From Pontibacter fetidus (lineage in GTDB: Bacteria; Bacteroidota; Bacteroidia; Cytophagales; Hymenobacteraceae), in NCBI RefSeq assembly GCF_010119545.1, contig NZ_JAAEAA010000015.1, positions 1 to 64,000 of the forward strand: 64,000 bases of DNA. Direction: 5' to 3'. Numbering within the stretch: the stretch's first letter is position 1; every line of letters starts with the position of its first letter. The notes below the pieces were generated by a model. That model was not told the DNA's origin and did not search any database. It worked only from the letters and a program-made list of their open reading frames with translations. The translations under genes were made by a program, and so were the position numbers. Below are positions 1 to 64,000 of this stretch, piece after piece.

Positions 1-1
1 C

Positions 2-118
2 CTATTGAAAAATATAGCCTTGAACATCGCCAGAAAATGTAGCTTCCACTCTATGAAGGATGCGATCACAGCTTTTGCCAACAAAATAACACTGATGGCT
101 AAATACATTAGAACTTAA
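2..118 (+). CDS. C-terminal tail of an unidentified protein (partial at window edge)
   Basis: One frame is open from the first bases to a TAA at 116-118 and encodes 38 residues, including ...NIALNIARK... and ending MAKYIRT. The composition looks like coding sequence, and the stop lies at the edge of a GC-rich intergenic repeat. The wording resembles the C-terminal end of some DDE transposases, but this is a weak impression from a short tail. The rest of the gene lies before the window. It may also be a chance open frame. Confidence 0.3.
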   Translation, partial: LLKNIALNIARKCSFHSMKDAITAFANKITLMAKYIRT

Positions 119-188
119 CGACCCTGCTCTCAAGAGGGGAATTTAGATACTGCTATAGTTAGGATCTATAGTTTCATAGTCGCAATTT

Positions 189-230
189 CACCTCACCCCA
201 ACCCTCTCCTAACAGGAGAGGGAGTTTTTA
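189..230. repeat. GC-rich intergenic hairpin repeat (CCCTCTCCT/AGGAGAGGG), copy 1
   Basis: CCCTCTCCT at 202-210 and AGGAGAGGG at 214-222 form a 9-bp perfect stem with a 3-base loop. A CACCTCACCCC lead stands on one side and a T-rich tract on the other. Three further copies lie at 18843-18888, 45066-45105 and 60881-60915. The T-tract after the stem could let it act as a terminator, but the dispersed copies mark it as a repeat family. Confidence 0.65.
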
Positions 231-275
231 TGCCTTTGCTATCGTATAAGCTAGAGTTCTATAGTTGACGTTTAA

Positions 276-302
276 CACCCCTATAGTCCCCTCAAGGGGA
301 CA
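276..302. repeat. Short GC-rich intergenic hairpin, CCCCT-Cu-AGGGG type
   Basis: The arms CCCCT and AGGGG form a small hairpin after a CACCCCTATAG lead. Relatives lie at 109-140, 34345-34560 and 60970-61010, all outside genes. These are dispersed intergenic repeats, and nothing in them suggests coding. Confidence 0.5.
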
Positions 303-355
303 GTTCTGCTAAAGCTATAGTTGTAATTATAGTTTTATAGGTACAGCCTAAAATG

Positions 356-709
356 GCACAGGTCGCGACCTGTCCCTACGAAACTATAGCCACGATAAAT
401 CTCGAAGCTTACCGATTCAAACTATAGTTAAGCTGTAGCTATGAGAAACGTATCAGTCTTTGGGTTGAGCGCCTTGTAAATATCTGGTGCCGTGAAGGCA
501 TTGCGACGAAGGAACAAAAGAGATTTGCACAGCGCGATGCCCGAAGACGAGGCCTCCCGGCCACGAGGGCACCAAAGCTAGATTGAAACTATAGATTTAT
601 AAAGCTCCCAGGATTACAAGAAATTTGAAAGGATAGCTTGGTTCAGATTGGAGAAAGCTTCAACTATAGTAATAAGAGGCTAGCAGGAGCTACGCACGCT
701 GCTAGGTCT
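356..709 (+). repeat. Long composite intergenic repeat, copy 1
   Basis: This is one of three copies of a composite element in the window; the others are at 18301-18712 (reverse) and 61057-61340. In order it holds a palindrome ACAGGTCGCGACCTGT (358-373), a CTATAG-rich linker, a core of 126 bp (454-579) with boxes GTCTTTGGG, GGTGCC, GCATTGCG, GCGCGATGC, CCCGAAGAC and GGGCACC, an AAGCTCCCAGGATT segment, and a 35-bp covarying hairpin at its end. The boxes pair: GTCTTTGGG with CCCGAAGAC (one G-U), GCATTGCG with CGCGATGC, GGTGCC with GGCACC. It has no convincing reading frame. Confidence 0.75.
675..709 (+). repeat. 35-bp covarying REP-like hairpin, copy A
   Basis: The stem arms are CTAGCAG and CTGCTAG around a 12-base loop, flanked by AGAGG and GTCT. 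It belongs to a six-member family in this window and uses the same stem sequence as the copy at 18301-18335. It ends the long composite repeat. Confidence 0.75.
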
Positions 710-735
710 AAACTGCCTGGTCTTTAACTTATAAA

Positions 736-2817
736 TCAATAACTCCCGTTATACTTCCTTACAAACCACTCCACAGAAACCAACGCTAACAACACCAAGA
801 ACAACCATTTCAAATCCACCATATCGCGGATATCTTCCTTGCTGTCGATAACAGGTTTATAGTTTGCTTTAAGAATATCTTGCTGGAGTTGTTTTAGCTG
901 ATTGGGGAAGTATAGGTTTGCACCGGTATTACTGGCGAGCTGATACAAAAGGTTATGGTCTGCCACGGCGTGCAGGGCTTCCAGTTGCAGTTCTTCTACC
1001 ATAAAATCGCCCTTGTCCTGCTGTAGTGAGTTGTTAATGCGGGCAGTGGCGGTATAGGTATAGCGCCCGCCGGGTAGGTTTCCGATAGTTACGCCCGTTT
1101 GGTTTTCTCCATTTGCAAAATTGAAGGTCTTTGTAGCACCGTTTTCATCAGTGATCTTCAGGTTTATATTTTGGCCGTAAACTGGTTCTAGCGCTTCGTT
1201 GTATGCTTCTGCTTCAAAAGTGATCTCGTCGTTGCTGGTATAGTCGTTTTGGGCAGGATATACGTTCAGACGTTTCTTATTACGTGGGGCGCTCAGCAAC
1301 TGCACCAGGTTCGTGATCAATTGGTCATACACTACAGGCTGTTGATTATTGGCTGCTTCGGCAATGCGCCATTGCCAGGTTCCGGAAGCCAGTAGCGTAG
1401 CGTTTCGGGTACTGCCTGTTGTTTGTACTGTTAATAATGGTTTGGTAGTGCGCACACGGCCTACTTGTTGGTAAAGCACCGTTTCTGTATTAGGAGCTAA
1501 TTTGTAATCGCCGAAAGGTACTGTTGCTGGCGGGTATTGCTGCAGGCGCTCGGTGGTTTCTTCAGCCACCTTAAATGTACTGAAGTTGGGATTTATAGCC
1601 GTTGTTACTTCATCAGCCTGCCCATTTGTGCTCACGCGCACCCCTGTATTCAATCGGTTAAAATCCTGTATATCGCTTTGTGGACCAAGTATAAACAGGC
1701 TTGGGATATTTTTCTGTCGGACTAAATTTAAAGCGGCATCGCCTCCGGCTGTTCTGCCCGGCAACTGGTGAAGTATAGCTACATCGTAATCCTGCTGCTT
1801 TAGCGAGGTGAGGCCAGGTATAAACAGCTCAGTTTCGTAGTTTTCGTTGGTTTCGATGGCGGCACGCAGGGCGTTAATATCGGGGTGTGGCGCAGCAGCG
1901 GCTATCAGTATCTTTATCTTTCCTTTTACCACATCGATGTAAGCATGCTTGGTATTGTTGATGGCTGTAAACTCCCCTTGCAGCGGTACTACTTCAACTT
2001 CGTAATGACGTTTGCCTAAACCACCTGCCATCACCTGAAAAGGCACCTGCTGTACAGCCTGCCCTTGCTTTAGAGTTATCGTTTTACGGTCTATCGCTTT
2101 GCCATTCTCTATTAAGGTAACAGCTACAGTTTTATTGCCAAAGCCCTGCTGCTCTACTTCTGCTTCCAACGGGAAACGGTTGCCACTATAGGTTACTTTA
2201 TTGTAGCGCAACGATGCCAGTACAATGTCTTTTTTAGGAACCGTATCACCCACAGCTACCGGGTAAATGCTATAGTTATAGTTGGCGTAGGTGGGTGAAA
2301 TACCCTGGTTCACGATACCATCGGAAAGAAGCACCACGCCAGCCAGGTTCTGGTTGCTATAATCGTTGCGAATGTTTTGTAGTAGCTGGCTCAGGTTAGT
2401 GGAGGGCGCACCAAACTGCACTTGTTCCAGTGTTTCGGGTTTGGTGGTGTCGCTTAGCGTGCGAATCTCTGTTTCGTAGCCGGCATCCTGTAGCCCGGTA
2501 AGTATAGTTTGTAATTCACGCTGAGCCTGATTTAACTGAACAGAATCAGAAAATAACTTTACTGACTGGGAATTATCTACCGCGAAAACTATAGTTGGTT
2601 TTATAGTTGTGTTGGAGATATAACGCACCATTGGCCCCAGTAGCAGGAAGCACAGAAAGCTGACCACCAAAAACCGTAGTACCGCCAGACTGTAGTTTAT
2701 ACTTTTAGACCACGGAGCTTTCTTACTATACAATAGCCACGCATACAGTGCACCCACAGCCAGGCAGGCAAGTATAAGCCACGGAGAATAAGTCGTTATC
2801 AGTCGGAAACTGTTCAA
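736..2817 (-). CDS. VWA-domain membrane protein
   Basis: The 693-residue protein has two N-terminal hydrophobic segments (about residues 11-30 and 43-62), a von Willebrand A-like domain, a long periplasmic part, and a final membrane segment (WLFLVLLALVSVEWF) before a short basic tail. The VWA part begins IVFAVDNSQS, a DxSxS-type metal site, and continues through VVLLSDGIVNQG. This layout is common in Bacteroidota, often near BatA/BatB-like genes, but no MoxR or Bat partner is seen here. VWA domains bind ligands through a divalent metal; the partner is unknown. It lies downstream of fabG on the same strand but behind a terminator, so it is probably transcribed alone. Confidence 0.8.
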   Translation of the reverse strand: MNSFRLITTYSPWLILACLAVGALYAWLLYSKKAPWSKSINYSLAVLRFLVVSFLCFLLLGPMVRYISNTTIKPTIVFAVDNSQSVKLFSDSVQLNQAQRELQTILTGLQDAGYETEIRTLSDTTKPETLEQVQFGAPSTNLSQLLQNIRNDYSNQNLAGVVLLSDGIVNQGISPTYANYNYSIYPVAVGDTVPKKDIVLASLRYNKVTYSGNRFPLEAEVEQQGFGNKTVAVTLIENGKAIDRKTITLKQGQAVQQVPFQVMAGGLGKRHYEVEVVPLQGEFTAINNTKHAYIDVVKGKIKILIAAAAPHPDINALRAAIETNENYETELFIPGLTSLKQQDYDVAILHQLPGRTAGGDAALNLVRQKNIPSLFILGPQSDIQDFNRLNTGVRVSTNGQADEVTTAINPNFSTFKVAEETTERLQQYPPATVPFGDYKLAPNTETVLYQQVGRVRTTKPLLTVQTTGSTRNATLLASGTWQWRIAEAANNQQPVVYDQLITNLVQLLSAPRNKKRLNVYPAQNDYTSNDEITFEAEAYNEALEPVYGQNINLKITDENGATKTFNFANGENQTGVTIGNLPGGRYTYTATARINNSLQQDKGDFMVEELQLEALHAVADHNLLYQLASNTGANLYFPNQLKQLQQDILKANYKPVIDSKEDIRDMVDLKWLFLVLLALVSVEWFVRKYNGSY

Positions 2818-2874
2818 GCGATTTTAGAATTTGAAGTATGGTTGGATGTCCTTTCAGCTAAAGATAAACAAAAA

Positions 2875-2911
2875 GACCAATGCTACTAACGATAACGTTA
2901 CAGCATTGGTC
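2875..2911 (-). terminator. Rho-independent terminator after fabG
   Basis: The arms GACCAATGCT (2875-2884) and AGCATTGGTC (2902-2911) form a 10-bp stem. On the minus strand it is followed by a T-run (TTTTTG). It lies about 60 bp after the fabG stop. Confidence 0.75.
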
Positions 2912-2972
2912 TTCATATAGTTTTACGAAGTATAAAATTAATTCATCATTCGTAATTAATCATTCCTAATTC

Positions 2973-3719
2973 TTAAGTCAGCATACCGCCATCAACCTGT
3001 AGTACCTGGCCAGTAATGTAAGAAGACTGGTCGGATGCAAGGAATACGGCGCAGTTCGCCACATCCTCAGGAGTACCACCACGTTTTAACGGAATCGCCT
3101 TTCTCCATTCGTCTACCACTTTCTGATCCAGCTCGCCGGTCATTTCGGTTTCTATAAAGCCTGGGGCAATTGCGTTGCAACGGATATTGCGTGAACCCAG
3201 CTCTAAAGCAACAGACTTGGTAAAGCCAATGCTACCTGCCTTAGACGCTGCATAGTTTGCCTGGCCTGCGTTACCTTTAATACCTACCACCGAAGTGATG
3301 TTGATGATAGAACCATACTTGGCACGCATCATGTGCTTGGTAGCGCCTTTGGTCAGGTTGAAAACAGATTTCAGGTTGGTGTTGATCACGGCATCCCACT
3401 GGTCTTCGGTCATGCGCATCAGCAAACCATCGCGGGTAATACCGGCGTTGTTTACCAGTATATCAATCTTGCCGAAATCAGCCACTACATCTTCTATCAG
3501 TTTGTCGGCCTGCGCGATGTCCGATGCATCGGAGCGGTAGCCTTTTGCTTTACCGCCGTTGGCAGTAAGTTCCTGCTCCAGGGCCTGTCCTTTTTCAACA
3601 CTTGATAAGTAGGTAAATGCTACCTGCGCGCCTTCTTCCACAAACTTCTGTGCAATGGCACGTCCTATTCCTTTTGATGCCCCGGTTACCAGAGCTACTT
3701 TTCCTTCTAATGCTTTCAT
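2973..3719 (-). CDS. fabG: 3-oxoacyl-[acyl-carrier-protein] reductase FabG
   Basis: It is an NADPH-dependent reductase of the fatty-acid elongation cycle, reducing 3-oxoacyl-ACP to 3-hydroxyacyl-ACP in the cytoplasm. The 248-residue protein is a classical short-chain dehydrogenase: cofactor motif GASKGIG at residues 13-19, NNAG at 90-93, and the active-site set Asn115, Ser143, Tyr156, Lys160. The C-terminal SSYITGQVLQVDGGM is typical of FabG. I start at the ATG at 3717-3719 (MKALEGKVALVTG), because the longer frame adds 22 residues that do not match the family. No other fatty-acid genes are adjacent, so other SDR substrates remain possible, but the match to FabG is strong. Confidence 0.92.
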   Translation of the reverse strand: MKALEGKVALVTGASKGIGRAIAQKFVEEGAQVAFTYLSSVEKGQALEQELTANGGKAKGYRSDASDIAQADKLIEDVVADFGKIDILVNNAGITRDGLLMRMTEDQWDAVINTNLKSVFNLTKGATKHMMRAKYGSIINITSVVGIKGNAGQANYAASKAGSIGFTKSVALELGSRNIRCNAIAPGFIETEMTGELDQKVVDEWRKAIPLKRGGTPEDVANCAVFLASDQSSYITGQVLQVDGGMLT

Positions 3720-3998
3720 AAGCACCAAAGTTATAAAAGATTTTTTAAAGCAATAATGCTCCTGCGGCCAACTACAGAAAAACAACTATAAATAACTGAA
3801 CTATAGTTACATAGCAAAAACACTACACTTTTATAGTACAATCCTGCTTTACGACAAGTGCAAACTTAAATGCTAAATCAGGTATAGCAAAAATCAGCGT
3901 AACTGATTTATAATCTGATTATTGTATTGACATTTATTTTTATTTCTATTGCTTAAGCTATATTTTCGCACATAATTTCAATTTTAAGCCAGTTAGTA

Positions 3999-5324
3999 AT
4001 GTTCAAACGTAGTATCAGCCTAGCCACCCTGATAGCTATATCAATGTTAGTGTTTTTCACAGTAGTACAAAACCTGACTTTCGAAAAAGCCAGTGCCCAG
4101 AGCAAACCAAACGCACCAGCACAACCAGTTCAGCCTACCAAAGTAAAAGCTCCTGCACCTATAGTTTATGGTATCCCAACCGACTCGCTGGAGATAGTGG
4201 AAGCAACTGTAAAACGTGGCGAAAACCTATCGGAGATACTGGATGAATATAACATTTCGCTGACGACTATTTCAGAACTGGCAAAAAAATCAAGAGAAGT
4301 TTTTAACGTGCGCCGCATCAGCGCTAACCGCAACTATACCATTCTGCACCTGCCAGATTCCGGCAAAACAGCTCAATACTTTATTTATGAGCCCAGCGAA
4401 ACCGAATATGTGATCTACGACCTGCGCGGCGACCTGAATGTAATCCTGGAGAAAAGAAAAGTAGACACCGTTGAAAGAGCAGTAGCCGGTATCATCCAGA
4501 ATTCGCTGTTCGATGCATTGATTGAAGCCGGAGGCTCTGCGCAACTGGTAAACCACTTTGCTGATATTTATGCCTGGCGCCTGGACCTGAACCGCATACA
4601 GCCCGGCGATAAGTTTAAGCTGATCTATGATGAGCATGTGGTAAATGGTGAAACCATCGGCTTTGGTAAAATAAAGTCAGCTTATTTTGAGCACGAAGGA
4701 AAAGAAATTTATGCAATTGGTTTCAGCGAAGGCAAAAGCATGGGTTACTACGACCAGGACGGAAAAAGTCTGAAAAGAGCATTTTTGCGTGAGCCCCTGG
4801 AGTATAGTCGTGTTAGTTCCCGCTTCTCTAAAAACCGTTTTCACCCGGTACAGAAGCGATACAAAGCCCATCTGGGTACTGACTTTGCAGCCCGCCAGGG
4901 CACTCCTATCCGTACGGTTGGCGATGGCGTGGTGTTGGAAGCAAAGTATACCAGCGGCAATGGCTATTATGTAAAGATCAAACACAACAAAACTTACACT
5001 ACCCAATACCTGCACATGTCGAGGTTTGCAAAAGGCATGCGCCCGGGCAAACGCGTAGTACAAGGCCAGACGATCGGGTATGTAGGCAGCACTGGTCTGG
5101 CTACCGGCCCGCACCTGTGCTACCGCTTCTGGAAAAATGGCCGCCAGGTTGATGCACTTCGCGTAAAACTGCCTTCTGCCAACCCGATCAGCAAAAAGAA
5201 CATGGATGAGTTTGAGGAACTGAAAGAAGCAACTATAAACCAGATGCAGGCCCTCGACCTAAATGGCACCAAACCACAGGAATTGCTGGCATCCGACAAA
5301 CAGGAAGCACAAAAAGGAGCATAG
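3999..5324 (+). CDS. M23-family murein endopeptidase with LysM-like domain
   Basis: The 441-residue protein has an N-terminal hydrophobic anchor or signal (about residues 6-25, LATLIAISMLVFFTVV). An OapA/LysM-like domain follows (about 60-115, VKRGENLSEILDEYNIS), and a C-terminal M23 (LytM) zinc peptidase domain at about 280-390. The zinc and catalytic residues are visible: His291 and Asp295 in HLGTD, His339 in QYLHMS, and His372 in GPHLCYR. The layout matches MepM (YebM)-type enzymes that cut peptidoglycan cross-links in the periplasm. A short polar tail follows the domain. It is transcribed alone, with a terminator just after the stop. Confidence 0.9.
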   Translation: MFKRSISLATLIAISMLVFFTVVQNLTFEKASAQSKPNAPAQPVQPTKVKAPAPIVYGIPTDSLEIVEATVKRGENLSEILDEYNISLTTISELAKKSREVFNVRRISANRNYTILHLPDSGKTAQYFIYEPSETEYVIYDLRGDLNVILEKRKVDTVERAVAGIIQNSLFDALIEAGGSAQLVNHFADIYAWRLDLNRIQPGDKFKLIYDEHVVNGETIGFGKIKSAYFEHEGKEIYAIGFSEGKSMGYYDQDGKSLKRAFLREPLEYSRVSSRFSKNRFHPVQKRYKAHLGTDFAARQGTPIRTVGDGVVLEAKYTSGNGYYVKIKHNKTYTTQYLHMSRFAKGMRPGKRVVQGQTIGYVGSTGLATGPHLCYRFWKNGRQVDALRVKLPSANPISKKNMDEFEELKEATINQMQALDLNGTKPQELLASDKQEAQKGA

Positions 5325-5355
5325 GACTAACTATAGTGAAACATGGTTCAGGAAG

Positions 5356-5390
5356 GGCGCAGCTTTTAGTTGCGCTTTTTCTGTTTGTCT
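5356..5390 (+). terminator. Rho-independent terminator after the M23 peptidase
   Basis: The arms GCGCA and TGCGC with an AT-rich loop are followed by TTTTTCTGTTTG, about 35 bp after the stop codon. The spacer beyond (5391-5640) holds a fragment like TCAGGATTTACAGGAT, also seen at about 18280, and no gene. Confidence 0.6.
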
Positions 5391-5642
5391 GAATCAGGAT
5401 TTACAGGATGTAAAAGGATTGAAAAGGATTTTAGTGTACAAGCTATTAATTGCTGGCGCGAGTTTGTAACTCGTGTCTTACAAGAAGTTAATTTTTTTGT
5501 CATCCTGAAAGGATCTTTGGGTCGGAAGTATAGGCCTAACCTATTTGCAGCAATAGTTCTTAAAATGCCAGTGGCCACACCTTAGATTGAAAGAATGAAT
5601 CAGCACTATCTATAAGCTCACAGTTTGTTGCTTAATATTTCG

Positions 5643-5650
5643 TAATTTTG
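5643..5650 (+). promoter_or_regulatory. Bacteroidota-type -7 box upstream of thiL
   Basis: TAATTTTG matches the Bacteroidota primary sigma -7 consensus TAnnTTTG and lies 26 bp before the thiL ATG. A TTG-like -33 at the ideal spacing is not clear, so this is a partial promoter call. Confidence 0.45.
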
Positions 5651-5675
5651 CAGCCATTCCATTTAAGATAGAACT

Positions 5676-6701
5676 ATGAGTGAGCTAACCCCACTAAGCG
5701 AAGTAGGTGAGTTTGGACTGATCAGACGCATAAAAGAGCAAGTTGTGTTGCAGCAACCCTCCACAATAAAAGGTATTGGCGACGATGCTGCTATAATTGA
5801 GCCCGTAGAAAAGCAACTGGTTATAACCAGCGACATGATGCTGGAAGGGGTACATTTTGACCTTACCTTTTGCCCTCTGAAGCACCTGGGTTATAAAGCC
5901 GTAGCTGTAAACGTATCGGATGTGGCGGCTATGAACGCCAAACCTACCCAGATTACAGTGAACATAGCCGTTGGCGCACGCTATACTGTAGAAGCCATTG
6001 ATGAACTATACGAAGGCATCAGGCTGGCTTGCGAAAACTATAAAGTAGACTTGGTTGGCGGCGATACAACTTCCTCTAGAGCAGGTTTGGTAATAAGTAT
6101 AACGGCTATCGGTGAAGTGGCCAAAGGCGAAGCAGTGTTGCGCAGCGGGGCAAAAGTAAACGATCTGATTTGTTTGACGGGTGATATTGGCGCAGCATAT
6201 ATGGGTTTACAGATACTGGAGCGCGAAAAGCAGGCTTTTATGGCAGATCCGGAAATGCAGCCTGAACTCGAAAAGCATGAATACATAGTTGGTCGCCAGC
6301 TTCGCCCGGAAGCACGTATGGATGTCATTCACGAGCTGAAAGAGATCGGCGTGAAACCAACTTCCATGATCGATGTGTCGGATGGGCTGGCATCGGAGTT
6401 GATGCATATTTGTTCACAATCTGGTGTAGGTGCTACCATTTACCGCGAAAACCTGCCTGCAGACGAGCAGATGTTGGAAGCTGCTATGGAATTTAACCTG
6501 GACCCGGTTATGTGTATGCTGAACGGTGGCGAAGACTACGAACTGCTGTTCACTGCTCCTCTATCAGATTACGACAAGCTAAAGAATCACCCGGATATCA
6601 GCATTATCGGTAAAATTACGGAAGCCAGCGAAGGCATCAACATGGCCAACAAACATGGTCAGTCGTTCCCGCTTAAAGCCCAAGGTTGGACGCATTTTTA
6701 A
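5676..6701 (+). CDS. thiL: Thiamine-monophosphate kinase ThiL
   Basis: ThiL uses ATP to phosphorylate thiamine monophosphate to thiamine diphosphate, the last step to the active cofactor, in the cytoplasm. The 341-residue length fits the family. Family motifs appear in order: GIGDDAAII near residue 33, DMMLEGVHFD near 51, VGGDTTSS near 125, DVSDGLASEL near 233 and LNGGEDYELLF near 290. These acidic motifs bind Mg-ATP. No other thiamine genes are next to it. A bidirectional terminator separates it from the convergent unknown gene at 6821. Confidence 0.95.
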   Translation: MSELTPLSEVGEFGLIRRIKEQVVLQQPSTIKGIGDDAAIIEPVEKQLVITSDMMLEGVHFDLTFCPLKHLGYKAVAVNVSDVAAMNAKPTQITVNIAVGARYTVEAIDELYEGIRLACENYKVDLVGGDTTSSRAGLVISITAIGEVAKGEAVLRSGAKVNDLICLTGDIGAAYMGLQILEREKQAFMADPEMQPELEKHEYIVGRQLRPEARMDVIHELKEIGVKPTSMIDVSDGLASELMHICSQSGVGATIYRENLPADEQMLEAAMEFNLDPVMCMLNGGEDYELLFTAPLSDYDKLKNHPDISIIGKITEASEGINMANKHGQSFPLKAQGWTHF

Positions 6702-6740
6702 TCTATTTGAAAAAAACTATTTGACATTGAACAATAGATA

Positions 6741-6780
6741 AAAACAAAAAGAGAAGCCGATTAAGCTTCTCTTTTTGTTT
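6741..6780. terminator. Bidirectional terminator between thiL and the 6821 gene
   Basis: The arms AAAAAGAGAAGC and GCTTCTCTTTTT form a long stem with A-rich and T-rich flanks, so it can stop transcription from either side. It sits between convergent genes. Confidence 0.8.
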
Positions 6781-6820
6781 AATACAACTATAGTTTTCCC
6801 CTTTGACTTTTATCAAAACC

Positions 6821-7189
6821 TTAATCTTCCGGATAAGGAATAAACACGAAGTTCTGAAACTCGCCGTCAACTACAAAAAGGCAGCAGAACTCATCAGCGT
6901 CTTTATAAGCAGCTTTAAAATCTTCTACGCGATCTTCCAGTACCAATTGGCGCTGCATAAAATCTTCGAGGTACGATGCGTTGATGTTCCACTCCAAAGC
7001 CAGTTCTTCCTTAGCTAAAAAATTGGAGCCAACCGGCACCTGCGTTCTGCTGAACACAAAGATCGGGTACTTGGAAATGTTTCGCTTGCGCACCTGGTAA
7101 GAGGCTTCGCGCAATGTTTCGGCCACCACTACAAAATCCTTCGAAATGGTGCCCAGGTATTTACCGTTTAATTCCGGATCGTTTTCCAT
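6821..7189 (-). CDS. Conserved hypothetical protein (122 aa)
   Basis: I do not recognise a named family with certainty. The protein is soluble, acidic, without signal peptide or membrane segment, and rich in aromatic residues in its C-terminal half (FCCLFVVDGEFQNFVFIPYPED). It begins seven bases after the rlmD stop on the same strand, so it is probably co-transcribed with that rRNA methyltransferase. A convergent terminator lies beyond its 3' end. It may be a Cytophagales-specific protein; a function cannot be given. Confidence 0.7.
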   Translation of the reverse strand: MENDPELNGKYLGTISKDFVVVAETLREASYQVRKRNISKYPIFVFSRTQVPVGSNFLAKEELALEWNINASYLEDFMQRQLVLEDRVEDFKAAYKDADEFCCLFVVDGEFQNFVFIPYPED

Positions 7190-7195
7190 CGTATC

Positions 7196-8635
7196 TTATT
7201 TTGCAGTTAGTAAAACTATATTTTCAACTTTTGCAGTTAGTAAAACTATATTTTCAACGTGATGGGTCTGCGGAAACATATCCACAGGCTGCACACGCGC
7301 TACATCATACTTATCAGATAACAACTCCAGGTCGCGGGCCTGCGTGGCCGGGTTACAGCTTACATAAACTATACGGTCGGCGTGCACCTGCAGCAGTTTT
7401 TCAATCACATCCGGGTGCATGCCAGCGCGCGGTGGATCTGTAATCACTACTTCCGGTCTGCCATGGCGTTCAATCAGTTCATCCGACAGAATGTCTTTCA
7501 TATCACCAGCATAAAAAGTAGTGTTAGTGATATTGTTAAGTTCTGAGTTGATTTTGGCATCTTCGATAGCGCTTGGCACATATTCGATACCGATTACTTC
7601 TTTCGCTTGATGGGCTACAAAGTTGGCTATAGTTCCGGCGCCTGTGTACAGGTCATACACCAGTTCGTTACCTGTTAAGCCAGCAAACTCGCGCGTTAAA
7701 CGGTATAGCTCGTAAGCCTGGTCGGCGTTGGTCTGGTAAAACGACTTCGGCCCCACCTGGAAACGAATATCCTCCATCTGCTCGTAAATGTACGGCTGGC
7801 CTTTGTAGCAGATCACTTCCTGGTCGTGGAAGGTATCGTTCATTTTCGGATTCACCACATACTGCAACGACGTGATCTCAGGGAACTTGGCGTATAAGTC
7901 GTCCAGGATGCCAACTATAGCTTCCTGGTCATCATACTTTACTAACAGTATCACCATAAGGTCGCCGGTGTTCGCTGTACGAACTATAAGGTTACGCAGG
8001 AAACCGGTTTGCTTCACCGCATCATAATACTCCATACCTTTTGCACGGGTATAATCGCGAACAGCTAATCGAATGGCGTTGGATGGATCAGGTTGCAGGT
8101 AACAGTGCTGAATATCCAGAATCTTATCGAAGCGACCGGGCATATGAAAGCCCAGCGCATTGCGGTCATAGTTCTCACCAGACTGAATCTGCTCGTTGGT
8201 CAGCCAGCCAAAGCTCGAGAATGTGAATTCCAGTTTATTGCGGTAGAACTTATCCTGTTTAGAACCAAGTATAGGATCAAAAGCCGGAAGCGCTACTTTA
8301 CCAATTCGCTCGAGGTTATCTTTTACCTGTTTCTCTTTATAGTAAAGTTGTGTGTCGTAACCAATGTGCTGCCACTTGCAACCGCCGCAAATACCGAAGT
8401 GCTCACAAAAAGGCTGCACGCGCAACTCAGAATACTCTCTGAACTGCACAGGCACAGCTTCCATAAAGCTCTTCTTCTTTTTGGTAACACGCAGGTCTAC
8501 CACGTCGCCGGGAGCCACGCCGCCCACAAAAATTACCAAGTTGTTATGGCGCGCCAGACATTTGCCCTCAGCCACCATCTCTTCTATCTTAATGTTTTCG
8601 AGTATCTCGAAATGCTTTTGCTTCTTCTTTCTCAC
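7196..8635 (-). CDS. rlmD: 23S rRNA (uracil-5-)-methyltransferase, RlmD/RumA family
   Basis: It is an S-adenosylmethionine-dependent enzyme that methylates a uracil C5 in rRNA. An N-terminal TRAM domain (about residues 10-70) precedes the Fe-S cysteines (CEHFGICGGC, with a further Cys in QHCY) and the methyltransferase fold (YDLYTGAGTIANF). The catalytic Cys lies in VYVSCNPAT. The start is GTG at 8633-8635; a -7-like TAATTTTG on the minus strand (8643-8650) lies directly before it and argues against a longer form. Oddly, the C-terminus carries VENIVLLTAK twice because of a perfect 30-bp tandem duplication ending at the stop. RlmD versus other RumA subtypes cannot be settled here. Confidence 0.9.
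   Translation of the reverse strand: MRKKKQKHFEILENIKIEEMVAEGKCLARHNNLVIFVGGVAPGDVVDLRVTKKKKSFMEAVPVQFREYSELRVQPFCEHFGICGGCKWQHIGYDTQLYYKEKQVKDNLERIGKVALPAFDPILGSKQDKFYRNKLEFTFSSFGWLTNEQIQSGENYDRNALGFHMPGRFDKILDIQHCYLQPDPSNAIRLAVRDYTRAKGMEYYDAVKQTGFLRNLIVRTANTGDLMVILLVKYDDQEAIVGILDDLYAKFPEITSLQYVVNPKMNDTFHDQEVICYKGQPYIYEQMEDIRFQVGPKSFYQTNADQAYELYRLTREFAGLTGNELVYDLYTGAGTIANFVAHQAKEVIGIEYVPSAIEDAKINSELNNITNTTFYAGDMKDILSDELIERHGRPEVVITDPPRAGMHPDVIEKLLQVHADRIVYVSCNPATQARDLELLSDKYDVARVQPVDMFPQTHHVENIVLLTAKVENIVLLTAK
7199..7258. repeat. Perfect 30-bp tandem duplication at the 3' end of rlmD
   Basis: Units 7199-7228 and 7229-7258 are identical. The unit length is a multiple of three, so the duplication is in frame and adds ten residues (VENIVLLTAK) to the protein end. 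The absence of any difference between units suggests it is recent. Confidence 0.9.
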
Positions 8636-8727
8636 GATGCTGCAAAATTAGCTAATTTTTGGGATTTAGCTTTTGGTTTTAGTAATAGAGCCGGAGTTAT
8701 AACCTGAAACCAACTATAAATCAAAAA

Positions 8728-8749
8728 GACAGCCACCTGAGCAGCTGTC
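8728..8749 (-). terminator. Terminator after pepE
   Basis: GACAGC (8728-8733) and GCTGTC (8744-8749) form a stem; with flanking AA/TT pairs it extends to eight. On the minus strand it is followed by TTTTTGATTT. It lies about 30 bp after the pepE stop. Confidence 0.65.
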
Positions 8750-8778
8750 TTCTTACTTTTTTAAGATAAAATTCTATT

Positions 8779-9498
8779 CTAATAAGCTTCCAGCAGGAAC
8801 GTAATATCATCTGATGGAGCAAACTCCATTGGCTTTTGGCCTTGCAGGAAAACGCGTGCCGTAAGCGGGCCTTTTAATTCTATTTTATCACTTTGAACGC
8901 GCAGCATGCTACCTTCTCGCAGTCCTACAACTGGCTGACGGTTGTGCCCATGAAACTCTAGAATTCTGGTTTCGCGGGTTTCGCCCATGTGGGTAGAGTC
9001 TGGTATTGGGTCCAGGTAATGCGGGTTGATGTTGAATGGCACTAGTTCCAAAGCATCCAGCGTTTTGGGGTGTACAATAGGCATGTCGTTAGTGGTACCT
9101 ATAGTTTTACCAGCTACGTTTGTTCCGGCACTGGTCCCGATGTACGGCATGCCTTTACGAACACGCTCTTTCAAGGGCTCTACCAGTTTGTTGGCGTATA
9201 GTTGCTTTAAAAGCAAAAAGGTATTACCACCACCTATAAAAACGGCTTCGGCTTCGTTTACAGCTTTCACCGGGTTATCATGCTCGTGCACGCCGGTCAC
9301 GCTTATACCCCATTTCTCAAAAGCTTCGCGTGCTTTAGCTGTATAATCAGCATGTGATATGCCATTTGGGCGAGCAAAGGGTATAAACAAGAGGCTGCTT
9401 TTGCCTTTCAGTAATTCTTTTATTTCAGATTCGGCATGTTCCAGGTAACCGGTTCCATGCGTGGTAGATGTGCTTATTAATAACAAATTTCTGCTCAT
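8779..9498 (-). CDS. pepE: Dipeptidase E (alpha-aspartyl dipeptidase)
   Basis: PepE is a cytoplasmic serine peptidase of family S51 that hydrolyses dipeptides with an N-terminal aspartate. The 239-residue length fits. The nucleophile is Ser123 in the elbow GTSAGTN, and EAVFIGGGNTF (about residues 84-94) and NPHYLD are further family marks. Its promoter must lie in the spacer after 9498. Transcription likely ends at the hairpin at 8728-8749, so it is separate from rlmD. Confidence 0.92.
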   Translation of the reverse strand: MSRNLLLISTSTTHGTGYLEHAESEIKELLKGKSSLLFIPFARPNGISHADYTAKAREAFEKWGISVTGVHEHDNPVKAVNEAEAVFIGGGNTFLLLKQLYANKLVEPLKERVRKGMPYIGTSAGTNVAGKTIGTTNDMPIVHPKTLDALELVPFNINPHYLDPIPDSTHMGETRETRILEFHGHNRQPVVGLREGSMLRVQSDKIELKGPLTARVFLQGQKPMEFAPSDDITFLLEAY

Positions 9499-9688
9499 AC
9501 TTCAAAAGTATAGAATTTGCCTGAGCTATAGTATAGTTGTTCTTAAGTTTTGGCTGAATGCTGATGGTTGATATGTTTAATTGTTGATTGCTGATTTTTT
9601 AATCAGTTAGGGTAAAAGACGCAACATATTGCATCTCTACAACATCTCAACTTACTAACTTACACTTTTCTAACTTCCTAACTACAAA

Positions 9689-9952
9689 TCATTCGTTCTC
9701 TTTGTTGATAGAGAGCTTGAGTTTTATAGTTTCGGCATAGGGGTCGAGAGCGTGGTAAGTGGTAAGGGCGCGTACTAGGCCGATGCTTTTTAGGTCGTAA
9801 AAAAACCAGAGTTCCACGTAAAAATCATAGAGCCAGTACAGGTCAATTTTACACCAGCCTCTGATGCGGTGATGCAGGTAATGCCCTTCGGTAAGGGCGA
9901 TCTCTGCCTGAAGGTGCGGCGGCAGATTATTGAATTCTTCGGGGCTGATCAT
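9689..9952 (-). CDS. Hypothetical protein (87 aa)
   Basis: This small protein has no recognised domain. It starts MISPEEFNNLPPHLQ and has a tryptophan/tyrosine-rich centre (IDLYWLYDFYVELWFFYD) which could be an amphipathic or buried helix. No signal peptide is seen. The aromatic pattern, acidic start and polar tail look like a real protein. It follows another small gene (10046-10306) on the same strand, with a terminator between them. Confidence 0.6.
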   Translation of the reverse strand: MISPEEFNNLPPHLQAEIALTEGHYLHHRIRGWCKIDLYWLYDFYVELWFFYDLKSIGLVRALTTYHALDPYAETIKLKLSINKENE

Positions 9953-9994
9953 AACTCAAACCGGATACTACACAAACCAACTGAAATAAAAAAA

Positions 9995-10013
9995 AGGCTG
10001 CTCATGGCAGCCT
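9995..10013 (-). terminator. Terminator after the 10046 gene
   Basis: AGGCTGC (9995-10001) and GCAGCCT (10007-10013) form a tight hairpin. On the minus strand it is followed by a run of T residues. It lies 33 bp after the stop at 10046. Confidence 0.75.
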
Positions 10014-10045
10014 TTCTCATTAACGTAAATAGTTACTGAAAGATT

Positions 10046-10306
10046 TTAATTCAGAAACAAAGTATATAATTCGAATCGGTGAGAAGCAAAGCTCCAGTGT
10101 GATGATGAAGGATGTATTTCCACGCCATCTTCATCCATCAGGGTAATGGCAAAGCCTTCGCCCTGGTTCATCGGTTCTGTAAAGTGCTTTACAGGATATA
10201 TTTTGCCTTCTTCCACCCACTCTTCCGGCTCAAATGCCGGTAACGATGCATCTATACATTTGGCATAAACTGCCATATAGTTCGGAGGTACAAATAAGTT
10301 AACCAT
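10046..10306 (-). CDS. Hypothetical protein (86 aa)
   Basis: The protein starts MVNLFVPPNYMAVYAKCIDASLPAFEPEEWVEEGKIYPVKHF and includes GFAITLMDEDGVEIHPSSSHWSF. The EEGKIYPVKHF...LMDEDGVEIHP wording resembles small beta-barrel unknowns of Bacteroidota and phages, but I cannot name a family. It has no signal peptide or membrane segment. A terminator follows it. The 10307-10726 spacer upstream holds no gene that I can support. Confidence 0.65.
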   Translation of the reverse strand: MVNLFVPPNYMAVYAKCIDASLPAFEPEEWVEEGKIYPVKHFTEPMNQGEGFAITLMDEDGVEIHPSSSHWSFASHRFELYTLFLN

Positions 10307-10726
10307 GATGTTCTAACTTCAATATCAGAAAAATAATTCCGCTGCTGCACCTTTGGCAGGCCCTACAGCTACATATAAATTTACAAAAAGCGTGCCTATA
10401 AATACAGGTAAATCTGTGCAATAAATAATCCAGTTTTTTACCTGACAAACCAGCAAATAGCACTGCTAATGGCAGAACTATAGGTTCGGCATTAGTAATA
10501 TAAAGCAAAAACTAATACAATGCAACAATGCGCCGTTAACTTGGCAAATACATTTACCTTGCTTTAATTCAGCACGTTATGTATATTCATATGTTAATAC
10601 TTTTTTAAAACAGCCTATCATTTTGTTTAACAAATTAACCATGCCAGTTGCCGGCCACTTTGGCCTAAGGTGCGTAGTTAAATATTCCTTTACTTATAGT
10701 TACCACGTTATTTACCGTAAGAATCT

Positions 10727-11794
10727 ATGGAGGCAAATGAAAATCAGAACCGGAGCAAACATACTTTTCCGGTAGCGCCCGGCGTATGGGGCATGAAGAC
10801 CGTATTCGTGAACCTGTACTTTGTAAGCGAACCGGACGGCACCTGGACCCTGATTGATACCGGGGTGTATGGCTCGGCGGGCAAAATAAAAGCTGCTGCC
10901 GAAGAGCTGTTCGGGCCAGGCACAAAACCGCGTTCCATCCTGCTCACGCACGGCCACTTCGATCACATCGGCGCTGTTAAAGAGCTTGCCAACGAATGGG
11001 ATGTACCAGTTTATGCCCACCCGCTAGAGCTCCCTTACCTGACCGGCCGCTCCAGCTACCCGCCACCAGATGCCAGCGTAGGCGGAGGCGGTATGGCCTA
11101 CATGGCATTTTTGTACCCCAAAAAACCTATTAACATAACCAACCACGTAGAACTACTCCCTCAGGATGGTACCGTTCCCGGCTTACCACGCTGGCACTGG
11201 TTGCACACGCCGGGCCACACAGCGGGGCACGTTTCGTTTTTCAGGGAGAGCGACAGAGTGCTGCTGGCAGGGGATGCTTTTATCACCCGCCACGGCGAAT
11301 CGATGGTAGCTGTGATGACGCAAAAAAAACATGTGTACGGACCGCCAAAATATTACACCACCGATTGGGCCGAAGCACACCATTCTGTAGAGAAACTGGC
11401 AAACTTGAGCCCGGCCGTAGCTGCTACCGGACACGGTATGCCTATGCGGGGGCAAACCCTGCAATGGCAGTTAGATGACTTGGTACATGACTTCTGGACG
11501 GTAGCTGTGCCCGAGCATGGCCGCTATGTGCATGAGCCTGCCATAACAGATGAATTGGGGGTAGTATCGGTGCCGCCAGCGCCAAGTAACCCCGTACCTA
11601 AAGTGCTGATGGCGGCCGGGGTGGTAGCCCTTGCCGGTGCAGCTATAGTTGCCATGCGCCACAAAAACGGCAAAGCAAAAACAGACAAAACATATCCATC
11701 CGGCAGGCCGTTTTCGCATAACAGGCCCCTGACAGATGTGCCGCCAACTATAGCTGACGACGTTGCACAGGAACATACCAATAATTACCCGTAA
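10727..11794 (+). CDS. MBL-fold metallo-hydrolase with a C-terminal membrane anchor
   Basis: The first 270 or so residues form a metallo-beta-lactamase fold with the metal motif HGHFDH (His75, His77, Asp79, His80), HTPGHTAGH, GDAF and a final TGHG. Such enzymes hydrolyse thioesters, lactones or phosphoesters; the substrate is not evident. The extra C-terminal part has a hydrophobic helix (VLMAAGVVALAGAAIVAM, about residues 293-310) followed by basic residues (RHKNGKAKTDK), which suggests a tail anchor with the catalytic domain on the cytoplasmic side. No N-terminal signal is seen. It is transcribed alone and ends at a strong hairpin. Confidence 0.85.
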   Translation: MEANENQNRSKHTFPVAPGVWGMKTVFVNLYFVSEPDGTWTLIDTGVYGSAGKIKAAAEELFGPGTKPRSILLTHGHFDHIGAVKELANEWDVPVYAHPLELPYLTGRSSYPPPDASVGGGGMAYMAFLYPKKPINITNHVELLPQDGTVPGLPRWHWLHTPGHTAGHVSFFRESDRVLLAGDAFITRHGESMVAVMTQKKHVYGPPKYYTTDWAEAHHSVEKLANLSPAVAATGHGMPMRGQTLQWQLDDLVHDFWTVAVPEHGRYVHEPAITDELGVVSVPPAPSNPVPKVLMAAGVVALAGAAIVAMRHKNGKAKTDKTYPSGRPFSHNRPLTDVPPTIADDVAQEHTNNYP

Positions 11795-11795
11795 C

Positions 11796-11837
11796 AAAAA
11801 AGGGCTGGCAGTTTTTATACTGCCGGCCCTTTTTTAA
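11796..11837. terminator. Bidirectional terminator after the MBL gene
   Basis: AAAAAAGGGCTGGCAG and CTGCCGGCCCTTTTTT form a long stem with one mismatch. It lies between the convergent MBL and 11853 genes and can serve both. Confidence 0.85.
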
Positions 11838-11852
11838 ACTATAGTTTTACAG

Positions 11853-12032
11853 TTATGATTTGCCCCTGCCCGAGCCGCTTTTCTTGCCGCCACCATCGTG
11901 TTTGTTTACGGTAGCCCAGGCTCTTTTTTCAGCTTCTTTATCACTTACGCCACGTTTTTCATAGCTCTCCTCAATATGCTGCGCCTGGCGCTTCTGCTTA
12001 TCGGTGTAGGCTGACTTATCTCCTTGTGCCAT
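11853..12032 (-). CDS. Small stress-type protein (59 aa), "plasmid stabilization"/ChaB-like annotation
   Basis: This short gene runs from the ATG at 12030-12032 to the TAA at 11853-11855. The protein begins MAQGDKSAYTDKQKRQAQ, contains EESYEKRGVSDKEAEKRAWATVNK and ends in a Gly/Ser/Lys-rich tail. I recognise this pattern as a widespread family of about 60 residues, often labelled plasmid stabilization protein without firm evidence. Its very charged helical part and flexible tail suggest a nucleic-acid-binding or stress protein, which is inference. It shares a terminator with the convergent MBL gene. Confidence 0.85.
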   Translation of the reverse strand: MAQGDKSAYTDKQKRQAQHIEESYEKRGVSDKEAEKRAWATVNKHDGGGKKSGSGRGKS

Positions 12033-12138
12033 AATCTACTTTAGTTTAAATGAAACATATGCAAGCCCGAAGGCCCAGCTATAGTTTACGGCACTAACAT
12101 AAAAATGGCCCGAATGTAAGGAGGCAAAAGATGTGTAG

Positions 12139-13287
12139 CTAATAACTGGTTGCCTTAAAGTAAATTTTAAACGTAGATCCTACGCCTTCTTCACTTTCTA
12201 CTTCTATGCGGTCGCCGTTATTTTCCAGTATCCTTTTTACGATGTATAAGCCAAGCCCCGATCCCTCTACGTGTGTGTGCATACGCCGGTACATCTGGAA
12301 TACTTTATCCCGTTGTGCTTCGTTCATGCCCAGCCCGTTATCAGCTATACTTAGCACCAGTTGCTCCGGGCTTGGTTGCGTCATGGTTACATTTATTTCC
12401 GGGACTCTGTCCGGAGACGAATACTTGATGGCATTGGATAACAGGTTATATACAATGCTGCGCAGGTTTTTACGCGGATAGCGCAACAACGAAAAGCCCT
12501 GTAGGTTAGAATGGATGCGGGCACCTTTTCTTTCCATGTTCAGCTGCAGATCCTCTTTCACTTCTTCTAGCAGGCCCTGTAGTTCAACTACTTCTTTAGT
12601 AGCATTGCTATCCTGCAGCCTTGCCACTTCAGTCAGGTCAGTTATTACATTTTTAAGCCTGTTTATAGAGGCGGTTATTCTGTCAAGTATAGGGTGGTGC
12701 GTGTTATCGCCAAGGTCTTCCTTCAGTACCTCAACAAGGCCCTCCAGGTTTATGACTGGTGCTTTTAAGTCGTGCGAGGCAGTGTATACAAAGTTATCGA
12801 GGTCGGTATTGATGCGGAGCAGCTCCTGGTTTTTGTGCATCAGTTCCTCATTTTTGCGGCGCTCCGACAGGTCTCTGGTTACTTTCGAAAAACCAATGTG
12901 TTTGCCCTGCTTGTTATAAACAGCCGTAATAACCACGTTTGCCCATATCTGGGTGCCGTCTTTACGTACACGCCAGCCTTCGTCCTCAAACTTACCGTCT
13001 GCTTTTGCTTTGGTTAACTCAAATTGCGGGTAATTACTTTCTATCGCCTCTCTGGGGTAAAAAATAGAAAAATGCTTGCCTATAATCTCACTGGCTTTAT
13101 ACCCCTTAATATGTTCGGCACCGGCATTCCAGGTAATAATGCTACCCGATGTATCCAGCATAAAGATGGCATAATCGTTTACGCCTTCAATAAGTAAGCG
13201 GTATAGTTCTGCAGTATTAAGGTTATTGGTCGCTTCGGTGCTTGTTGATCCCTCTGTTAAAGGCAAAGAGTTGTTTGTTTTACTCAT
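12139..13287 (-). CDS. PAS-domain sensor histidine kinase
   Basis: The protein of about 382 residues has a PAS domain (YAIFMLDTSGSIITWNAGAEHIKGYKASEIIGKHF) with PAC segment, then HisKA with phospho-acceptor His in YTASHDLKAPVINL, and a HATPase domain (NLLSNAIKYS, DNGLGMNEAQRDKVFQMYRR, GSGLGLYIVKRI). There is no membrane segment, so it likely senses a cytoplasmic signal, perhaps through a PAS cofactor. I start at the ATG at 13285-13287 (MSKTNNSLPL); the longer frame begins at TTG and adds 22 unlikely residues. No response regulator is adjacent, so it is an orphan kinase. Confidence 0.88.
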   Translation of the reverse strand: MSKTNNSLPLTEGSTSTEATNNLNTAELYRLLIEGVNDYAIFMLDTSGSIITWNAGAEHIKGYKASEIIGKHFSIFYPREAIESNYPQFELTKAKADGKFEDEGWRVRKDGTQIWANVVITAVYNKQGKHIGFSKVTRDLSERRKNEELMHKNQELLRINTDLDNFVYTASHDLKAPVINLEGLVEVLKEDLGDNTHHPILDRITASINRLKNVITDLTEVARLQDSNATKEVVELQGLLEEVKEDLQLNMERKGARIHSNLQGFSLLRYPRKNLRSIVYNLLSNAIKYSSPDRVPEINVTMTQPSPEQLVLSIADNGLGMNEAQRDKVFQMYRRMHTHVEGSGLGLYIVKRILENNGDRIEVESEEGVGSTFKIYFKATSY

Positions 13288-13500
13288 GTGTGCGGCGTTG
13301 CGCTTATTAAAGAACGATAAATTAACCTGTAATTTACAAAGAACCATCCGCAAAAACCAGCTTTAGCAGCTCTATAAATTACCTGGCAAATATAAATCTT
13401 ACTATACTTTTAGTTTATACATTAGTTGTACTAAAAAGCAAAAAAAGGGCTGCAACTATAGTTAGTCAGGAGGTTATAGTTAACTGGGCCTGCCACAAAA

Positions 13501-13524
13501 AAGCCCGGCGGTTTTGCCGGGCTT
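13501..13524 (-). terminator. Terminator after the first DUF4249 gene
   Basis: AAGCCCGGC and GCCGGGCTT form a 9-bp stem with a short loop, followed on the minus strand by TTTTTTG. It is seven bases beyond the stop codon. Confidence 0.85.
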
Positions 13525-13530
13525 GTATTT

Positions 13531-14430
13531 TTAGTTTATCTCTATTTTTGTTACCAATTGGTTGTACCCGGCAAATACCCCAAGGCCGCCCTGCATGTTG
13601 GTATACATCAGCGCAGGTTCAGCAAACGGATTGCCATTCGATTCTTCCTGCTTGTCCAGGGCCCGGTGGTAAAGGAAATAGTTTTTGTCTGATACGACCA
13701 GCACACAGTTTATATAGTAGGGCTTATCAACGCTTCCGGAATTATAGTCGTAGTAAACCAATGGCTCCGAAGACATAATGCTGCCCTGGTAATCTTCGTC
13801 GTCCTGCAGTTGCTTGTCCTCGTTATCGTAGCTGCCATAAAGGCCCTCTTTATACGTATGCTTTTTGCCACTGAAATCTGTAAACGAATACTCTTTAAAG
13901 GCCAGGGTACGGTAAAAATTTTTGACTCCGGGGGCATCCTGCCATTTAAAGGTAATGGTATACTTAGGCACGCTTTGTCCATAATAATCCTGTATGATGG
14001 TGTAAGGCGCTGTTGCTTCGGTTATCGTTATACCATCGGTTAAGGGTATGGTACAAGTGGCTTCGGCGGTGCTGCCGGGCGCCGCTACTTTTAAATGGTA
14101 TGTTTTTCCGGCTTGCACAGGCCAGGCACGCGCATCGGCTTCGTACTGGTTAGTAGTTGCATTGTAAGCCAGCGCAACTATAGCTGTACCATCTGCTATA
14201 GTAACTACAGCATCCTTTACATTGCGTTGTTCTTCCGTTAGCTGCTTGCCCAGGGCAGGTTGTGTTTTCTGTACCCGCACTACCAGCATGGTGTCCTGTG
14301 GCGAAATATAAGACACCACTACCAGTTTCGACTTACTTTCAAACGATTCAATATTGTTCACATCGCTTTCGCAGCCGGTAAGGGTTGTAACTATAGTTAC
14401 CAGCAGGGTTATTACGCGTAAAATTTTCAT
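13531..14430 (-). CDS. DUF4249 family lipoprotein (pair 1)
   Basis: The 299-residue protein has a lipoprotein signal peptide (MKILRVITLLVTIVTTLTGC) with lipobox LTGC, so it should be anchored in the outer membrane. The rest is a DUF4249-type beta-rich domain (VVSYISPQDTMLVVRVQKTQPALG) ending with NPFAEPALMYTNMQGGLGVFAGYN. It starts 19 bp after the TonB-receptor gene on the same strand, and the same pair appears at 57695-60813. In this family the lipoprotein is thought to act with its neighbouring receptor, much as SusD does with SusC. The substrate is unknown. Confidence 0.88.
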   Translation of the reverse strand: MKILRVITLLVTIVTTLTGCESDVNNIESFESKSKLVVVSYISPQDTMLVVRVQKTQPALGKQLTEEQRNVKDAVVTIADGTAIVALAYNATTNQYEADARAWPVQAGKTYHLKVAAPGSTAEATCTIPLTDGITITEATAPYTIIQDYYGQSVPKYTITFKWQDAPGVKNFYRTLAFKEYSFTDFSGKKHTYKEGLYGSYDNEDKQLQDDEDYQGSIMSSEPLVYYDYNSGSVDKPYYINCVLVVSDKNYFLYHRALDKQEESNGNPFAEPALMYTNMQGGLGVFAGYNQLVTKIEIN

Positions 14431-14449
14431 ATCAGTGTTTTCAGAAAGA

Positions 14450-16804
14450 TCAGAATTTGGAACCGTAGCTAAACGAAGGAATGATCGGGAAAAGCGTAAC
14501 CTGTTTCAGTTTTGCTTCCGTTTGCTGACCTTCTGTAGACTCTACATCTATGTAATAAAAGAATGGATTTTTACGATTGTAGGCGTTATAAAAGCTTACT
14601 TCCCAGGTGCGTTCTCCCCACTTTTTCTTTTTATGGAATTGTATGCCCAGGTCCATGCGGTGGTAAGCGGCCATACGGGAGCTGTTGCGTTCGCCATAGT
14701 CCACGGCTTTGTTATTGTAGTAAGAGTACCACTCTATTTCGTATTTACTTGGTTTGTTAGGGCTATCGTTATAGCTGCCGGTTGGCATAGTTACCGCATT
14801 GCCGGTGCCGTATACCCACGTACCAGACAAGGTAATGTTCTCGCGCAGCTCATAAATACCTACCAACGAAATGTCGTGGCGGCGGTCATAACGCGCGTAG
14901 AATTTTTTGCCAAAGTTTACAGAATCAAACTGTTGCTGCGTCCACGACAAAGTATAACCTGCCCAACCCGAGAATCGTCCTGCTTTTTTCTGCAGCAAAA
15001 ACTCCAGGCCATAAGACCAGCCCTGCCCGGCCGTAATGTTATCTTCCCAGCTTACTTCATCGGCAGTTTCCGGGTCGTCCATCATCAAAAAGCTGGCTCC
15101 CTCTTTATACCCTATTATGTTATCCGACTTTTTATAGTAGCCTTCTATCGTTAGGGCCAGGTCTTTTTGGGTAAAATCTTTAGCCACACCTACAGCTACC
15201 TGCTGCGACCGTTGTGGTACTATGCGGTCTGTAGTTGGCACCCACAGGTCGGTTGGCAGGCCAATACCGGTGTTGCTGATCAGGTGCACATACTGGTTCA
15301 TGCGGGCATAAGAGGCTTTCACGGCCAGGTCGTCGCGCAGGTTATAAGCTGCCGATAAGCGGGGCTCAGGCATCAGGTAGCTTTTGTGTTCGGAGGCAAA
15401 GTGGCTTAACCTGAAACCTGCATTTACCCGGAATAACGGCGATGGCTTGTAAGTATCTTCTATATATACCGATGATTCGAGGCTGTTTATACTTTGCTTA
15501 TGATTCTTTAAGCCCGTCCTTTCAGAGTCTTTAACAACCAGTGCGCTTGGCGTAAACATATGGAACGTAGACTGCACACCAGCCCGGATGGCATGCTCCG
15601 GATTTGGCATAAAATCAAGGTCAGATTTCATTGAAACATCCTGTATACCTGAGAAGTAATTCAGCTCATAGTTGCCATTCTCAGCGTCTTTCTCTTCTGC
15701 TGATATATTGAATTTGTACCGGCTGAAAATAAGGGATGTGTTGGAAAAAAGCTGATCGTTAAACAAGTGGTTCCAGCGCAGTGTGCCAGTGGCGTTACCC
15801 CAGTGTACGCCGCCCATACTTTCGCTTTCTTTATCTTCATCTTTGTAAAAGAAGCGGTCCTGACCAAAGTAGCCGCTCAGGTATAGTTTGTTCTTGCGGC
15901 CAAAATCATAGTTTACTTTCGTGTTCAGGTCATAAAAATAGTAACCGGCCTTGCCGTCAGTTGGCATAAATGGCCGGGCAAGTACATCGGCATACGTCCG
16001 GCGCCCCGAAACCAGAAACGACGACTTTCCTTTTTTAAGCGGCCCTTCCAGCATCAATCTCGAGGATATTAGCCCGATACCACCTTCGCCGTGCAGTTCT
16101 TCCTTGTTGCCATCTTTCATATTAAGTTCGATAACCGAAGACAGCCTGCCGCCATAACGCGCCGGAAAGCCGCCTTTGGTCAGTTCCACACTTTTAAGTG
16201 CATCGCCGTTAAACAACGAGAAAAACCCGAACAAATGTGAGGCATTGTAAACCGTGGCATCATCCAGAATAATCAGGTTTTGGTCTGGTCCGCCGCCGCG
16301 CACATAAATGCCGCTGTTGCCTTCGCTGCCCTTCTGCACGCCCGGCATCAGCTGCAACACTTTCATTACATCTTTCTCGCCCAACAGCATCGGTATATTT
16401 TTTATCTGCGCTATCGGAACAACTATCTTGCTCATCTCTACCGAGCGGCTAACTTTTTCTACCCGCTCGGCCACTACTTCTACCTCTTTTAAAGATGTTT
16501 CCAGGCGTTGCAGGTCTATGTTGAGTGCCGTATTCTGGCGCAGTACTAACGTCCGGATCTCCTGTTTGTAGCCCAGGTAGCCAAAAGCAAGCCGAACGGA
16601 GTCAGTGGCGGGCAGGGTTAGCGAATAGAACCCGTAGGTATTGGTGCTGGTACTGATAACCGTGCCCGGCTGGTAAATACTAACCCCGATAAGTTGCTCG
16701 CCGCTGCCTTTTTCGCGCACATAGCCACTTATGGTGTATTTATTTTGAGCAAAAGCCAGGCTTATGCTGCCCAATAGCAGCAAGAGGGTAAAAAGCTGTT
16801 TCAT
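14450..16804 (-). CDS. TonB-dependent receptor with carboxypeptidase-like N-terminal domain (pair 1)
   Basis: The 784-residue outer-membrane protein starts with a signal peptide (to about residue 19, SISLAFAQ). A CarboxypepD-regulatory-like domain follows (about 22-100, YTISGYVREKGSGEQLIGVSIYQPG), then a plug domain (LLGEKDVMKVLQLMPGVQKGSEGNSGIYVRGGGPDQNLIILDDATVYN) and a 22-strand-type barrel ending in FSYGSKF. It imports an unknown ligand using TonB energy. It is followed by a DUF4249 lipoprotein. It is clearly paralogous to the receptor at 57695-60007, most strongly in the plug. Confidence 0.92.
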   Translation of the reverse strand: MKQLFTLLLLLGSISLAFAQNKYTISGYVREKGSGEQLIGVSIYQPGTVISTSTNTYGFYSLTLPATDSVRLAFGYLGYKQEIRTLVLRQNTALNIDLQRLETSLKEVEVVAERVEKVSRSVEMSKIVVPIAQIKNIPMLLGEKDVMKVLQLMPGVQKGSEGNSGIYVRGGGPDQNLIILDDATVYNASHLFGFFSLFNGDALKSVELTKGGFPARYGGRLSSVIELNMKDGNKEELHGEGGIGLISSRLMLEGPLKKGKSSFLVSGRRTYADVLARPFMPTDGKAGYYFYDLNTKVNYDFGRKNKLYLSGYFGQDRFFYKDEDKESESMGGVHWGNATGTLRWNHLFNDQLFSNTSLIFSRYKFNISAEEKDAENGNYELNYFSGIQDVSMKSDLDFMPNPEHAIRAGVQSTFHMFTPSALVVKDSERTGLKNHKQSINSLESSVYIEDTYKPSPLFRVNAGFRLSHFASEHKSYLMPEPRLSAAYNLRDDLAVKASYARMNQYVHLISNTGIGLPTDLWVPTTDRIVPQRSQQVAVGVAKDFTQKDLALTIEGYYKKSDNIIGYKEGASFLMMDDPETADEVSWEDNITAGQGWSYGLEFLLQKKAGRFSGWAGYTLSWTQQQFDSVNFGKKFYARYDRRHDISLVGIYELRENITLSGTWVYGTGNAVTMPTGSYNDSPNKPSKYEIEWYSYYNNKAVDYGERNSSRMAAYHRMDLGIQFHKKKKWGERTWEVSFYNAYNRKNPFFYYIDVESTEGQQTEAKLKQVTLFPIIPSFSYGSKF

Positions 16805-17059
16805 AGCGGCTAAAAGTTTAATAATTCAGCAAAAATATATAATATTTCAGTAGCTATAATCGGGCCAAGTATTAAATTCTTAAAATATTTAGTAACCAAA
16901 ATATTAAACCCATTCTGAATAGAGATACTGTAAAATTAGCCAACTATAGTTTTGCAGAGTCTTGATTTTCAACCACTACCGTGCCCTTCCGTACCCGTTC
17001 CAAACTACAGCTTACCGCCTGAAAAGCCACAGAAACTATAGCATCCGGCAACAATTGCC

Positions 17060-17067
17060 TACCTTTG
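17060..17067 (+). promoter_or_regulatory. Bacteroidota-type -7 box at the aminotransferase start
   Basis: TACCTTTG matches TAnnTTTG and ends only four bases before the first ATG at 17072. Transcription would begin at or near the start codon, so the mRNA may be leaderless, or the second ATG at 17081 may be used. Confidence 0.45.
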
Positions 17068-17071
17068 TGTT

Positions 17072-18265
17072 ATGATTTCGATGAGGCAGTTATTTTTAAA
17101 GCACCAGGCACAGACATCCGATTTTCCGTTGATGATTGAAGTGGAGAAGGCCGAAGGTGTGTATATGTATGGTGCTAATGGTGAGCGCTACCTGGACCTG
17201 ATTTCGGGGATTGGCGTGAGCAATGTAGGGCACCGCCACCCACGAGTTGTAAATGCCATAAAAGAGCAACTGGACAAGTACATGCACCTGATGGTGTACG
17301 GTGAGTTTGTGCAGGCACCACAGGCAAAACTGGCCGAAGCGCTCACAAACACACTCCCGTCGCAATTGAATAATGTATACTTCCTGAACTCTGGAACCGA
17401 GGCTGTGGAAGGCGCCCTGAAACTGGCTAAACGTTACACGGGCCGCACCGAACTTATATCGTGTCGCAATGCGTACCATGGTTCTACGCAAGGCGCGCTT
17501 TCAGTAAATGGCAGCGAAAGTTTTAAGAATGCGTTCCGCCCTCTGCTTCCAGATGTGCGCCATATAACCTATAACCACCTGCCCGACCTGCAACATATTA
17601 CTACCCGAACGGCTGCTGTTATAGTGGAAACCGTGCAAGGTGAAGCCGGCGTGCGCGTACCAGAAAACGATTACCTGAAACACCTGCGTGCCCGTTGCAC
17701 TGAAGTTGGCGCTTTGCTCATTTTGGATGAAATACAGTGTGGGTTTGGCCGTACCGGTACGTTCTGGGCATTTGAGCAGTTTGGTATTGAGCCGGATATT
17801 TTACTTTGTGCCAAAGGCATGGGCGGCGGTATGCCGATAGGTGCTTTTATTGCGCCGCAGGAGATTATGGCTGCTTTCAAAACTGATCCTATACTTGGCC
17901 ATTGCACTACGTTTGGCGGTCATCCGGTTTCGTGCGCTGCCTCGCTGGCTACCCTGCAAACCATACAACAGGAAAATCTTTTAGACGGTGTTGCTACCAA
18001 AGCTGAGCTGTTCAAAAAGCTGTTAGTACATCCGCGCATTAAAGAAATTCGCAACTGCGGTTTGATGATGGCTGCCGAATTTGAGTCCTTTGACGTGCTG
18101 AAAGCTGTAATTGACCAGGCTATTCTTAATGGCGTCCTCACCGACTGGTTCCTGTTCTGCGACAACTCCATGCGCATCGCCCCTCCGCTAACTATAACCG
18201 AAACCCAGATTGAAGAAGCCTGCGAAGTTATACTTAGAAGTATAGAGGAAGCAGTAGGTAAGTAG
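17072..18265 (+). CDS. Class-III PLP aminotransferase (acetylornithine/ornithine type)
   Basis: The 397-residue cytoplasmic enzyme belongs to the pyridoxal-phosphate class-III aminotransferases. The PLP lysine is Lys248 in CAKGMGGGMPIG; DEIQCGFGRTGTFWAFE is the aspartate motif that binds the pyridine nitrogen, and NSGTEAVEGALKLAKRYTGR binds phosphate. Members transfer an amino group between ornithine-like donors and 2-oxoglutarate, but no arginine genes lie nearby, so the substrate is open. ATG at 17072 and 17081 are both possible starts. Confidence 0.85.
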   Translation: MISMRQLFLKHQAQTSDFPLMIEVEKAEGVYMYGANGERYLDLISGIGVSNVGHRHPRVVNAIKEQLDKYMHLMVYGEFVQAPQAKLAEALTNTLPSQLNNVYFLNSGTEAVEGALKLAKRYTGRTELISCRNAYHGSTQGALSVNGSESFKNAFRPLLPDVRHITYNHLPDLQHITTRTAAVIVETVQGEAGVRVPENDYLKHLRARCTEVGALLILDEIQCGFGRTGTFWAFEQFGIEPDILLCAKGMGGGMPIGAFIAPQEIMAAFKTDPILGHCTTFGGHPVSCAASLATLQTIQQENLLDGVATKAELFKKLLVHPRIKEIRNCGLMMAAEFESFDVLKAVIDQAILNGVLTDWFLFCDNSMRIAPPLTITETQIEEACEVILRSIEEAVGK

Positions 18266-18300
18266 TTGTTTCGGCTGAATCAGGATTTTCAGGATTGTAT

Positions 18301-18335
18301 AGACCTAGCAGCGTGCGCAGCTCCTGCTAGCGTCT
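18301..18335 (-). repeat. 35-bp covarying REP-like hairpin, copy B
   Basis: On the minus strand it reads AGACG, CTAGCAG, a 12-base loop, CTGCTAG, GTCT. The outer AGAC and GTCT also pair, giving an 11-bp stem with a single bulged G. Confidence 0.8.
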
Positions 18336-18712
18336 TATTACTATAGTTGAAGCTTTCTTCAATTTCGTCATTTCGAACAAAGTGAGAAATCTATTACAGA
18401 CTATAGTTGCAGTCTACACTTCCTTGAATCAAGCTATCCTTTCAAACTACTGTTATTCCTGGGAGCTTTAGTGACCTATCGTTTCATCTCTAGCTTTGGT
18501 GCCCTCACGGCCGGGAGGCCCCGTCTTTGGGCATCGCGCGGTGTACATTTCTTTTTCTCGTCCCTCGAAATGGCTGCGCCACCAGAAATCTACAAGGCAC
18601 TCAACCCAAAGACTGTGATCTTTTTACTATTGACCTGTAGCTATAGTTTGAAACGGTAAGCTTCGATATTTATCGTGGTTGTAATTCCGTAGGGACAGGT
18701 CGCGACCTGTCC
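18301..18712 (-). repeat. Long composite intergenic repeat, copy 2 (reverse orientation)
   Basis: This is the same element as at 356-709, inverted. Read on the minus strand it has a perfect 20-bp palindrome GGACAGGTCGCGACCTGTCC (18693-18712), a CTATAG-containing linker, the structured core (18492-18615), an AAGCTCCCAGGAAT segment and the 35-bp hairpin (18301-18335). The outer boxes GTCTTTGGG and CCCAAAGAC pair perfectly. The inner variable part differs from the other copies, where GGTGCC has become GGTGGC, while length is kept. The reading frames inside are not convincing. Confidence 0.75.
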
Positions 18713-18763
18713 GATCTTGGTCTGTAACTATAAAACTATAACTCCAACTATAGCAGCGACAAA

Positions 18764-18888
18764 AAGCTCCCCGCCTTAGATAAGGAGGGGTTGGGGGTGG
18801 TTGGACCACGGAAACTATAAAACTATAACTATAGCAGCAGCTAAAAAAGCTCCCTCTCCTGTTTTTAGGAGAGGGCTGGGGTGAGGTA
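18764..18888. repeat. Two GC-rich intergenic hairpins in tandem
   Basis: The first (about 18764-18802) pairs CCCCGCCTTA with TAAGGAGGGG. The second (18843-18888) is a copy of the CCCTCTCCT/AGGAGAGGG family with the GGGGTGAGGT tail. CTATA-rich sequence lies between them. Confidence 0.6.
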
Positions 18889-18912
18889 ACACGGCAATAT
18901 AAAACTATAGCC

Positions 18913-18947
18913 AAACGCTCGTAGGAACTCCAGACGCTACGAGGTCT
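18913..18947 (+). repeat. 35-bp covarying REP-like hairpin, copy C
   Basis: It reads AAACG, CTCGTAG, a divergent 12-base loop (GAACTCCAGACG), CTACGAG, GTCT. The stem class is shared with the copy at 30467-30501, and both stem arms changed together relative to copies A and B. Confidence 0.75.
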
Positions 18948-18967
18948 AAACAAACAACTATAAAACA

Positions 18968-18999
18968 AAAATAGCTGGCAGAAAACTGCCAGCTATTTT
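18968..18999 (-). terminator. Terminator after the amidohydrolase pair
   Basis: AAATAGCTGGCAG and CTGCCAGCTATTT form a 13-bp stem around AAAA, followed on the minus strand by TTTTTG. It lies 22 bp after the stop at 19022. Confidence 0.85.
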
Positions 19000-19021
19000 C
19001 AAACTATAATTAAAGTATAAA

Positions 19022-20365
19022 TTACTTACCTGCAGAAGTGGTAGCACCAGTCGGTACTTGTTTCTGCTGCGCTTTATACTTGTTCTCAAACTTCTCATAC
19101 AGGTACTTCTGCTTGGTATTCAAGTCAATTTTGCGGCCTTGAATAAAAGCTTGTGTAACGTTGTTGGTGCGCATGTCCAGTAGGTCGCCGGATGATACAA
19201 CGATGGTAGCATCTTTGCCAACTTCTACAGAACCAGCCTGCTTATCTATACCTAAAATCTTAGCCGTGTTTAACGACACAGATGCCAGCGCCTGCTCTTT
19301 ATCTAAGCCGAAGGCGGCGGCGGTACCGGCAATAAAAGGCAGGTTACGGATACCATGTATGCTCAGGTCGTAATCCAGGGCAAACTGGATACCGGCTTTG
19401 TGCAACAGGTAAGGCATTTTGTAAGGATTATACACATCTTCTTCGGCACGGGATGGCAATGCATGCACGCCAGAATAGATCACCGGGATGTTATTGGCTT
19501 TCAGGAAATCAGCTACGGCAAGCGCATCGCCTGCTCCAACTATAACGATGTTCTTTATACCAAACTGCTTCACAAAATTCACCGACTCGATGATCTCTTT
19601 TCCATAGTTGGTATGGATGTATAGCTTCTTGGAACCATCAAACAGACCAGCCATCGCGCTAAGTTTAAGGTTTTCGGCATCGTTCTTACCCGCTTTAAAA
19701 ACAGCCGCATCGCTCAACAATTGGCTAAGCTCCCGGAGGGTTTGCTCACGTTGTTCTTTCATGCGGTTTAGGCGCTCATCCTGCTGCCTGTTGCCGGTTG
19801 GTACCAGCATGGCAGGCCAATTCATGTGTATGCCTTCATCTGCTTTTACCACAGCGTCTTCCCAGTTCCAGGCATCCAGTTGTACCACTGATGATGAACC
19901 CGCAATTGTGCCACCAATCGGGGCAACCTGCGTCATCAGTACGCCGTTTGCACGCACTGTTGGTATAATATCAGAATCTGTGTTATAAGCTACCACCGAG
20001 CGCACATTGGGGTTAAGATCGCCTACTTCGCGCCAGTCTATAGTTGCCCGCACACTTTCGATCTCATTTAAGCCAAGGCTGGCATTTGGCTGTATCAGGC
20101 CAGGGTAAATGTGCTGCCCCGTTACATCTACAACCTCGTAACCACTCAGGTTAGCGCCGCTCTGCGGACCGGCATAAGTAATCTTACCATTATCAAACCC
20201 AACAGCAGCATTCTCTACCACCGTGCCATTGCCTACATGCAGGGTAGCACCTTTCAGCAATACAGGTTTGCTTTGCTTGGCAGCCGGAGCCGGCACCTGT
20301 GCAAATGCAGCAGTGCTCAGCAATAAAGCTGCAAAAGCGGATATATATCTTTTATTGATTTTCAT
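19022..20365 (-). CDS. Secreted amidohydrolase-fold protein lacking the HxH metal motif
   Basis: The 447-residue protein has a signal peptide (FAALLLSTAAFAQ) and an amidohydrolase/imidazolonepropionase-like fold: a composite beta domain (VLLKGATLHVGNGTVVENA), IYPGLI, and a C-terminal LNTAKILGIDKQAGSVEVGKDATIVV. Where active members have PGxxDxHxH, this protein has PGLIQPNASLG, so both metal histidines are absent. It is probably a catalytically dead partner or has an altered role. It lies 102 bp after the 1006-residue amidohydrolase on the same strand, so the two likely form an operon and may act together in the periplasm. Confidence 0.85.
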   Translation of the reverse strand: MKINKRYISAFAALLLSTAAFAQVPAPAAKQSKPVLLKGATLHVGNGTVVENAAVGFDNGKITYAGPQSGANLSGYEVVDVTGQHIYPGLIQPNASLGLNEIESVRATIDWREVGDLNPNVRSVVAYNTDSDIIPTVRANGVLMTQVAPIGGTIAGSSSVVQLDAWNWEDAVVKADEGIHMNWPAMLVPTGNRQQDERLNRMKEQREQTLRELSQLLSDAAVFKAGKNDAENLKLSAMAGLFDGSKKLYIHTNYGKEIIESVNFVKQFGIKNIVIVGAGDALAVADFLKANNIPVIYSGVHALPSRAEEDVYNPYKMPYLLHKAGIQFALDYDLSIHGIRNLPFIAGTAAAFGLDKEQALASVSLNTAKILGIDKQAGSVEVGKDATIVVSSGDLLDMRTNNVTQAFIQGRKIDLNTKQKYLYEKFENKYKAQQKQVPTGATTSAGK

Positions 20366-20467
20366 GATTTTAATTGTTGCATTGCCGCATTGTTAACGAG
20401 TTGATCTTAAAAACTATAAACTCAACTTTTTAACCTACAGCAATTTAGCCATTTAACAATTTTATAC

Positions 20468-23400
20468 TTAGTAAGCAATGTAGCTTTCTTCCTCGCTGTG
20501 CTCTACATCTTCGCAATGCATTACGCTTGCTTTTCTGTTGGTCGGAGCCTGTGTTTTTGCACCGCCTGCTTTGGCAGTCAGCATTTTCTGGATCAGGCGC
20601 ATGCGCTCTTTTTCCATGTCCTGCTGCAATTGTGCATCGCGCTCAGCATCGTAATAGGCTATACCGTCTACAAAGGTCTTTTCAGGGTGCGCATAGATAG
20701 AAAGCGGGTGGTTGTTCCAGAGTACTACATCGGCATCTTTACCGGCTTTAAGGCTTCCTATTCTATCATCCAGGTGCAGCAGTTTGGCTGGGTTAAGGGT
20801 TACCATTTTCAGGGCTTCTTCTTCGCTCATGCCGGTATACTTCACACTTTTGGCAGCTTCCTGGTTCAGGCGGCGGGCCATCTCCGCATCGTCAGAGTTA
20901 ATGGCTGTAACTATACCCAGTTGGTTCATGATGCCTGCGTTTTGCGGAATAGCATCTTTTACTTCCATTTTGTAAGCCCACCAGTCAGCGAACGTAGAGC
21001 CACCTGCCCCATGCGCTTTCATTTTATCGGCCACTTTGTAGCCCTCCAGAATGTGCGTAAAGGTATTCACCTTAAAGCCCATTTCATCCGCTACTTTTAT
21101 CAGCATGTTTATCTCCGACTGCACGTAAGAGTGGCAGGTAATAAAGCGCTTGTCGTTCAGGATCTCTACCAGTGCATCCAGTTCCAGGTCGCGGCGCGGT
21201 GCTGCTGTTTTAGCCTGCTGCTTTTTAGATAGTTTGTTATAGTTCTTCCAGGCCTGCTCATACTCTTTAGCACGTGTAAAGGCATCTACATATACTTGCT
21301 CCACTCCCATTCTGGATTGCGGGAAGCGTTCGCTGGCATTGTTGCGGTTCGATTGTTTCACGTTCTCGCCCAATGCAAATTTGATGAAGCCATCAGCACC
21401 ATCCACCAGCAAGTCCTGCGGACTTTTGCCCCAACGCAGCTTGATAATAGCCGACTGACCACCAATTGGGTTGGCAGAGCCATGCAGTAGCTGCGAAGTA
21501 GTAACACCACCCGCCAGCTGACGGTAAATGTTAATATCATCGGAGTTTACCACATCCTGCATGCGCACTTCGGCGGTTACAGACTGGCTGCCTTCGTTCA
21601 CCCCGTTCAGGGCAATGTGTGAGTGTTCGTCAATGATACCCGGTGTCACGTGTTTGCCAGTACCATCAATAACTTTAGCACCAGACTCGCTCAGGTTCTT
21701 ACCAACTTTGGCAATTTTACCGTTCTTGAGTAGCACATCCGCATTTTCCAGTTTGCCATCTTTCTCGTTTGTCCAGACGGTGGCATTTTTGATAAGGACA
21801 GCTTCCTGTTTTGGCAGTTCGGCAGCGCCATAGGCACGGAACGGATAGATCAGTTGGCCTACTTCTACTTTCTCCGCTTTCTTGGCCGTATCTTTTTTGT
21901 CCTGCTGGGTCATAGCCTCTGAGAACGTAGCCGACCATTTAACCGAGCTAGCATCCGGTAACTGCCCTTCGCCCTGTAGGTTTTTGTCAGCCAGCCAGCC
22001 GCTCAGGCGAATGGTTTCTTTGCTCTTTTTGCTGTCCGTAAACGATAAAGTTACCAGGTTGCCACTGTAAGTGATTTTACCATTTACCGTATCCTGACCA
22101 ATAACAGAAAGCTCCGGTTTATCAGGAGTACCAGCAATTTTTAACTTTTTAGAAGTGTTGTTACCGATCTTCAAGGTATAAATGCCTCTGTAGTCAGATG
22201 GTACTTCTGTTATCTTGTAGCGGTCGCCCTGCACCCAGTTTTCTAAAATAATGTTGTCGTTAGCGAACAGGTTATCAGACGTGATGATGAAGTTAGCCAG
22301 CATCCCTTCGTTCAGGCTACCCACCAACTTATCAGCATTTAGTAATTTAGCAGGAGTAGCAGTCAAGGCTTTCAGGGCTTCTTCTTCAGACAGGCCATAC
22401 TTTATGGCTTTGCGCACATTCGGCAAAAAGTCTTTCTTATCTTTCAGGTCTGATGCGGTGAAGGCGAATGTAACACCTGCGTTGGCAAGTATACCAGCGT
22501 TGGCAGGCGCCATTTCCCAGTGCTTCATGTCTTCCAGCGATACACGGCGGGCATCGAACGGATCTTCTACGTTATAAGCATCCGGGTAATTAACTGAAAC
22601 TATAAGGGGTGCTTTGGTTGCTTTTACTTCCGGCAGCATCTGGTACTCGTCGCCGTTGGTTTTGATGATGTACTGCGTCTTGAATTCATCGCCTACTTTA
22701 TCGGCACGCAATACACCTAGTTTATCATCTGCTTCAAATATCTGCGGAAATTTATTGGCATCGGTAAAAGCTTTCAGCGAGATATTTTGCTCACGGCCCG
22801 GGTTTTTGGCATTCCACTGCGCATCAAAATAGGTCTGGCGCAGCAGAGCCACCGAACCCATCATAGAACTAGGATAATCCTGTGGCGAAGACCCTTTATC
22901 AAATGATAACGCTCCGGCAGCTTTATCCAGTACAATTACTTCATTTTCGCGCTTGTCAGCCAGTGTTACGAGGGCGGCCGTACCACGCGCTATACCGTCG
23001 CGGTGCACAGCCAGCACCGTTCCGAAACCTTGCTTGCGCAGTTCATCGGCCTGTTTTTTATCTGCTTTAAAAAGTTCTACTGCATTGGTTTCCGGGCGGA
23101 TGGCCTGGTTCCAGCTATACGCTCCCTGCTTGGTAGACTCCATTTGTGGTGGAGAGCCCCAGTTGCGTGGTGCACGTTTTACCTCGGGCAAACCATAGCT
23201 TGTGTACATATCCACGAAGCCAGGGTAAATGTGCTTGCCTTTTGCATCGACAACTATAGCACCTGCCGGCACTTTTACATTAGCGCCAACAGCCTCTACT
23301 TTGCCGTTCCGGATAAGGAGTGTGGCATTGTTGAGGGTGGTTTTATAGTCGGTGTGGATGGTGGCGTTGGTTAGCGCGACCAGACCGGGACGCTGGTCGT

Positions 23401-23488
23401 AAACGCCGTTGCGCGGAAAGGTCTCCTGCGCCATCGCGCTGCCCGCTCCTAAAGCCAGGCAGGCTGCAATGGTTAAGATTTTCTTCAT
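20468..23488 (-). CDS. Secreted two-domain amidohydrolase
   Basis: The 1006-residue protein has a signal peptide (ACLALGAGSAMAQ) and two amidohydrolase-like halves. In the first half the motif reads IYPGFVDMYTSYG, without HxH, so that site should not bind metal. In the second half it reads TPGIIDEHSHIALNG with HxH, and further likely ligands follow in CHSYVQSE, FTHILEGYK and NSDDAE. The reaction is probably hydrolysis of a peptide or cyclic amide; the substrate is unknown. A central beta domain (about residues 450-530) links the halves. The C-terminal tail is short, with Glu and Tyr. It is the first gene of a two-gene operon. Confidence 0.85.
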   Translation of the reverse strand: MKKILTIAACLALGAGSAMAQETFPRNGVYDQRPGLVALTNATIHTDYKTTLNNATLLIRNGKVEAVGANVKVPAGAIVVDAKGKHIYPGFVDMYTSYGLPEVKRAPRNWGSPPQMESTKQGAYSWNQAIRPETNAVELFKADKKQADELRKQGFGTVLAVHRDGIARGTAALVTLADKRENEVIVLDKAAGALSFDKGSSPQDYPSSMMGSVALLRQTYFDAQWNAKNPGREQNISLKAFTDANKFPQIFEADDKLGVLRADKVGDEFKTQYIIKTNGDEYQMLPEVKATKAPLIVSVNYPDAYNVEDPFDARRVSLEDMKHWEMAPANAGILANAGVTFAFTASDLKDKKDFLPNVRKAIKYGLSEEEALKALTATPAKLLNADKLVGSLNEGMLANFIITSDNLFANDNIILENWVQGDRYKITEVPSDYRGIYTLKIGNNTSKKLKIAGTPDKPELSVIGQDTVNGKITYSGNLVTLSFTDSKKSKETIRLSGWLADKNLQGEGQLPDASSVKWSATFSEAMTQQDKKDTAKKAEKVEVGQLIYPFRAYGAAELPKQEAVLIKNATVWTNEKDGKLENADVLLKNGKIAKVGKNLSESGAKVIDGTGKHVTPGIIDEHSHIALNGVNEGSQSVTAEVRMQDVVNSDDINIYRQLAGGVTTSQLLHGSANPIGGQSAIIKLRWGKSPQDLLVDGADGFIKFALGENVKQSNRNNASERFPQSRMGVEQVYVDAFTRAKEYEQAWKNYNKLSKKQQAKTAAPRRDLELDALVEILNDKRFITCHSYVQSEINMLIKVADEMGFKVNTFTHILEGYKVADKMKAHGAGGSTFADWWAYKMEVKDAIPQNAGIMNQLGIVTAINSDDAEMARRLNQEAAKSVKYTGMSEEEALKMVTLNPAKLLHLDDRIGSLKAGKDADVVLWNNHPLSIYAHPEKTFVDGIAYYDAERDAQLQQDMEKERMRLIQKMLTAKAGGAKTQAPTNRKASVMHCEDVEHSEEESYIAY

Positions 23489-23592
23489 GGATTAAAGTAA
23501 AAGTGAGCGAATAGGTTTTCGGTTAGTTTAGATTAACCAAATATAACAAATACTGCTGTTAAAACTTCGATTTTATAGTTAAAAATATAGCC

Positions 23593-23622
23593 TTGACAAC
23601 AACTGAAATTTATCTACTTTTG
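23593..23622 (+). promoter_or_regulatory. Bacteroidota sigma-ABfr-type promoter of the Bam/Tam barrel gene
   Basis: TTGAC begins at 23593 and TACTTTTG at 23615-23622, with 19 bases between the TTG and the -7 box. This matches the TTTG/TTG-N19-TAnnTTTG consensus. It lies 65 bp before the ATG at 23688 and supports that start over the upstream TTG at 23649. Confidence 0.6.
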
Positions 23623-23687
23623 ATTTTAAATTAACCCTATCAACGCCTTTGCACATACTGAAAGGCAGACACGTAAACTATAGCCCT

Positions 23688-24806
23688 ATGCGCCGCTGCA
23701 CGCTGTTGCTGCTTACCCTGATGCTGACACTGGCAAAACTGCCTGCTGCTGCACAAACCCCTGATACAACCAACACAGTTACCAAGGAGAAAACCAGGGG
23801 CCTTATTCCCATACCAGTGCTATACTATACCCCCGATACCCGGCTGGGCTTTGGCGCCGCGCTGATCGGTTTCTTTAAACTGCAAAACACTACAGACAGC
23901 AGCTATACCCGTCTTTCAACTATAAAACTGATAGCTGATTATACCCTGAACAAGCAGATGGACCAGTGGCTGGAGTGGAATGTTTTTACCCGTGAGGAGA
24001 AGTACCTGCTGCGCGGCGAACTGCGCCACCGTGTATATACCGACCGCTTTTATGGCCTAGGAAATAACAGCGCTGTAGATGACGAACAGAAATATGAATA
24101 CGACTTGATCGGAACCAAACTGGCCGGACTGAAGCGCACAGGTCAACATACTTTTCTGGGCCCCGACCTGCAACTTACCAAATACTATAACCATAAAAAC
24201 CACCCGGTAGCGGAAGGCAGACCAAACCAACTGGAAGGCGTAGCCGGGAACAACGGCGGCATAAATAACGGCCTCGGGTTTATTTTTCTTCTGGATAGCC
24301 GGGACAATGTATCGTATGCCAGCAGCGGCATGTACCTGGAAGTTTCGGGGTATAAATTTGGCAGCTACCTTGGCGGCGATTTTGATTACAGCAACTATAA
24401 CCTGAACTTCAGTAAGTATTTCCAGCTAAAGCCTAAGCTTATTTTTGCTACCAACACGGTGCTTACCTTAAACTCGCAACAGGTACCTTTTATGCGCATG
24501 GCAACTATAGGTGGCGACAAACTGCTGCGCGGATATGCCCGTAGCCGTTACCTGGCCCGCAACACAATAGCCACCCAGGTAGAGTACCGGTTCCCGATAA
24601 AAGGACGGTTGGGCATGGCTGCATTTACAGGTATAGGCGATGTGTTTAATGAAACCAGCGACCTGGCCCTGAACAAACTGAAGTATACGGTAGGCACTGG
24701 CCTGCGCTTTGCCCTGAACCCGGAAGAGAAAATAAACATACGCGTAGATGCAGGCTATGGCAGGGAAGGTATAAACTTCTTTGTAGTATTAGGCGAAGCA
24801 TTTTAG
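23688..24806 (+). CDS. BamA/TamA-type outer-membrane barrel protein (surface antigen D15-like)
   Basis: The 372-residue protein starts with a signal peptide (LLLLTLMLTLAKLPAAAQ) and is almost entirely an outer-membrane beta barrel without obvious POTRA domains. FAT-type strands, GGDKLLRGYARSRYLARNTIATQVEYRFPIKGRLGMAAFTGIGDVF, and a C-terminal NIRVDAGYGREGINFFVVLGEAF ending in Phe match Omp85-like barrels. Short POTRA-less members are common in Bacteroidota; their cargo is unknown. The start is the ATG at 23688, not the upstream TTG. It is followed closely by the YeiH-type gene. Confidence 0.85.
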   Translation: MRRCTLLLLTLMLTLAKLPAAAQTPDTTNTVTKEKTRGLIPIPVLYYTPDTRLGFGAALIGFFKLQNTTDSSYTRLSTIKLIADYTLNKQMDQWLEWNVFTREEKYLLRGELRHRVYTDRFYGLGNNSAVDDEQKYEYDLIGTKLAGLKRTGQHTFLGPDLQLTKYYNHKNHPVAEGRPNQLEGVAGNNGGINNGLGFIFLLDSRDNVSYASSGMYLEVSGYKFGSYLGGDFDYSNYNLNFSKYFQLKPKLIFATNTVLTLNSQQVPFMRMATIGGDKLLRGYARSRYLARNTIATQVEYRFPIKGRLGMAAFTGIGDVFNETSDLALNKLKYTVGTGLRFALNPEEKINIRVDAGYGREGINFFVVLGEAF

Positions 24807-24823
24807 AACTACCCCGGAAAGTA

Positions 24824-24831
24824 TACCTTTG
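24824..24831 (+). promoter_or_regulatory. Bacteroidota-type -7 box before the YeiH-type gene
   Basis: TACCTTTG matches TAnnTTTG and lies 26 bp before the ATG at 24858. A good -33 at 19-base spacing is not evident. Confidence 0.4.
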
Positions 24832-24857
24832 TAGCCATAGCTACTAGACAAACTATA

Positions 24858-25808
24858 ATGCGCCTCCCTCTTTTAAACGAACTTCCGCTTCTTCAAAAGA
24901 TCCTTATTGCCGGGTTGGTGCTGGCTATACTTTTTATACCGGGTTTCTCGGCGCCGCTGGCATTGCTGGCCGGGCTTATAGTTGGCTTGTTGCTGGGTAA
25001 TCCGTGGCAGAAAATTACAACTATAGCTGCTAAATACGCGCTGCAGGTAGCTGTTGTGGGGCTGGGCTTTGGCATTAATTTATATCAGGTTCGCGAAACC
25101 GGTCTTACAGGTATAGTTTACACTGCTACTTCGCTGGCAGTAACACTGGCACTTGGTTTTTTACTGGGCAGGTTCTTGAATATTGCACCAAAACTATCGC
25201 ATTTGGTTGGGGTTGGTACGGCTATTTGCGGCGGAAGTGCCATTGCAGCGGTGGCGCCAACTATAAAAGCCAATGCCCAGGAAATTTCAGTGTCGCTGGC
25301 TATCGTGTTTATATTGAATGCCGTAGCGCTATTTGTTTTTCCGGTGGCCGGGCACTGGCTGGGCTTAACGCAGCAGCAATTTGGGGTGTGGGCCGCCATT
25401 GCCATCCACGATACGAGTTCGGTAGTTGGGGCAGCCAGCAAATTTGGCAACGAAGCCCTACAGATCGCTACCACCCTGAAACTTACCCGCGCCCTCTGGA
25501 TCGTGCCTATCGTATTGCTGTCGGCTTTCCTGTTCAAATCCAAAGAAACCAAATTAAAACTTCCCTTATTTATCCCGCTTTTCCTGCTGGCATCTGTAAT
25601 TTATACCTTTGTACCGCCTGTAGCAACTATAGCCCCGGTGCTTGTAACTATAGCCAAAAAATTACTGGTACTCAGCCTGTTCCTCATTGGGGTAAATGTT
25701 AATATAGAAACCTTGCGTACCATTAGTGCTCGCCCGTTCTGGCTGGGCTTGCTGTTGTGGCTGCTGGTGGCTATACTTTCGCTGCTGGCTATTCTGTACC
25801 TGCTCTAA
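24858..25808 (+). CDS. YeiH family membrane protein (putative sulfate/sulfite exporter family)
   Basis: The 316-residue protein is hydrophobic throughout, with about ten membrane segments, and carries the UPF0324/YeiH signatures: VGLGFGINL, GVGTAICGGSAIAAVAPTI, and WAAIAIHDTSSVVGAASKFG. The family is named as putative sulfate exporters; a role in sulfite or sulfur-anion efflux is inferred from its position before a persulfide-sensing type regulator and sulfur enzymes. The exact substrate is not proven for the family. The gene is in the same direction as the following ArsR gene. Confidence 0.88.
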   Translation: MRLPLLNELPLLQKILIAGLVLAILFIPGFSAPLALLAGLIVGLLLGNPWQKITTIAAKYALQVAVVGLGFGINLYQVRETGLTGIVYTATSLAVTLALGFLLGRFLNIAPKLSHLVGVGTAICGGSAIAAVAPTIKANAQEISVSLAIVFILNAVALFVFPVAGHWLGLTQQQFGVWAAIAIHDTSSVVGAASKFGNEALQIATTLKLTRALWIVPIVLLSAFLFKSKETKLKLPLFIPLFLLASVIYTFVPPVATIAPVLVTIAKKLLVLSLFLIGVNVNIETLRTISARPFWLGLLLWLLVAILSLLAILYLL

Positions 25809-25873
25809 ATTTTCCGTCCTAAACTTACCTGTTTCCGGAACTCGATCCTTTAAAAAATTGTACTGTTTTTATG

Positions 25874-25891
25874 CATGAAGATATGTTCATG
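25874..25891. promoter_or_regulatory. Inverted repeat, candidate ArsR operator
   Basis: CATGAA (25874-25879) and TTCATG (25886-25891) are separated by six bases and lie 27 bp before the ArsR start. ArsR/SmtB proteins commonly bind such ATGAA-type dyads, so autoregulation is likely, but this is inference. Confidence 0.5.
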
Positions 25892-25918
25892 TAATCAATT
25901 TTACGAAAGGGGAATTTA

Positions 25919-26224
25919 ATGAATAGCTTACAGATAAGGTTGGACCAAAAGAAGTTGGAACGTGCAGCTTATGTACTTAAAAGTGTCGCGCACCCGATAC
26001 GCATCAGCATTATTGACCTGCTGGAGCAGCGCGAGCGCCTTACGGTAAGCGAACTGCAGCAGGTGCTCCACATCGAGCAATCGCTGCTATCGCACCACCT
26101 GACTAATATGCGCGACAAAGGCGTGCTGGATACCAAACGCGAAGGCAAAAACGTTTTTTATTTCCTGACAGATGCCACCATTACAAACATTCTGGATTGC
26201 ATAAACGGATGCAAAACCTTTTAA
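25919..26224 (+). CDS. ArsR-family transcriptional regulator with a C-terminal Cys pair
   Basis: The 101-residue winged-helix protein matches ArsR/SmtB: LKSVAHPIRISIIDLLEQRERLTVSELQQVLHIEQSLLSHHLTNMRDKGVLDTKREGKNVFYFL. It lacks the classical CVC metal motif in helix 3 (it reads VLHIEQS) but has Cys94 and Cys98 in DCINGCKTF near the C-terminus. In related regulators such as BigR and SqrR a pair of cysteines forms a persulfide- or disulfide-based switch, although their positions differ. Given the sulfur genes just downstream, a persulfide or thiol sensor is a reasonable guess; metal sensing is an alternative. Confidence 0.88.
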   Translation: MNSLQIRLDQKKLERAAYVLKSVAHPIRISIIDLLEQRERLTVSELQQVLHIEQSLLSHHLTNMRDKGVLDTKREGKNVFYFLTDATITNILDCINGCKTF

Positions 26225-26338
26225 CAACGCAGCTCTGGCAACCAACCCGATGGGGTAAATTATAGTTTGGTGTAGAGCATTTTAGAGCGACAATCGGTAT
26301 CTTTATAGTATCAATTTTAAACGAAACTTGTAAAACAT

Positions 26339-26719
26339 ATGAAAACCATCATCGCCATAACTTTAGCCGGATTTTTTAGCTGCGCACAGCCACAAGAGCA
26401 AGGCACTGCCGTTAAAACCCTGACTCCTACCGAGTATAAAGAGAAAGCAAGCAAAGAAGGCGTACTGGTTGATGTACGCACCCCCGAAGAGTTTGCGGCC
26501 GGCCACCTCACCGAAGCTTCCAACTCAAATTTTCTGGATGGTACCTTTGCCGAAAGCATAAAAGGCTGGGATAAAGAAAAGACCTATTATCTTTACTGCG
26601 CAAGTGGCAACCGAAGCGGAAAAGCAGCAAAACTGATGCACGAAGCCGGATTTAAGAACGTGTACAATATTGGTGGTTACCAGGGCCTGAAAAGTGCCGG
26701 CTTACCAACCAAAGAGTAA
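26339..26719 (+). CDS. Single-domain rhodanese lipoprotein
   Basis: The 126-residue protein starts with a lipoprotein signal (MKTIIAITLAGFFSC, Cys15) and is a single rhodanese domain: VLVDVRTPEEFAAGHLTEASN, then the active loop with Cys87 in YCASGNRSGKAA, and VYNIGGYQGLKSAGLP. It moves sulfane sulfur from a donor to an acceptor, here on the periplasmic side of a membrane. It lies 52 bp before the MBL/rhodanese fusion and downstream of the ArsR gene, which fits a sulfide/persulfide response group. Confidence 0.9.
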   Translation: MKTIIAITLAGFFSCAQPQEQGTAVKTLTPTEYKEKASKEGVLVDVRTPEEFAAGHLTEASNSNFLDGTFAESIKGWDKEKTYYLYCASGNRSGKAAKLMHEAGFKNVYNIGGYQGLKSAGLPTKE

Positions 26720-26771
26720 CACGTATCAGCCGCTGCTTAACTATAGTATCAACCACATTACCCCAACTTTT

Positions 26772-28115
26772 ATGAAGATCGAGCAATTCTACGATAAAGG
26801 ATTGGCCCATGCCAGCTATGCTATACTTAGCGAAGGCAAAATAGCGCTTGTAGACCCAGCACGCGATCCGCAGCCTTACTACGATTTTGCAAAAGAACAC
26901 AACGCCGCTATAGTTGCCGTTTTTGAGACACACCCGCACGCCGACTTTGTTAGCTCGCATGTAGAGATCGCTAAAAAAACCGGCGCTACCATTTATGTAA
27001 GCAAATTATTGGGCGCTGACTACGAGCACCAGTCTTTTGATGATGGCGACGAACTAAAACTGGGCAAACTTACCCTGCGCGCCCTTAACACGCCTGGCCA
27101 CTCCCCTGACTCGGTAACGATACTTTTGCTGGATGAGCAAGGTAAACAACACGCAGCCTTTACCGGAGATGCCCTGTTTGTAGGTGACGTTGGCCGCCCC
27201 GACCTGCGCGAAAACGTAGGCAACATGACAGCCAAGCGCGAAGAACTGGCCCGCCAGATGTACCACACCACCAACAACGTTTTCAAGAAACTGAACGAAG
27301 AAGTGCTGGTTTACCCTGCCCACGGGGCCGGCTCGCTTTGCGGTAAAAACCTGAGCCCCGACACGTTCTCAACTATAGGCCGCGAAAAAAGCACCAACTA
27401 TGCGTTGCAGGATATGAGCGAAGGCGATTTCATTAAAACCCTGCTCGAAGACCAGCCCTTTATACCGAAGTATTTTGGCCACGATGTAAGCATGAACAAA
27501 GCAGGCGCTACAAGTTTTGAGGAAAGTATAAAAGCGGTACCTCGCCTGGCACCAGACGCAACCCTGGAAGAAGGCATACTTATAGTTGACACCCGTCCGC
27601 AGGCACAGTATAAGCAAGGCCATTTGCCAAACAGCATAAACATACAGGAAGGCGGCAAATTTGAGACCTGGCTGGGTTCTATAGTTGGCCCCGGCGAAAC
27701 GTTTTACCTGATTGCTGAGAACGAAGCCGTATTAAACTCGGTAATTCGCAAATCGGCTAAAATTGGGTATGAAGGTAACATAAAAGGAGCCTTGCTAACA
27801 CCGGCTATACTTCCGGAAAAGAGCCAGCCAACTAACCTCGCAGACTTCACTAACAACCCGGGAAAGTACACCATAGTTGACATCCGTAACAACGGCGAAG
27901 TAAAGGCAGGTAAGATATTCCAGAACGCTGTAACTATACCGTTACCGGAGTTACGGGAACGCATGCACGAAATACCGCAGGACAAACCAGTAATGGTGCA
28001 TTGCGCTGCCGGTTATCGTTCTGCTGCCGGACAAAGTATATTGGAGCAAAGCTTTACGGTACCGGTTTACGACCTGAGCGATGCGATCAATTCATTTGCC
28101 GCTGTAGCACACTAA
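26772..28115 (+). CDS. MBL-fold/rhodanese fusion, persulfide-dioxygenase-like (CstB/ETHE1 relative)
   Basis: The 447-residue cytoplasmic protein joins an N-terminal MBL fold (about residues 1-240) with two rhodanese domains. The metal motif reads HPHADF, with HSPDS, GDALFVGDVGRPDL and PAHGAGSLCGK, as in ETHE1/CstB-type persulfide dioxygenases. The first rhodanese domain (GILIVDTRPQAQYKQGHLPNSI) lacks the active Cys (it reads IAENEAV), while the second has it in VHCAAGYRSAAGQS. It probably oxidises persulfide or thiosulfate-type sulfur. I start at the ATG at 26772 (MKIEQFYDKG); the longer frame adds 26 unlikely residues. A terminator follows. Confidence 0.88.
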   Translation: MKIEQFYDKGLAHASYAILSEGKIALVDPARDPQPYYDFAKEHNAAIVAVFETHPHADFVSSHVEIAKKTGATIYVSKLLGADYEHQSFDDGDELKLGKLTLRALNTPGHSPDSVTILLLDEQGKQHAAFTGDALFVGDVGRPDLRENVGNMTAKREELARQMYHTTNNVFKKLNEEVLVYPAHGAGSLCGKNLSPDTFSTIGREKSTNYALQDMSEGDFIKTLLEDQPFIPKYFGHDVSMNKAGATSFEESIKAVPRLAPDATLEEGILIVDTRPQAQYKQGHLPNSINIQEGGKFETWLGSIVGPGETFYLIAENEAVLNSVIRKSAKIGYEGNIKGALLTPAILPEKSQPTNLADFTNNPGKYTIVDIRNNGEVKAGKIFQNAVTIPLPELRERMHEIPQDKPVMVHCAAGYRSAAGQSILEQSFTVPVYDLSDAINSFAAVAH

Positions 28116-28136
28116 TTTTAAGGCATTTACACTATA

Positions 28137-28164
28137 AAGCCCGCCATTTTGGTGGGCTTTTTTT
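28137..28164 (+). terminator. Terminator after the MBL/rhodanese fusion
   Basis: AAGCCCGCC and GGTGGGCTT form a 9-bp stem (one G-U) followed by TTTTTTT. The spacer from here to about 28560 shows no gene I can support. Confidence 0.85.
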
Positions 28165-28562
28165 ATGTTATTTGTTTCAGATTAGGCCTACTCAAACTAT
28201 ACCTAGCGCTGTTCTATATTACTCCTATCCTGAGAAGGATTTGTAGCAAACCCTGGCGCAGACATTATTTCTGCCCTTTAACTGTAGTTCTGTATGAGTA
28301 GCAGTTTCTGTATCCAAAGTTCATGATAATTTCGGGGTATTTCGGTAACAAGGCACTTGTGCTACAGTTGCAATTTCTCTCCCCTAAGGGATTTTAAAAA
28401 CACCTCAACTCTACATAAAATACAATTTAAAACCTGCGTATTACCAGTGAGCTCTGATCTTAACTCCGGGATGATAGTTAAAAGTAGTTAAGCGCTATAG
28501 TTGCAATCTTTTTGCAGTAAAATAACCTAATACCAATACGTTAATAATCAACAAATTTCGCT

Positions 28563-28570
28563 TACTTTTG
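28563..28570 (+). promoter_or_regulatory. Bacteroidota-type -7 box before the 28629 gene
   Basis: TACTTTTG matches TAnnTTTG and ends 58 bp before the ATG at 28629. A -33 element at the ideal spacing is not clear. Confidence 0.35.
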
Positions 28571-28628
28571 AAAGTAACTTTACGACCTAATCTCCTGGTT
28601 GCTGCCAGTGTTGTTCGAAACCAAATCT

Positions 28629-29036
28629 ATGCCTTTCACTACGTATTATACATCAGCCTTTTATAAAATCGAAATCGATTTGAAAGGTAACCTGCTGCGC
28701 TCTGAATGGCTGCGACACGTAACCGAAGATGAACTAATTTTCGGCGCTACAAAACTATACGAAGCGCTCCGCGACACGAAGGTAGAACGGGCTATTGCCA
28801 ACGGTAAGGTGCTTGGTGCTCTTGGACCCAAGCCTAAAGACTGGATGGCGGCAGAATTTTACGAACTGCTATCGCAAACCAACCTTAAAAAACTGGCCAG
28901 GGTGTTGCCCGATAGCGTGTTTCATAAACTGGCGCTGGAGTCTGTTATTTCAAGAGCTGAAGCGCAGGGCAAAACCCGTTTTGATGTAAAAAGCTTTACA
29001 GACAACGAAGAAGCGCTGCGATGGCTCCTGGCCTGA
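28629..29036 (+). CDS. Hypothetical protein (135 aa), STAS/SpoIIAA-like
   Basis: I do not recognise this protein with certainty. Its layout (YYTSAFYKIEIDLKGNLLRSEWLRHVTEDELIFGATKLYEALRDTKVERAIANG, then KLARVLPDSVFHKLALESVISRAE and a final FDVKSFTDNEEALRWLLA) is like the small Cytophagales proteins of the STAS/SpoIIAA-like group, where the last element FxxxxEALxWL is typical. No signal or membrane segment is present. I start at the ATG at 28629 (MPFTTYYTS), because the upstream extension of ten residues is not conserved-looking. Confidence 0.7.
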   Translation: MPFTTYYTSAFYKIEIDLKGNLLRSEWLRHVTEDELIFGATKLYEALRDTKVERAIANGKVLGALGPKPKDWMAAEFYELLSQTNLKKLARVLPDSVFHKLALESVISRAEAQGKTRFDVKSFTDNEEALRWLLA

Positions 29037-29168
29037 ACTATAGTTTCAGAAAAGTATAATCTTCCCGTCTGGCTTACAAACGGCTAACTTCCTAATTCTT
29101 ATTATATAATAGTTGCCATATACCTATATTCTGATGTAACTTGAGTTCGGAATAGGAGAAGAAGAATC

Positions 29169-30401
29169 ATGCGCGTATTACACACCTCAGACTGGCACCT
29201 GGGCCAGCGCCTTGTTACCCTCGAGCGTACCGACGAACACCAGCACTTTCTGGACTGGCTGCTGCAGACTATAGCGCAGGAGCAAATAGAGGTGTTGCTG
29301 ATGGCCGGCGATGTGTTTGATACCGGCGCACCCTCCAACACCGCCCTTAAACTATACTATGATTTCCTGCGGAAAGTATGTGACACCTGCTGCCGCCATA
29401 TTGTGTTTATAGGTGGTAACCACGATTCAGTGTCTACGCTTAATGCACCCAAAGACCTGTTGGCCTGTATGAACATACAGGTAATTGGCGGCGCCACCCC
29501 CGACCCACTGGATGAACTCATCGTTTTGAAAGATGCAGAAGGAAAACCCGAACTTATAGTTTGCGCCGTTCCTTTCCTCCGCGACCGCGACATCCGCCTA
29601 TCCATACCCGGCGAAACCTACGAAGAGCGCGAAGCGCGCCTAAAACAAGGCATAGCCGACCATTATGCCCAGTTTGTGCCGCACGTGCAGCCGTACAAAG
29701 CGCAGCAAATTCCGGTAGTAGCCATGGGCCATTTGTTTGCAGCCGGCGGTACTGCTTCCGAAAGCGAAAAAGAGATACATGTGGGTAACCTGGGCCAGAT
29801 CGGGGCCGACCAGTTTCCGAAAGAGTTTGATTATGTAGCCCTGGGCCATTTGCACCGACCACAGCAGGTAAACAACACGCACCACATCCGTTATTCCGGC
29901 TCGCCTATTCCGCTTAGCTTTAGCGAAGTAAACGACAACAAAGTTGTTTTTATACTTGATTTTGAAGCTGGTAAACTGGCAAATTTGCGTGAGCTGGATA
30001 TTCCGGTTTGCCGTAAATTGGTGCGCTTTAAAGGCGACCTGGACAAAGTAAAACAGCAGATAGAGGTGTATGATAACAGCAGCTATAGTTTGCCAGCCTG
30101 GGCCGAGATACAACTGGAACTCAACGCTCCCCTGCCCGACCTGAACCAGCAACTGGAAGAAATCTTACAACGCAAACAAGACGAACTGCACCTGCTCATT
30201 CACCGTCCGCCGATCATTAAAAGAGAGCGCCAGACATTAGAGCAACAGACACCGGAAGAAGCCGACCTGCATACACTAAAAGAGAACGAGGTTTTCCTGA
30301 AACGCTGCCAAAGTGCTTTTCCTGAATCTGATCATTCTGAGCTAATTGCCAGCTTTAGTGAGCTGCTGGAATTGATGCGGCAGGAAGCATTTGAGAGTTA
30401 A
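29169..30401 (+). CDS. sbcD: Nuclease SbcCD subunit D
   Basis: SbcD is the manganese-dependent nuclease subunit of the SbcCD (Mre11-Rad50) complex, which opens hairpins and trims DNA ends in the cytoplasm. The 410-residue protein shows the calcineurin-like motifs in order: SDWHLGQ (about residues 7-13), GDVFDTG, GNHD, GHLFAAGG and GHLHRPQ, followed by the capping domain. Its natural partner sbcC follows 150 bp downstream. A REP-like hairpin (30467-30501) lies between them, which is unusual within an operon. This gene begins MRVLHTSDWHLG at ATG 29169. Confidence 0.95.
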   Translation: MRVLHTSDWHLGQRLVTLERTDEHQHFLDWLLQTIAQEQIEVLLMAGDVFDTGAPSNTALKLYYDFLRKVCDTCCRHIVFIGGNHDSVSTLNAPKDLLACMNIQVIGGATPDPLDELIVLKDAEGKPELIVCAVPFLRDRDIRLSIPGETYEEREARLKQGIADHYAQFVPHVQPYKAQQIPVVAMGHLFAAGGTASESEKEIHVGNLGQIGADQFPKEFDYVALGHLHRPQQVNNTHHIRYSGSPIPLSFSEVNDNKVVFILDFEAGKLANLRELDIPVCRKLVRFKGDLDKVKQQIEVYDNSSYSLPAWAEIQLELNAPLPDLNQQLEEILQRKQDELHLLIHRPPIIKRERQTLEQQTPEEADLHTLKENEVFLKRCQSAFPESDHSELIASFSELLELMRQEAFES

Positions 30402-30466
30402 AGAGGTTAAGAGTTTGAGAGTTTAAGAATTGTGGAGACAGAATCCTCTGCTTCTTTAAATGCACC

Positions 30467-30501
30467 AGACCTCGTAGCGTGCGCAGTTCCTACGAGCGTC
30501 T
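30467..30501 (-). repeat. 35-bp covarying REP-like hairpin, copy D (between sbcD and sbcC)
   Basis: On the minus strand it reads AGACG, CTCGTAG, a loop GAACTGCGCACG, CTACGAG, GTCT. It lies in the 150-bp gap between sbcD and sbcC, the only copy found inside an operon. Confidence 0.8.
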
Positions 30502-30551
30502 TGCCAGTTACAAAGTATAGTTCCAAGTAAAGTAAGCAATATCACCCCGTC

Positions 30552-33500
30552 ATGAAAATCCTGTCCGTCCGTTTCCAGAACCTGAACTCGCTGAAAGGTG
30601 AGCATGAGATCCGTTTCGACCAGAGTCCCTTGGTTGATGCTGGATTATTTGCGATTACCGGACCTACAGGAGCCGGAAAAACCACTATTCTGGATGCGAT
30701 AACGGTGGGGCTTTACGGCATGGTGCACCGCCATAACAACGATAAACCTCTCGACCTGATGACGCGCCATACTACGGAGAGCACCTCGGAAGTGGAGTTT
30801 GAAGCAAATGGCAAACGCTACCGCAGCAAATGGCAGATCAGAAGAAGCCGGGGCAAACTGGATGGCAAGATACAGGCCGTGCACATGGAACTATGCGACC
30901 TGGAAGATGAAAAACCGTTCGACCTGAAACCAAGCCAGGTACCGGATAAAGTTGCTGAGATTTCTGGCTTAGATTATAGCCAGTTTTTGCGTTCCGTCAT
31001 GCTGTCTCAAGGTGATTTCGCCCGCTTTTTAAAGGCTAACCCAAATGAGCGCAGCAGCTTACTAGAGAAGATAACGGACACAGGCATTTATTCCGACATC
31101 TCGAAATCCGCCTTCGAAAAAGCAAAGACCGAGCGCCTGAAAAAGGAGGAACTGGAACGCAAACTACAGGATAGCAAACTATTACCCGAGGAACAGCGCC
31201 AGGCTTACGAAGCAACTATAGCTGAGCTTACCGAAACCGAAACTATACTTACACAAGCTACCAGCCAACTACAGGAAAAACGCCAGTGGCTGCTGCAACT
31301 ACAGCAACTTCGCCAGCGTGCCGCAGACTACAAACTTACTTTGCAAGCGCAGGAAGAGAAACTGGCTACCCTGCAACCTGATTTCGTAAAACTACAGCAA
31401 CACGAGCAAGCCAACCAGTTTGTAAGCGAACTCACGCAAATAAAACTCGCCAACGGCCACCTGACCGAAGTACAGGCCCAACTGTTAACCCTCGAAAAAC
31501 AATTACCTGTACTGGAAGCAGAACTGGAACATGCCGGCCAAATAGCACTTGCGTCCGGTAAGGCACACCAGCAACAGGAAGAAGCTTTGCAGCAACTGGA
31601 GCCATTGTTGCAACAAGTACAGGAACTGGATCATCAGCTGAATACCATCCGCAACCAGTTTAAAACAGACAAGGAAGCATACCTGCAGTTTGAGGCTTTG
31701 CTGAAACAGGAAAAAATAACCCTGGAAGCAAAGGACGCAGAGTTGGCAACCATAACCCAAAAAGCCACTGCCCTGAAAAAATGGCTCCGGGAGAACCAGA
31801 AGCTGCAGGAGATGCGCAGTAACCTGCATGAGTTTCGGCAGGCTATAAAAGACCTTTCAGAAACCGAACGCAGCATAGCCACCCTCCAAAAAGAGCAACA
31901 AACCATACAGCTACAACTGCAATCGGAAGCCAATCGGTTGACAGCTATAGTTTCGGGGCAACAAACGCAGTTACAAAAACAGCAGGCCTTAGATGCCCGC
32001 AAACAGGAAAAGCTAACCCAGTTGCAAACTATACTTGCCACTAAAAGTATGGATGAGCTGGAAAAACTGGCCCAGGAGCAACCGCTGTTACTGGCACGTT
32101 TCGGGCGTTTGGTTGAGTTATCAAATAACTATAGTTTACAACAGCAAAAGGCAGCACAGTTAGCAAGTCAGCTACTTCAGTTGGAACAAACGATAGGTAC
32201 TAAAAAAGAAGAGCTCCAGGCTACCACATCAAACTATAAAACGGCCACCGAACGGCTCCAGGACCTGCAAAAGCTGGTAGCCCTGCAGCAACGCATACAG
32301 GAACTGGAACAGCACCGCCACGCCTTGCAGCCGGAACAACCCTGCCCGCTGTGCGGCTCCGAACACCACCCGTTCGTAGAAGGCAATTACACCAGCACCC
32401 TGACAGAGGAAGAGCAGCGACGCGATGCGCAACAAACTTTGGTTAAGGAGCTTGAGGCAACTATAAACGGCCTGCAACTACACCTTAACACGCTTCATAA
32501 CCAGCAGCAAAGTGCCGCTACATCTAAAACCGAAACCGAAACAGAGCTTGCGCAACTACTGCAAACCTACCAGCAGCAAAGCGAGGGCATTACAATAGCC
32601 ATTACCGAAACAGCCCAACTGCAGCAGCAACTAAAGGCACAGCACGAGGCCCTGGGCAACCTGAACCAAACCTTGCAAAATGCCCGCACTACAAGTCGCG
32701 AAATTGAAACTATAAACGCAGATTTACAGCAGCTCCGCGAGCAGCAACTACAAGCCAATGCCGAAAGCAGCAAACTACAGCAGTCAGAAGAAATGCTGAA
32801 AGCGCAGTTGCAGCGCTACAGTACACAACTACAGGACCTGCAGGAACAGCACCAGGTTTTCACGGAGACGGCACAGTCTTTTGCGGCAAACTATAGTTTA
32901 ACCTATAGTTCGGAACAGCGCCATAGTTTACTGCAACACCTCGAAACACAGGCCACTAATTATCAGCAACAACACGACGAATTTGAAGCCCTGCGCGAGC
33001 CATTTGTGCAGTTACAGGAGCAGGTACATAACCTTAAAGAGAAAGTAACAGAAAAAGAAAACGCACTAAAGGATAAGAAAACAGCCCTGGAGCAGGCACA
33101 TTTGCACCTGACAGAACTGAAATCGGAACGCAGCCAACTTTTCGGGGAGAAAGATGCACAGCAGGAGCGCCGCGCCGCCCAACACGAACTGAGCCTACGG
33201 GCAAAACAGGCCGAAGAAGCCCGCGCTGCCCAACAGCAAAAGCAACAGGTACTACAGGAGCAACGCCAGCGCCAGCAAGAATATACCAACACACACACCA
33301 GCAAAAAGTCGGAGTTGGATGCCCTGCGCGATGGCCTGTTACATGTACTGCAACAGAAAGGAATTGAAACGATAGAAGCGCTAAGCCAGATGCTGCTGGA
33401 ACGCGACGAAGCCGACCGCCTGGCAAACCTGAAAGCCCAGACCGAAAAGCACCTGACCGAGCTGCGCAAATCGTTGAGCGATGTGCAGCACGACCTGGCG

Positions 33501-34193
33501 CAGGCAGAGGCCAAAAACCTGACCACCGAAACAATAGAAACACTGCAGCAGCAGCTTACTTCCAAAGCAGAAGAGCATCGTAACTTAATAGCCCAAAAAG
33601 CCCGCCTGGAGCAACTGCTGGAACAGGACAAACAGCAACGCGAAAAGAACCTGGAACTGGCTTCGCAACTGCAAACACAGCAACACGAATGCAACCGCTG
33701 GAACCAGCTTGCTGACCTGATCGGCTCGGCTGATGGTAACAAGTTCAGTAAATTTGCACAGGGCCTGACCTTAGCCAGGTTAGTAGAACTTGCCAACCGC
33801 CACCTCCTAAAACTAAACGACCGCTACAGAATTCAGAAATCAGCGGCCGAAGACCTGGAACTGCTTATAGTGGACACCTACCAGGCCGAAGCCATCCGCC
33901 CGATGAACACGCTCTCCGGAGGCGAAAGTTTCCTGGTAAGTTTAGCGCTTGCCCTGGGCTTATCAGACCTGGCTGGCCGACGCACGCAAATCAATTCGCT
34001 GTTTATAGATGAAGGTTTTGGTACGCTCGATGCGGACACCCTCGATTCCGCTATCTCTACCTTAGAAAATCTGCAGGCCAGTGGCAAAATGATTGGTATT
34101 ATCTCGCACGTAGAGGCCCTGAAAGAACGCATCAGCACCCAGATCAAAATTCAGAAATTAGCAGGTGGGGTTAGTAAAGTAGCGGTAGTTTAA
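30552..34193 (+). CDS. sbcC: Nuclease SbcCD subunit C (Rad50-like ATPase)
   Basis: SbcC is the SMC-like ATPase partner of SbcD. The 1213-residue protein has Walker A GPTGAGKTTILDAI near residue 37, a long coiled coil rich in Gln, Glu and Leu on both sides, the zinc hook CPLCGSEHH near residue 600, and the C-terminal signature LSGGESFLVSLALALGLSDL with Walker B SLFIDEGFGTLD. It starts MKILSVRFQNLNSLKG. The coiled coil explains the long antisense reading frames in this region. Codon use includes many ACTATA triplets. No terminator hairpin is clear right after it; a repeat island follows. Confidence 0.95.
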   Translation: MKILSVRFQNLNSLKGEHEIRFDQSPLVDAGLFAITGPTGAGKTTILDAITVGLYGMVHRHNNDKPLDLMTRHTTESTSEVEFEANGKRYRSKWQIRRSRGKLDGKIQAVHMELCDLEDEKPFDLKPSQVPDKVAEISGLDYSQFLRSVMLSQGDFARFLKANPNERSSLLEKITDTGIYSDISKSAFEKAKTERLKKEELERKLQDSKLLPEEQRQAYEATIAELTETETILTQATSQLQEKRQWLLQLQQLRQRAADYKLTLQAQEEKLATLQPDFVKLQQHEQANQFVSELTQIKLANGHLTEVQAQLLTLEKQLPVLEAELEHAGQIALASGKAHQQQEEALQQLEPLLQQVQELDHQLNTIRNQFKTDKEAYLQFEALLKQEKITLEAKDAELATITQKATALKKWLRENQKLQEMRSNLHEFRQAIKDLSETERSIATLQKEQQTIQLQLQSEANRLTAIVSGQQTQLQKQQALDARKQEKLTQLQTILATKSMDELEKLAQEQPLLLARFGRLVELSNNYSLQQQKAAQLASQLLQLEQTIGTKKEELQATTSNYKTATERLQDLQKLVALQQRIQELEQHRHALQPEQPCPLCGSEHHPFVEGNYTSTLTEEEQRRDAQQTLVKELEATINGLQLHLNTLHNQQQSAATSKTETETELAQLLQTYQQQSEGITIAITETAQLQQQLKAQHEALGNLNQTLQNARTTSREIETINADLQQLREQQLQANAESSKLQQSEEMLKAQLQRYSTQLQDLQEQHQVFTETAQSFAANYSLTYSSEQRHSLLQHLETQATNYQQQHDEFEALREPFVQLQEQVHNLKEKVTEKENALKDKKTALEQAHLHLTELKSERSQLFGEKDAQQERRAAQHELSLRAKQAEEARAAQQQKQQVLQEQRQRQQEYTNTHTSKKSELDALRDGLLHVLQQKGIETIEALSQMLLERDEADRLANLKAQTEKHLTELRKSLSDVQHDLAQAEAKNLTTETIETLQQQLTSKAEEHRNLIAQKARLEQLLEQDKQQREKNLELASQLQTQQHECNRWNQLADLIGSADGNKFSKFAQGLTLARLVELANRHLLKLNDRYRIQKSAAEDLELLIVDTYQAEAIRPMNTLSGGESFLVSLALALGLSDLAGRRTQINSLFIDEGFGTLDADTLDSAISTLENLQASGKMIGIISHVEALKERISTQIKIQKLAGGVSKVAVV

Positions 34194-34231
34194 GGAAAAG
34201 CTTGTTAGCTATAGTTTATCAGGACGAGATA

Positions 34232-34266
34232 AGACGCTCCGAGGTGGCAAGCACGCTCGGAGGTCT
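34232..34266 (+). repeat. 35-bp covarying REP-like hairpin, copy E (left arm of an inverted pair)
   Basis: It reads AGACG, CTCCGAG, loop GTGGCAAGCACG, CTCGGAG, GTCT. It is an exact inverted copy of the hairpin at 34636-34670, so the two frame about 370 bp of repeat-rich DNA. Confidence 0.85.
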
Positions 34267-34344
34267 GGAAACCTTCCCGCTAACACTGGGGAGTTAGAGG
34301 GTTTGATTCTCAACTATAGAACTATAGATAAAACTATAACTATA

Positions 34345-34560
34345 GCAGAAAGTCCCCTATCGGGAGCAGGGCCGTTAAGTTCTGCCGAGAACTATCCCCT
34401 TGAGGGGATTATAGGGGTGTTATTCAGGACCAAAAAGCCAATTGTTAGCCAGTTTTAAATTCACCCGCTAATACAAACACCCCTCTGCGCTCCCCTCAAG
34501 GGGAGAATTTGCTAGAACTTAACGGCCCTGCCTCTTGGGAGGGGGCAGGGGTGGGTTAAT
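34345..34560. repeat. Cluster of GC-rich intergenic hairpins
   Basis: The stretch holds several CCCCT-x-AGGGG hairpins and the phrase ACTTAACGGCCCTGC, which resembles the window start (about 112-140). It lies between the two inverted 35-bp hairpins. I see no reading frame of note in 34194-34809. Confidence 0.6.
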
Positions 34561-34635
34561 TGGTAACTCTAAACTATAGTTAACCCAGATTTCTACTTAC
34601 GTCGAAATAACAATTTGTAGGCCCGTTGCTCAAAA

Positions 34636-34670
34636 AGACCTCCGAGCGTGCTTGCCACCTCGGAGCGTCT
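34636..34670 (-). repeat. 35-bp covarying REP-like hairpin, copy F (right arm of an inverted pair)
   Basis: It is the exact reverse complement of copy E at 34232-34266 over all 35 bases. Confidence 0.85.
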
Positions 34671-34809
34671 CGTGCCAATAGCGCCACAAACTGCCTGGTC
34701 AAAGCAAACCACCAACCCCAACATCTTAAATTTAAAATTACAATAACAAAAGATGTATTATATATTTTTATATATTAGCAGTTTCAAATATTTTCCATTT
34801 CAAGCTATT

Positions 34810-35469
34810 ATGAGAACATTTTTTACAAAGACACTGGCCTTTGCTTCGGCCGTAATATTATTGAGCAGCTGTGCGGGCAGCTACAAATCCATCACACCTG
34901 AAAACATGCATTACGAGGTAAAATCCGAAAGTAATGGTGTGGTATTACAGTACAGACTTGGCGTATTAGGCGAGCATGGCAACAAGAAGTATGTTAAGAA
35001 AGAAAGTAAGAACTTTATAAAAGTGGCTGCTGTGAAACTAACCAACAATACAGCTAACACAATAGATGTATCGAACGATGTAAAGTTTTTTTCCGGACCA
35101 AATCAGTTTTCTTCTCTTGAGCCTAAACTTGCACATGCAAGACTAAAGCAGAGTGTTCCAATTTATCTTTTATACACACTTTTAACCCCTCTAAGGCTTT
35201 CTGAAACAACCTATGTAAACGGGATTAAACAGGAAACAAGAGTTATATTCCCGGTTGGCCTTATCGTTGGTCCTGGAATTACGCTATATAATATGATAAC
35301 CGCAGGTACTGCCAACAACAAATTATTAAGTGATTTGCAAAAGTATAGCGTGTTAAACAAACAGATTGCGCCAGGCGAAACACTGCATGGTATAGTCGTA
35401 ATTCCGAATGGTGGATATAACCCGCTAAGTATAAAAGTTGGCGAAGAGGAGCTTCAGACAAAGCAATAA
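34810..35469 (+). CDS. Hypothetical lipoprotein (219 aa)
   Basis: The ATG at 34810 starts a lipoprotein signal (MRTFFTKTLAFASAVILLSSC) with lipobox LSSC; the upstream extension in the same frame is unlikely to be translated. The mature part has beta-rich segments (VLQYRLGVLGEHGNKKYVKKESKNFIKVAAVKLTNNTANTIDVSNDVKFF), a hydrophobic stretch (TRVIFPVGLIVGPGITLYNMITA) and a final GGYNPLSIKVGEEEL. I do not recognise a domain with confidence. It is lower in GC than its neighbours and follows a repeat island, which may suggest a recent arrival. Confidence 0.75.
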   Translation: MRTFFTKTLAFASAVILLSSCAGSYKSITPENMHYEVKSESNGVVLQYRLGVLGEHGNKKYVKKESKNFIKVAAVKLTNNTANTIDVSNDVKFFSGPNQFSSLEPKLAHARLKQSVPIYLLYTLLTPLRLSETTYVNGIKQETRVIFPVGLIVGPGITLYNMITAGTANNKLLSDLQKYSVLNKQIAPGETLHGIVVIPNGGYNPLSIKVGEEELQTKQ

Positions 35470-35491
35470 GCCAGCCTAACACCTAAAACTG

Positions 35492-35527
35492 CAGCCTGCC
35501 GGAACTATACCTGGCAGGCTGTTTTTG
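35492..35527 (+). terminator. Terminator after the 34810 lipoprotein gene
   Basis: CAGCCTGCC and GGCAGGCTG form a 9-bp stem with a 12-base loop, followed by TTTTTG. Confidence 0.85.
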
Positions 35528-35672
35528 TTATCGCTCATGCTATAGTTTAACTAACAAAACAGCCCGTCTGCCGATTATTAGTTATAGTTTGTATAAAGCA
35601 GTTTCACGCAATCAAATCGTTTAGTATCTTCACTTTGACTAACTCTATTTCTTGTTCAAACGCAGAACAAAC

Positions 35673-38600
35673 ATGACAAAACCAATACAAGCTAACTCGG
35701 GCCGCTGGAAGAAAAACCTGCTTCTGGCTTGCTCCCTGGGCTTGTTCCTGACGCCAGGTATGGCACAGGAGGCAGCTACACCCAAAAAAGCCGACACTAA
35801 AAAAGAGGAGAAAAAAGATCTTCCGCTGGAAGGTGCCCGCAAAATAAACATCAACACCTCTGAAGGCTCCTGGCTGGCGCTGGATGTTAGCCCCGATGGC
35901 AAGCAGATCATCTTCAGTATGCTTGGCGACCTGTACCTTTTGCCTATAACAGGAGGTAAAGCCACTCAGCTAACCGATGGCATGGCTTTCGATACGCACG
36001 CGCGTTTCAGCCCGGATGGTAAGTCTATTGTGTTTGTTTCGGATAGAGATGGCGCAGACAACATCTGGACCATGGACCTGGCCACTAAAAAGCCCAAGCA
36101 GATCAGCAAAAGCAAAAACGAGAACTTTTTCTCAGCCGAATGGACACCGGATGGTGAGTACCTGGTTGCTTCACGTGGTCGTCGTAACCTGAAACTGCAC
36201 CTTTACCATAAAGATGGCGGCACCGGCGTACAGCTAATCAATAAGCCAGAAAATCTGAAAACCGTTGAGCCTGCTTTTGGCAAAGATGATCGGTACATCT
36301 GGTTTTCGCAGCGAACAGGCGCCTGGAACTATAACGCCCAGTTACCACAATACCAATTAGCTACTTTCGATCGCCAGACAGGTGAGATAGAGACCAAAAC
36401 AGCCCGATACGGTTCTGCCTTTGCTCCTACCCTTTCGCCGGACGGCAACTGGCTGGTTTTTGGTACGCGCCACAACAACCAGACCGGCTTAATTGCCCAA
36501 AACCTTAAAACCGGCGAAGAAAAATGGCTGGCCTACCCTGTACAGCGCGACGAGCAGGAAAGTATAGCTCCGCTAGGTGTGTTACCTCCTATGTCATTCA
36601 CGCCAGACAGCAAAGAACTGGTAGCCTCTTATGGTGGTAAGATCTATAGTATACCGGTAGCTGGTGGTCCTGCCCGCGAAATCCCATTCCAGGTAAATAC
36701 AGATATCGCCATCGGCCCTAAGCTGGACTTTAAATACCCGATAAAGGACGATAAAATGATGACGGTGACGCAGCTGCGCGATGCGGCTGTATCCCCAGAC
36801 GGCAAACGTGTTGCCTTTACTGCCCTGGACAGATTGTATGTAATGGATTACCCGAACGGTACGCCAAAGCGCCTTACTGACCAGGAGTTTACACAGGCGC
36901 AGCCAGCGTGGTCGCCGGATGGCAAGACGATAGCTTATGTTACCTGGCACGAGAAAAACGGTGGCGCTATTTATAAAACAAATGCTAACGGTAAAGGCAA
37001 ACCAACTAAGTTAACCCAGGAGAGTGCCGTATTCCAGGAGCCGGTATTTACACCAAACGGAGAGCGCATTGTGTTTGCCAAAGGATCGGCGCAGTCTTAT
37101 AAAGAAGAACCGGGTCCGGGTGCATTTGATGCACGCCAAACTATAAACTGGATTCCGGCAAAAGGTGGCAAAAGCACGTTTGTTACCAATGCAGGTGTGG
37201 GTGCTAATCCGCACTTTGTTAAAGGCGACGACCGTATTTACCTCTACAACTATGCCGATGGCCTGATCTCGATCCGTTGGGATGGTACTGACAAGAAATC
37301 ATACCTGAAAGTGAAGGGTATTACCACATTCGGCAGCGTTAACGGCGATGGCCTGATGGAGGAAATGTGCAACATGCTGCACCAGAATGAGCGCGAACCA
37401 CAGCAGCAGGCAACTACAGCTACCACACTTATTAAAGCTCCAGTTGGCGATAAGGCGCTTGCCCTGATCAATAACGAGATTTATGTGGTAACTATACCGG
37501 TTGTAGGCGGCGAAACACCAACTATATCAGTGGCCGATGTGGCTACTTCTCAGTTCCCGAGCTGGAAACTGACTGAAATTGGCGGTCAGTTCCCGAGCTG
37601 GTCTGCTGATGGGAAAACGGTATACTGGTCTATAGGACACGGTTTCTTTGCGTATAATCTGGATGAAGCCAAGGCTAAAAAAGAGCAGATGGACCTAGCA
37701 GCTGAAAAGAAAAAAGAAGCCAAAGACAACGGTACTGATGCAAAACCTGACAGCGCCAACGCCGAAAAAGAAGCAATTGTAATTGCAGAGTATAAGCCAA
37801 AGGAAACTAAGATTACCGTACAGGTTCCACGTGATATTCCGCAAGGCATTGTGTTACTACAGGGTGCCCGCATTATTACCATGAACGGCAATGAGGTAAT
37901 CGAGAATGGCGACATTTTAGTTGAGAACAACCGCATTAAAGCAGTTGGCAAATCTGGTTCGTTAACTGTTCCGCAAGGTGCCAAGATTGTGGATGTAAAA
38001 GGCAAAACTATAACACCTGGTTTTGTTGATACACACTCGCACATGTGGCCACGCTGGGGTGTGCATACCAACCAGGTTTGGATGTATGCTGCTAACCTGG
38101 CTTATGGTGTAACCACTACCCGCGACCCGCAAACCGGGACAACCGACGTACTAACCTATAGTGACCTGGTAGATGCCGGCAAAATGATCGGCCCAAGAGT
38201 ATACTCAACAGGCCCTGGCGTAGGTTACTGGGCATACAACCTTAAAAGCCTGGAACATACCAAAAACGTATTGCGCCAGTATTCGGAGTATTACAATACC
38301 AAAACTATAAAAATGTACCTGGCAGGCAATCGCCAGCACCGCCAATGGATTATTATGGCAGCTAAGGAACAGGGCTTGCTACCAACTACAGAAGGTGGCC
38401 TTGACTTTAAACTGAACATGACGCAGGCCATAGATGGTTACCCAGGTCACGAACACGCTTTCCCGATCTATCCGCTTTACAAAGATGTGATTGATTTTGT
38501 AGCCAAATCGCAGATGGCTTATACGCCTACCCTGCTGGTATCGTATGGCGGCCCGTGGGCTGAAAACTATTACTATGCCACAGAAGATGTGGTTGGTGAT

Positions 38601-39101
38601 AAAAAGCTGAACTACTTTACACCAAAGCCGGAACTAGACGCAAAAGCACGCCGCAGACCAGGCTGGTTTACCAAAGACGAGCACATATTTACGCGCCACG
38701 CTGAGTTCGTAAATAACCTTGTAAAAGAGGGTGGTTTGGCTGGTATCGGTTCTCATGGCCAGTTACAGGGTCTTGGGTATCATTGGGAAGTATGGTCGGT
38801 GCAATCGGGTGGCATGAGTAACCACGATGCGCTTAAAGTAGCCACTATACTAGGTGCCAGATCACTGGGCTTGGAAGGTGATATCGGATCTATCGAAAAC
38901 GGAAAACTGGCTGACCTTGTAATAATGGATAACAACCCGCTGGAGAACATCCGTAATACTAACACCATTAAGTATGTGATGCGCAACGGCCGCTTGTTTG
39001 ATGCCAACACCATGGACGAACTGGCCCCTACTGCCCGCAAAGCGCCTGATTTTGACTGGCACAGCGCTATGCCGGTAGGTGTGCCTGGCATAAAGCAATA
39101 A
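35673..39101 (+). CDS. Secreted TolB-propeller/amidohydrolase fusion protein
   Basis: The 1142-residue protein begins MTKPIQANSGRWKKNLLLAC with a signal peptide to about residue 33 (GLFLTPGMAQ). Next comes a TolB/WD40-like propeller with repeated SPDGK and FTPDG motifs (about 70-660), then a metal-dependent amidohydrolase domain with HxH in TPGFVDTHSHMW and a C-terminal ILGARSLGLEGDIGSIENGKLADLVIMDNNPLENI. Such fusions occur in Bacteroidota and Proteobacteria and are often annotated as amidohydrolases of unknown substrate. I use the ATG at 35673, not the TTG at 35652. Confidence 0.88.
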   Translation: MTKPIQANSGRWKKNLLLACSLGLFLTPGMAQEAATPKKADTKKEEKKDLPLEGARKININTSEGSWLALDVSPDGKQIIFSMLGDLYLLPITGGKATQLTDGMAFDTHARFSPDGKSIVFVSDRDGADNIWTMDLATKKPKQISKSKNENFFSAEWTPDGEYLVASRGRRNLKLHLYHKDGGTGVQLINKPENLKTVEPAFGKDDRYIWFSQRTGAWNYNAQLPQYQLATFDRQTGEIETKTARYGSAFAPTLSPDGNWLVFGTRHNNQTGLIAQNLKTGEEKWLAYPVQRDEQESIAPLGVLPPMSFTPDSKELVASYGGKIYSIPVAGGPAREIPFQVNTDIAIGPKLDFKYPIKDDKMMTVTQLRDAAVSPDGKRVAFTALDRLYVMDYPNGTPKRLTDQEFTQAQPAWSPDGKTIAYVTWHEKNGGAIYKTNANGKGKPTKLTQESAVFQEPVFTPNGERIVFAKGSAQSYKEEPGPGAFDARQTINWIPAKGGKSTFVTNAGVGANPHFVKGDDRIYLYNYADGLISIRWDGTDKKSYLKVKGITTFGSVNGDGLMEEMCNMLHQNEREPQQQATTATTLIKAPVGDKALALINNEIYVVTIPVVGGETPTISVADVATSQFPSWKLTEIGGQFPSWSADGKTVYWSIGHGFFAYNLDEAKAKKEQMDLAAEKKKEAKDNGTDAKPDSANAEKEAIVIAEYKPKETKITVQVPRDIPQGIVLLQGARIITMNGNEVIENGDILVENNRIKAVGKSGSLTVPQGAKIVDVKGKTITPGFVDTHSHMWPRWGVHTNQVWMYAANLAYGVTTTRDPQTGTTDVLTYSDLVDAGKMIGPRVYSTGPGVGYWAYNLKSLEHTKNVLRQYSEYYNTKTIKMYLAGNRQHRQWIIMAAKEQGLLPTTEGGLDFKLNMTQAIDGYPGHEHAFPIYPLYKDVIDFVAKSQMAYTPTLLVSYGGPWAENYYYATEDVVGDKKLNYFTPKPELDAKARRRPGWFTKDEHIFTRHAEFVNNLVKEGGLAGIGSHGQLQGLGYHWEVWSVQSGGMSNHDALKVATILGARSLGLEGDIGSIENGKLADLVIMDNNPLENIRNTNTIKYVMRNGRLFDANTMDELAPTARKAPDFDWHSAMPVGVPGIKQ

Positions 39102-39125
39102 ACTATAGTTACTGATAACAGTGCA

Positions 39126-39160
39126 AAAGCCCTCTACATTGGTAGAGGGCTTTTTTTATG
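39126..39160 (+). terminator. Terminator after the TolB/amidohydrolase gene
   Basis: AAAGCCCTCTAC and GTAGAGGGCTTT form a 12-bp stem with a 4-base loop, followed by TTTT. Confidence 0.9.
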
Positions 39161-39260
39161 GCCTGCAGTATGCCACCATCCAGGCAAGCGTCCAGCAAAA
39201 CTTCATTTAAAACACATAAAAACAAGCATATAGAAATATGTATTTGTATTGCTAAACTCT

Positions 39261-39268
39261 TATATTTG
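39261..39268 (+). promoter_or_regulatory. Bacteroidota-type -7 box before the TPR kinase
   Basis: TATATTTG matches TAnnTTTG and lies 58 bp before the ATG at 39327. TTTG at 39243-39246 is closer than the usual -33 spacing, so the promoter is only partly matched. Confidence 0.4.
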
Positions 39269-39326
39269 CTGAGTTAAGACGCCCCCGCTACCTGAGTTAA
39301 AACAAACTTTTTAGAAGCCGCTGCCG

Positions 39327-41327
39327 ATGATAACAGCTCTACTCGTACAATTTTTCCTGCTTATTATTGTGCCTGACCCAAAGGCAAATGCTTTGCAGCA
39401 TTCTGCCAGCAATACAAGAGCAGCGCAGCATCACCAGGCCGAAGAACTATGTGAACTTAGCAAAGCGCATTGGTACACCGACCCCAAACTGGCCGTATCG
39501 TATGGCAGGCAAGCTATAAAATTAGCCACCAAAATAAACGACAAGCTACTGCTGGCCAGGGCTTATAACAGTGTTGGTTCAGGTTTTTATAACCTCGGCG
39601 ACTATAACACCTCGGCTGATTATTACTACAAGGCTGTTAAGCTCCGCGAAGCCCTGGCAGATACAATAGGCATGAGCTCCAGTTACAATAACATCGGCAA
39701 TATTTACCTGAACCAGCAGAACTACGAAAGAGCTCAGAACTACTACCAGAAATCGTTTGAATTAGCCGAACTTGTAAAAGATACTATAGGTATTAGCCGG
39801 GCACTTAACAGCCTGGGCAATGTGCACCGCCGCCAGCAACACTTCGACAAGGCCCTGCACTACTACCTCAGAGCGCTGCCATTAAAAGAGAGAGCCCAGG
39901 ACGACCGGGGAACCGTTATCAGCCTTAACAACCTAGGCATAACCTACCAGAAACTCGGGAACAATAAAGATGCCCTGCACTACCTGCAGCGCGGGCTGGC
40001 CCTTGCCATCAGGTCCAACAACCTGCACGACCAGATATTTTCGTACCGGGGCCTGGCCGAAACGCACCAGGGCATGAAGGACTATAAAAATGCTATAGCT
40101 TATGCCAGAAAAAGCCTTGATGTAGCCCAGCATACCTACTCTAAAAGCGAAGCAAAGAACTCGGCAGAGGTGCTGCAGAAGATCCTGAGCGAGACCGGGA
40201 ACTATAAAGCAGCATACCAGTACCTGAAATTGGTAGCAGCTTATAATGACAGCATCAACACCGAAGAAATAACCCGCCAGACCACCAGTTTCCAGGTAAA
40301 GTACGAAACAGCCCAAAAGGAAAAAGAAAACCTGAAACTACTGGCCGAGCACGAGCTGCACGAACAGGAAATAGAACACCAGACCCTGATAAAATATACG
40401 GCTATCGGGCTGTTAGCGCTTGCTATTACAGTAGTGATGCTGGTTTTCAGGGGGAGCCAGCGCACCAAGCGCATGAACAAACTGTTGTCGCGCAAAAATA
40501 AAAAGGTAAGCAAGTATAGCGAGAATATTAAAAATCAGAAAAACGAACTGGCGGCGCAGGCAAAAGAACTACAGCAGCAGAAAGAGGAACTTGAGAAGCT
40601 GAACCAGGTAAAAGACAAGCTTTTTTCTATAGTTGCACACGACCTCCGGGGGCCGTTGCTTTCTTTAAAATCGCTGTTGCAGGTACTAGCCATGGGCCGG
40701 ATTACAGAAGAACAGTTTATGCATTTTGCCAAAACCCTGGAAGCGGAGCAGCAAAATACCCTTTGGCTGGTAGATAACCTGTTACTATGGGCGCGTTCCC
40801 AAATGCAGGGCACCTCTATAAAACCGGAAGAAATATGCATACATGCCCTTACCGATAATACCCTGAAACTGCTGGCCCCACAGGCGAACCGCAAAAGCGT
40901 AAGCATGCAAAACTTTGCCTCGCAAACTATAGCTGCCTTTGCCGATGCCGATATGATACAGCTTGTGCTACGTAACCTGGTATCTAACGCCATTAAATTC
41001 TGTAACGAAGGCGATGTAGTAACTATAGAATCAGAACTGCTAAACGACCATACCCTGCAGGTTGCCGTGCGCGACACAGGAACAGGTATCTGCCCTAAAA
41101 AAATGGAAAAGCTGTTTGGGCTGCGTACTTACTCTACCTTAGGTACCAACAAAGAAAGAGGTAGCGGACTGGGCCTAGCCATGTGCCGCGATTTTGTGGA
41201 AAGCAACCACGGTAAAATATGGGCAGAAAGCGTATTGGGAGAAGGAAGTGTTTTCAGGTTTACGTTACCGCTTGCTACTAAAACTATAGTTGCAACCCCG
41301 GAAGCCGAAGCCGCTGAGGTGCTTTAA
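39327..41327 (+). CDS. TPR-repeat sensor histidine kinase
   Basis: The 666-residue protein has an N-terminal signal or membrane segment (ALLVQFFLLIIV), then about six to seven TPR repeats (residues 35-270, e.g. SSYNNIGNIYLNQQNYERAQNYYQKSFELA). A coiled coil and a membrane helix follow (about 352-373, LIKYTAIGLLALAITVVMLVFRG), then HisKA with His in FSIVAHDLRGPLLSLKSLL, and HATPase (NLVSNAIKFC, DTGTGICPKKMEKLFGL, GSGLGLAMCRDFV). The TPRs would face the periplasm. No response regulator is adjacent. Confidence 0.9.
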   Translation: MITALLVQFFLLIIVPDPKANALQHSASNTRAAQHHQAEELCELSKAHWYTDPKLAVSYGRQAIKLATKINDKLLLARAYNSVGSGFYNLGDYNTSADYYYKAVKLREALADTIGMSSSYNNIGNIYLNQQNYERAQNYYQKSFELAELVKDTIGISRALNSLGNVHRRQQHFDKALHYYLRALPLKERAQDDRGTVISLNNLGITYQKLGNNKDALHYLQRGLALAIRSNNLHDQIFSYRGLAETHQGMKDYKNAIAYARKSLDVAQHTYSKSEAKNSAEVLQKILSETGNYKAAYQYLKLVAAYNDSINTEEITRQTTSFQVKYETAQKEKENLKLLAEHELHEQEIEHQTLIKYTAIGLLALAITVVMLVFRGSQRTKRMNKLLSRKNKKVSKYSENIKNQKNELAAQAKELQQQKEELEKLNQVKDKLFSIVAHDLRGPLLSLKSLLQVLAMGRITEEQFMHFAKTLEAEQQNTLWLVDNLLLWARSQMQGTSIKPEEICIHALTDNTLKLLAPQANRKSVSMQNFASQTIAAFADADMIQLVLRNLVSNAIKFCNEGDVVTIESELLNDHTLQVAVRDTGTGICPKKMEKLFGLRTYSTLGTNKERGSGLGLAMCRDFVESNHGKIWAESVLGEGSVFRFTLPLATKTIVATPEAEAAEVL

Positions 41328-41372
41328 AACAACTGTCTGCTTACTACAGTATACTACCTAAAACCTTACCTT

Positions 41373-42206
41373 ATGCACCGCTCCGTACTTTTATACCTGT
41401 TGCTATGTTGTACCCTCGGCTGCAAACAAACCGACAGAGAAGAGGCGCAGGATCAATTCCGAAAGAGACAGGAAGCTATACTGGAACGCGACCGCAGTGC
41501 CGCAGAACCGGAAACCGCACCGCCTGCTGCCGAACCAACTATTACAACCGACAAAAACACAACTATAGCTCCTGCTACTACCGGCGATAAAGTAGTAGCA
41601 GTAAAAGATGGCGATACGATAGAGCTGCTACGCAATGGCCAAACTATAAAAGTAAGGTTATATGGTGTTGATTGTCCTGAAAAAACACAGGATTATGGGC
41701 AGCGCGCCAAGCAGTTTACATCTGACCTGGCTTTTGGTAAAACAGTGCGCCTGATAGAACACAACAAAGACCGGTATGGCCGCACGGTAGGTACTATTAT
41801 ACTTCCGGATGGGCGCAACCTGAACGAGGAACTGGTACGCAACGGTTTTGCCTGGCATTACAAAGCTTACTCCAAAGACCAGAAACTGGCAAACCTGGAA
41901 GCAGATGCCCGCCAATACAAACGTGGCTTATGGGCAGCACCAAACCCCACCCCACCCTGGGACTACAGAAAAGATAAAAAGACGACCGCGGCCACTAAAA
42001 AAGCTGATGCGTTAACTGCACCTTTACCTGCCGGGGCCACCACCCATAAAGTGTACATCTGCAACAGTGCAGGCTCCGGTGTATACCATACCACTAAAAG
42101 CTGTACCGTACTTAAACGCTGTAAAGACGAAGTGCTTACCGTTACCGAGGCTGTTGCCATCAGGCAGTATGGTCGCCGGGCAGATAAAACCTGCAGCAGC
42201 AATTAA
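41373..42206 (+). CDS. SNase-like thermonuclease lipoprotein with a C-terminal Cys/His module
   Basis: The 277-residue protein has a lipoprotein signal (LLLCCTLGC, Cys17), a low-complexity linker, and a staphylococcal-nuclease-like domain (about 70-190) with the active residues in VRLYGVDCPE and DRYGRTVG, so it should cleave nucleic acid outside the cytoplasm. After a second linker it carries a small C-terminal module (about 225-277): VYICNSAGSGVYHTTKSCTV...RCKDEV...EAVAIRQYGRRADKTC. The Cys and His spacing suggests a metal or structural site. The next gene encodes the same module. The start is ATG 41373. Confidence 0.88.
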   Translation: MHRSVLLYLLLCCTLGCKQTDREEAQDQFRKRQEAILERDRSAAEPETAPPAAEPTITTDKNTTIAPATTGDKVVAVKDGDTIELLRNGQTIKVRLYGVDCPEKTQDYGQRAKQFTSDLAFGKTVRLIEHNKDRYGRTVGTIILPDGRNLNEELVRNGFAWHYKAYSKDQKLANLEADARQYKRGLWAAPNPTPPWDYRKDKKTTAATKKADALTAPLPAGATTHKVYICNSAGSGVYHTTKSCTVLKRCKDEVLTVTEAVAIRQYGRRADKTCSSN

Positions 42207-42216
42207 TAACTATCGC

Positions 42217-42224
42217 TATATTTG
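42217..42224 (+). promoter_or_regulatory. Bacteroidota-type -7 box before the 42243 gene
   Basis: TATATTTG matches TAnnTTTG and lies 18 bp before the ATG at 42243, within the 36-bp gap after the nuclease gene. The second gene may therefore have its own promoter. Confidence 0.4.
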
Positions 42225-42242
42225 CCCTACCAACCCGAACGT

Positions 42243-42653
42243 ATGAATATTACCTTAATTAACCGCTTTCTGAAATGGAGTGGCAAAGCAACTGCTTTAG
42301 CTATAGTTTGCAGCACCTTACTTTTTGCGTGCCAGTCTGCGGAGCAGCCCCAGGAAGAAGCAAACGTAGCAACAGAGCAAACAGCTGCCGCTGCCGACAC
42401 TGTACAGCGCCGTCCCGCCCCCGATTTTTATGTGATACCCCCTGGCATGGAACGTAAGCGCGTATGGGTTTGCGATGATGCCTCAAAAGATGTGTTTCAT
42501 ACAAAAAACACCTGCGAAGCATTACGCCCTTGCAATGGCGCTTTCCGGAATGTGTCCTTGCAGCGCGCTATTGAAGAGTATGGCCGTTATAACTGCGAGA
42601 TCTGCAGCAAAGAGCTGTCTGATATTTTTGACGATAAAAAGATAAGAGGGTAA
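42243..42653 (+). CDS. Small lipoprotein with the Cys/His module of the preceding nuclease
   Basis: The 136-residue protein has a lipoprotein signal (TALAIVCSTLLFAC), an Ala/Glu/Thr linker, and a C-terminal module VWVCDDASKDVFHTKNTCEALRPC...EEYGRYNCEIC. It is aligned residue for residue with the end of the nuclease just before it: Cys, His, Cys, Cys and Cys are kept, with one extra Cys. This is likely a small metal-binding or disulfide-rich fold, related in pattern to the YHxxxCxxL...PCxxC tails of SNase and ComE-type proteins. A separate function cannot be given. I use the ATG at 42243; the TTG at 42222 is less likely. Confidence 0.75.
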   Translation: MNITLINRFLKWSGKATALAIVCSTLLFACQSAEQPQEEANVATEQTAAAADTVQRRPAPDFYVIPPGMERKRVWVCDDASKDVFHTKNTCEALRPCNGAFRNVSLQRAIEEYGRYNCEICSKELSDIFDDKKIRG

Positions 42654-42767
42654 ACCAACCAAACGGATAGCTACCACCGTGCGGCCCACGTTTTTTTTGA
42701 TTGGTTAAATCATAGCTTTACCACGCTTATAACAAGCACAGCGAACTATAAAGCTATTAAACTATAA

Positions 42768-42790
42768 GAGCCCCTTGCGGGGCTCTATTT
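42768..42790. terminator. Terminator between the 42243 and Usp genes
   Basis: AGAGCCCC and GGGGCTCT form an 8-bp stem with a tight TTGC loop. It lies between convergent genes and is T-rich on both sides. Confidence 0.8.
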
Positions 42791-43640
42791 ATTTCATTTC
42801 GTGTAATATAAGCAATGGCATTTCGGCCTGGTAGGTCATGCGGTCGGCGAGGCGTTGGGTAAACAGTTCGGCAAAAAAGCCTTTGTTGCGCCTTAGTATA
42901 GCCAATACGCTACCGTTTTCCTGTTCAAAATAGGTTTTAAGTCCTTCGTCCGGGTGGCGGTTCACTACTTCTCTGATGCATAAAGTAGTTTCCGGGAAAA
43001 TACCCGACACTTGGTTCCAGAACTGATTACCACGCTCCGTTAGTTCATCCGTTGATTCTTTAGCAACATGCACCAGGTCTACGCAGGCCCCAAACAGGTT
43101 CGCAAACTTAACAACGTAGTGCAGAGCCGTAATATCTTCCGGGGTATAATCGGTAGCGTACACAATTTTGGTAAAGTTAGGCGCTGCAGCATGCGACGGC
43201 ACAGCCAGCAACGGACTTTTAACTTCTTCTACTACAGCCTCGGTGTTGCTCCCGATCAGGAGTTCTTCCAGGGCATTGCCGCCGCCGGTTGTTCCCATCA
43301 CTATCAGCTCATAACCTTCGTTTTTGGTCAGGTGTTCCGCAATATCAGTCAGCAGGGCCTCTTTCAGGATATAATCGCAGGTAAACTCGCCGCTACGGTT
43401 GGCGCCATATTTTTCTTCTATCTGCATTACCATCGCTTTCAGGCGTTCGCCAGCCTCCCGTATCTGCTCGCCCAGCAATTCGCTTGCTACCAGAGCTGTT
43501 TCAGAAGTATCAACTATAGGCAGATGCACTACATGCAGCAGCGATAAATGCGCACCGGTTTTACGGGCAATATAAATGGCATAATCAAGAGCCTTGGAGG
43601 CCGTTCTTGAAAAATCGGTTGGGCAGAGTATCTTTTTCAT
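42789..43640 (-). CDS. Two-domain universal stress protein
   Basis: The 283-residue protein holds two tandem Usp domains (about residues 1-143 and 150-283). The first has the nucleotide-binding pattern GTTGGGNALEELLIGSNTEAV and an acidic start (MKKILCPTDFSRTASKALDYAI). The second (KIVYATDYTPEDITALHYVVKFANLF) ends without the clear GxxG(9x)GS signature and probably does not bind ATP. Such proteins bind ATP and are induced by stress; the precise role is unknown. A hairpin at its 3' end lies between convergent genes. Confidence 0.88.
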   Translation of the reverse strand: MKKILCPTDFSRTASKALDYAIYIARKTGAHLSLLHVVHLPIVDTSETALVASELLGEQIREAGERLKAMVMQIEEKYGANRSGEFTCDYILKEALLTDIAEHLTKNEGYELIVMGTTGGGNALEELLIGSNTEAVVEEVKSPLLAVPSHAAAPNFTKIVYATDYTPEDITALHYVVKFANLFGACVDLVHVAKESTDELTERGNQFWNQVSGIFPETTLCIREVVNRHPDEGLKTYFEQENGSVLAILRRNKGFFAELFTQRLADRMTYQAEMPLLILHEMK

Positions 43641-43784
43641 GAGTTATAGTTGAGCATGTAGATCAATAATATGCTAAGATTGCTATGTATACGCAACCTG
43701 CCAAATCTGATTAACGGAAAAAACGCAAAAGTGATAACTATCATCTGTCGCCTCAGCCAAATACACACTATAAAACCGGCCGTT

Positions 43785-44846
43785 CTACATCTCTTGCCCC
43801 AGGGCTTTTATTTCCTTCCAGGTCCAGTTATGCTTTGGTTTTATATCCTGGTAGGCCTGTTGGTAATAGTGTACTATTGTTTGTTTAAGCTCCTGAGGTG
43901 CTATACTTGAAGGATAAATTTCGCGTTGGGTAGGGTTATCGTAGGCCTCTTCGCGGTTCAGGTTATGGCCCTGAAGGCGCAGCAATGGTCCCGTTTCCGT
44001 TACCGAATCAGCTGTCCAGGTATAGTTGCTTTGCTCCAGTTGGTTAAGTTTGGCGGCCAGCGGGGCCAATGGCAGTCGTGGTAAAGTTGGCCTTGAGGCG
44101 ATATCTACCCAGGTGGTATACTTGTACTCCAGTTCGTAGCGGTTAGTATTGTAGCAGGCCAGCACTATATCAAACCCAACTGTACGACTGAAAAGCGCAT
44201 AGTAATGTACCGGTTCAGGGGTATCGATGATGATCAATCCGATCTCGGGGTAACGGGTAAGCTTAGAGGCAGGGCTATACATGGTGCGGTAACCAAGCAG
44301 CACATCGCCTACTTCGTCTTCCCAGGCACCGCGCTCCCAATCCGGGTCTTTTAGTACCTGCTTAAAGCGGGGCAGAAAATATTCGAACTTTTTAACACAC
44401 TGTGCTGCTTCCTTTTCCTCCATTTCATCGGCAGCGAATGGCTTATAAAACAATTCGCGCTCCCGGGCATTTATCCAGCAAACCAGTTTCAGGGCCTCGC
44501 CGGAAAGCGGGTGGTTCAGGTCCAGCTCCCTGAAATCTCCGATAAGCGCCATTTGCCTTAAAAGCTCTTCATGTTCCAGAGCCAGTTCCGGGTTAAGCAA
44601 GCTCCACACTCCCACAAATCCATCTATATCAAAATGGTTAGCTGTTACATAAGGTAGCTCCAGTCCATCTATATTCTCCCGAATGGCATTCAGAACTATA
44701 GCTGCACTCGTATCAGCACGAAGTATGTTCGGGGTAGGAGCGCCCCGCCAGTGCGAAAGGATCAGCCCGTTCGGGTGGGTGCTGTCTACAACTATAGCTT
44801 TTTTATCTTTTAGCTCCGAGAATGGTATAAACTGCTTTTTGCTCAT
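43785..44846 (-). CDS. Conserved hypothetical protein, DUF6687-like
   Basis: The protein of about 353 residues starts MSKKQFIPFSELKDKKAIVVDSTHPNGLILSHWRGAPTPNILRADTSAAIVLNA and contains VTANHFDIDGFVGVWSLLNPELA, where the DIDG motif resembles metal-binding DHH-like or phosphatase motifs. I believe it belongs to a Bacteroidota family of unknown function (DUF6687) but cannot confirm this. No signal or membrane segment is seen. The frame also allows a start at 44897 with 17 more residues (MNNPFLHLNFQFQTFIG), which look unlike the family. It is probably cytoplasmic and transcribed alone. Confidence 0.7.
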   Translation of the reverse strand: MSKKQFIPFSELKDKKAIVVDSTHPNGLILSHWRGAPTPNILRADTSAAIVLNAIRENIDGLELPYVTANHFDIDGFVGVWSLLNPELALEHEELLRQMALIGDFRELDLNHPLSGEALKLVCWINARERELFYKPFAADEMEEKEAAQCVKKFEYFLPRFKQVLKDPDWERGAWEDEVGDVLLGYRTMYSPASKLTRYPEIGLIIIDTPEPVHYYALFSRTVGFDIVLACYNTNRYELEYKYTTWVDIASRPTLPRLPLAPLAAKLNQLEQSNYTWTADSVTETGPLLRLQGHNLNREEAYDNPTQREIYPSSIAPQELKQTIVHYYQQAYQDIKPKHNWTWKEIKALGQEM

Positions 44847-45065
44847 ACCTATAAAGGTCTGAAACTGGAAATTCAGATGCAAAAAAGGATTGTTCATTGG
44901 CGTTTAACTTGTATATTCAGTCAGGGAAATGAGATTAAAGTTTCTTTTTGCCATTCCGAGTATTCTTAAGACGGGAGTCGAAAAGAGCCAACGTAGCTCT
45001 GAGAGGTAGAGGTAGTTGGATTATAGTAACTATAAAACGACATCGCTAACTATAGCAAAGGTCAA

Positions 45066-45105
45066 AAACTCCCTCTCCTGTCAGGAGAGGGCTGGGGTGA
45101 GGTAA
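45066..45105. repeat. GC-rich intergenic hairpin repeat, copy 3
   Basis: CTCCCTCTCCTG and CAGGAGAGGG form a stem, followed by CTGGGGTGAGGT as in the other copies. It lies between the 43785 and 45122 genes, both on the minus strand. Confidence 0.65.
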
Positions 45106-45121
45106 AACACCATCTATAAAA

Positions 45122-45418
45122 TCACTTCTTTTTATTTCTGCCACGCCGGTTCGTGATGCGTTCCAGGCGTTTGTCTTTAACCCATTTCAGGTATTTCTGG
45201 AGAGGTTCTGCTTGTTGCAATGCAGGTATAGAATTGTAAAGTACAGCCAGTTCGCGGTTGGTAAAAGTCAGGTGCAGGGTACTGTGGCAGGGCTGGCAAA
45301 GGTCGGCAGTGGCACCATAACGGCCGCCTTCCTCGCGGGGCACCAGGTGGTGCCGGGAAACCTGCTGCACCGCCCGTCCACATAATTCGCAGTGTATTTC
45401 TTCTTTTTTACCAGCCAT
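45122..45418 (-). CDS. HNH-type endonuclease domain protein (98 aa)
   Basis: The small protein has two Cys-x2-Cys knuckles (CELCG and CQPCH) around HHLVPREEGG, the hallmark of HNH nucleases. The His pair in SRHHLVPREEGG is the likely catalytic site. It ends in a basic tail (RLERITNRRGRNKKK), suggesting nucleic-acid binding. Such short HNH proteins are common and may act in DNA processing or be remnants of mobile elements; nothing nearby shows which. Confidence 0.85.
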   Translation of the reverse strand: MAGKKEEIHCELCGRAVQQVSRHHLVPREEGGRYGATADLCQPCHSTLHLTFTNRELAVLYNSIPALQQAEPLQKYLKWVKDKRLERITNRRGRNKKK

Positions 45419-45522
45419 CTCTAATACTCTTTTAACAAAACAGTAAGCTATAGTTGCTGGTTTAATACGATGCCTGTAAAAAGTATGGGAGCAAGTTTAC
45501 CCTATTCCGTATGAATAATCTG

Positions 45523-45530
45523 TACATTTG
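45523..45530 (+). promoter_or_regulatory. Bacteroidota-type -7 box before the MFS gene
   Basis: TACATTTG matches TAnnTTTG and lies 30 bp before the ATG at 45561. A -33 is not clear. Confidence 0.4.
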
Positions 45531-45560
45531 TCGCCCTGTTTTGCTCTTAATATTTAAACT

Positions 45561-46814
45561 ATGAAAATGTCTAACGAACAGCCTGTACACGTTGCTGCAG
45601 CACAACACGACGAACGGGTTCCCAAAAAGCAGATACGCGAAGGGCTGCTGATCTTTACACTGGCAGCTATCCAGTTCACACACATGATGGACTTTGTGAT
45701 CATGATGCCGCTGGGGCCACAACTGATGCGCGTATTCAATATATCGCCAAGCGAGTTCGGGTTCCTGGTATCGGCCTATACTTTTAGTGCAGCTGTGGCT
45801 GGCTTTCTTAGTGCCCTTTTCATCGACCGCTTCGACAGGAAACATGCCATGCTGGGCTTATACTTAGGTTTTACGCTGGGTACATTGGCCTGCGCCCTGG
45901 CTCCGGGTTATACGTTGTTGCTGGTTGCCCGCGTGGTGGCTGGTGCTTTTGGCGGTGTGCTGGGTGCGCTTATACTTGCCGTTATCGGCGATGCGATACC
46001 TGAAAAAAGACGTGGTGCCGCAACAGGTAAAGTAATGGCGGCTTTCTCGGTAGCCTCAATTGCCGGTATACCGGTGGGCTTGTACCTGGCCAGCATCTCA
46101 AGCTGGCATGCCCCTTTTTACCTGCTGGCGGGGTTAAGCTTTCTTATACTGGCGGCGTCGTTTAAACTGCTGCCTCCTATGCGTGGCCACCTCACCAATG
46201 CCGTTAAACAGAATCCTTTTCTGGTTTTAAAAGAGATACTGCAGAAACGAAACCTGCAATGGGGCATGGCTTTGATGGTTACGTTAACGATGTCAGGGTT
46301 TCTGGTAGTGCCGTTTATCAGTCCGTACATGGTGGCGAATGTGGGTTTTTCGGAGCAGGAACTGAGCTTTATATACCTGTTTGGTGGTATTGCTACGGTG
46401 TTTACATCGCAGTGGGCCGGGCGCCTGGCTGATAAGCATGGCAAGCAGAAGGTATTTGCCATTTCAGCTGTTCTTTCACTCGTCCCTATCCTCCTGATCA
46501 CAAACCTGCCCCCTGTGCCGCATTACCTGGCGTTAGTGGTTACTACTATTTTCTTCATCTTTTTCGGGGCGCGTTTTGTGCCAGCCATGGCCCTAATTAC
46601 GTCCAGCGTAGAGCCTAAACTGCGGGGAAGTTTTATGAGTATCAACTCGTCGGTGCAGCAGCTGAGCGCCGGGGTAGCCGCATTTGTATCCGGGCTTATC
46701 GTGCAGGAGGCTGCCGATGGGCGGTTACAACATTTTAACTGGGACGGCATACTGGCCTGCGTAATTACACTGATAGCCGTGTGGGTGGTACGCTACCTGA
46801 AGGCCGTTGGCTAA
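45561..46814 (+). CDS. MFS transporter
   Basis: The 417-residue protein has about twelve membrane helices and the major-facilitator signature FIDRFDRKHAML between helices 2 and 3, with GAFGGVLGALILAVIGDAIPEKRRGAATGKVMAAFSVASIAGIPVGLYLA in the region of helices 4 to 6. It resembles drug-efflux or sugar-efflux carriers of Bacteroidota. The substrate cannot be told from sequence. It starts MKMSNEQPVHVAAAQHDERV, a polar N-terminus before helix 1. It stands 56 bp before trxA on the same strand. Confidence 0.88.
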   Translation: MKMSNEQPVHVAAAQHDERVPKKQIREGLLIFTLAAIQFTHMMDFVIMMPLGPQLMRVFNISPSEFGFLVSAYTFSAAVAGFLSALFIDRFDRKHAMLGLYLGFTLGTLACALAPGYTLLLVARVVAGAFGGVLGALILAVIGDAIPEKRRGAATGKVMAAFSVASIAGIPVGLYLASISSWHAPFYLLAGLSFLILAASFKLLPPMRGHLTNAVKQNPFLVLKEILQKRNLQWGMALMVTLTMSGFLVVPFISPYMVANVGFSEQELSFIYLFGGIATVFTSQWAGRLADKHGKQKVFAISAVLSLVPILLITNLPPVPHYLALVVTTIFFIFFGARFVPAMALITSSVEPKLRGSFMSINSSVQQLSAGVAAFVSGLIVQEAADGRLQHFNWDGILACVITLIAVWVVRYLKAVG

Positions 46815-46870
46815 ACGCATACTTTTGCAACTATAGCCCGTAAGTATAAACCGACAGAACCTCTAAAACT

Positions 46871-47179
46871 ATGGCTAAAAAATCATTTAACGAACTTATC
46901 AGTAGCCCGGGCATGCCCGTTTTAGTTGACTTTTATGCCGACTGGTGTGGACCCTGCAAAGCTATGAACCCAGTAGTACAACAGGTAGCATCCGAATTTT
47001 CGGGGAAGCTGAAGGTGATAAAAGTGAATGTAGATAACAACCAGGCTGCCGCTTCGCAATACCGTGTGCAGGGCGTGCCAACATTTATTCTTTTCCATAA
47101 AGGACAGGCCGTATGGCGACAGTCCGGGGCATTGCCGGGCAACCAGTTAGCACAGGTTATTAAGAAATATGTGGAGTAA
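46871..47179 (+). CDS. trxA: Thioredoxin
   Basis: The 102-residue cytoplasmic protein has the active site WCGPC in FYADWCGPCKAMNP (Cys31 and Cys34) and a cis-proline loop in GVPTFILF. It reduces protein disulfides using thioredoxin reductase, which is not in the window. The gene follows the MFS gene and ends a few bases before the convergent sensor kinase. The symbol is given by family; a genome may hold several thioredoxins. Confidence 0.9.
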   Translation: MAKKSFNELISSPGMPVLVDFYADWCGPCKAMNPVVQQVASEFSGKLKVIKVNVDNNQAAASQYRVQGVPTFILFHKGQAVWRQSGALPGNQLAQVIKKYVE

Positions 47180-47184
47180 TATTT

Positions 47185-48546
47185 TTACAACTGCAACGTA
47201 AACACAGTCGGTCCGCCTGCTTTGCTGTTAACGCGTATGCTCCCGCCATGCTGCCGCATAATTTGCTTGGATAAGCTGAGACCTATACCGGAGCCTTGCT
47301 TTTTGGTAGTATAAAAGGGGATAAACAGCCTGTCGAGCACTTCATCCGGAATACCGGGGCCGTTGTCGCGCACTTCTATCCGTACGTTAAATTTGTGGTT
47401 TTCGTCTCCGTAGGCTATCACTTCCACGCGTGGGTCTGTACTTTGGCGGCAAGCTTCATTGGCATTCTTTATCAGGTTTATCAGTACCTGTTCCAGTTGT
47501 TCGGGGTCGGCTTGCAAGGTAATGTCTGATGGTGCCAGGTATACGGCCAGCTGTATGTTTTCTTTTTCAAAATCAGGCTTCATCAGGGTGTGTACATCGC
47601 GGAGCAGTTCGTTTATACTTACCTCCTGAAGCTCGGGCAACGGCAGGCGCATTAAGCGGCGGTAGTTCTTCACAAAATGCAGCATGCCTGTAGTGCGCCG
47701 TTCAATCGTTTTCAGTCCGTCCTGTATATCTTCAAGGGCCTCCTCGTTAATAGGCTCTCCTACTTTGCGGGCGGCCATTTCATCTTCCAGTATGCTGGCA
47801 ACGGTAGAAGTCAGCGAAATAACCGGTGTCATCGAGTTCATGATCTCGTGTGTCAGTACCCGTATCATCTTCTGCCAGGTCTGTACTTCCTGCTCTTCCA
47901 ACTCGGCCTGTATGTTATGCAAGCTCACTATTTTTATGCTTTTACCCTGCGACACCAGCACCGTGGCATGCACCGAAAGCAATAACTGGTCGTGGTTATG
48001 ATGGAGCGTTACTAGTGCTTTTTCGTTGTTGCCTACTTTCTGCAGCACATCCAGTAGTTGTGTACTGATGCGGTCCAGGGCTTTAATGTTGGTAAGGTGA
48101 GGTTGTTGTAATAATTCTTTCGCTACATGGTTCAGGAGCATTACATTTCCGTCCGCATCAAACGATAGTATACCAATACCTATATGCTCCACTATAGCTT
48201 GCAGGTATAAATAGTGTGCCTGCTTCTCGGCTTTTATTTTCAGAAAGGAGTCGGATATCTCGTTAAAGGATTTGTATAGATGGCTGAACGTAGGGTTACC
48301 GCCTTTTTCGGGAAAGCGCTGCGTAAAATCAGAATGCCGGATAGATTCTATAAAGCTGGTTATATCGCGGTTGGTACGCTCTACAAAATGGATCAGGGCG
48401 TATAGTTGTAGCGCCAGCAACACACCTATACAGAAAGCAGTAACATACCAGTCGGTACGGAAAAGCACTACCAGCAAGGCCACCATACTTAGCATGGCCA
48501 GCACCACCTGCAGCACCAGCCTTGCCCTGAAACGATTAAAGGCCAT
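47185..48546 (-). CDS. NtrB/NtrY-like sensor histidine kinase of the export operon
   Basis: The protein of about 453 residues begins with two membrane helices (LVLQVVLAMLSMVALLVVLF and WYVTAFCIGVLLALQLYALI), then a PAS-like domain (VEHIGIGILSFDADGNVMLLNHVAKELL), HisKA with His in VLTHEIMNSMTPVISL and HATPase (LIKNANEACRQS, DNGPGIPDEVLDRLFIPFYTTKKQGSGIGLSLSKQIM). It belongs with the sigma-54 activator just upstream: the ATG at 48544-48546 overlaps that gene's end (48536) by 11 bp, so the two are translationally linked. The longer start at 48603 adds 19 residues and is unlikely. Confidence 0.9.
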   Translation of the reverse strand: MAFNRFRARLVLQVVLAMLSMVALLVVLFRTDWYVTAFCIGVLLALQLYALIHFVERTNRDITSFIESIRHSDFTQRFPEKGGNPTFSHLYKSFNEISDSFLKIKAEKQAHYLYLQAIVEHIGIGILSFDADGNVMLLNHVAKELLQQPHLTNIKALDRISTQLLDVLQKVGNNEKALVTLHHNHDQLLLSVHATVLVSQGKSIKIVSLHNIQAELEEQEVQTWQKMIRVLTHEIMNSMTPVISLTSTVASILEDEMAARKVGEPINEEALEDIQDGLKTIERRTTGMLHFVKNYRRLMRLPLPELQEVSINELLRDVHTLMKPDFEKENIQLAVYLAPSDITLQADPEQLEQVLINLIKNANEACRQSTDPRVEVIAYGDENHKFNVRIEVRDNGPGIPDEVLDRLFIPFYTTKKQGSGIGLSLSKQIMRQHGGSIRVNSKAGGPTVFTLQL

Positions 48547-49930
48547 GTTTCTCGATGCGGCGGTACAATGCGGTTCGGGTAATGCCCAGCTCTTTGGCGG
48601 CATGCGTAATATTGCCGGAGTGTTTTACCAGCATTTTCTGCACCATCATTTTCTCCAATGCATCCAGGGTATAATCTCCTTCCGATAGCTCGTGGCCACC
48701 ATGTCTGGGTGTTGTTTCGGTAACCGGGCTTCCGCTTGCATTCGGGGCAAAATAAAAATCATCGGCGTGCAGTTCGTTGCCATCGCAGAGTATAACTGCA
48801 CGCTCCATGGCATGGTCCAGTTCCCGCACGTTGCCCGGCCAATGATATGCGGTGAGGCGATGCATGGTCTGTGCATTTAAACTAAGGTTGGGTCGGCCAT
48901 ATTTCTGGCTATAGTTCTGCAGGAAATGTTCGGCCAGTAATTTTATGTCTTCGCGGCGCTCGCGCAGGGGCGGCAGTTGTATCTCTACAGTATTAATGCG
49001 GTACAGCAAATCCTGCCGGAAGGTGCCTTGTTTTACCATCTCGTACAGGGGCATGTTGGTCGCGCAAATTAACCGTATATCAATTGGGCGTGGTTTGTTG
49101 GTGCCGAGCCGGGTTACCTGCCTGCTTTGCAACACGGTTAGCATTTTAGCTTGCAACGCAAGCGAAAGGTTTCCTATCTCATCCAAAAACAAGGTGCCGC
49201 CATTTGCAGCTTCCATCCGGCCTACCCGGTCTTCTTTGGCATCCGTAAAAGAACCCTTCGCATGCCCGAACAATTCGCTTTCGAACAGGGTTTCGCTTAC
49301 GGCGCCCAGGTCTACTTTCTCGAAAGCATGTTCTGCCCGCCTCGATTTCTGGTGTAATGCCCGTGCTGCTACTTCCTTGCCTGTTCCGTTTTCGCCAAGT
49401 ATAAGTACGTTAGCATCTGTGGCAGCTACTTTATCTATAGTTTGGTAAACGCGTTGCATAGCCGGCGATGTACCAATAAAGTCACCGTAATGGAACGTAG
49501 TATAGTGCGTTGATTTTGCAGTAACCGGTGCAATTTGCTGTTGCCGCACCTGGCAGGCGTTTTTAAGTATAGCTACCAGTTTATCGTTTTGCCACGGCTT
49601 CAATACAAAATCCGAAGCTCCCTCTTTTAAGGCACGCACCGCCAGTTCAATATCACCGTAGGCGGTCATCAGAATAACGGTAACCTTCGGGTCCAGCTGC
49701 TTAATTTGCTTTAGCCAGTGCAATCCCTCTTTACTCGAGGTGGCACCCGCACTATAGTTCATATCCAGCAACACTACATCTATAGGTTGCTCGGTAAGTA
49801 TAGCCGGAATCTGGTAAGGGTCTGAGGTAGTCTTTACAGAAGTAAAATATTGCTTTAGCAGCAGCCTGCCAGCTGTCAATATATCTTCTTCATCATCTAC
49901 AATTAATATCTGGCAGGTAATTTTGCTCAT
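48536..49930 (-). CDS. Sigma-54-dependent response regulator (NtrC family)
   Basis: The 464-residue regulator has a receiver domain (residues 1-125) with the phospho-Asp in VVLLDMNYS and a short insertion after it. The AAA+ domain has Walker A GENGTGKE, the loop GSFTDA in place of GAFTGA, Walker B GGTLFLDEIGNL, and SRQVTRLG. A Fis-type helix-turn-helix ends the protein (HSGNITHAAKELGITRTALYRRIEKHG). It activates sigma-54 promoters after phosphorylation. It precedes and overlaps its kinase gene. Its likely target is the divergent export operon, given the promoter and dyads at 50064-50182. Confidence 0.92.
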   Translation of the reverse strand: MSKITCQILIVDDEEDILTAGRLLLKQYFTSVKTTSDPYQIPAILTEQPIDVVLLDMNYSAGATSSKEGLHWLKQIKQLDPKVTVILMTAYGDIELAVRALKEGASDFVLKPWQNDKLVAILKNACQVRQQQIAPVTAKSTHYTTFHYGDFIGTSPAMQRVYQTIDKVAATDANVLILGENGTGKEVAARALHQKSRRAEHAFEKVDLGAVSETLFESELFGHAKGSFTDAKEDRVGRMEAANGGTLFLDEIGNLSLALQAKMLTVLQSRQVTRLGTNKPRPIDIRLICATNMPLYEMVKQGTFRQDLLYRINTVEIQLPPLRERREDIKLLAEHFLQNYSQKYGRPNLSLNAQTMHRLTAYHWPGNVRELDHAMERAVILCDGNELHADDFYFAPNASGSPVTETTPRHGGHELSEGDYTLDALEKMMVQKMLVKHSGNITHAAKELGITRTALYRRIEKHGL

Positions 49931-50063
49931 AAACTAAGGGCGATTTATACTATTGCTAATACTAATGTAAGTGTTTTTTATGCAATTTATCAAACTATCT
50001 GCTATGCTTTAAAGGGGCTCTACATTAAGTTTATAGCTGTTCCCCATTCCTGTTTCAGGAGAG

Positions 50064-50101
50064 TGTCCGGTAGCAGACAGTACACTGTACGTTTGCGGAC
50101 A
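50064..50101. promoter_or_regulatory. Two tandem 16-bp dyads, candidate enhancer sites
   Basis: Site 1 (50064-50079) reads TGTCCG-GTAG-CAGACA and site 2 (50086-50101) reads TGTACG-TTTG-CGGACA. Each differs by one base from the perfect dyad TGTCCG-N4-CGGACA. Their centres are 22 bp apart, about two helical turns. They lie roughly 100 and 120 bp before the expected transcription start from the sigma-54 promoter, the usual range for NtrC-type activators. The outer half-sites also form GAGTGTCCG...CGGACACTC. Confidence 0.65.
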
Positions 50102-50166
50102 CTCTAAACATGTAGCAAAACCTATACTTATTCATAATTTATTGATTTTAAACCATTTAACTAAAA

Positions 50167-50182
50167 TGGCATATATATTGAC
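50167..50182 (+). promoter_or_regulatory. Candidate sigma-54 promoter of the export operon
   Basis: TGGCA begins at 50167 and TTGAC ends at 50182, with GG and the G of TTG at the -24/-12 spacing. It fits TGGCAc-N5-TTGC except that A replaces C after TTG. It lies about 34 bp before the ATG at 50216. Confidence 0.6.
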
Positions 50183-50215
50183 ATAGGCCAAAGCACAAGC
50201 CACAATTCTTTATCT

Positions 50216-51466
50216 ATGGATCGCATCATCGAGAAAAAAAAGTATCCTCCTAAAAAAATAGCCATCATAGCCGCTGTTTCGCTGGTACTGGTGGTGGTTA
50301 TTTATAACCTGCTTTTTGCCGAACATACCTCTAAACTAAACGTGGAGGCACAGCGCGTAACGATGGGCAATGTGCAGGAAGGTACTTTCCAGGAATTTAT
50401 TGCAGTTGATGGCTCTGTTGACCCACTAAAAACGTTCTTCCTGGACATTACGGAAGGCGGGCGAGTGGAAAAGATTTATACCGATGACGGTAAAATGGTA
50501 CAGAAAGGCGACACGATCCTGAAGCTCTCGAACACGACGCTGCAGATTGACTTTATGACCCGCGAGACCCAGCTGTACGACCTGATGAATGAGCGCCAGA
50601 ACTCGGAGATATTGATGAAGCAGGACCAGATTCGCAAAATGAACGAGCTGACCGAGATAGAATACAACCTGATAACCGCCGAGCGAACTTACACCCGCAA
50701 CAAAATGCTGATAGCGGAAGGCGCTATCCCAAAAGAAGAGTTTGAGACATCGAAAGATAATTACCTATACTTAAAAAAGCGCAAAGACCTGGCTGAACGC
50801 GCAGTACGACAGGATGCACAGCTAATGAACGACCGGCTGCGCCAGTTGGATGAGTCTATCAGAAGAATGCAGGCGAACATTGGCATGGCCCGCAACACCC
50901 TTAACAACCTTTATGTGGTGGCTCCCTTCACTGGACAGCTCTCTACCCTGAAAGCCGAAGTAGGCGAAAGCAAAGCCGCCGGCGAAAACATTGGCCAGGT
51001 AGATGACCTGAACGGCTATAAAGTGAAAGCCAACATTGACGAGCATTACATTTCGAAAGTATACCCGGGCTTAGATGGCAGCTTCGAGTTTAATGGCAAG
51101 ACCTACCAGGTAAAGGTAACCAAGGTTTTCCCGGAAGTGCAGAACAACACGTTTCAGGTAGATATGGAATTTGCTGACGGAACCCCGGAAGGTATACGAC
51201 GAGGCCAGACACTGCAACTTAAGCTTAACCTGAACGATGGCGGCAAAGCTATACTTTTACCACGCGGTGGGTTTTACCAAAGCACGGGCGGCAACTGGGT
51301 TTTTGTAGTAGATAAATCAGGTGACTTTGCTGAGAAGCGGACTATAAAACTGGGTCGCCAGAATCCGAACTACTATGAAGTGCTGGATGGCCTGAAGCCC
51401 GGCGAAAAAGTTGTGCTCTCGTCCTACGACAGCTACGGCGATATAGACCGGCTGGAACTTAAGTAA
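50216..51466 (+). CDS. HlyD-family periplasmic adaptor subunit
   Basis: The 416-residue protein is an efflux adaptor: one N-terminal membrane helix (IAIIAAVSLVLVVVIYNLLF), a lipoyl-like part (DGSVDPLKTFFLDITEGGRVEKIYTDDGKMVQKGDTILKLSN), a coiled-coil hairpin (about 110-220) and a beta-barrel domain ending PGEKVVLSSYDSYGDIDRLELK. It would link the ATP-binding/permease parts to an outer-membrane channel. It is the first gene of an operon with the ABC ATPase (51607) and permease (52304). The upstream sigma-54 elements point to control by the divergent two-component system. Confidence 0.9.
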   Translation: MDRIIEKKKYPPKKIAIIAAVSLVLVVVIYNLLFAEHTSKLNVEAQRVTMGNVQEGTFQEFIAVDGSVDPLKTFFLDITEGGRVEKIYTDDGKMVQKGDTILKLSNTTLQIDFMTRETQLYDLMNERQNSEILMKQDQIRKMNELTEIEYNLITAERTYTRNKMLIAEGAIPKEEFETSKDNYLYLKKRKDLAERAVRQDAQLMNDRLRQLDESIRRMQANIGMARNTLNNLYVVAPFTGQLSTLKAEVGESKAAGENIGQVDDLNGYKVKANIDEHYISKVYPGLDGSFEFNGKTYQVKVTKVFPEVQNNTFQVDMEFADGTPEGIRRGQTLQLKLNLNDGGKAILLPRGGFYQSTGGNWVFVVDKSGDFAEKRTIKLGRQNPNYYEVLDGLKPGEKVVLSSYDSYGDIDRLELK

Positions 51467-51507
51467 ATGGCTAAATGGCTAAAGGTTAAATTGTTGACGC
51501 ACCATGA

Positions 51508-51550
51508 TTTAACAATTTAACAATTTAACAATCAACAATATAACAATTAA
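51508..51550. repeat. Short AT-rich direct repeats (AACAATTT units) before the ABC ATPase gene
   Basis: The spacer holds AACAATTT/AACAATCA units several times in a row. It resembles low-complexity intergenic DNA common in Bacteroidota. It may be an AT-rich enhancer of translation or simple repeat. Confidence 0.4.
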
Positions 51551-51606
51551 AATTCCGCTCCGCTAGTACAAAATAAAACTAAAAACATTTAAAGCTACCA
51601 CACCAC

Positions 51607-52323
51607 ATGAACAAGGAACTATTAATCGAAACAAAGCAGCTACAGAAAAAATATGTAACTGATACCGTAGAAACCACTGCCCTTGCCGGTGTGGACCTAC
51701 GCATTGCGAAAGGCGAGTTTGTGGCCATTATGGGTCCGTCGGGTTGTGGAAAGTCTACGTTGCTGAACATACTGGGTTTACTGGATAGCCCCTCTGGTGG
51801 CATGTTTAAGTTTCAGGGAGAGGATATTACCCATGCCAGCGAACGCCAGCGCGCCAAAATACGCAAGCACAACCTGGGTTTTGTGTTCCAGAGCTTTAAC
51901 CTGATAGACGAGCTGACTGTGGAAGAAAATATTGCCCTGCCACTGGCCTACCTGGGCGTAAGCAAAGCCGAAACTGAGAAGCGTGTAACCGAAGCCATGG
52001 AACGCATGGGTATTGCGCACCGCCGCAACCATTTTCCGCAGCAGTTGTCGGGTGGCCAGCAGCAGCGAGCCGCTATTGCCCGTGCCACAGTTTCCAGCCC
52101 AAGCCTTATACTTGCCGACGAACCCACCGGTAACCTGGACTCGGTACACGGCAGAGAGGTAATGGCATTGTTAACCGAACTGAATGAAGCCGGCACTACC
52201 GTAGTAATGGTAACGCACTCCCCTTCCGATGCCGAATACGCACACCGTATTGTTAACCTGTTTGACGGGCAGATTGTAACTGAGAACCTGAACGTTAGAA
52301 AACATGCTGCAGAACTACTTTAA
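51607..52323 (+). CDS. ABC transporter ATP-binding protein (MacB-like)
   Basis: The 238-residue ATPase powers the export complex. It has Walker A GPSGCGKST, Q-loop (FVFQSFN), signature LSGGQQQRAAIARATV and Walker B LILADEPTGNLDS, all typical of MacB/LolD-type export ATPases. Its last 20 bases overlap the permease gene start (52304-52323), so translation is coupled. It belongs to the same operon as the HlyD gene. Confidence 0.93.
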   Translation: MNKELLIETKQLQKKYVTDTVETTALAGVDLRIAKGEFVAIMGPSGCGKSTLLNILGLLDSPSGGMFKFQGEDITHASERQRAKIRKHNLGFVFQSFNLIDELTVEENIALPLAYLGVSKAETEKRVTEAMERMGIAHRRNHFPQQLSGGQQQRAAIARATVSSPSLILADEPTGNLDSVHGREVMALLTELNEAGTTVVMVTHSPSDAEYAHRIVNLFDGQIVTENLNVRKHAAELL

Positions 52324-54703
52324 AGTAGCCCTCCGCAACCTGTACCGCAACAAGGTATACTCTGCCATCAACATTGCCGGGCTGGCCTTGGGGGTGGCTT
52401 CGTGTATCCTTATATTCCTGTATGTGCAGGACGAGCTAAGCTATGATAGCCAATTTAGTGATGCAGACCGCATTGTGCGGGTAGCCGGCGAAATAGAGCA
52501 TGATGGCCAGACAAACAAGTTTGCTTTGTCTGCGCCAACGCTTGCCCCTTTCCTGCTAAAAGATTACCCCGAGCTGGAACATGTAACCCAGTTACTGCCT
52601 GCCAATAAACAAACCATCTGGTACAAAGACCGCAGCTTTAACGAGGACAAACTGCTATTTGCTGACAGCGCTTTTTTCGAGGTTTTTGACTATAAATTCC
52701 TGGCCGGTAACCCTGCTACAGCTTTAGACCAACCCCGAACTATAGTTGTAAGCGAACAGATGGCGCAAAAGTATTTCGGAAGCCCAGACAAAGCATTGGG
52801 CGAAGTCCTTAAATTCAGCCGCGACTCTTACAGGGTGACCGGTGTTTTTACGGACGAAGGCAATTCCCATATCCAGGCCAATGCTTTCCTGGCCCGCAGC
52901 ACTTTCGACACACAACAGCAGGATGTATTAACAGATAATAACCACTGGTTTATGTTGAGCCGGTATACGTATGTCCTGCTGCGGGATGAAGCCCAGATCG
53001 CTCCTTTCCAGGAAAAACTGAAGACCTTTGCAGCTACCCATATTACTCCCTGGTTAAAGGAAAACGACTTGCAGGCTTCGGTAAAATTTGTGTTGCAGCC
53101 ACTGCGCAGCATTCATTTCAATACAGAATATACAGAAGACATATCCACGCCGGGCAATATCAGCTACATCTATATTTTCTCGGTTGTCGCTGTTTTCCTG
53201 TTACTTATTGCAAGTATAAATTACATGAACCTGGCTACCGCCCGCTCCGCTAAACGCGCCAGGGAAGTTGGTTTACGAAAAGTAGTTGGGGCTTACCGTT
53301 CCCAGATCATTGGCCAGTTTATAGGCGAATCTCTTTTGATTACTCTGTTGGCCGTAATTCTGGCGCTTGCCCTGGCACAGATCCTTGTTCCTACTTTTAA
53401 TTCGCTTACAGATAAGCAGTTCAACTCAAATTTCTTTTTACAGAAGGAAGTTATAGTTGTGCTGCTTGCCATTATCCTATTTATCGGGGCGGTAGCCGGT
53501 AGTTATCCAGCCATATTCCTGTCTCGGTTTAAGCCTGTTGATGTACTGAAAGCAGACAAAGCACCCCGCGGTGGAAACGCTGCTTTACGCAGATCGCTGG
53601 TTGTTATCCAGTTCACCATTTCTCTTATACTGATCATAGGCACGCTGGTGGTTTTCAGCCAGATGCGGTTTTTAAAGAACCGGGATCTTGGGTTCAACAA
53701 AGAGCAAGTGCTTATTATCGACATCCCGACCGGTGACTCTACTTTGGTAAATCAACTGCCCAGTATAAAACAGGAATTACTGCGCAACCCCAACATCGAA
53801 CATGTATCCAATTCTTTAAATATACCGGCAGGCGACTTAAGCACCATACTGGTGTATGCTGAAAAAGATGGCGGCACCCTGCAAAATGCCATGAATGCGA
53901 TGTTTGTGGATTATGATTTTGTGGATGTAATGGGCATCGATCTGAAAGAAGGGCGCAACTTCTCTAAAGAATTTAAAACAGACCTGAAAGGTGGACTGAT
54001 CGTGAACGAGGCAGCCGTAAAAAAAATGCAGTGGAAAAATCCGATCGGTAAACGCATTCAGATGGCTGACTGGGATGCAAAAGTGATAGGCGTGGTAAAA
54101 GACTTCCATGTAAAATCGTTACATAGCAAAGTAGAGCCTTTAATACTGGCCCTTACCCCCGAGTCGTCGGGTTATTTACTGGTACGCATGAAACCGCAGG
54201 ACATGCCGGCAACTATAGCTTTTGTACAGGAAAAATGGCAGGCATTCGACACCAAACACCCGATGGAGTATTTTTTTATGGATGAGTATTTTGATAAACA
54301 GTACCGGGCCGAGGAAAAGATGCTGACCGTGTTTGGGTACTTTGCCGGGCTTACCATTTTTATAGCATGCCTGGGTCTGTTTGGGCTGGCCTCGTTTACA
54401 GCGCAGCAGCGCACCAAAGAGATTGGCATCAGAAAAGTGCTGGGCTCATCCACTACAAGTATAGTTTTGCTGCTCTCCCGCGATTTTGCTGTGCTGGTTA
54501 TGGTGGCTATACTTATTGCCATACCTATTGCCTGGTATGGCATGGATAAATGGCTGCAGGATTTTGCGTACCGCACGAACCTGAGCTGGTGGATTTTTGC
54601 CGTAGCCGGGCTCGCCGCCATGAGCATTGCATTGCTGACTGTAAGCTTCCAGGCCATAAAAGCTGCCATGCTCGACCCTATAAAAGCGATCCGGACACAA
54701 TAA
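52304..54703 (+). CDS. ABC transporter permease with tandem FtsX/MacB domains
   Basis: The 799-residue permease has an N-terminal helix (AINIAGLALGVASCILIFLYVQ), a large periplasmic MacB-type domain, FtsX helices around 290-410 (VVAVFLLLIASINYMNLATARSAKRAREVGLRKVVG), then a second periplasmic domain and a second FtsX set (AGLTIFIACLGLFGLASFTAQQRTKEIGIRKVLG). Two FtsX halves in one chain mean a single subunit could form the full membrane part. It is typical of Bacteroidota macrolide or peptide export pumps (MacB type); the cargo is unknown. Its start overlaps the ATPase gene. Confidence 0.93.
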   Translation: MLQNYFKVALRNLYRNKVYSAINIAGLALGVASCILIFLYVQDELSYDSQFSDADRIVRVAGEIEHDGQTNKFALSAPTLAPFLLKDYPELEHVTQLLPANKQTIWYKDRSFNEDKLLFADSAFFEVFDYKFLAGNPATALDQPRTIVVSEQMAQKYFGSPDKALGEVLKFSRDSYRVTGVFTDEGNSHIQANAFLARSTFDTQQQDVLTDNNHWFMLSRYTYVLLRDEAQIAPFQEKLKTFAATHITPWLKENDLQASVKFVLQPLRSIHFNTEYTEDISTPGNISYIYIFSVVAVFLLLIASINYMNLATARSAKRAREVGLRKVVGAYRSQIIGQFIGESLLITLLAVILALALAQILVPTFNSLTDKQFNSNFFLQKEVIVVLLAIILFIGAVAGSYPAIFLSRFKPVDVLKADKAPRGGNAALRRSLVVIQFTISLILIIGTLVVFSQMRFLKNRDLGFNKEQVLIIDIPTGDSTLVNQLPSIKQELLRNPNIEHVSNSLNIPAGDLSTILVYAEKDGGTLQNAMNAMFVDYDFVDVMGIDLKEGRNFSKEFKTDLKGGLIVNEAAVKKMQWKNPIGKRIQMADWDAKVIGVVKDFHVKSLHSKVEPLILALTPESSGYLLVRMKPQDMPATIAFVQEKWQAFDTKHPMEYFFMDEYFDKQYRAEEKMLTVFGYFAGLTIFIACLGLFGLASFTAQQRTKEIGIRKVLGSSTTSIVLLLSRDFAVLVMVAILIAIPIAWYGMDKWLQDFAYRTNLSWWIFAVAGLAAMSIALLTVSFQAIKAAMLDPIKAIRTQ

Positions 54704-54772
54704 GAGTTTAGCCTGTGCAGTCCGGAAAGTGCAGGCATCTGTTTATAGTTTATACTTATACTCCCTGAAACC

Positions 54773-55516
54773 ATGAAAAAACTGCTTTATCTTGTGTTGT
54801 TTATAGTTCCGGTTGCGCTGCTGGCCCAGAACACCAAACTGTTTAAACAGGCTGTAAAGGCTGATAACGTAAAACAAGCTATAGTTAAGTTAGAGATGCC
54901 GGCTGGTGAGCTGCACCTGAAAACCGGTACTACGCAGCTAATAGACGCACAGGTAAACTATAACCAGGCCGGCTGGAAACCTGTTATGAACTATAGCAAA
55001 AGTAACGGCGGCGCCAACCTGACGCTGAAGCAGGAAGAAATCAGCAACAAGGAAAATAACGGCGAAAATAAATGGACCATTAACCTGAATAAAACTATAC
55101 CGCTGCAGTTAGCTGTAAGTATGGGCGCCGGCGAAGCAAACCTGGACCTGAGCAAAAGCCGCCTTGAGAAACTGGAGGTAGAAGCCGGCGCAGTGAGTTG
55201 CAATATAAACCTGGCAGGCAGCGCTGTAAAAACAGCTAAGATCTCGGCAGGTGTTGGCGAACTGAATGTGGATATGTCGGGTAACTGGAACCATAATGCG
55301 ACGGTGGATATTTCGGGAGGCATTGGCGATGTAAAGCTGAAACTACCAAAAGGTACCGGTGTACGCATTAAAGCATCGGGGCTTGGCAGCAGAAACCTGA
55401 ACGGCTTTAGAAAGAATACCGACTACCACCAGAATGCTGCTTTAGGTAAAAGCAAACATACGCTAACTATAAACGTATCCGGTGGCATGGGCAGCCTTAC
55501 TGTAGTAGAAGTATAA
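54773..55516 (+). CDS. Toast-rack/LiaF-like secreted protein
   Basis: The 247-residue protein has a signal peptide (LYLVLFIVPVALLAQ) and repeating beta strands with Gly at regular positions: MPAGELHLKTGTTQLIDAQVNYN, MGAGEANLDLSKSRLEKLEVEAGAVSCNINLAGSAVKTAKISAGVGELNVDMS, and SGGIGDVKLKLPKGTGVRIKASGLG. This is the toast-rack (DUF2154-like) fold, known in LiaF-type cell-envelope sensors. It begins 69 bp after the permease and probably belongs to the export operon. A role as an envelope sensor or accessory is inferred. Confidence 0.8.
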   Translation: MKKLLYLVLFIVPVALLAQNTKLFKQAVKADNVKQAIVKLEMPAGELHLKTGTTQLIDAQVNYNQAGWKPVMNYSKSNGGANLTLKQEEISNKENNGENKWTINLNKTIPLQLAVSMGAGEANLDLSKSRLEKLEVEAGAVSCNINLAGSAVKTAKISAGVGELNVDMSGNWNHNATVDISGGIGDVKLKLPKGTGVRIKASGLGSRNLNGFRKNTDYHQNAALGKSKHTLTINVSGGMGSLTVVEV

Positions 55517-55597
55517 AACACTTGCGGCGCACTGCCTGCTACTATTGCTTAAAACTAACTGCCCGATTTAAAAGCTTCCGTTACCGAACCCAAACCT

Positions 55598-57481
55598 ATG
55601 AAATTAAGAAAACCACTCCTGCTGCTTAGTCTTGGCATTTTACTGGGCTGCTCCTCTGCCAAATCAGTTCAGACCTCCCAGAAATCATCGGAAGACCAGT
55701 ACCACGTAACCATAGACCTGACCAAGGTAAAGGACGACAAAGTACAGGTAACCATGCTGGCACCGGAACTGAAGCAGGAAGAAGTTATTTACAACATGCC
55801 TAAGATTGTGCCGGGCACGTATTCAGTTTCTGATTTCGGGAAGTTTGTTTCTGAATTTACGGCTACAGATAAAAAGGGCCAGAAACTGGCTGTAGAAAAA
55901 CTGGACGTTAACCGCTGGCGCATTAAAAATGCCAACGACCTGCACCAGGTAAGCTACTGGGTAGACGACTCTTTTGACGCCACCCAAAAAAAGGATGTAC
56001 TGTTTGAGCCCGGCGGAACGAACATAGAGGCAGGCAATAACTTTTTACTCAACACCTTTGGTTTTATAGGTTACTTTGAAGGCATGAAAGCACTGCCTTA
56101 CCAGCTAACTATAACCAAACCACAAGATTTTTATGGGTCCACGCCGCTTAAGGTAACTTCCAGCACAGCTACTTCCGACACATACCAGTTACCGGATTAT
56201 GTAACGCTGGCCGACTCGCCGCTGATGTATAACCGCCCCGACACCACCGTACTGGACTTAGGTGAAACCGACGTTTTGGTATCGGTTTACTCGCCAAGCG
56301 GTAATATTAAATCTCAGCCGATTGCCGATAACTTAAAAGAGATACTGGAAGCGCAACGCAGCTACTTGGGTGGCAAACTGCCCGTAGATAAATATGCCTT
56401 CCTGATCTATGTACCGCAAAAAGTGGGCAAATCGGGTTCGTTTGGTGCCCTGGAGCATTCCAATTCATCTGTATACTACCTGCCCGAAATGCCGGAAGCC
56501 CAGTTTAGCAGCACCATGCGCGATGTAGCCGCCCATGAGTTTTTCCATATTGTAACGCCGCTTACTATCCACTCCGAACAGATCGGTAATTTCGATTTTA
56601 TAAACCCGGATATGTCGAAACACCTGTGGCTGTACGAAGGCGTTACCGAATATTTTGCCTCGCATGTGCAGATCTATGAACACATTATGGACCTGGATAC
56701 TTACCTGGACAAGATACAGGAACACATTGCTACCTCCAGGGCCTACTATAACGACACCGTGCCCTTTACAGTGATGAGCGCTAATGTGCTGGGCAAATAC
56801 GAAAAAGAATATGGCAACGTATACCAGAAAGGCGCTTTGATAGGCCTGGTGCTGGATATACGCCTGCGCGAACTATCGCAGGGCAAGTATGGCCTGCGCA
56901 ACCTGATGCAGGACCTGGGCAAAACCTACGGCAAAAACAAGTCTTTTAAGGATGATGAACTGTTTGATAAAATTGCCGAGCTGACCTACCCGGAGATACG
57001 CGAGTTTTTTACCAAGTATGTAGAAGGCAAGCAACCCCTGCCGCTGGAAGAGACCTTTAAAAAAGTAGGTATAAACTATGAGCCCATGTCGAAGCAACTG
57101 GTAAACTCGTATGGCAGCTTTGTGCCGGGTTACGACAGTGAGAGCGGCAGAATTATAGTTGAATCGACGGATGGAATGGATGCTTTTGGTAAAGACCTGG
57201 GCCTGAAAAACGGAGACCAGCTGATAAAATGGAACGGCACCGATATAGCACCAACTAACATCCGCGACCTGATCGGGAAGGAACTACAGGAAATGAAGCC
57301 CGGCGATGAGATAACCGTAACTGTTGGCCGCAAAAATAAATCCAAAGCTATAGAAGAAATAACCCTGAAAGCTAAGGTACGACAAGTGGAGCGCATGGTG
57401 CCCCATTACCTGCAACCAAACCCAGACGCAACTCCTGCCCAGTTAGCACTGCGCTCAGCCTGGTTAAATACAAAAAATTAA
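55598..57481 (+). CDS. M61-family (glycyl aminopeptidase-like) lipoprotein with PDZ domain
   Basis: The 627-residue protein has a lipoprotein signal (LLLSLGILLGC), an N-terminal beta domain, a zinc peptidase domain with HEFFH (His313-Glu314-His317) and the third ligand in the downstream LWLYEGVTEYFASH, and a C-terminal PDZ domain (about 515-600, GRIIVESTDGMDAFGKDLGLKNGDQLIKWNG). It probably cleaves peptides at the outer membrane. It lies 81 bp after the toast-rack gene and may be in the same transcript, although it has no proven tie to export. A terminator follows. Confidence 0.9.
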   Translation: MKLRKPLLLLSLGILLGCSSAKSVQTSQKSSEDQYHVTIDLTKVKDDKVQVTMLAPELKQEEVIYNMPKIVPGTYSVSDFGKFVSEFTATDKKGQKLAVEKLDVNRWRIKNANDLHQVSYWVDDSFDATQKKDVLFEPGGTNIEAGNNFLLNTFGFIGYFEGMKALPYQLTITKPQDFYGSTPLKVTSSTATSDTYQLPDYVTLADSPLMYNRPDTTVLDLGETDVLVSVYSPSGNIKSQPIADNLKEILEAQRSYLGGKLPVDKYAFLIYVPQKVGKSGSFGALEHSNSSVYYLPEMPEAQFSSTMRDVAAHEFFHIVTPLTIHSEQIGNFDFINPDMSKHLWLYEGVTEYFASHVQIYEHIMDLDTYLDKIQEHIATSRAYYNDTVPFTVMSANVLGKYEKEYGNVYQKGALIGLVLDIRLRELSQGKYGLRNLMQDLGKTYGKNKSFKDDELFDKIAELTYPEIREFFTKYVEGKQPLPLEETFKKVGINYEPMSKQLVNSYGSFVPGYDSESGRIIVESTDGMDAFGKDLGLKNGDQLIKWNGTDIAPTNIRDLIGKELQEMKPGDEITVTVGRKNKSKAIEEITLKAKVRQVERMVPHYLQPNPDATPAQLALRSAWLNTKN

Positions 57482-57509
57482 TATAAATAAACTATATTGT
57501 AAAAGTAGA

Positions 57510-57534
57510 AAGGCGCTGTGTACAGCGCCTTTTG
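57510..57534 (+). terminator. Terminator after the M61 peptidase gene
   Basis: AAAGGCGCTGT and ACAGCGCCTTT form an 11-bp stem with a 2-base loop, followed by T and a pyrimidine-rich tract. Confidence 0.75.
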
Positions 57535-57660
57535 CTTTCTATAGTTGTCAGGCGGAGCTACTATAAATCACGTTTTCTTTAAATTCAGGAACTTCTAAAA
57601 CAATAACGCCTGTTGGGTACTTATTCCATAGTCCGGGAATTCGTATTTTCCGGATTTATG

Positions 57661-57668
57661 TATCTTTG
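57661..57668 (+). promoter_or_regulatory. Bacteroidota-type -7 box before TonB receptor 2
   Basis: TATCTTTG matches TAnnTTTG and lies 26 bp before the ATG at 57695. Confidence 0.4.
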
Positions 57669-57694
57669 TGCCTGATTATCAAACTATAACCTGA

Positions 57695-60007
57695 ATGCCC
57701 TTTTCTTTTAGCCGGTATCTTTTTCTGTTATTTTTTGTTCTGTCTGCCAGTATTGGCTTTGCCCAGCAGTACCGGGTAAGCGGGCTTGTAAAGTCGGCTG
57801 CAGCAAACGAGCCCCTGATTGGCGCTACCGTAGCAGTACCTCAATTAAGGCAGGGCACATCTACAAACGCAACCGGGTTTTATAGTTTAACCCTCCCGCC
57901 AGGCACTTATGACCTGCAAACTACCTACATCGGTTACCTGACCACCACTCAAACTATAACCGTTACCAACGCTGACCAAACTATAGACATAACTCTGCAA
58001 CCAACAGAGAACCAGCTAAACGAAGTAGTGGTAGTTGCCAACAGCCTGCAACAGAAACTGACCGAGAACCGCATGAGTGTAGAGCAACTCTCTACCCGCG
58101 AAGCTAAGCTGTTACCTGCCCTTTTTGGGGAAGTGGATCTGATAAAAACATTGCAATTAAAGCCCGGCGTTCAGTCTGGAGGCGAAGGCTCGTCGGGGTT
58201 GTATGTGCGTGGCGGCGGCCCTGACCAGAATTTGGTACTGCTGGATGATGCCGTAATTTACAACCCATCGCACTTATTCGGCTTTTTTAGCGTGTTTAAT
58301 CCGGAGGCTGTGCGCGATGTGGAACTATACAAAGGCGGTTTTCCGGCACAGTTTGGTGGCAGGCTGTCATCAGTACTGGATGTGCGCATGAACGAGGGAA
58401 ATAACGAGCAGCTGCGTACCAGCGGCGGTATTGGCCTTATTTCATCCAGGCTTAGTATAGATGGGCCTGTCGTGAAAGATAAACTAACTTTCCTGGTAGC
58501 GGGCAGGCGCACTTACGTCGATTCGTTTACCCGCGTCATCAACAAACTAAACGAAGATAAAAAAGACTATAACCCGATACCTGACTACTACTTTTACGAC
58601 TTTAATGCCCGCCTAAACTATAAACCAACCCCAAAAGACGAACTGACCTTAAGCGGTTACTACGGCCGCGATTTCTTTGTTTTTAAGGATTCCGGTTTCC
58701 AGTTCTCGTTTGACTGGGGCAACAAAACAGGGGTTATTAACTGGCGCCATAACTATAGTTCGCGGCTGTTCTCAAACACATCGCTTTCGGCAACGGCTTA
58801 CGAGTACCGCATCAAAAACGAGATCGATGTGTTTAGTTTTAACCTGCGCTCCGATGTAAAAGACCTGACCCTGAAAACTGATTACGAGTGGCTGCTGGAT
58901 GATAAACATACGATAAAGTTCGGGGCATCGGGCACCAATCACGCTTTTACGGTGGGGCGCCTAAACTTTTCAAGCGATGATAACAGCCTGAATTTTGGTG
59001 CGGGCAACAACTATAGCGCCAGTGAGTTTGGGGCTTACCTTTCGGATGATTATAAAATAAATGCACTGCTCTCGCTGAACTATGGCCTGCGGGTTTCGGG
59101 GTTTAACAACAAAGGCAAAACCTATTCGGCCCTGGAGCCCCGCGCTGCTGCCAGCTATAATTTAACGGAAAACACGACGCTAAAAGCCAGTTACGCCAGC
59201 ATGATGCAGTACATACACCTGGTAACCAACTCCGGTGCCTCGTTGCCAACTGATATCTGGTTTCCGTCTACGCAACGCGTAAAACCGCAGCGCTCGCAAC
59301 AGGTGGCAGCAGGTGTAAGCAAACTTTTCGGCCAGGGCAAATACCTTATCACTAATGAGGTATACTATAAATGGATGCACCGCCAGATCGATTTCCGGGA
59401 TGGAGCCAATTTGTTTGTAAACGATAGCCTGGAAAATGAATTTCTGTTTGGCAAAGGCGAAAGCTATGGCAACGAACTATACCTGGAGAAAATAAAAGGC
59501 CGCACCACCGGCTGGATCGGCTATACCTTGTCGTGGACCTACCGCCAGTTTGACGAGATAAATGAAGGCCGCCGCTTCCCGACGCGCTACGACCGCCGCC
59601 ACGATGTAAGTGTGGTATTGCTGCACCAGTTAAACGACCGTCTTAGCCTGACGGGCGCATTTGTGTATGGCACCGGCAACGCGTTCTCGTTGCCTGTAGC
59701 GCGCTTTGCTTTCCAGGATGTGGAGCGTAAAGAGCCAACCGTTATCCCCATCTACAGCGACCGAAACAGCTTCCGGCTGGATGCCACGCATCGCCTGGAC
59801 CTGGGTGTAGTCTGGAAGCTTAAACCAAAGCATGGTGAAGCAGATCTTACGTTCAGTGCTTATAATGCCTATAATCGCCGCAACCCATACTTTGTATATT
59901 TTGATGAACTGAAGGACGAGCAGGATGAAAAGACCATCGGCTTCCAGGCCAAACAGGTTTCGCTGTTCCCGGTTATCCCTTCTGTTACTTACAATTTTAA
60001 ATTCTGA
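57695..60007 (+). CDS. TonB-dependent receptor with carboxypeptidase-like N-terminal domain (pair 2)
   Basis: The 770-residue outer-membrane receptor has a signal peptide (FLLFFVLSASIGFAQ), a CarboxypepD-regulatory-like domain (about 26-105), a plug (LFGEVDLIKTLQLKPGVQSGGEGSSGLYVRGGGPDQNLVLLDDAVIYNPSHLFGFF) and a barrel ending in VTYNFKF. The plug matches the receptor at 14450-16804 closely, so the two are paralogues. The last A of its stop codon is also the first A of the DUF4249 start codon, so translation is coupled. Imported ligand unknown. Confidence 0.93.
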   Translation: MPFSFSRYLFLLFFVLSASIGFAQQYRVSGLVKSAAANEPLIGATVAVPQLRQGTSTNATGFYSLTLPPGTYDLQTTYIGYLTTTQTITVTNADQTIDITLQPTENQLNEVVVVANSLQQKLTENRMSVEQLSTREAKLLPALFGEVDLIKTLQLKPGVQSGGEGSSGLYVRGGGPDQNLVLLDDAVIYNPSHLFGFFSVFNPEAVRDVELYKGGFPAQFGGRLSSVLDVRMNEGNNEQLRTSGGIGLISSRLSIDGPVVKDKLTFLVAGRRTYVDSFTRVINKLNEDKKDYNPIPDYYFYDFNARLNYKPTPKDELTLSGYYGRDFFVFKDSGFQFSFDWGNKTGVINWRHNYSSRLFSNTSLSATAYEYRIKNEIDVFSFNLRSDVKDLTLKTDYEWLLDDKHTIKFGASGTNHAFTVGRLNFSSDDNSLNFGAGNNYSASEFGAYLSDDYKINALLSLNYGLRVSGFNNKGKTYSALEPRAAASYNLTENTTLKASYASMMQYIHLVTNSGASLPTDIWFPSTQRVKPQRSQQVAAGVSKLFGQGKYLITNEVYYKWMHRQIDFRDGANLFVNDSLENEFLFGKGESYGNELYLEKIKGRTTGWIGYTLSWTYRQFDEINEGRRFPTRYDRRHDVSVVLLHQLNDRLSLTGAFVYGTGNAFSLPVARFAFQDVERKEPTVIPIYSDRNSFRLDATHRLDLGVVWKLKPKHGEADLTFSAYNAYNRRNPYFVYFDELKDEQDEKTIGFQAKQVSLFPVIPSVTYNFKF

Positions 60008-60813
60008 TGAAACGCATTTTATACCTATACCTGCTGCCGCTTGCCCTGATGTTTGGCTGCAACATGGAGAAAGACATTGAGATACTGCTGCCCGAGCACG
60101 AACCCCAACTGGTAGTAGAATGTTATCTGGAACAAGGCAAACGATTGCAGGCAACTGTGTTTGAGACATCTTCTTATTTTGATGCACCTACCCCACCGCT
60201 TGTGCCGGATGCCGAAGTATACATTACCTTTCGGGGCAAGCGCATTAAGCTGAAATATGAACCAACTACCAGCGCAAGCGGCAAACGCTTTATAACGCAT
60301 ACTTCTACAACCAGAATGTATGGTACGCCGGGCGAAGTATTTGGCATTGAAGTGATAGACGGCAAAGGCCGCAAAGTAACTGGTTTTACGACCATCTTGC
60401 CTAAGGTGCCCATTACCAAAGTAGAGTGGAAGTTTAACGAGAAAGACAAAGCCTATGTGCTTACCTCCTTTCAGGACGACGCCAATGCCACTAACTTTTA
60501 CCGGTACATGACCCATCGCGGCAAGTTCGACAAAGGTTCTTCCAGGGATTTTGCCGCTACTGACGAACTCAACAACGGAAAAACAACTTCTTACGGTTCA
60601 GCTTATGATTATGTAGAAGGCGACACCCTCACACTTACCTTGTACCACATCGAGAAGCAATATTACGACTTCCTGCAATCTACTGACGATGCCAAGAATG
60701 CGAATGGAAACCCCTTCGCGCAGCCTGCCAAAGTAAAGTCATCAGTGCAGGGCGGCATCGGCATTTTCACAAACCTGGTTTACGACCGGGATACGGTTTA
60801 TATCAGTAAGTAA
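60007..60813 (+). CDS. DUF4249 family lipoprotein (pair 2)
   Basis: The 268-residue protein has a lipoprotein signal (LYLLPLALMFGC) and a DUF4249-type domain (LVVECYLEQGKRLQATVFETSSYF) ending NPFAQPAKVKSSVQGGIGIFTNLV, as in the protein at 13531-14430. It starts at the A that ends the receptor stop codon, so it is translationally coupled. The pair probably acts as one unit at the outer membrane. No other genes seem attached; a repeat block follows. Confidence 0.9.
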   Translation: MKRILYLYLLPLALMFGCNMEKDIEILLPEHEPQLVVECYLEQGKRLQATVFETSSYFDAPTPPLVPDAEVYITFRGKRIKLKYEPTTSASGKRFITHTSTTRMYGTPGEVFGIEVIDGKGRKVTGFTTILPKVPITKVEWKFNEKDKAYVLTSFQDDANATNFYRYMTHRGKFDKGSSRDFAATDELNNGKTTSYGSAYDYVEGDTLTLTLYHIEKQYYDFLQSTDDAKNANGNPFAQPAKVKSSVQGGIGIFTNLVYDRDTVYISK

Positions 60814-60880
60814 GGGGTTTGTCAACTATAGTCAGCGGCAAGGAAAGTAGTGGGTTTTATAGTTGGTGTTTATTTCATTC

Positions 60881-60915
60881 CAGCCCTCTCCTAACAGGAG
60901 CGGGAGTGTTTTTTC
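60881..60915. repeat. GC-rich intergenic hairpin repeat, copy 4
   Basis: CCCTCTCCT and AGGAGCGGG form a stem with one changed pair, followed by GTGTTTTTT. A smaller hairpin of the other class lies at about 60970-61010. Confidence 0.6.
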
Positions 60916-61056
60916 CATTTTATCTGTCATCCTGGAAGTATCTTGTGGAAAGCTAGGAGAAGCCTTTGTCATAACACACCCCTACCCCTCTCAAGAGGGG
61001 AATTTTCTGCCTTAGCTATAGTTTGCTTTATGGTTCTATAGTTACAGCCTGTGATC

Positions 61057-61340
61057 GGACAGGTCGCGACCTGTCCCTACGAAAATACTAACACGATCAA
61101 TTCCGAAGCGAGCAAGAACAAACTATAGGTAAGCGGTCAACAGCAGAACGATCACAGTCTTTGGGTTGAGCGCCTCGAGAGGTTCCGGTGCCGTCAGGCA
61201 TTGCGACGTCAGGAGCAAAGGAAGCGAAAGCAGCGCGATGCCCAAAGACGGGCCTCCCGGCCGTGAGGGCACCAAAGCTCATTTGAAACTATAAGCAACT
61301 AAAGCTTCCAGGATTAGAGGAAGTTTGAAAGGAAGGCTTT
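61057..61340 (+). repeat. Long composite intergenic repeat, copy 3
   Basis: This copy has the 20-bp palindrome GGACAGGTCGCGACCTGTCC (61057-61076), the linker with CTATAG, the core (61155-61279) with GTCTTTGGG, GGTGCC, GCATTGCG, GCGCGATGC, CCCAAAGAC, GGCCTCCCGGCC and GGGCACC, and the AAGCTTCCAGGATT segment. Unlike copies 1 and 2 it has no 35-bp hairpin at its end that I can see. The outer and GGTGCC/GGCACC boxes pair perfectly here. The open frame across it resembles that of copy 2 and is not a real gene. Confidence 0.75.
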
Positions 61341-61416
61341 TGACAGAGAAGTACAGGCTTAAACTATAGGACACATAAGATTCCTCGGCTTTGCTCGGAA
61401 TGGCAAATAATGAAAT

Positions 61417-61453
61417 AAAAATGCCTTGACTAAAGGATAGCCAAGGCATTTTT
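61417..61453. terminator. Terminator after the PNP gene
   Basis: AAAAATGCCTTG and CAAGGCATTTTT form a 12-bp stem with a 13-base loop. The stem's own A-run gives T-runs on both strands. It lies 20 bp after the PNP stop. Confidence 0.85.
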
Positions 61454-61472
61454 GTTAATCTATAGTCTCAAC

Positions 61473-62288
61473 TTACTGTAAAGCAATTAACTCACGAATA
61501 AGTCGGGTCATAAGTGGCTCGGCTTTGGCAGCGGCGTCCAGGATATCGCTTAATATAACTTTCTTTATCCTGTCTGGGGTACCCATATCCGTGATAACCG
61601 AAACTGCAAAGCAAGGCATACCCATGTGGCGCGCAGCAATTACTTCCGGCACTGTAGACATACCCACCGCATCAGCACCAATAGTACGGATGTAGCTATA
61701 TTCTGCCAGCGTCTCCAGCATTGGGCCTGGTACAGAAGCATACACTCCTGTACGTATGGTAAAGCCTTCTTTAGCGGCAATTTCTACAGCCTGCTGCACC
61801 ATTTTGTGGTCGTAGGCTTCGCTCATATCCGGGAAGCGTGGGCCGAGTTCATCCAGGTTAGGGCCAAGCAACGGATTTGATGGCTGCAGGTTAATATGGT
61901 CGGTCTGGATCATCAGGTCGCTCACGTTAAAGTCTGGGTTCAGGCCACCGGATGCATTGGAAACAAACAGCTTTTGCACGCCCAGCAATTTCATCACGCG
62001 CACCGGGAAAACCACCTGGTGCATGGTATAACCTTCGTAAAAATGGAAGCGGCCCTGCATTACAATTACACGGCGTCCTGCCAGCGTACCCAAAATAAGC
62101 TTTCCGGAGTGGCTCTCAACCGTAGAAACAGGGAAGTGCGGAATATCGGCATACGACAGGCTGTACTGTACTTCGATCTCTTTTACCAGTGCACCCAAAC
62201 CAGTACCCAGTATAATACCAAACTCAGGGACAAAGTTATCGGTGTTGTTCTGTATGTAAGCTTTCGCTTCGTGTAATTGCTGCATCAT
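61473..62288 (-). CDS. Purine-nucleoside phosphorylase (type I)
   Basis: The 271-residue cytoplasmic enzyme cleaves purine nucleosides with phosphate to base and ribose-1-phosphate in purine salvage. Motifs fit the trimeric PNP type: GIILGTGLGALVKEIE, GRRVIVMQGRFHFYEGYTMHQVVFPVRVMKLLGVQKLFVSNASGGLN and DHINLQPSNPL, with MSTVPEVIAARHMGMPCFAVSVITD. It starts at ATG 62288 (MMQQLHEAK) or the next codon. A terminator lies after it. Confidence 0.93.
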   Translation of the reverse strand: MMQQLHEAKAYIQNNTDNFVPEFGIILGTGLGALVKEIEVQYSLSYADIPHFPVSTVESHSGKLILGTLAGRRVIVMQGRFHFYEGYTMHQVVFPVRVMKLLGVQKLFVSNASGGLNPDFNVSDLMIQTDHINLQPSNPLLGPNLDELGPRFPDMSEAYDHKMVQQAVEIAAKEGFTIRTGVYASVPGPMLETLAEYSYIRTIGADAVGMSTVPEVIAARHMGMPCFAVSVITDMGTPDRIKKVILSDILDAAAKAEPLMTRLIRELIALQ

Positions 62289-62484
62289 GGGCTTAATCTG
62301 TTAATATGCTAATAAGTGAATGTACAAATTTAGATTCAATGAATTTAACAACGCAAAATAGGCGATTTTATAGTTGCTAATAAATGACTTTCATCACAGG
62401 TTTAACGAGAGGAACTATAAACACCACAGCATCAAAACTATAGTTTACGGCAAGTTGCAAAGAATACGTTTAGCTTAAAATAAA

Positions 62485-62514
62485 ACCGCCGCAGCTAACT
62501 ATAGCCACGGCGGT
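62485..62514 (-). terminator. Terminator after sppA
   Basis: ACCGCCG and CGGCGGT form a 7-bp stem with a loop that contains CTATAG; on the minus strand it is followed by TTTTATTTTAAG. It lies about 54 bp after the sppA stop. Confidence 0.7.
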
Positions 62515-62567
62515 CTGTAACCTATATCTGATGAACAATTAAGTTATTCATTCATCAGTCGTTAAAA

Positions 62568-64000
62568 TTATTCTACGCTCAGGTTGTATAGCATACGCGT
62601 CTGGATGCCCTGTAGGTGTTCTACTTTTTTGTACATGTTATACAGCGGGTATAGTTCGCCCAGTTCGGCTTTTACGTACTGCGCTTTTACCTGCGAGCCG
62701 GCATCTCCTACCAGTTCCTCCAGGAAAGATTTGCGGGCCGGAAGCTCCGTTAACCGATAGTCGTTTTTGATGTTGGCTTTGGCCGCTGCTACTTCAATGG
62801 CTGTCTCCAGTCCCCCGAACATATCAACCAGGTTACGCTGCTTGGCCTCGGCGCCAGACCATACACGGCCCGATGCGTATTCCTTCAGTTTATCCTGCGT
62901 CATGCCGCGGCCCTCGGCTGCTTTTTTAGTAAACACATCGTAGATCTGGTTTATCTGGCGCTGCACTACTTCCTGCTCAAAAGCGGTCATCGGGCGTGTA
63001 AGCGTTGGCACATCTGAGTATTTGCCGGTCTTCACGTTATCTATAGTTATACCCAGCTTGTTGTTCATAAAGCCCTGTATGTTAGGGATGATACCAAACA
63101 CGCCAATGCTGCCGGTAATGGTGTTAGGATGCGCTACAATGGTGTCGCAGCCCATGGCCAGGTAATAACCACCCGAAGCCGCCACATCAGACATAGAGGC
63201 AATAACCGGCTTTACTTTACGGGTCAGTTGTATTTCGCGCCACATTACATCCGAAGCCAAAGCGCTGCCACCCGGCGAACTGATACGCAACACTACTGCT
63301 TTTACTTTATCATCGAGACGGGCTTTGCGAATGGCCTCAGCATAACGCTCGCTGCCAATCTCATCGTCGTCGCCTTTGCCATCCACTATATCGCCTTCGG
63401 CATAAATTACGGCAATGCGGTTTTTAGAAGAGTTCTTCTCTTTCTTGCCTTCCGCTTTTTTATACTTGCTAAAGCTTATCAGTTCCAGTTTGCCATCTTC
63501 CTTTATACCCGCTTTTTTCTTCAGGTAAGTGATCGCTTCGTCATAATACCCTACGTCTGTTATCAGGCCATACTTCTTGGCATCGGCGGCATCGCGCACC
63601 AGCAGGTTATCCGAAATGTTCTTTAGTTCTTCGTAAGTCTTGTTGCGGGCTTTGGCTATGTTGCGCAGCTGAAAATCGTTGATCGAGTTCAGGAACGACT
63701 GCATCTGTAAACGGGCAGGGTCGCTCATTTTATCGAGGAAGAAAGGCTCTACAGCGCTTTTAAATTCACCAACTTTAAAAATCTGGGGTTTTATGTCCAG
63801 TTTATCCAGAGTGCCTTTAAAGAAATATACCTCGGAGCTCATGCCGTTAAATTCCATGGTACCTAATGGGTTCACATAAATCTTATCAGCTACGGATGAC
63901 AGGTAATACGCTTTTTCGTTTGCCATATCGGTATAAGACACCACAAACTTGCCCGACTTCTTAAAGTCGATCAGTTCGTTCCGGATCTCTTCCAGTTTGG
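62568..64000 (-). CDS. sppA: Signal peptide peptidase SppA (67K type, N-terminus beyond the window)
   Basis: The frame stays open to the window end (upstream residues read ...NELIDFKKSGKFVVSYTD), so the N-terminus is missing. SppA is a membrane serine peptidase that cleaves released signal peptides. The catalytic Lys is in MANEKAYYLSS and the Ser in SMSDVAASGGYYLAMG; the ISSPGGSALASD segment is typical. About 478 residues are seen, consistent with the larger SppA form with tandem domains. A hairpin follows its stop. Confidence 0.93.
   Translation of the reverse strand, partial: KLEEIRNELIDFKKSGKFVVSYTDMANEKAYYLSSVADKIYVNPLGTMEFNGMSSEVYFFKGTLDKLDIKPQIFKVGEFKSAVEPFFLDKMSDPARLQMQSFLNSINDFQLRNIAKARNKTYEELKNISDNLLVRDAADAKKYGLITDVGYYDEAITYLKKKAGIKEDGKLELISFSKYKKAEGKKEKNSSKNRIAVIYAEGDIVDGKGDDDEIGSERYAEAIRKARLDDKVKAVVLRISSPGGSALASDVMWREIQLTRKVKPVIASMSDVAASGGYYLAMGCDTIVAHPNTITGSIGVFGIIPNIQGFMNNKLGITIDNVKTGKYSDVPTLTRPMTAFEQEVVQRQINQIYDVFTKKAAEGRGMTQDKLKEYASGRVWSGAEAKQRNLVDMFGGLETAIEVAAAKANIKNDYRLTELPARKSFLEELVGDAGSQVKAQYVKAELGELYPLYNMYKKVEHLQGIQTRMLYNLSVE

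Follow-up and report, generated by a model that had tools for sequence, protein, structure and literature searches.

Word sites in the window

The window, the whole 64,000-nucleotide stretch analyzed here, belongs to the Pontibacter genome G000 and contains sbcD, sbcC and other genes. Copies of the hexamer CTATAG and of the longer word AACTATAGTT lie throughout it, in genes and in spacers. The sites are listed below by window position; none is assigned a strand.

1..64000: window, AAC-dialect stretch of G000, with 104 CTATAG, 17 AACTATAGTT and 201 AACTATA (both strands)
153..669: spacer cluster of nine CTATAG (153, 166, 259, 281, 315, 384, 422, 589, 664)
420..429: AACTATAGTT, spacer
2587..2596: AACTATAGTT in gene 736-2817; the same in G031 and G038, altered in G045, G018 and G033
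3799..3808: AACTATAGTT, spacer
6786..6795: AACTATAGTT, spacer
11837..11846: AACTATAGTT, spacer
13454..13463: AACTATAGTT, spacer
14389..14398: AACTATAGTT in gene 13531-14430
16942..16951: AACTATAGTT, spacer
29036..29045: AACTATAGTT, spacer, with ORF 28599-29036 on one side and sbcD on the other
32127..32136: AACTATAGTT in sbcC, read Asn-Tyr-Ser; retained in G031, G038, G045 and G018, altered in the other 13 aligned relatives
32889..32898: AACTATAGTT in sbcC; Asn in G000 alone, Ser or Thr in 17 aligned relatives
34209..34581: spacer cluster following sbcC, five CTATAG (34209, 34314, 34322, 34340, 34574)
34572..34581: AACTATAGTT, spacer
39101..39110: AACTATAGTT, first base the last of ORF 35652-39101, the rest spacer
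41282..41291: AACTATAGTT in gene 39327-41327
52738..52747: AACTATAGTT in gene 52304-54703, read Thr-Ile-Val; retained in G045 and G018, altered in G033, G027 and G044
58751..58760: AACTATAGTT in gene 57695-60007, read Asn-Tyr-Ser; missing from the four relatives aligned there
62436..62445: AACTATAGTT, spacer

An earlier note on this DNA had described CTATAG as scattered through genes and spacers, with about ten copies in the first 700 bases and about five in 23,600-26,300. We found nine and five copies there. By the gene calls of this analysis, 54 of the 104 CTATAG and 7 of the 17 AACTATAGTT are wholly contained in genes.

Abundance

Observed counts were compared with Markov models of order 0-4, a maximal-order model and codon permutation. 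The earlier estimate of roughly 100 or more CTATAG against about 16 by chance was close, as the 104 window copies compare with 15.0 expected at order 1 and 13.7 at order 2. Counted on both strands, AACTATAGTT occurs 34 times in the window against expectations of 0.21 (order 2), 1.9 (order 3) and 11.5 (order 4). An order-4 model had been proposed as the check that could dispose of the excess. It leaves both AACTATAGTT and AACTATAG (107 vs 44.7, both strands) in excess but nearly removes that of CTATAG itself (just 208 vs 173, both strands), for which the maximal-order expectation is 85.7 against 104 copies. High-order models take up the excess, since TATAG and AACTAT form part of the enriched word, so the hexamer nearly loses its excess and the longer word does not.

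Codon bias alone is insufficient, as had been suspected. In 388 called genes from 464 kb of G000, AACTATAGTT occurs 50 times against 1.7 after within-gene codon shuffling (maximum 6 in 100 shuffles); in the same genes AACTATA occurs 474 times vs 84, TATAGTT 293 vs 32 and CTATAG 431 vs 121. The sites use both strands and all the frames that a stop does not close; the earlier note had seen the motif in the two frames open to CTATAG in genes. Spacers are richer still: AACTATAGTT occurs 61 times in 70 kb of G000 spacer (4.9 expected at order 3), a density of 0.876/kb vs 0.127/kb in genes.

The over-representation is genome-wide and larger than first noted. The whole G000 genome has 1087 copies of AACTATAGTT and 5 of the pattern read backwards, and whole-genome counts of AACTATAGTT are 1124 in G038, 1164 in G031, 1300 in G045 and 1477 in G018. 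These whole-genome figures concern the AAC dialect (see below); counts for the AAG and AGG dialects come from sampled stretches.

Unit of the word

CTATAG, which the earlier note had taken as the word, is not the unit. What is enriched is an oriented 7-mer, AACTATA, together with preferred flanks, and it is enriched also without a second half. AACTATAGTT is two opposite AACTATA copies overlapping in TATA; palindromes are 2.8-6x above independence, as expected of two such copies. The general form is AAC, AAG or AGG followed by TATA and usually then A or G, and the TAT of the core is the part least tolerant of change in all three dialects (AAG genomes taken without the weaker G020 and G022).

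Dialects across Pontibacter

We sampled 50 Pontibacter genomes by 12-464 kb each and called a dialect at an excess of at least 4.5-fold and more than 0.6 sites/kb. AAGTATA was called in 20 genomes, AGGTATA in 12, AACTATA in five, both AAC and AAG in two (G033 and G027, at similar strength) and none of the three words in 11. AAGTATA in G000 falls just under the cut-off at 4.4-fold, and G028 was not called AAC since its 5.5-fold excess of AACTATA rests on five copies, too few for a call. The AGG genomes, 12 in all, make up a single clade, and so do the seven AAC-bearing genomes. The first tree was made without sbcD, sbcC and, for its length, G012, and the second without the sbcD of G027; sbcD and sbcC were left out because the copy in G027 is anomalous.

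The dialects share a conserved core and agree with the species phylogeny, and relatives of similar GC carry different ones. The word is one dialect of a Pontibacter-wide set whose spelling differs between branches. Sampled loci of Adhaeribacter, Rufibacter and Hymenobacter show no excess of these words. Among the matches listed in full-text literature searches, none described the word, or any uptake sequence from Bacteroidota.

Origin and turnover of sites

Aligned sites persist mainly between species of common dialect. G031 keeps 36 of 65 aligned AACTATA sites of G000 but 3 of 32 AAGTATA, whereas the AAG-dialect genome G044 keeps 5 of 56 AACTATA and 12 of 27 AAGTATA. Site alignments covered positions where four or more relatives could be aligned (five full sites and 14 others). 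In coding sites of the window region, sites are replaced base by base, some with an amino acid change; they originate by point substitution in resident DNA. In pairwise codon comparisons (best tblastn piece per gene, identity at least 60%), outgroups differ from full sites at 4-7 of 10 bases vs 2.8-3.4 in the background, at 2-4 sites per outgroup only. Sites turn over fast: AAC relatives have an identical 10-mer around CTATAG in only 18-22% of cases vs 12-16% in the background, and the mean difference of these 10-mers is above background.

Distribution along the chromosome

Site density is about 2-3 per kb across sampled stretches, and the sites of G000 are over-dispersed (variance 6.0, mean 2.9 per kb). 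AT-rich DNA holds fewer of them, with 0.90/kb at GC < 0.38 (10 bins) vs about 3.1/kb at GC >= 0.42, and one low-GC surface-glycan cluster has 0.55/kb vs 1.14 and 2.73/kb on its flanking sides. In one AAG genome, G021, in which leading and lagging strands were assigned from the GC skew of 16 stretches, replichore bias was absent (326 leading, 296 lagging, p 0.24). A Chi- or KOPS-type strand-oriented word was rejected on this lack of orientation bias in the one genome tested.

Alternative explanations

Composition and codon usage as the sole cause are refuted, and we consider it very improbable that the word is due solely to base composition, to codon usage or to mutation that depends on sequence context. 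CTATAG itself does retain little excess under the order-4 and maximal-order models, but a 30-fold excess of the 10-mer survives synonymous codon permutation, each of the 50 genomes has just 2-15 copies of the reversed control word, AT-richer DNA holds fewer sites, and relatives of similar GC use other dialects. Spread as a small mobile element or repeat, suggested by a palindrome that lies in spacers and is frequently clustered, is scarcely credible: the flanks of 128 copies in 464 kb (256 over both strands) are almost unconserved beyond the word, and the coding copies in the site alignments align base by base with relatives, with gaps in two rows only.

A methylation site was another cause raised earlier. 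A DNA methyltransferase would read the word, and copies would accumulate through repair or selection tied to methylation. MmeI-like enzymes occur in Pontibacter, and relatives of such enzymes recognize asymmetric words. However, profile matches are patchy (PF01555 in 31, PF02086 in 13 and PF00145 in 23 of 50 genomes), and the word-bearing G014, G022, G023, G036 and G049 match none of the three. PF07669 matches 47 of 50 genomes, but by several different proteins, and G022 has no match to it either. A nearly full-length MmeI-like protein occurs in 15 of 50 genomes, and the strong AAC genomes G031, G038 and G045 have no match to it; one HsdM (PF02384) was seen in G033. As neither the four methyltransferase families searched nor the MmeI-like protein tracks the word, we find this explanation distinctly unlikely, even with the precedent that cyanobacterial HIP1 and alternate HIPs track cognate methyltransferases, as described in the part of PMC4390886 used here. 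Less doubtful, if still unlikely, is a word bound by a chromosomal protein of nucleoid organization, recombination or repair, with a high copy number under direct selection and a binding specificity that has shifted from clade to clade. Any DNA-binding protein that co-evolves with its word would fit the common core and the conservation by dialect; the density of about 2-3 sites per kb across sampled stretches also speaks for this reading. But even coverage needs neither over-dispersion nor clusters such as the nine CTATAG within about 520 bases of a single spacer, the one genome tested shows no strand bias of the Chi or KOPS kind, and 11 of 50 species live without the three words.

A proposed uptake-driven word

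Among the causes listed earlier, a word bound by a protein and raised to high copy number, in the style of a DNA uptake sequence, suits the data best. Our best reading, held tentatively at close to an even chance, is molecular drive like that of DNA uptake sequences; other sequence-specific drives would leave an identical footprint. A sequence-specific DNA-binding protein would favor word-bearing DNA, most likely in the uptake of free DNA during natural transformation. Better-matching transforming DNA would replace resident alleles, and copies would accumulate by molecular drive within the limits of protein constraint. A shift in the specificity of the reader would change the dialect. It is possible, at somewhat under even chances, that Pontibacter selectively recognizes and takes up its own DNA by a TATA-cored word with species-group dialects and without type IV pili, that reader specificity changed at least twice, and that G033 and G027 look as if caught in mid-change. 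Among the matches listed, literature searches found no such self-DNA uptake system reported in this phylum.

A ComP-type protein of a type IV pilus is probably not the reader. A search of the 50 genomes with the T2SSE profile PF00437 found no type IV pilus ATPase; the profile gave only fragmentary matches, covering about 25-66 of its positions and barely above the cut-off in 3 of 50 genomes. The competence channel ComEC is present in all 50 genomes but fails to discriminate, because the 11 genomes without the three words all have it too, with the frame open; the idea that the word was lost through loss of comEC was rejected on the same 11 of 11. In G009 a stop interrupts comEC, and the AGG word is nevertheless strong (16-fold). 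G022, with one stop in comEC, has the lowest fold excess among the 20 AAG genomes, its density not being the lowest; this is only suggestive. DUF5689 is the family of one Riemerella transformation gene and occurs in 22 of 50 genomes. As a receptor it was rejected, since it is missing from some word-bearing genomes, is present in five without the word and comes in two protein sizes, the 422-aa one of G000 lying behind a SusD-like gene. A literature search found no uptake or competence test of any Pontibacter.

Comparison with known systems

Chi sites are an over-represented oriented word. The Pontibacter word shares both properties but differs in having palindromic pairs in excess and no leading-strand bias (one genome).

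The likeness to HIP1 proposed in the earlier note holds as an analogy, in that HIP1 and alternate HIPs are also genome-wide over-represented palindromes whose place is taken by different words in certain species (PMC4390886, in the part drawn on). It does not extend further. HIPs are GC-rich, are defined with the palindrome as the unit and have a cognate methyltransferase, and alternate HIPs are mutually unrelated words; in Pontibacter the unit is an AT-rich oriented 7-mer, 2 of the 10 bases of AACTATAGTT are G or C, and the variants retain their core.

Uptake sequences of Haemophilus and Neisseria are unrelated in sequence to the Pontibacter word, whose uptake role we infer, but in both over-representation drops with mismatch load. 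The portion of PMC1939737 consulted explains that pattern by molecular drive from uptake bias. It also gives comparable mismatch curves for HIP1 and Chi, so that a curve of this kind does not by itself identify uptake.

The nearest parallels are in the DUS dialects of Neisseriaceae, as far as the part of PMC3630211 drawn on describes them. Like the Pontibacter word, these are short and present in hundreds to thousands of copies, with a conserved core (CTG in DUS, TATA in Pontibacter) and dialects a few bases apart that follow phylogeny. Simonsiella muelleri has two DUS dialects in nearly equal numbers, much as G033 and G027 hold two Pontibacter dialects at similar strength, and some genomes of the family have no obvious word. 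The effect of DUS on uptake and transformation has been tested and its receptor is ComP, a type IV minor pilin, whereas the Pontibacter word is AT-rich and belongs to a different phylum, and no type IV pilus ATPase was found in the 50 Pontibacter genomes searched.

A dialect series with mixtures and apparent absences in a Bacteroidota genus should make the reading protein findable by co-variation. The same series lets one ask whether uptake bias, selection or repair is the source, a question left open in the part of PMC4390886 used here. If the uptake reading is true, Pontibacter might be transformed by adding the right word to DNA. Self-marking words for DNA uptake are described, in the source portions drawn on here, for Neisseriaceae and Pasteurellaceae, and the Pontibacter word resembles these self-recognition tags that some unrelated bacteria use in DNA uptake.

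Size of the excess

The earlier note's counts of CTATAG are correct: the window holds 104, against about 15 expected under an order 1 model. The palindromic 10-mer AACTATAGTT occurs 17 times in the window and 1087 times in the whole Pontibacter fetidus genome (G000; 4.07 Mb, 49 contigs), compared with 5 for the reversed pattern. Within 388 genes (our own calls, made by codon score), 50 copies were observed versus 1.7 after permutation of synonymous codons. Coding copies fall in the Thr-Ile-Val (40) or Asn-Tyr-Ser (10) frame and never in the stop-containing frame. Density is about seven-fold higher in spacers (0.876 per kb) than in genes (0.127 per kb).

Structure of the word

With both strands counted, AACTATA occurs 1335 times in 464 kb of G000, versus 98 expected (order 2). 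Little of the 10-mer's excess survives a change to any base of its central TATA (0–3 times expectation), and altering outer positions leaves a 4- to 73-fold excess. In the dialect words AAGTATA and AGGTATA, G can partly stand in for the final A (AAGTATG 4.9-fold, AGGTATG 2.8-fold), so the least replaceable part is TAT. AACTATA is followed by G or A 85% of the time. The palindromic tail GTT comes after it 534 times, versus 190 expected under independence of the three tail positions, with the same coupling in the AAG (52 versus 8.6) and AGG (38 versus 10.8) dialects. We read the palindrome as a pair of opposite word copies with TATA in common.

Two further words are also repeated:
Window 359–372: 14-mer palindrome CAGGTCGCGACCTG, 12 copies in 464 kb of G000; its 10-mer core also occurs in G031 (3 in 80 kb), G018 (1 in 80 kb) and G021 (3 in 200 kb)
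CCCCTCAAGGGG: 7 copies, both strands counted

Dialects in Pontibacter

The genome collection assigns G000 to Pontibacter, where it also places Botryobacter ruber; by SbcD, the nearest named relatives are P. populi (93%), P. burrus (90%) and Pontibacter sp. Tf4 (88%). Only 8 of 148 genomes searched contain more than 28 copies of AACTATAGTT, all eight Pontibacter, and each of the 98 non-Pontibacter genomes has at most 18.

Copies of AACTATAGTT per genome
G000 (AAC): 1087
G018 (AAC): 1477
G045 (AAC): 1300
G031 (AAC): 1164
G038 (AAC): 1124
G027 (AAC and AAG): 330
G033 (AAC and AAG): 232
G044 (AAG): 104

In place of AACTATA, the majority of other Pontibacter have AAGTATA or AGGTATA. Classed from samples of 12–464 kb per genome, often 20 kb (AAG and AGG by sample only), the 50 Pontibacter genomes comprise 20 AAG, 12 AGG, 5 AAC, 2 with AAC and AAG, and 11 with none of the three words. 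These words are not in excess in the Hymenobacter, Adhaeribacter and Rufibacter loci sampled.

AAGTATA shows a 4.4-fold excess in G000 (L001–L020 and the window) and only 1.6–2.1 in the other four AAC genomes, perhaps a sign of a dialect change common to its sister G033. In G043, classed as word-free, CTATATA exceeds expectation 6-fold (50 in 44 kb; L138, L234) and forms no tandem array in L138; this is perhaps a further TATA-core dialect. GGTATGG and GGTATAG, 5- to 6-fold above expectation in 24 kb of G037 (L187, L312), are perhaps another, related to AGGTATAG.

A midpoint-rooted tree of ComEC and SbcD, a small basis, places the 12 AGG genomes in one clade and the seven AAC-bearing genomes in another (bootstrap 100% each), with the AAG genome G006 as sister of the AGG clade (91%). 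G044 adjoins the AAC group in this tree and groups with G006 and AGG in a second tree of 31 genes from the window region. G033 is the sister of G000 in both trees (95%, 99%), and G027 branches first within the AAC group (100% in one tree, 62% in the other). The 11 word-free genomes are scattered over several branches, which requires losses or several gains. AAG is probably the older dialect.

SbcD of G027 (L120) shares 75% identity with its G000 counterpart, and the outgroups G044 and G006 are closer at 83%. Most genes beside sbcD in G027 are about as close to G000 as in other AAC genomes, which suggests replacement of sbcD through transfer.

Origin and conservation of sites

Codon alignments of 5 full sites and 14 others show sites built by substitutions at several positions, some altering variable residues, such as Thr to Ser in SbcD and SbcC, within stretches that read Tyr-Thr-Leu. 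In the 10-mers around G000 sites, outgroups diverge beyond background. Conservation hinges on a dialect in common: the AAC relatives G031, G038, G045 and G018 keep AACTATA at 45–59% and AAGTATA at 6–20% of aligned sites, versus 9% and 44% in G044 (p 3.6e-4). G004, G032 and G049 resemble G044, on 10–11 AAG sites each, and the two-dialect G033 keeps 36% and 62%. The two words do not differ significantly in G027 (36%, 39%) or G006 (4%, 18%). AACTATA of G000 reads AAGTATA in G033 at 10 of 132 aligned sites, versus a general C–G exchange of 3.7% and none in four AAC relatives (0/65, 0/64, 0/108, 0/112). Despite this dependence turnover is high, with exact identity of the 10-mers around CTATAG among AAC relatives at 18–22% versus a 12–16% background.

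Sites are over-dispersed across 1-kb bins, and along G021 they show no strand bias (326 leading, 296 lagging, p 0.24). The 14 longest site-free stretches include a low-GC cluster of glycosyltransferase-like and nucleotide-sugar genes, which may have been acquired recently, and ribosomal protein and EF-Tu operons (genes identified by eye from sequence). Unremarkable genes are among them too, for example a pair for an ABC transporter within the window.

Possible explanations

The earlier note had offered methylation, mutation or repair bias, and a binding word as causes. HIP1 has been tied to methyltransferases (PMC4390886), and a methyltransferase may likewise be linked to the Pontibacter word; yet among four families and one protein tested, PF01555, PF02086, PF00145 and an MmeI-like protein are absent from many word-bearing genomes, and PF07669, nearly universal, is a mixture of proteins. 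The word may also be a selected binding word of a chromosomal protein. A model of mutation alone was set aside through argument and composition tests. AT-rich 2-kb bins, part of which come from the low-GC glycan cluster, have fewer sites per kb, where a composition effect would give more.

The MmeI-like protein is a single-chain restriction-modification protein (L215:2392–5877, 1161 aa). Of 50 Pontibacter, 15 carry it at near full length, and in some others it is fragmentary or broken. Its sequence past the NPPF motif varies among the seven read.

We lean, at slightly less than even confidence, toward molecular drive biased by DNA uptake, in which a putative reader would accumulate the word. 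This preference draws on the architecture of the Neisseriaceae DUS, the transformability of Riemerella and ComEC in all 50 Pontibacter genomes. A search of Pontibacter found no recognisable type IV pilus ATPase. Against uptake drive, ComEC fails to separate word-bearing from word-free genomes, and a reader protein was not found.

The ComEC match carries one stop in only two of the 50, G022 (L283) and G009 (L307), possibly an assembly error. A DUF5689 protein (L195:1315–2583) occurs in 6 of 7 AAC-bearing genomes (absent in G027) and some others; its gene in G000 sits behind a SusD-like gene.

Comparison with known systems

Riemerella, also of the Bacteroidota, is reported to undergo natural transformation by means of ComEC, DprA and ComF together with genes that are otherwise unusual (PMC8459023), so such transformation is possible in this phylum. 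The Neisseriaceae DUS is a short word with a conserved core and dialects that follow phylogeny; one genome carries two dialects at near-equal numbers, and some genomes have none (PMC3630211). The Pontibacter word has the same architecture.
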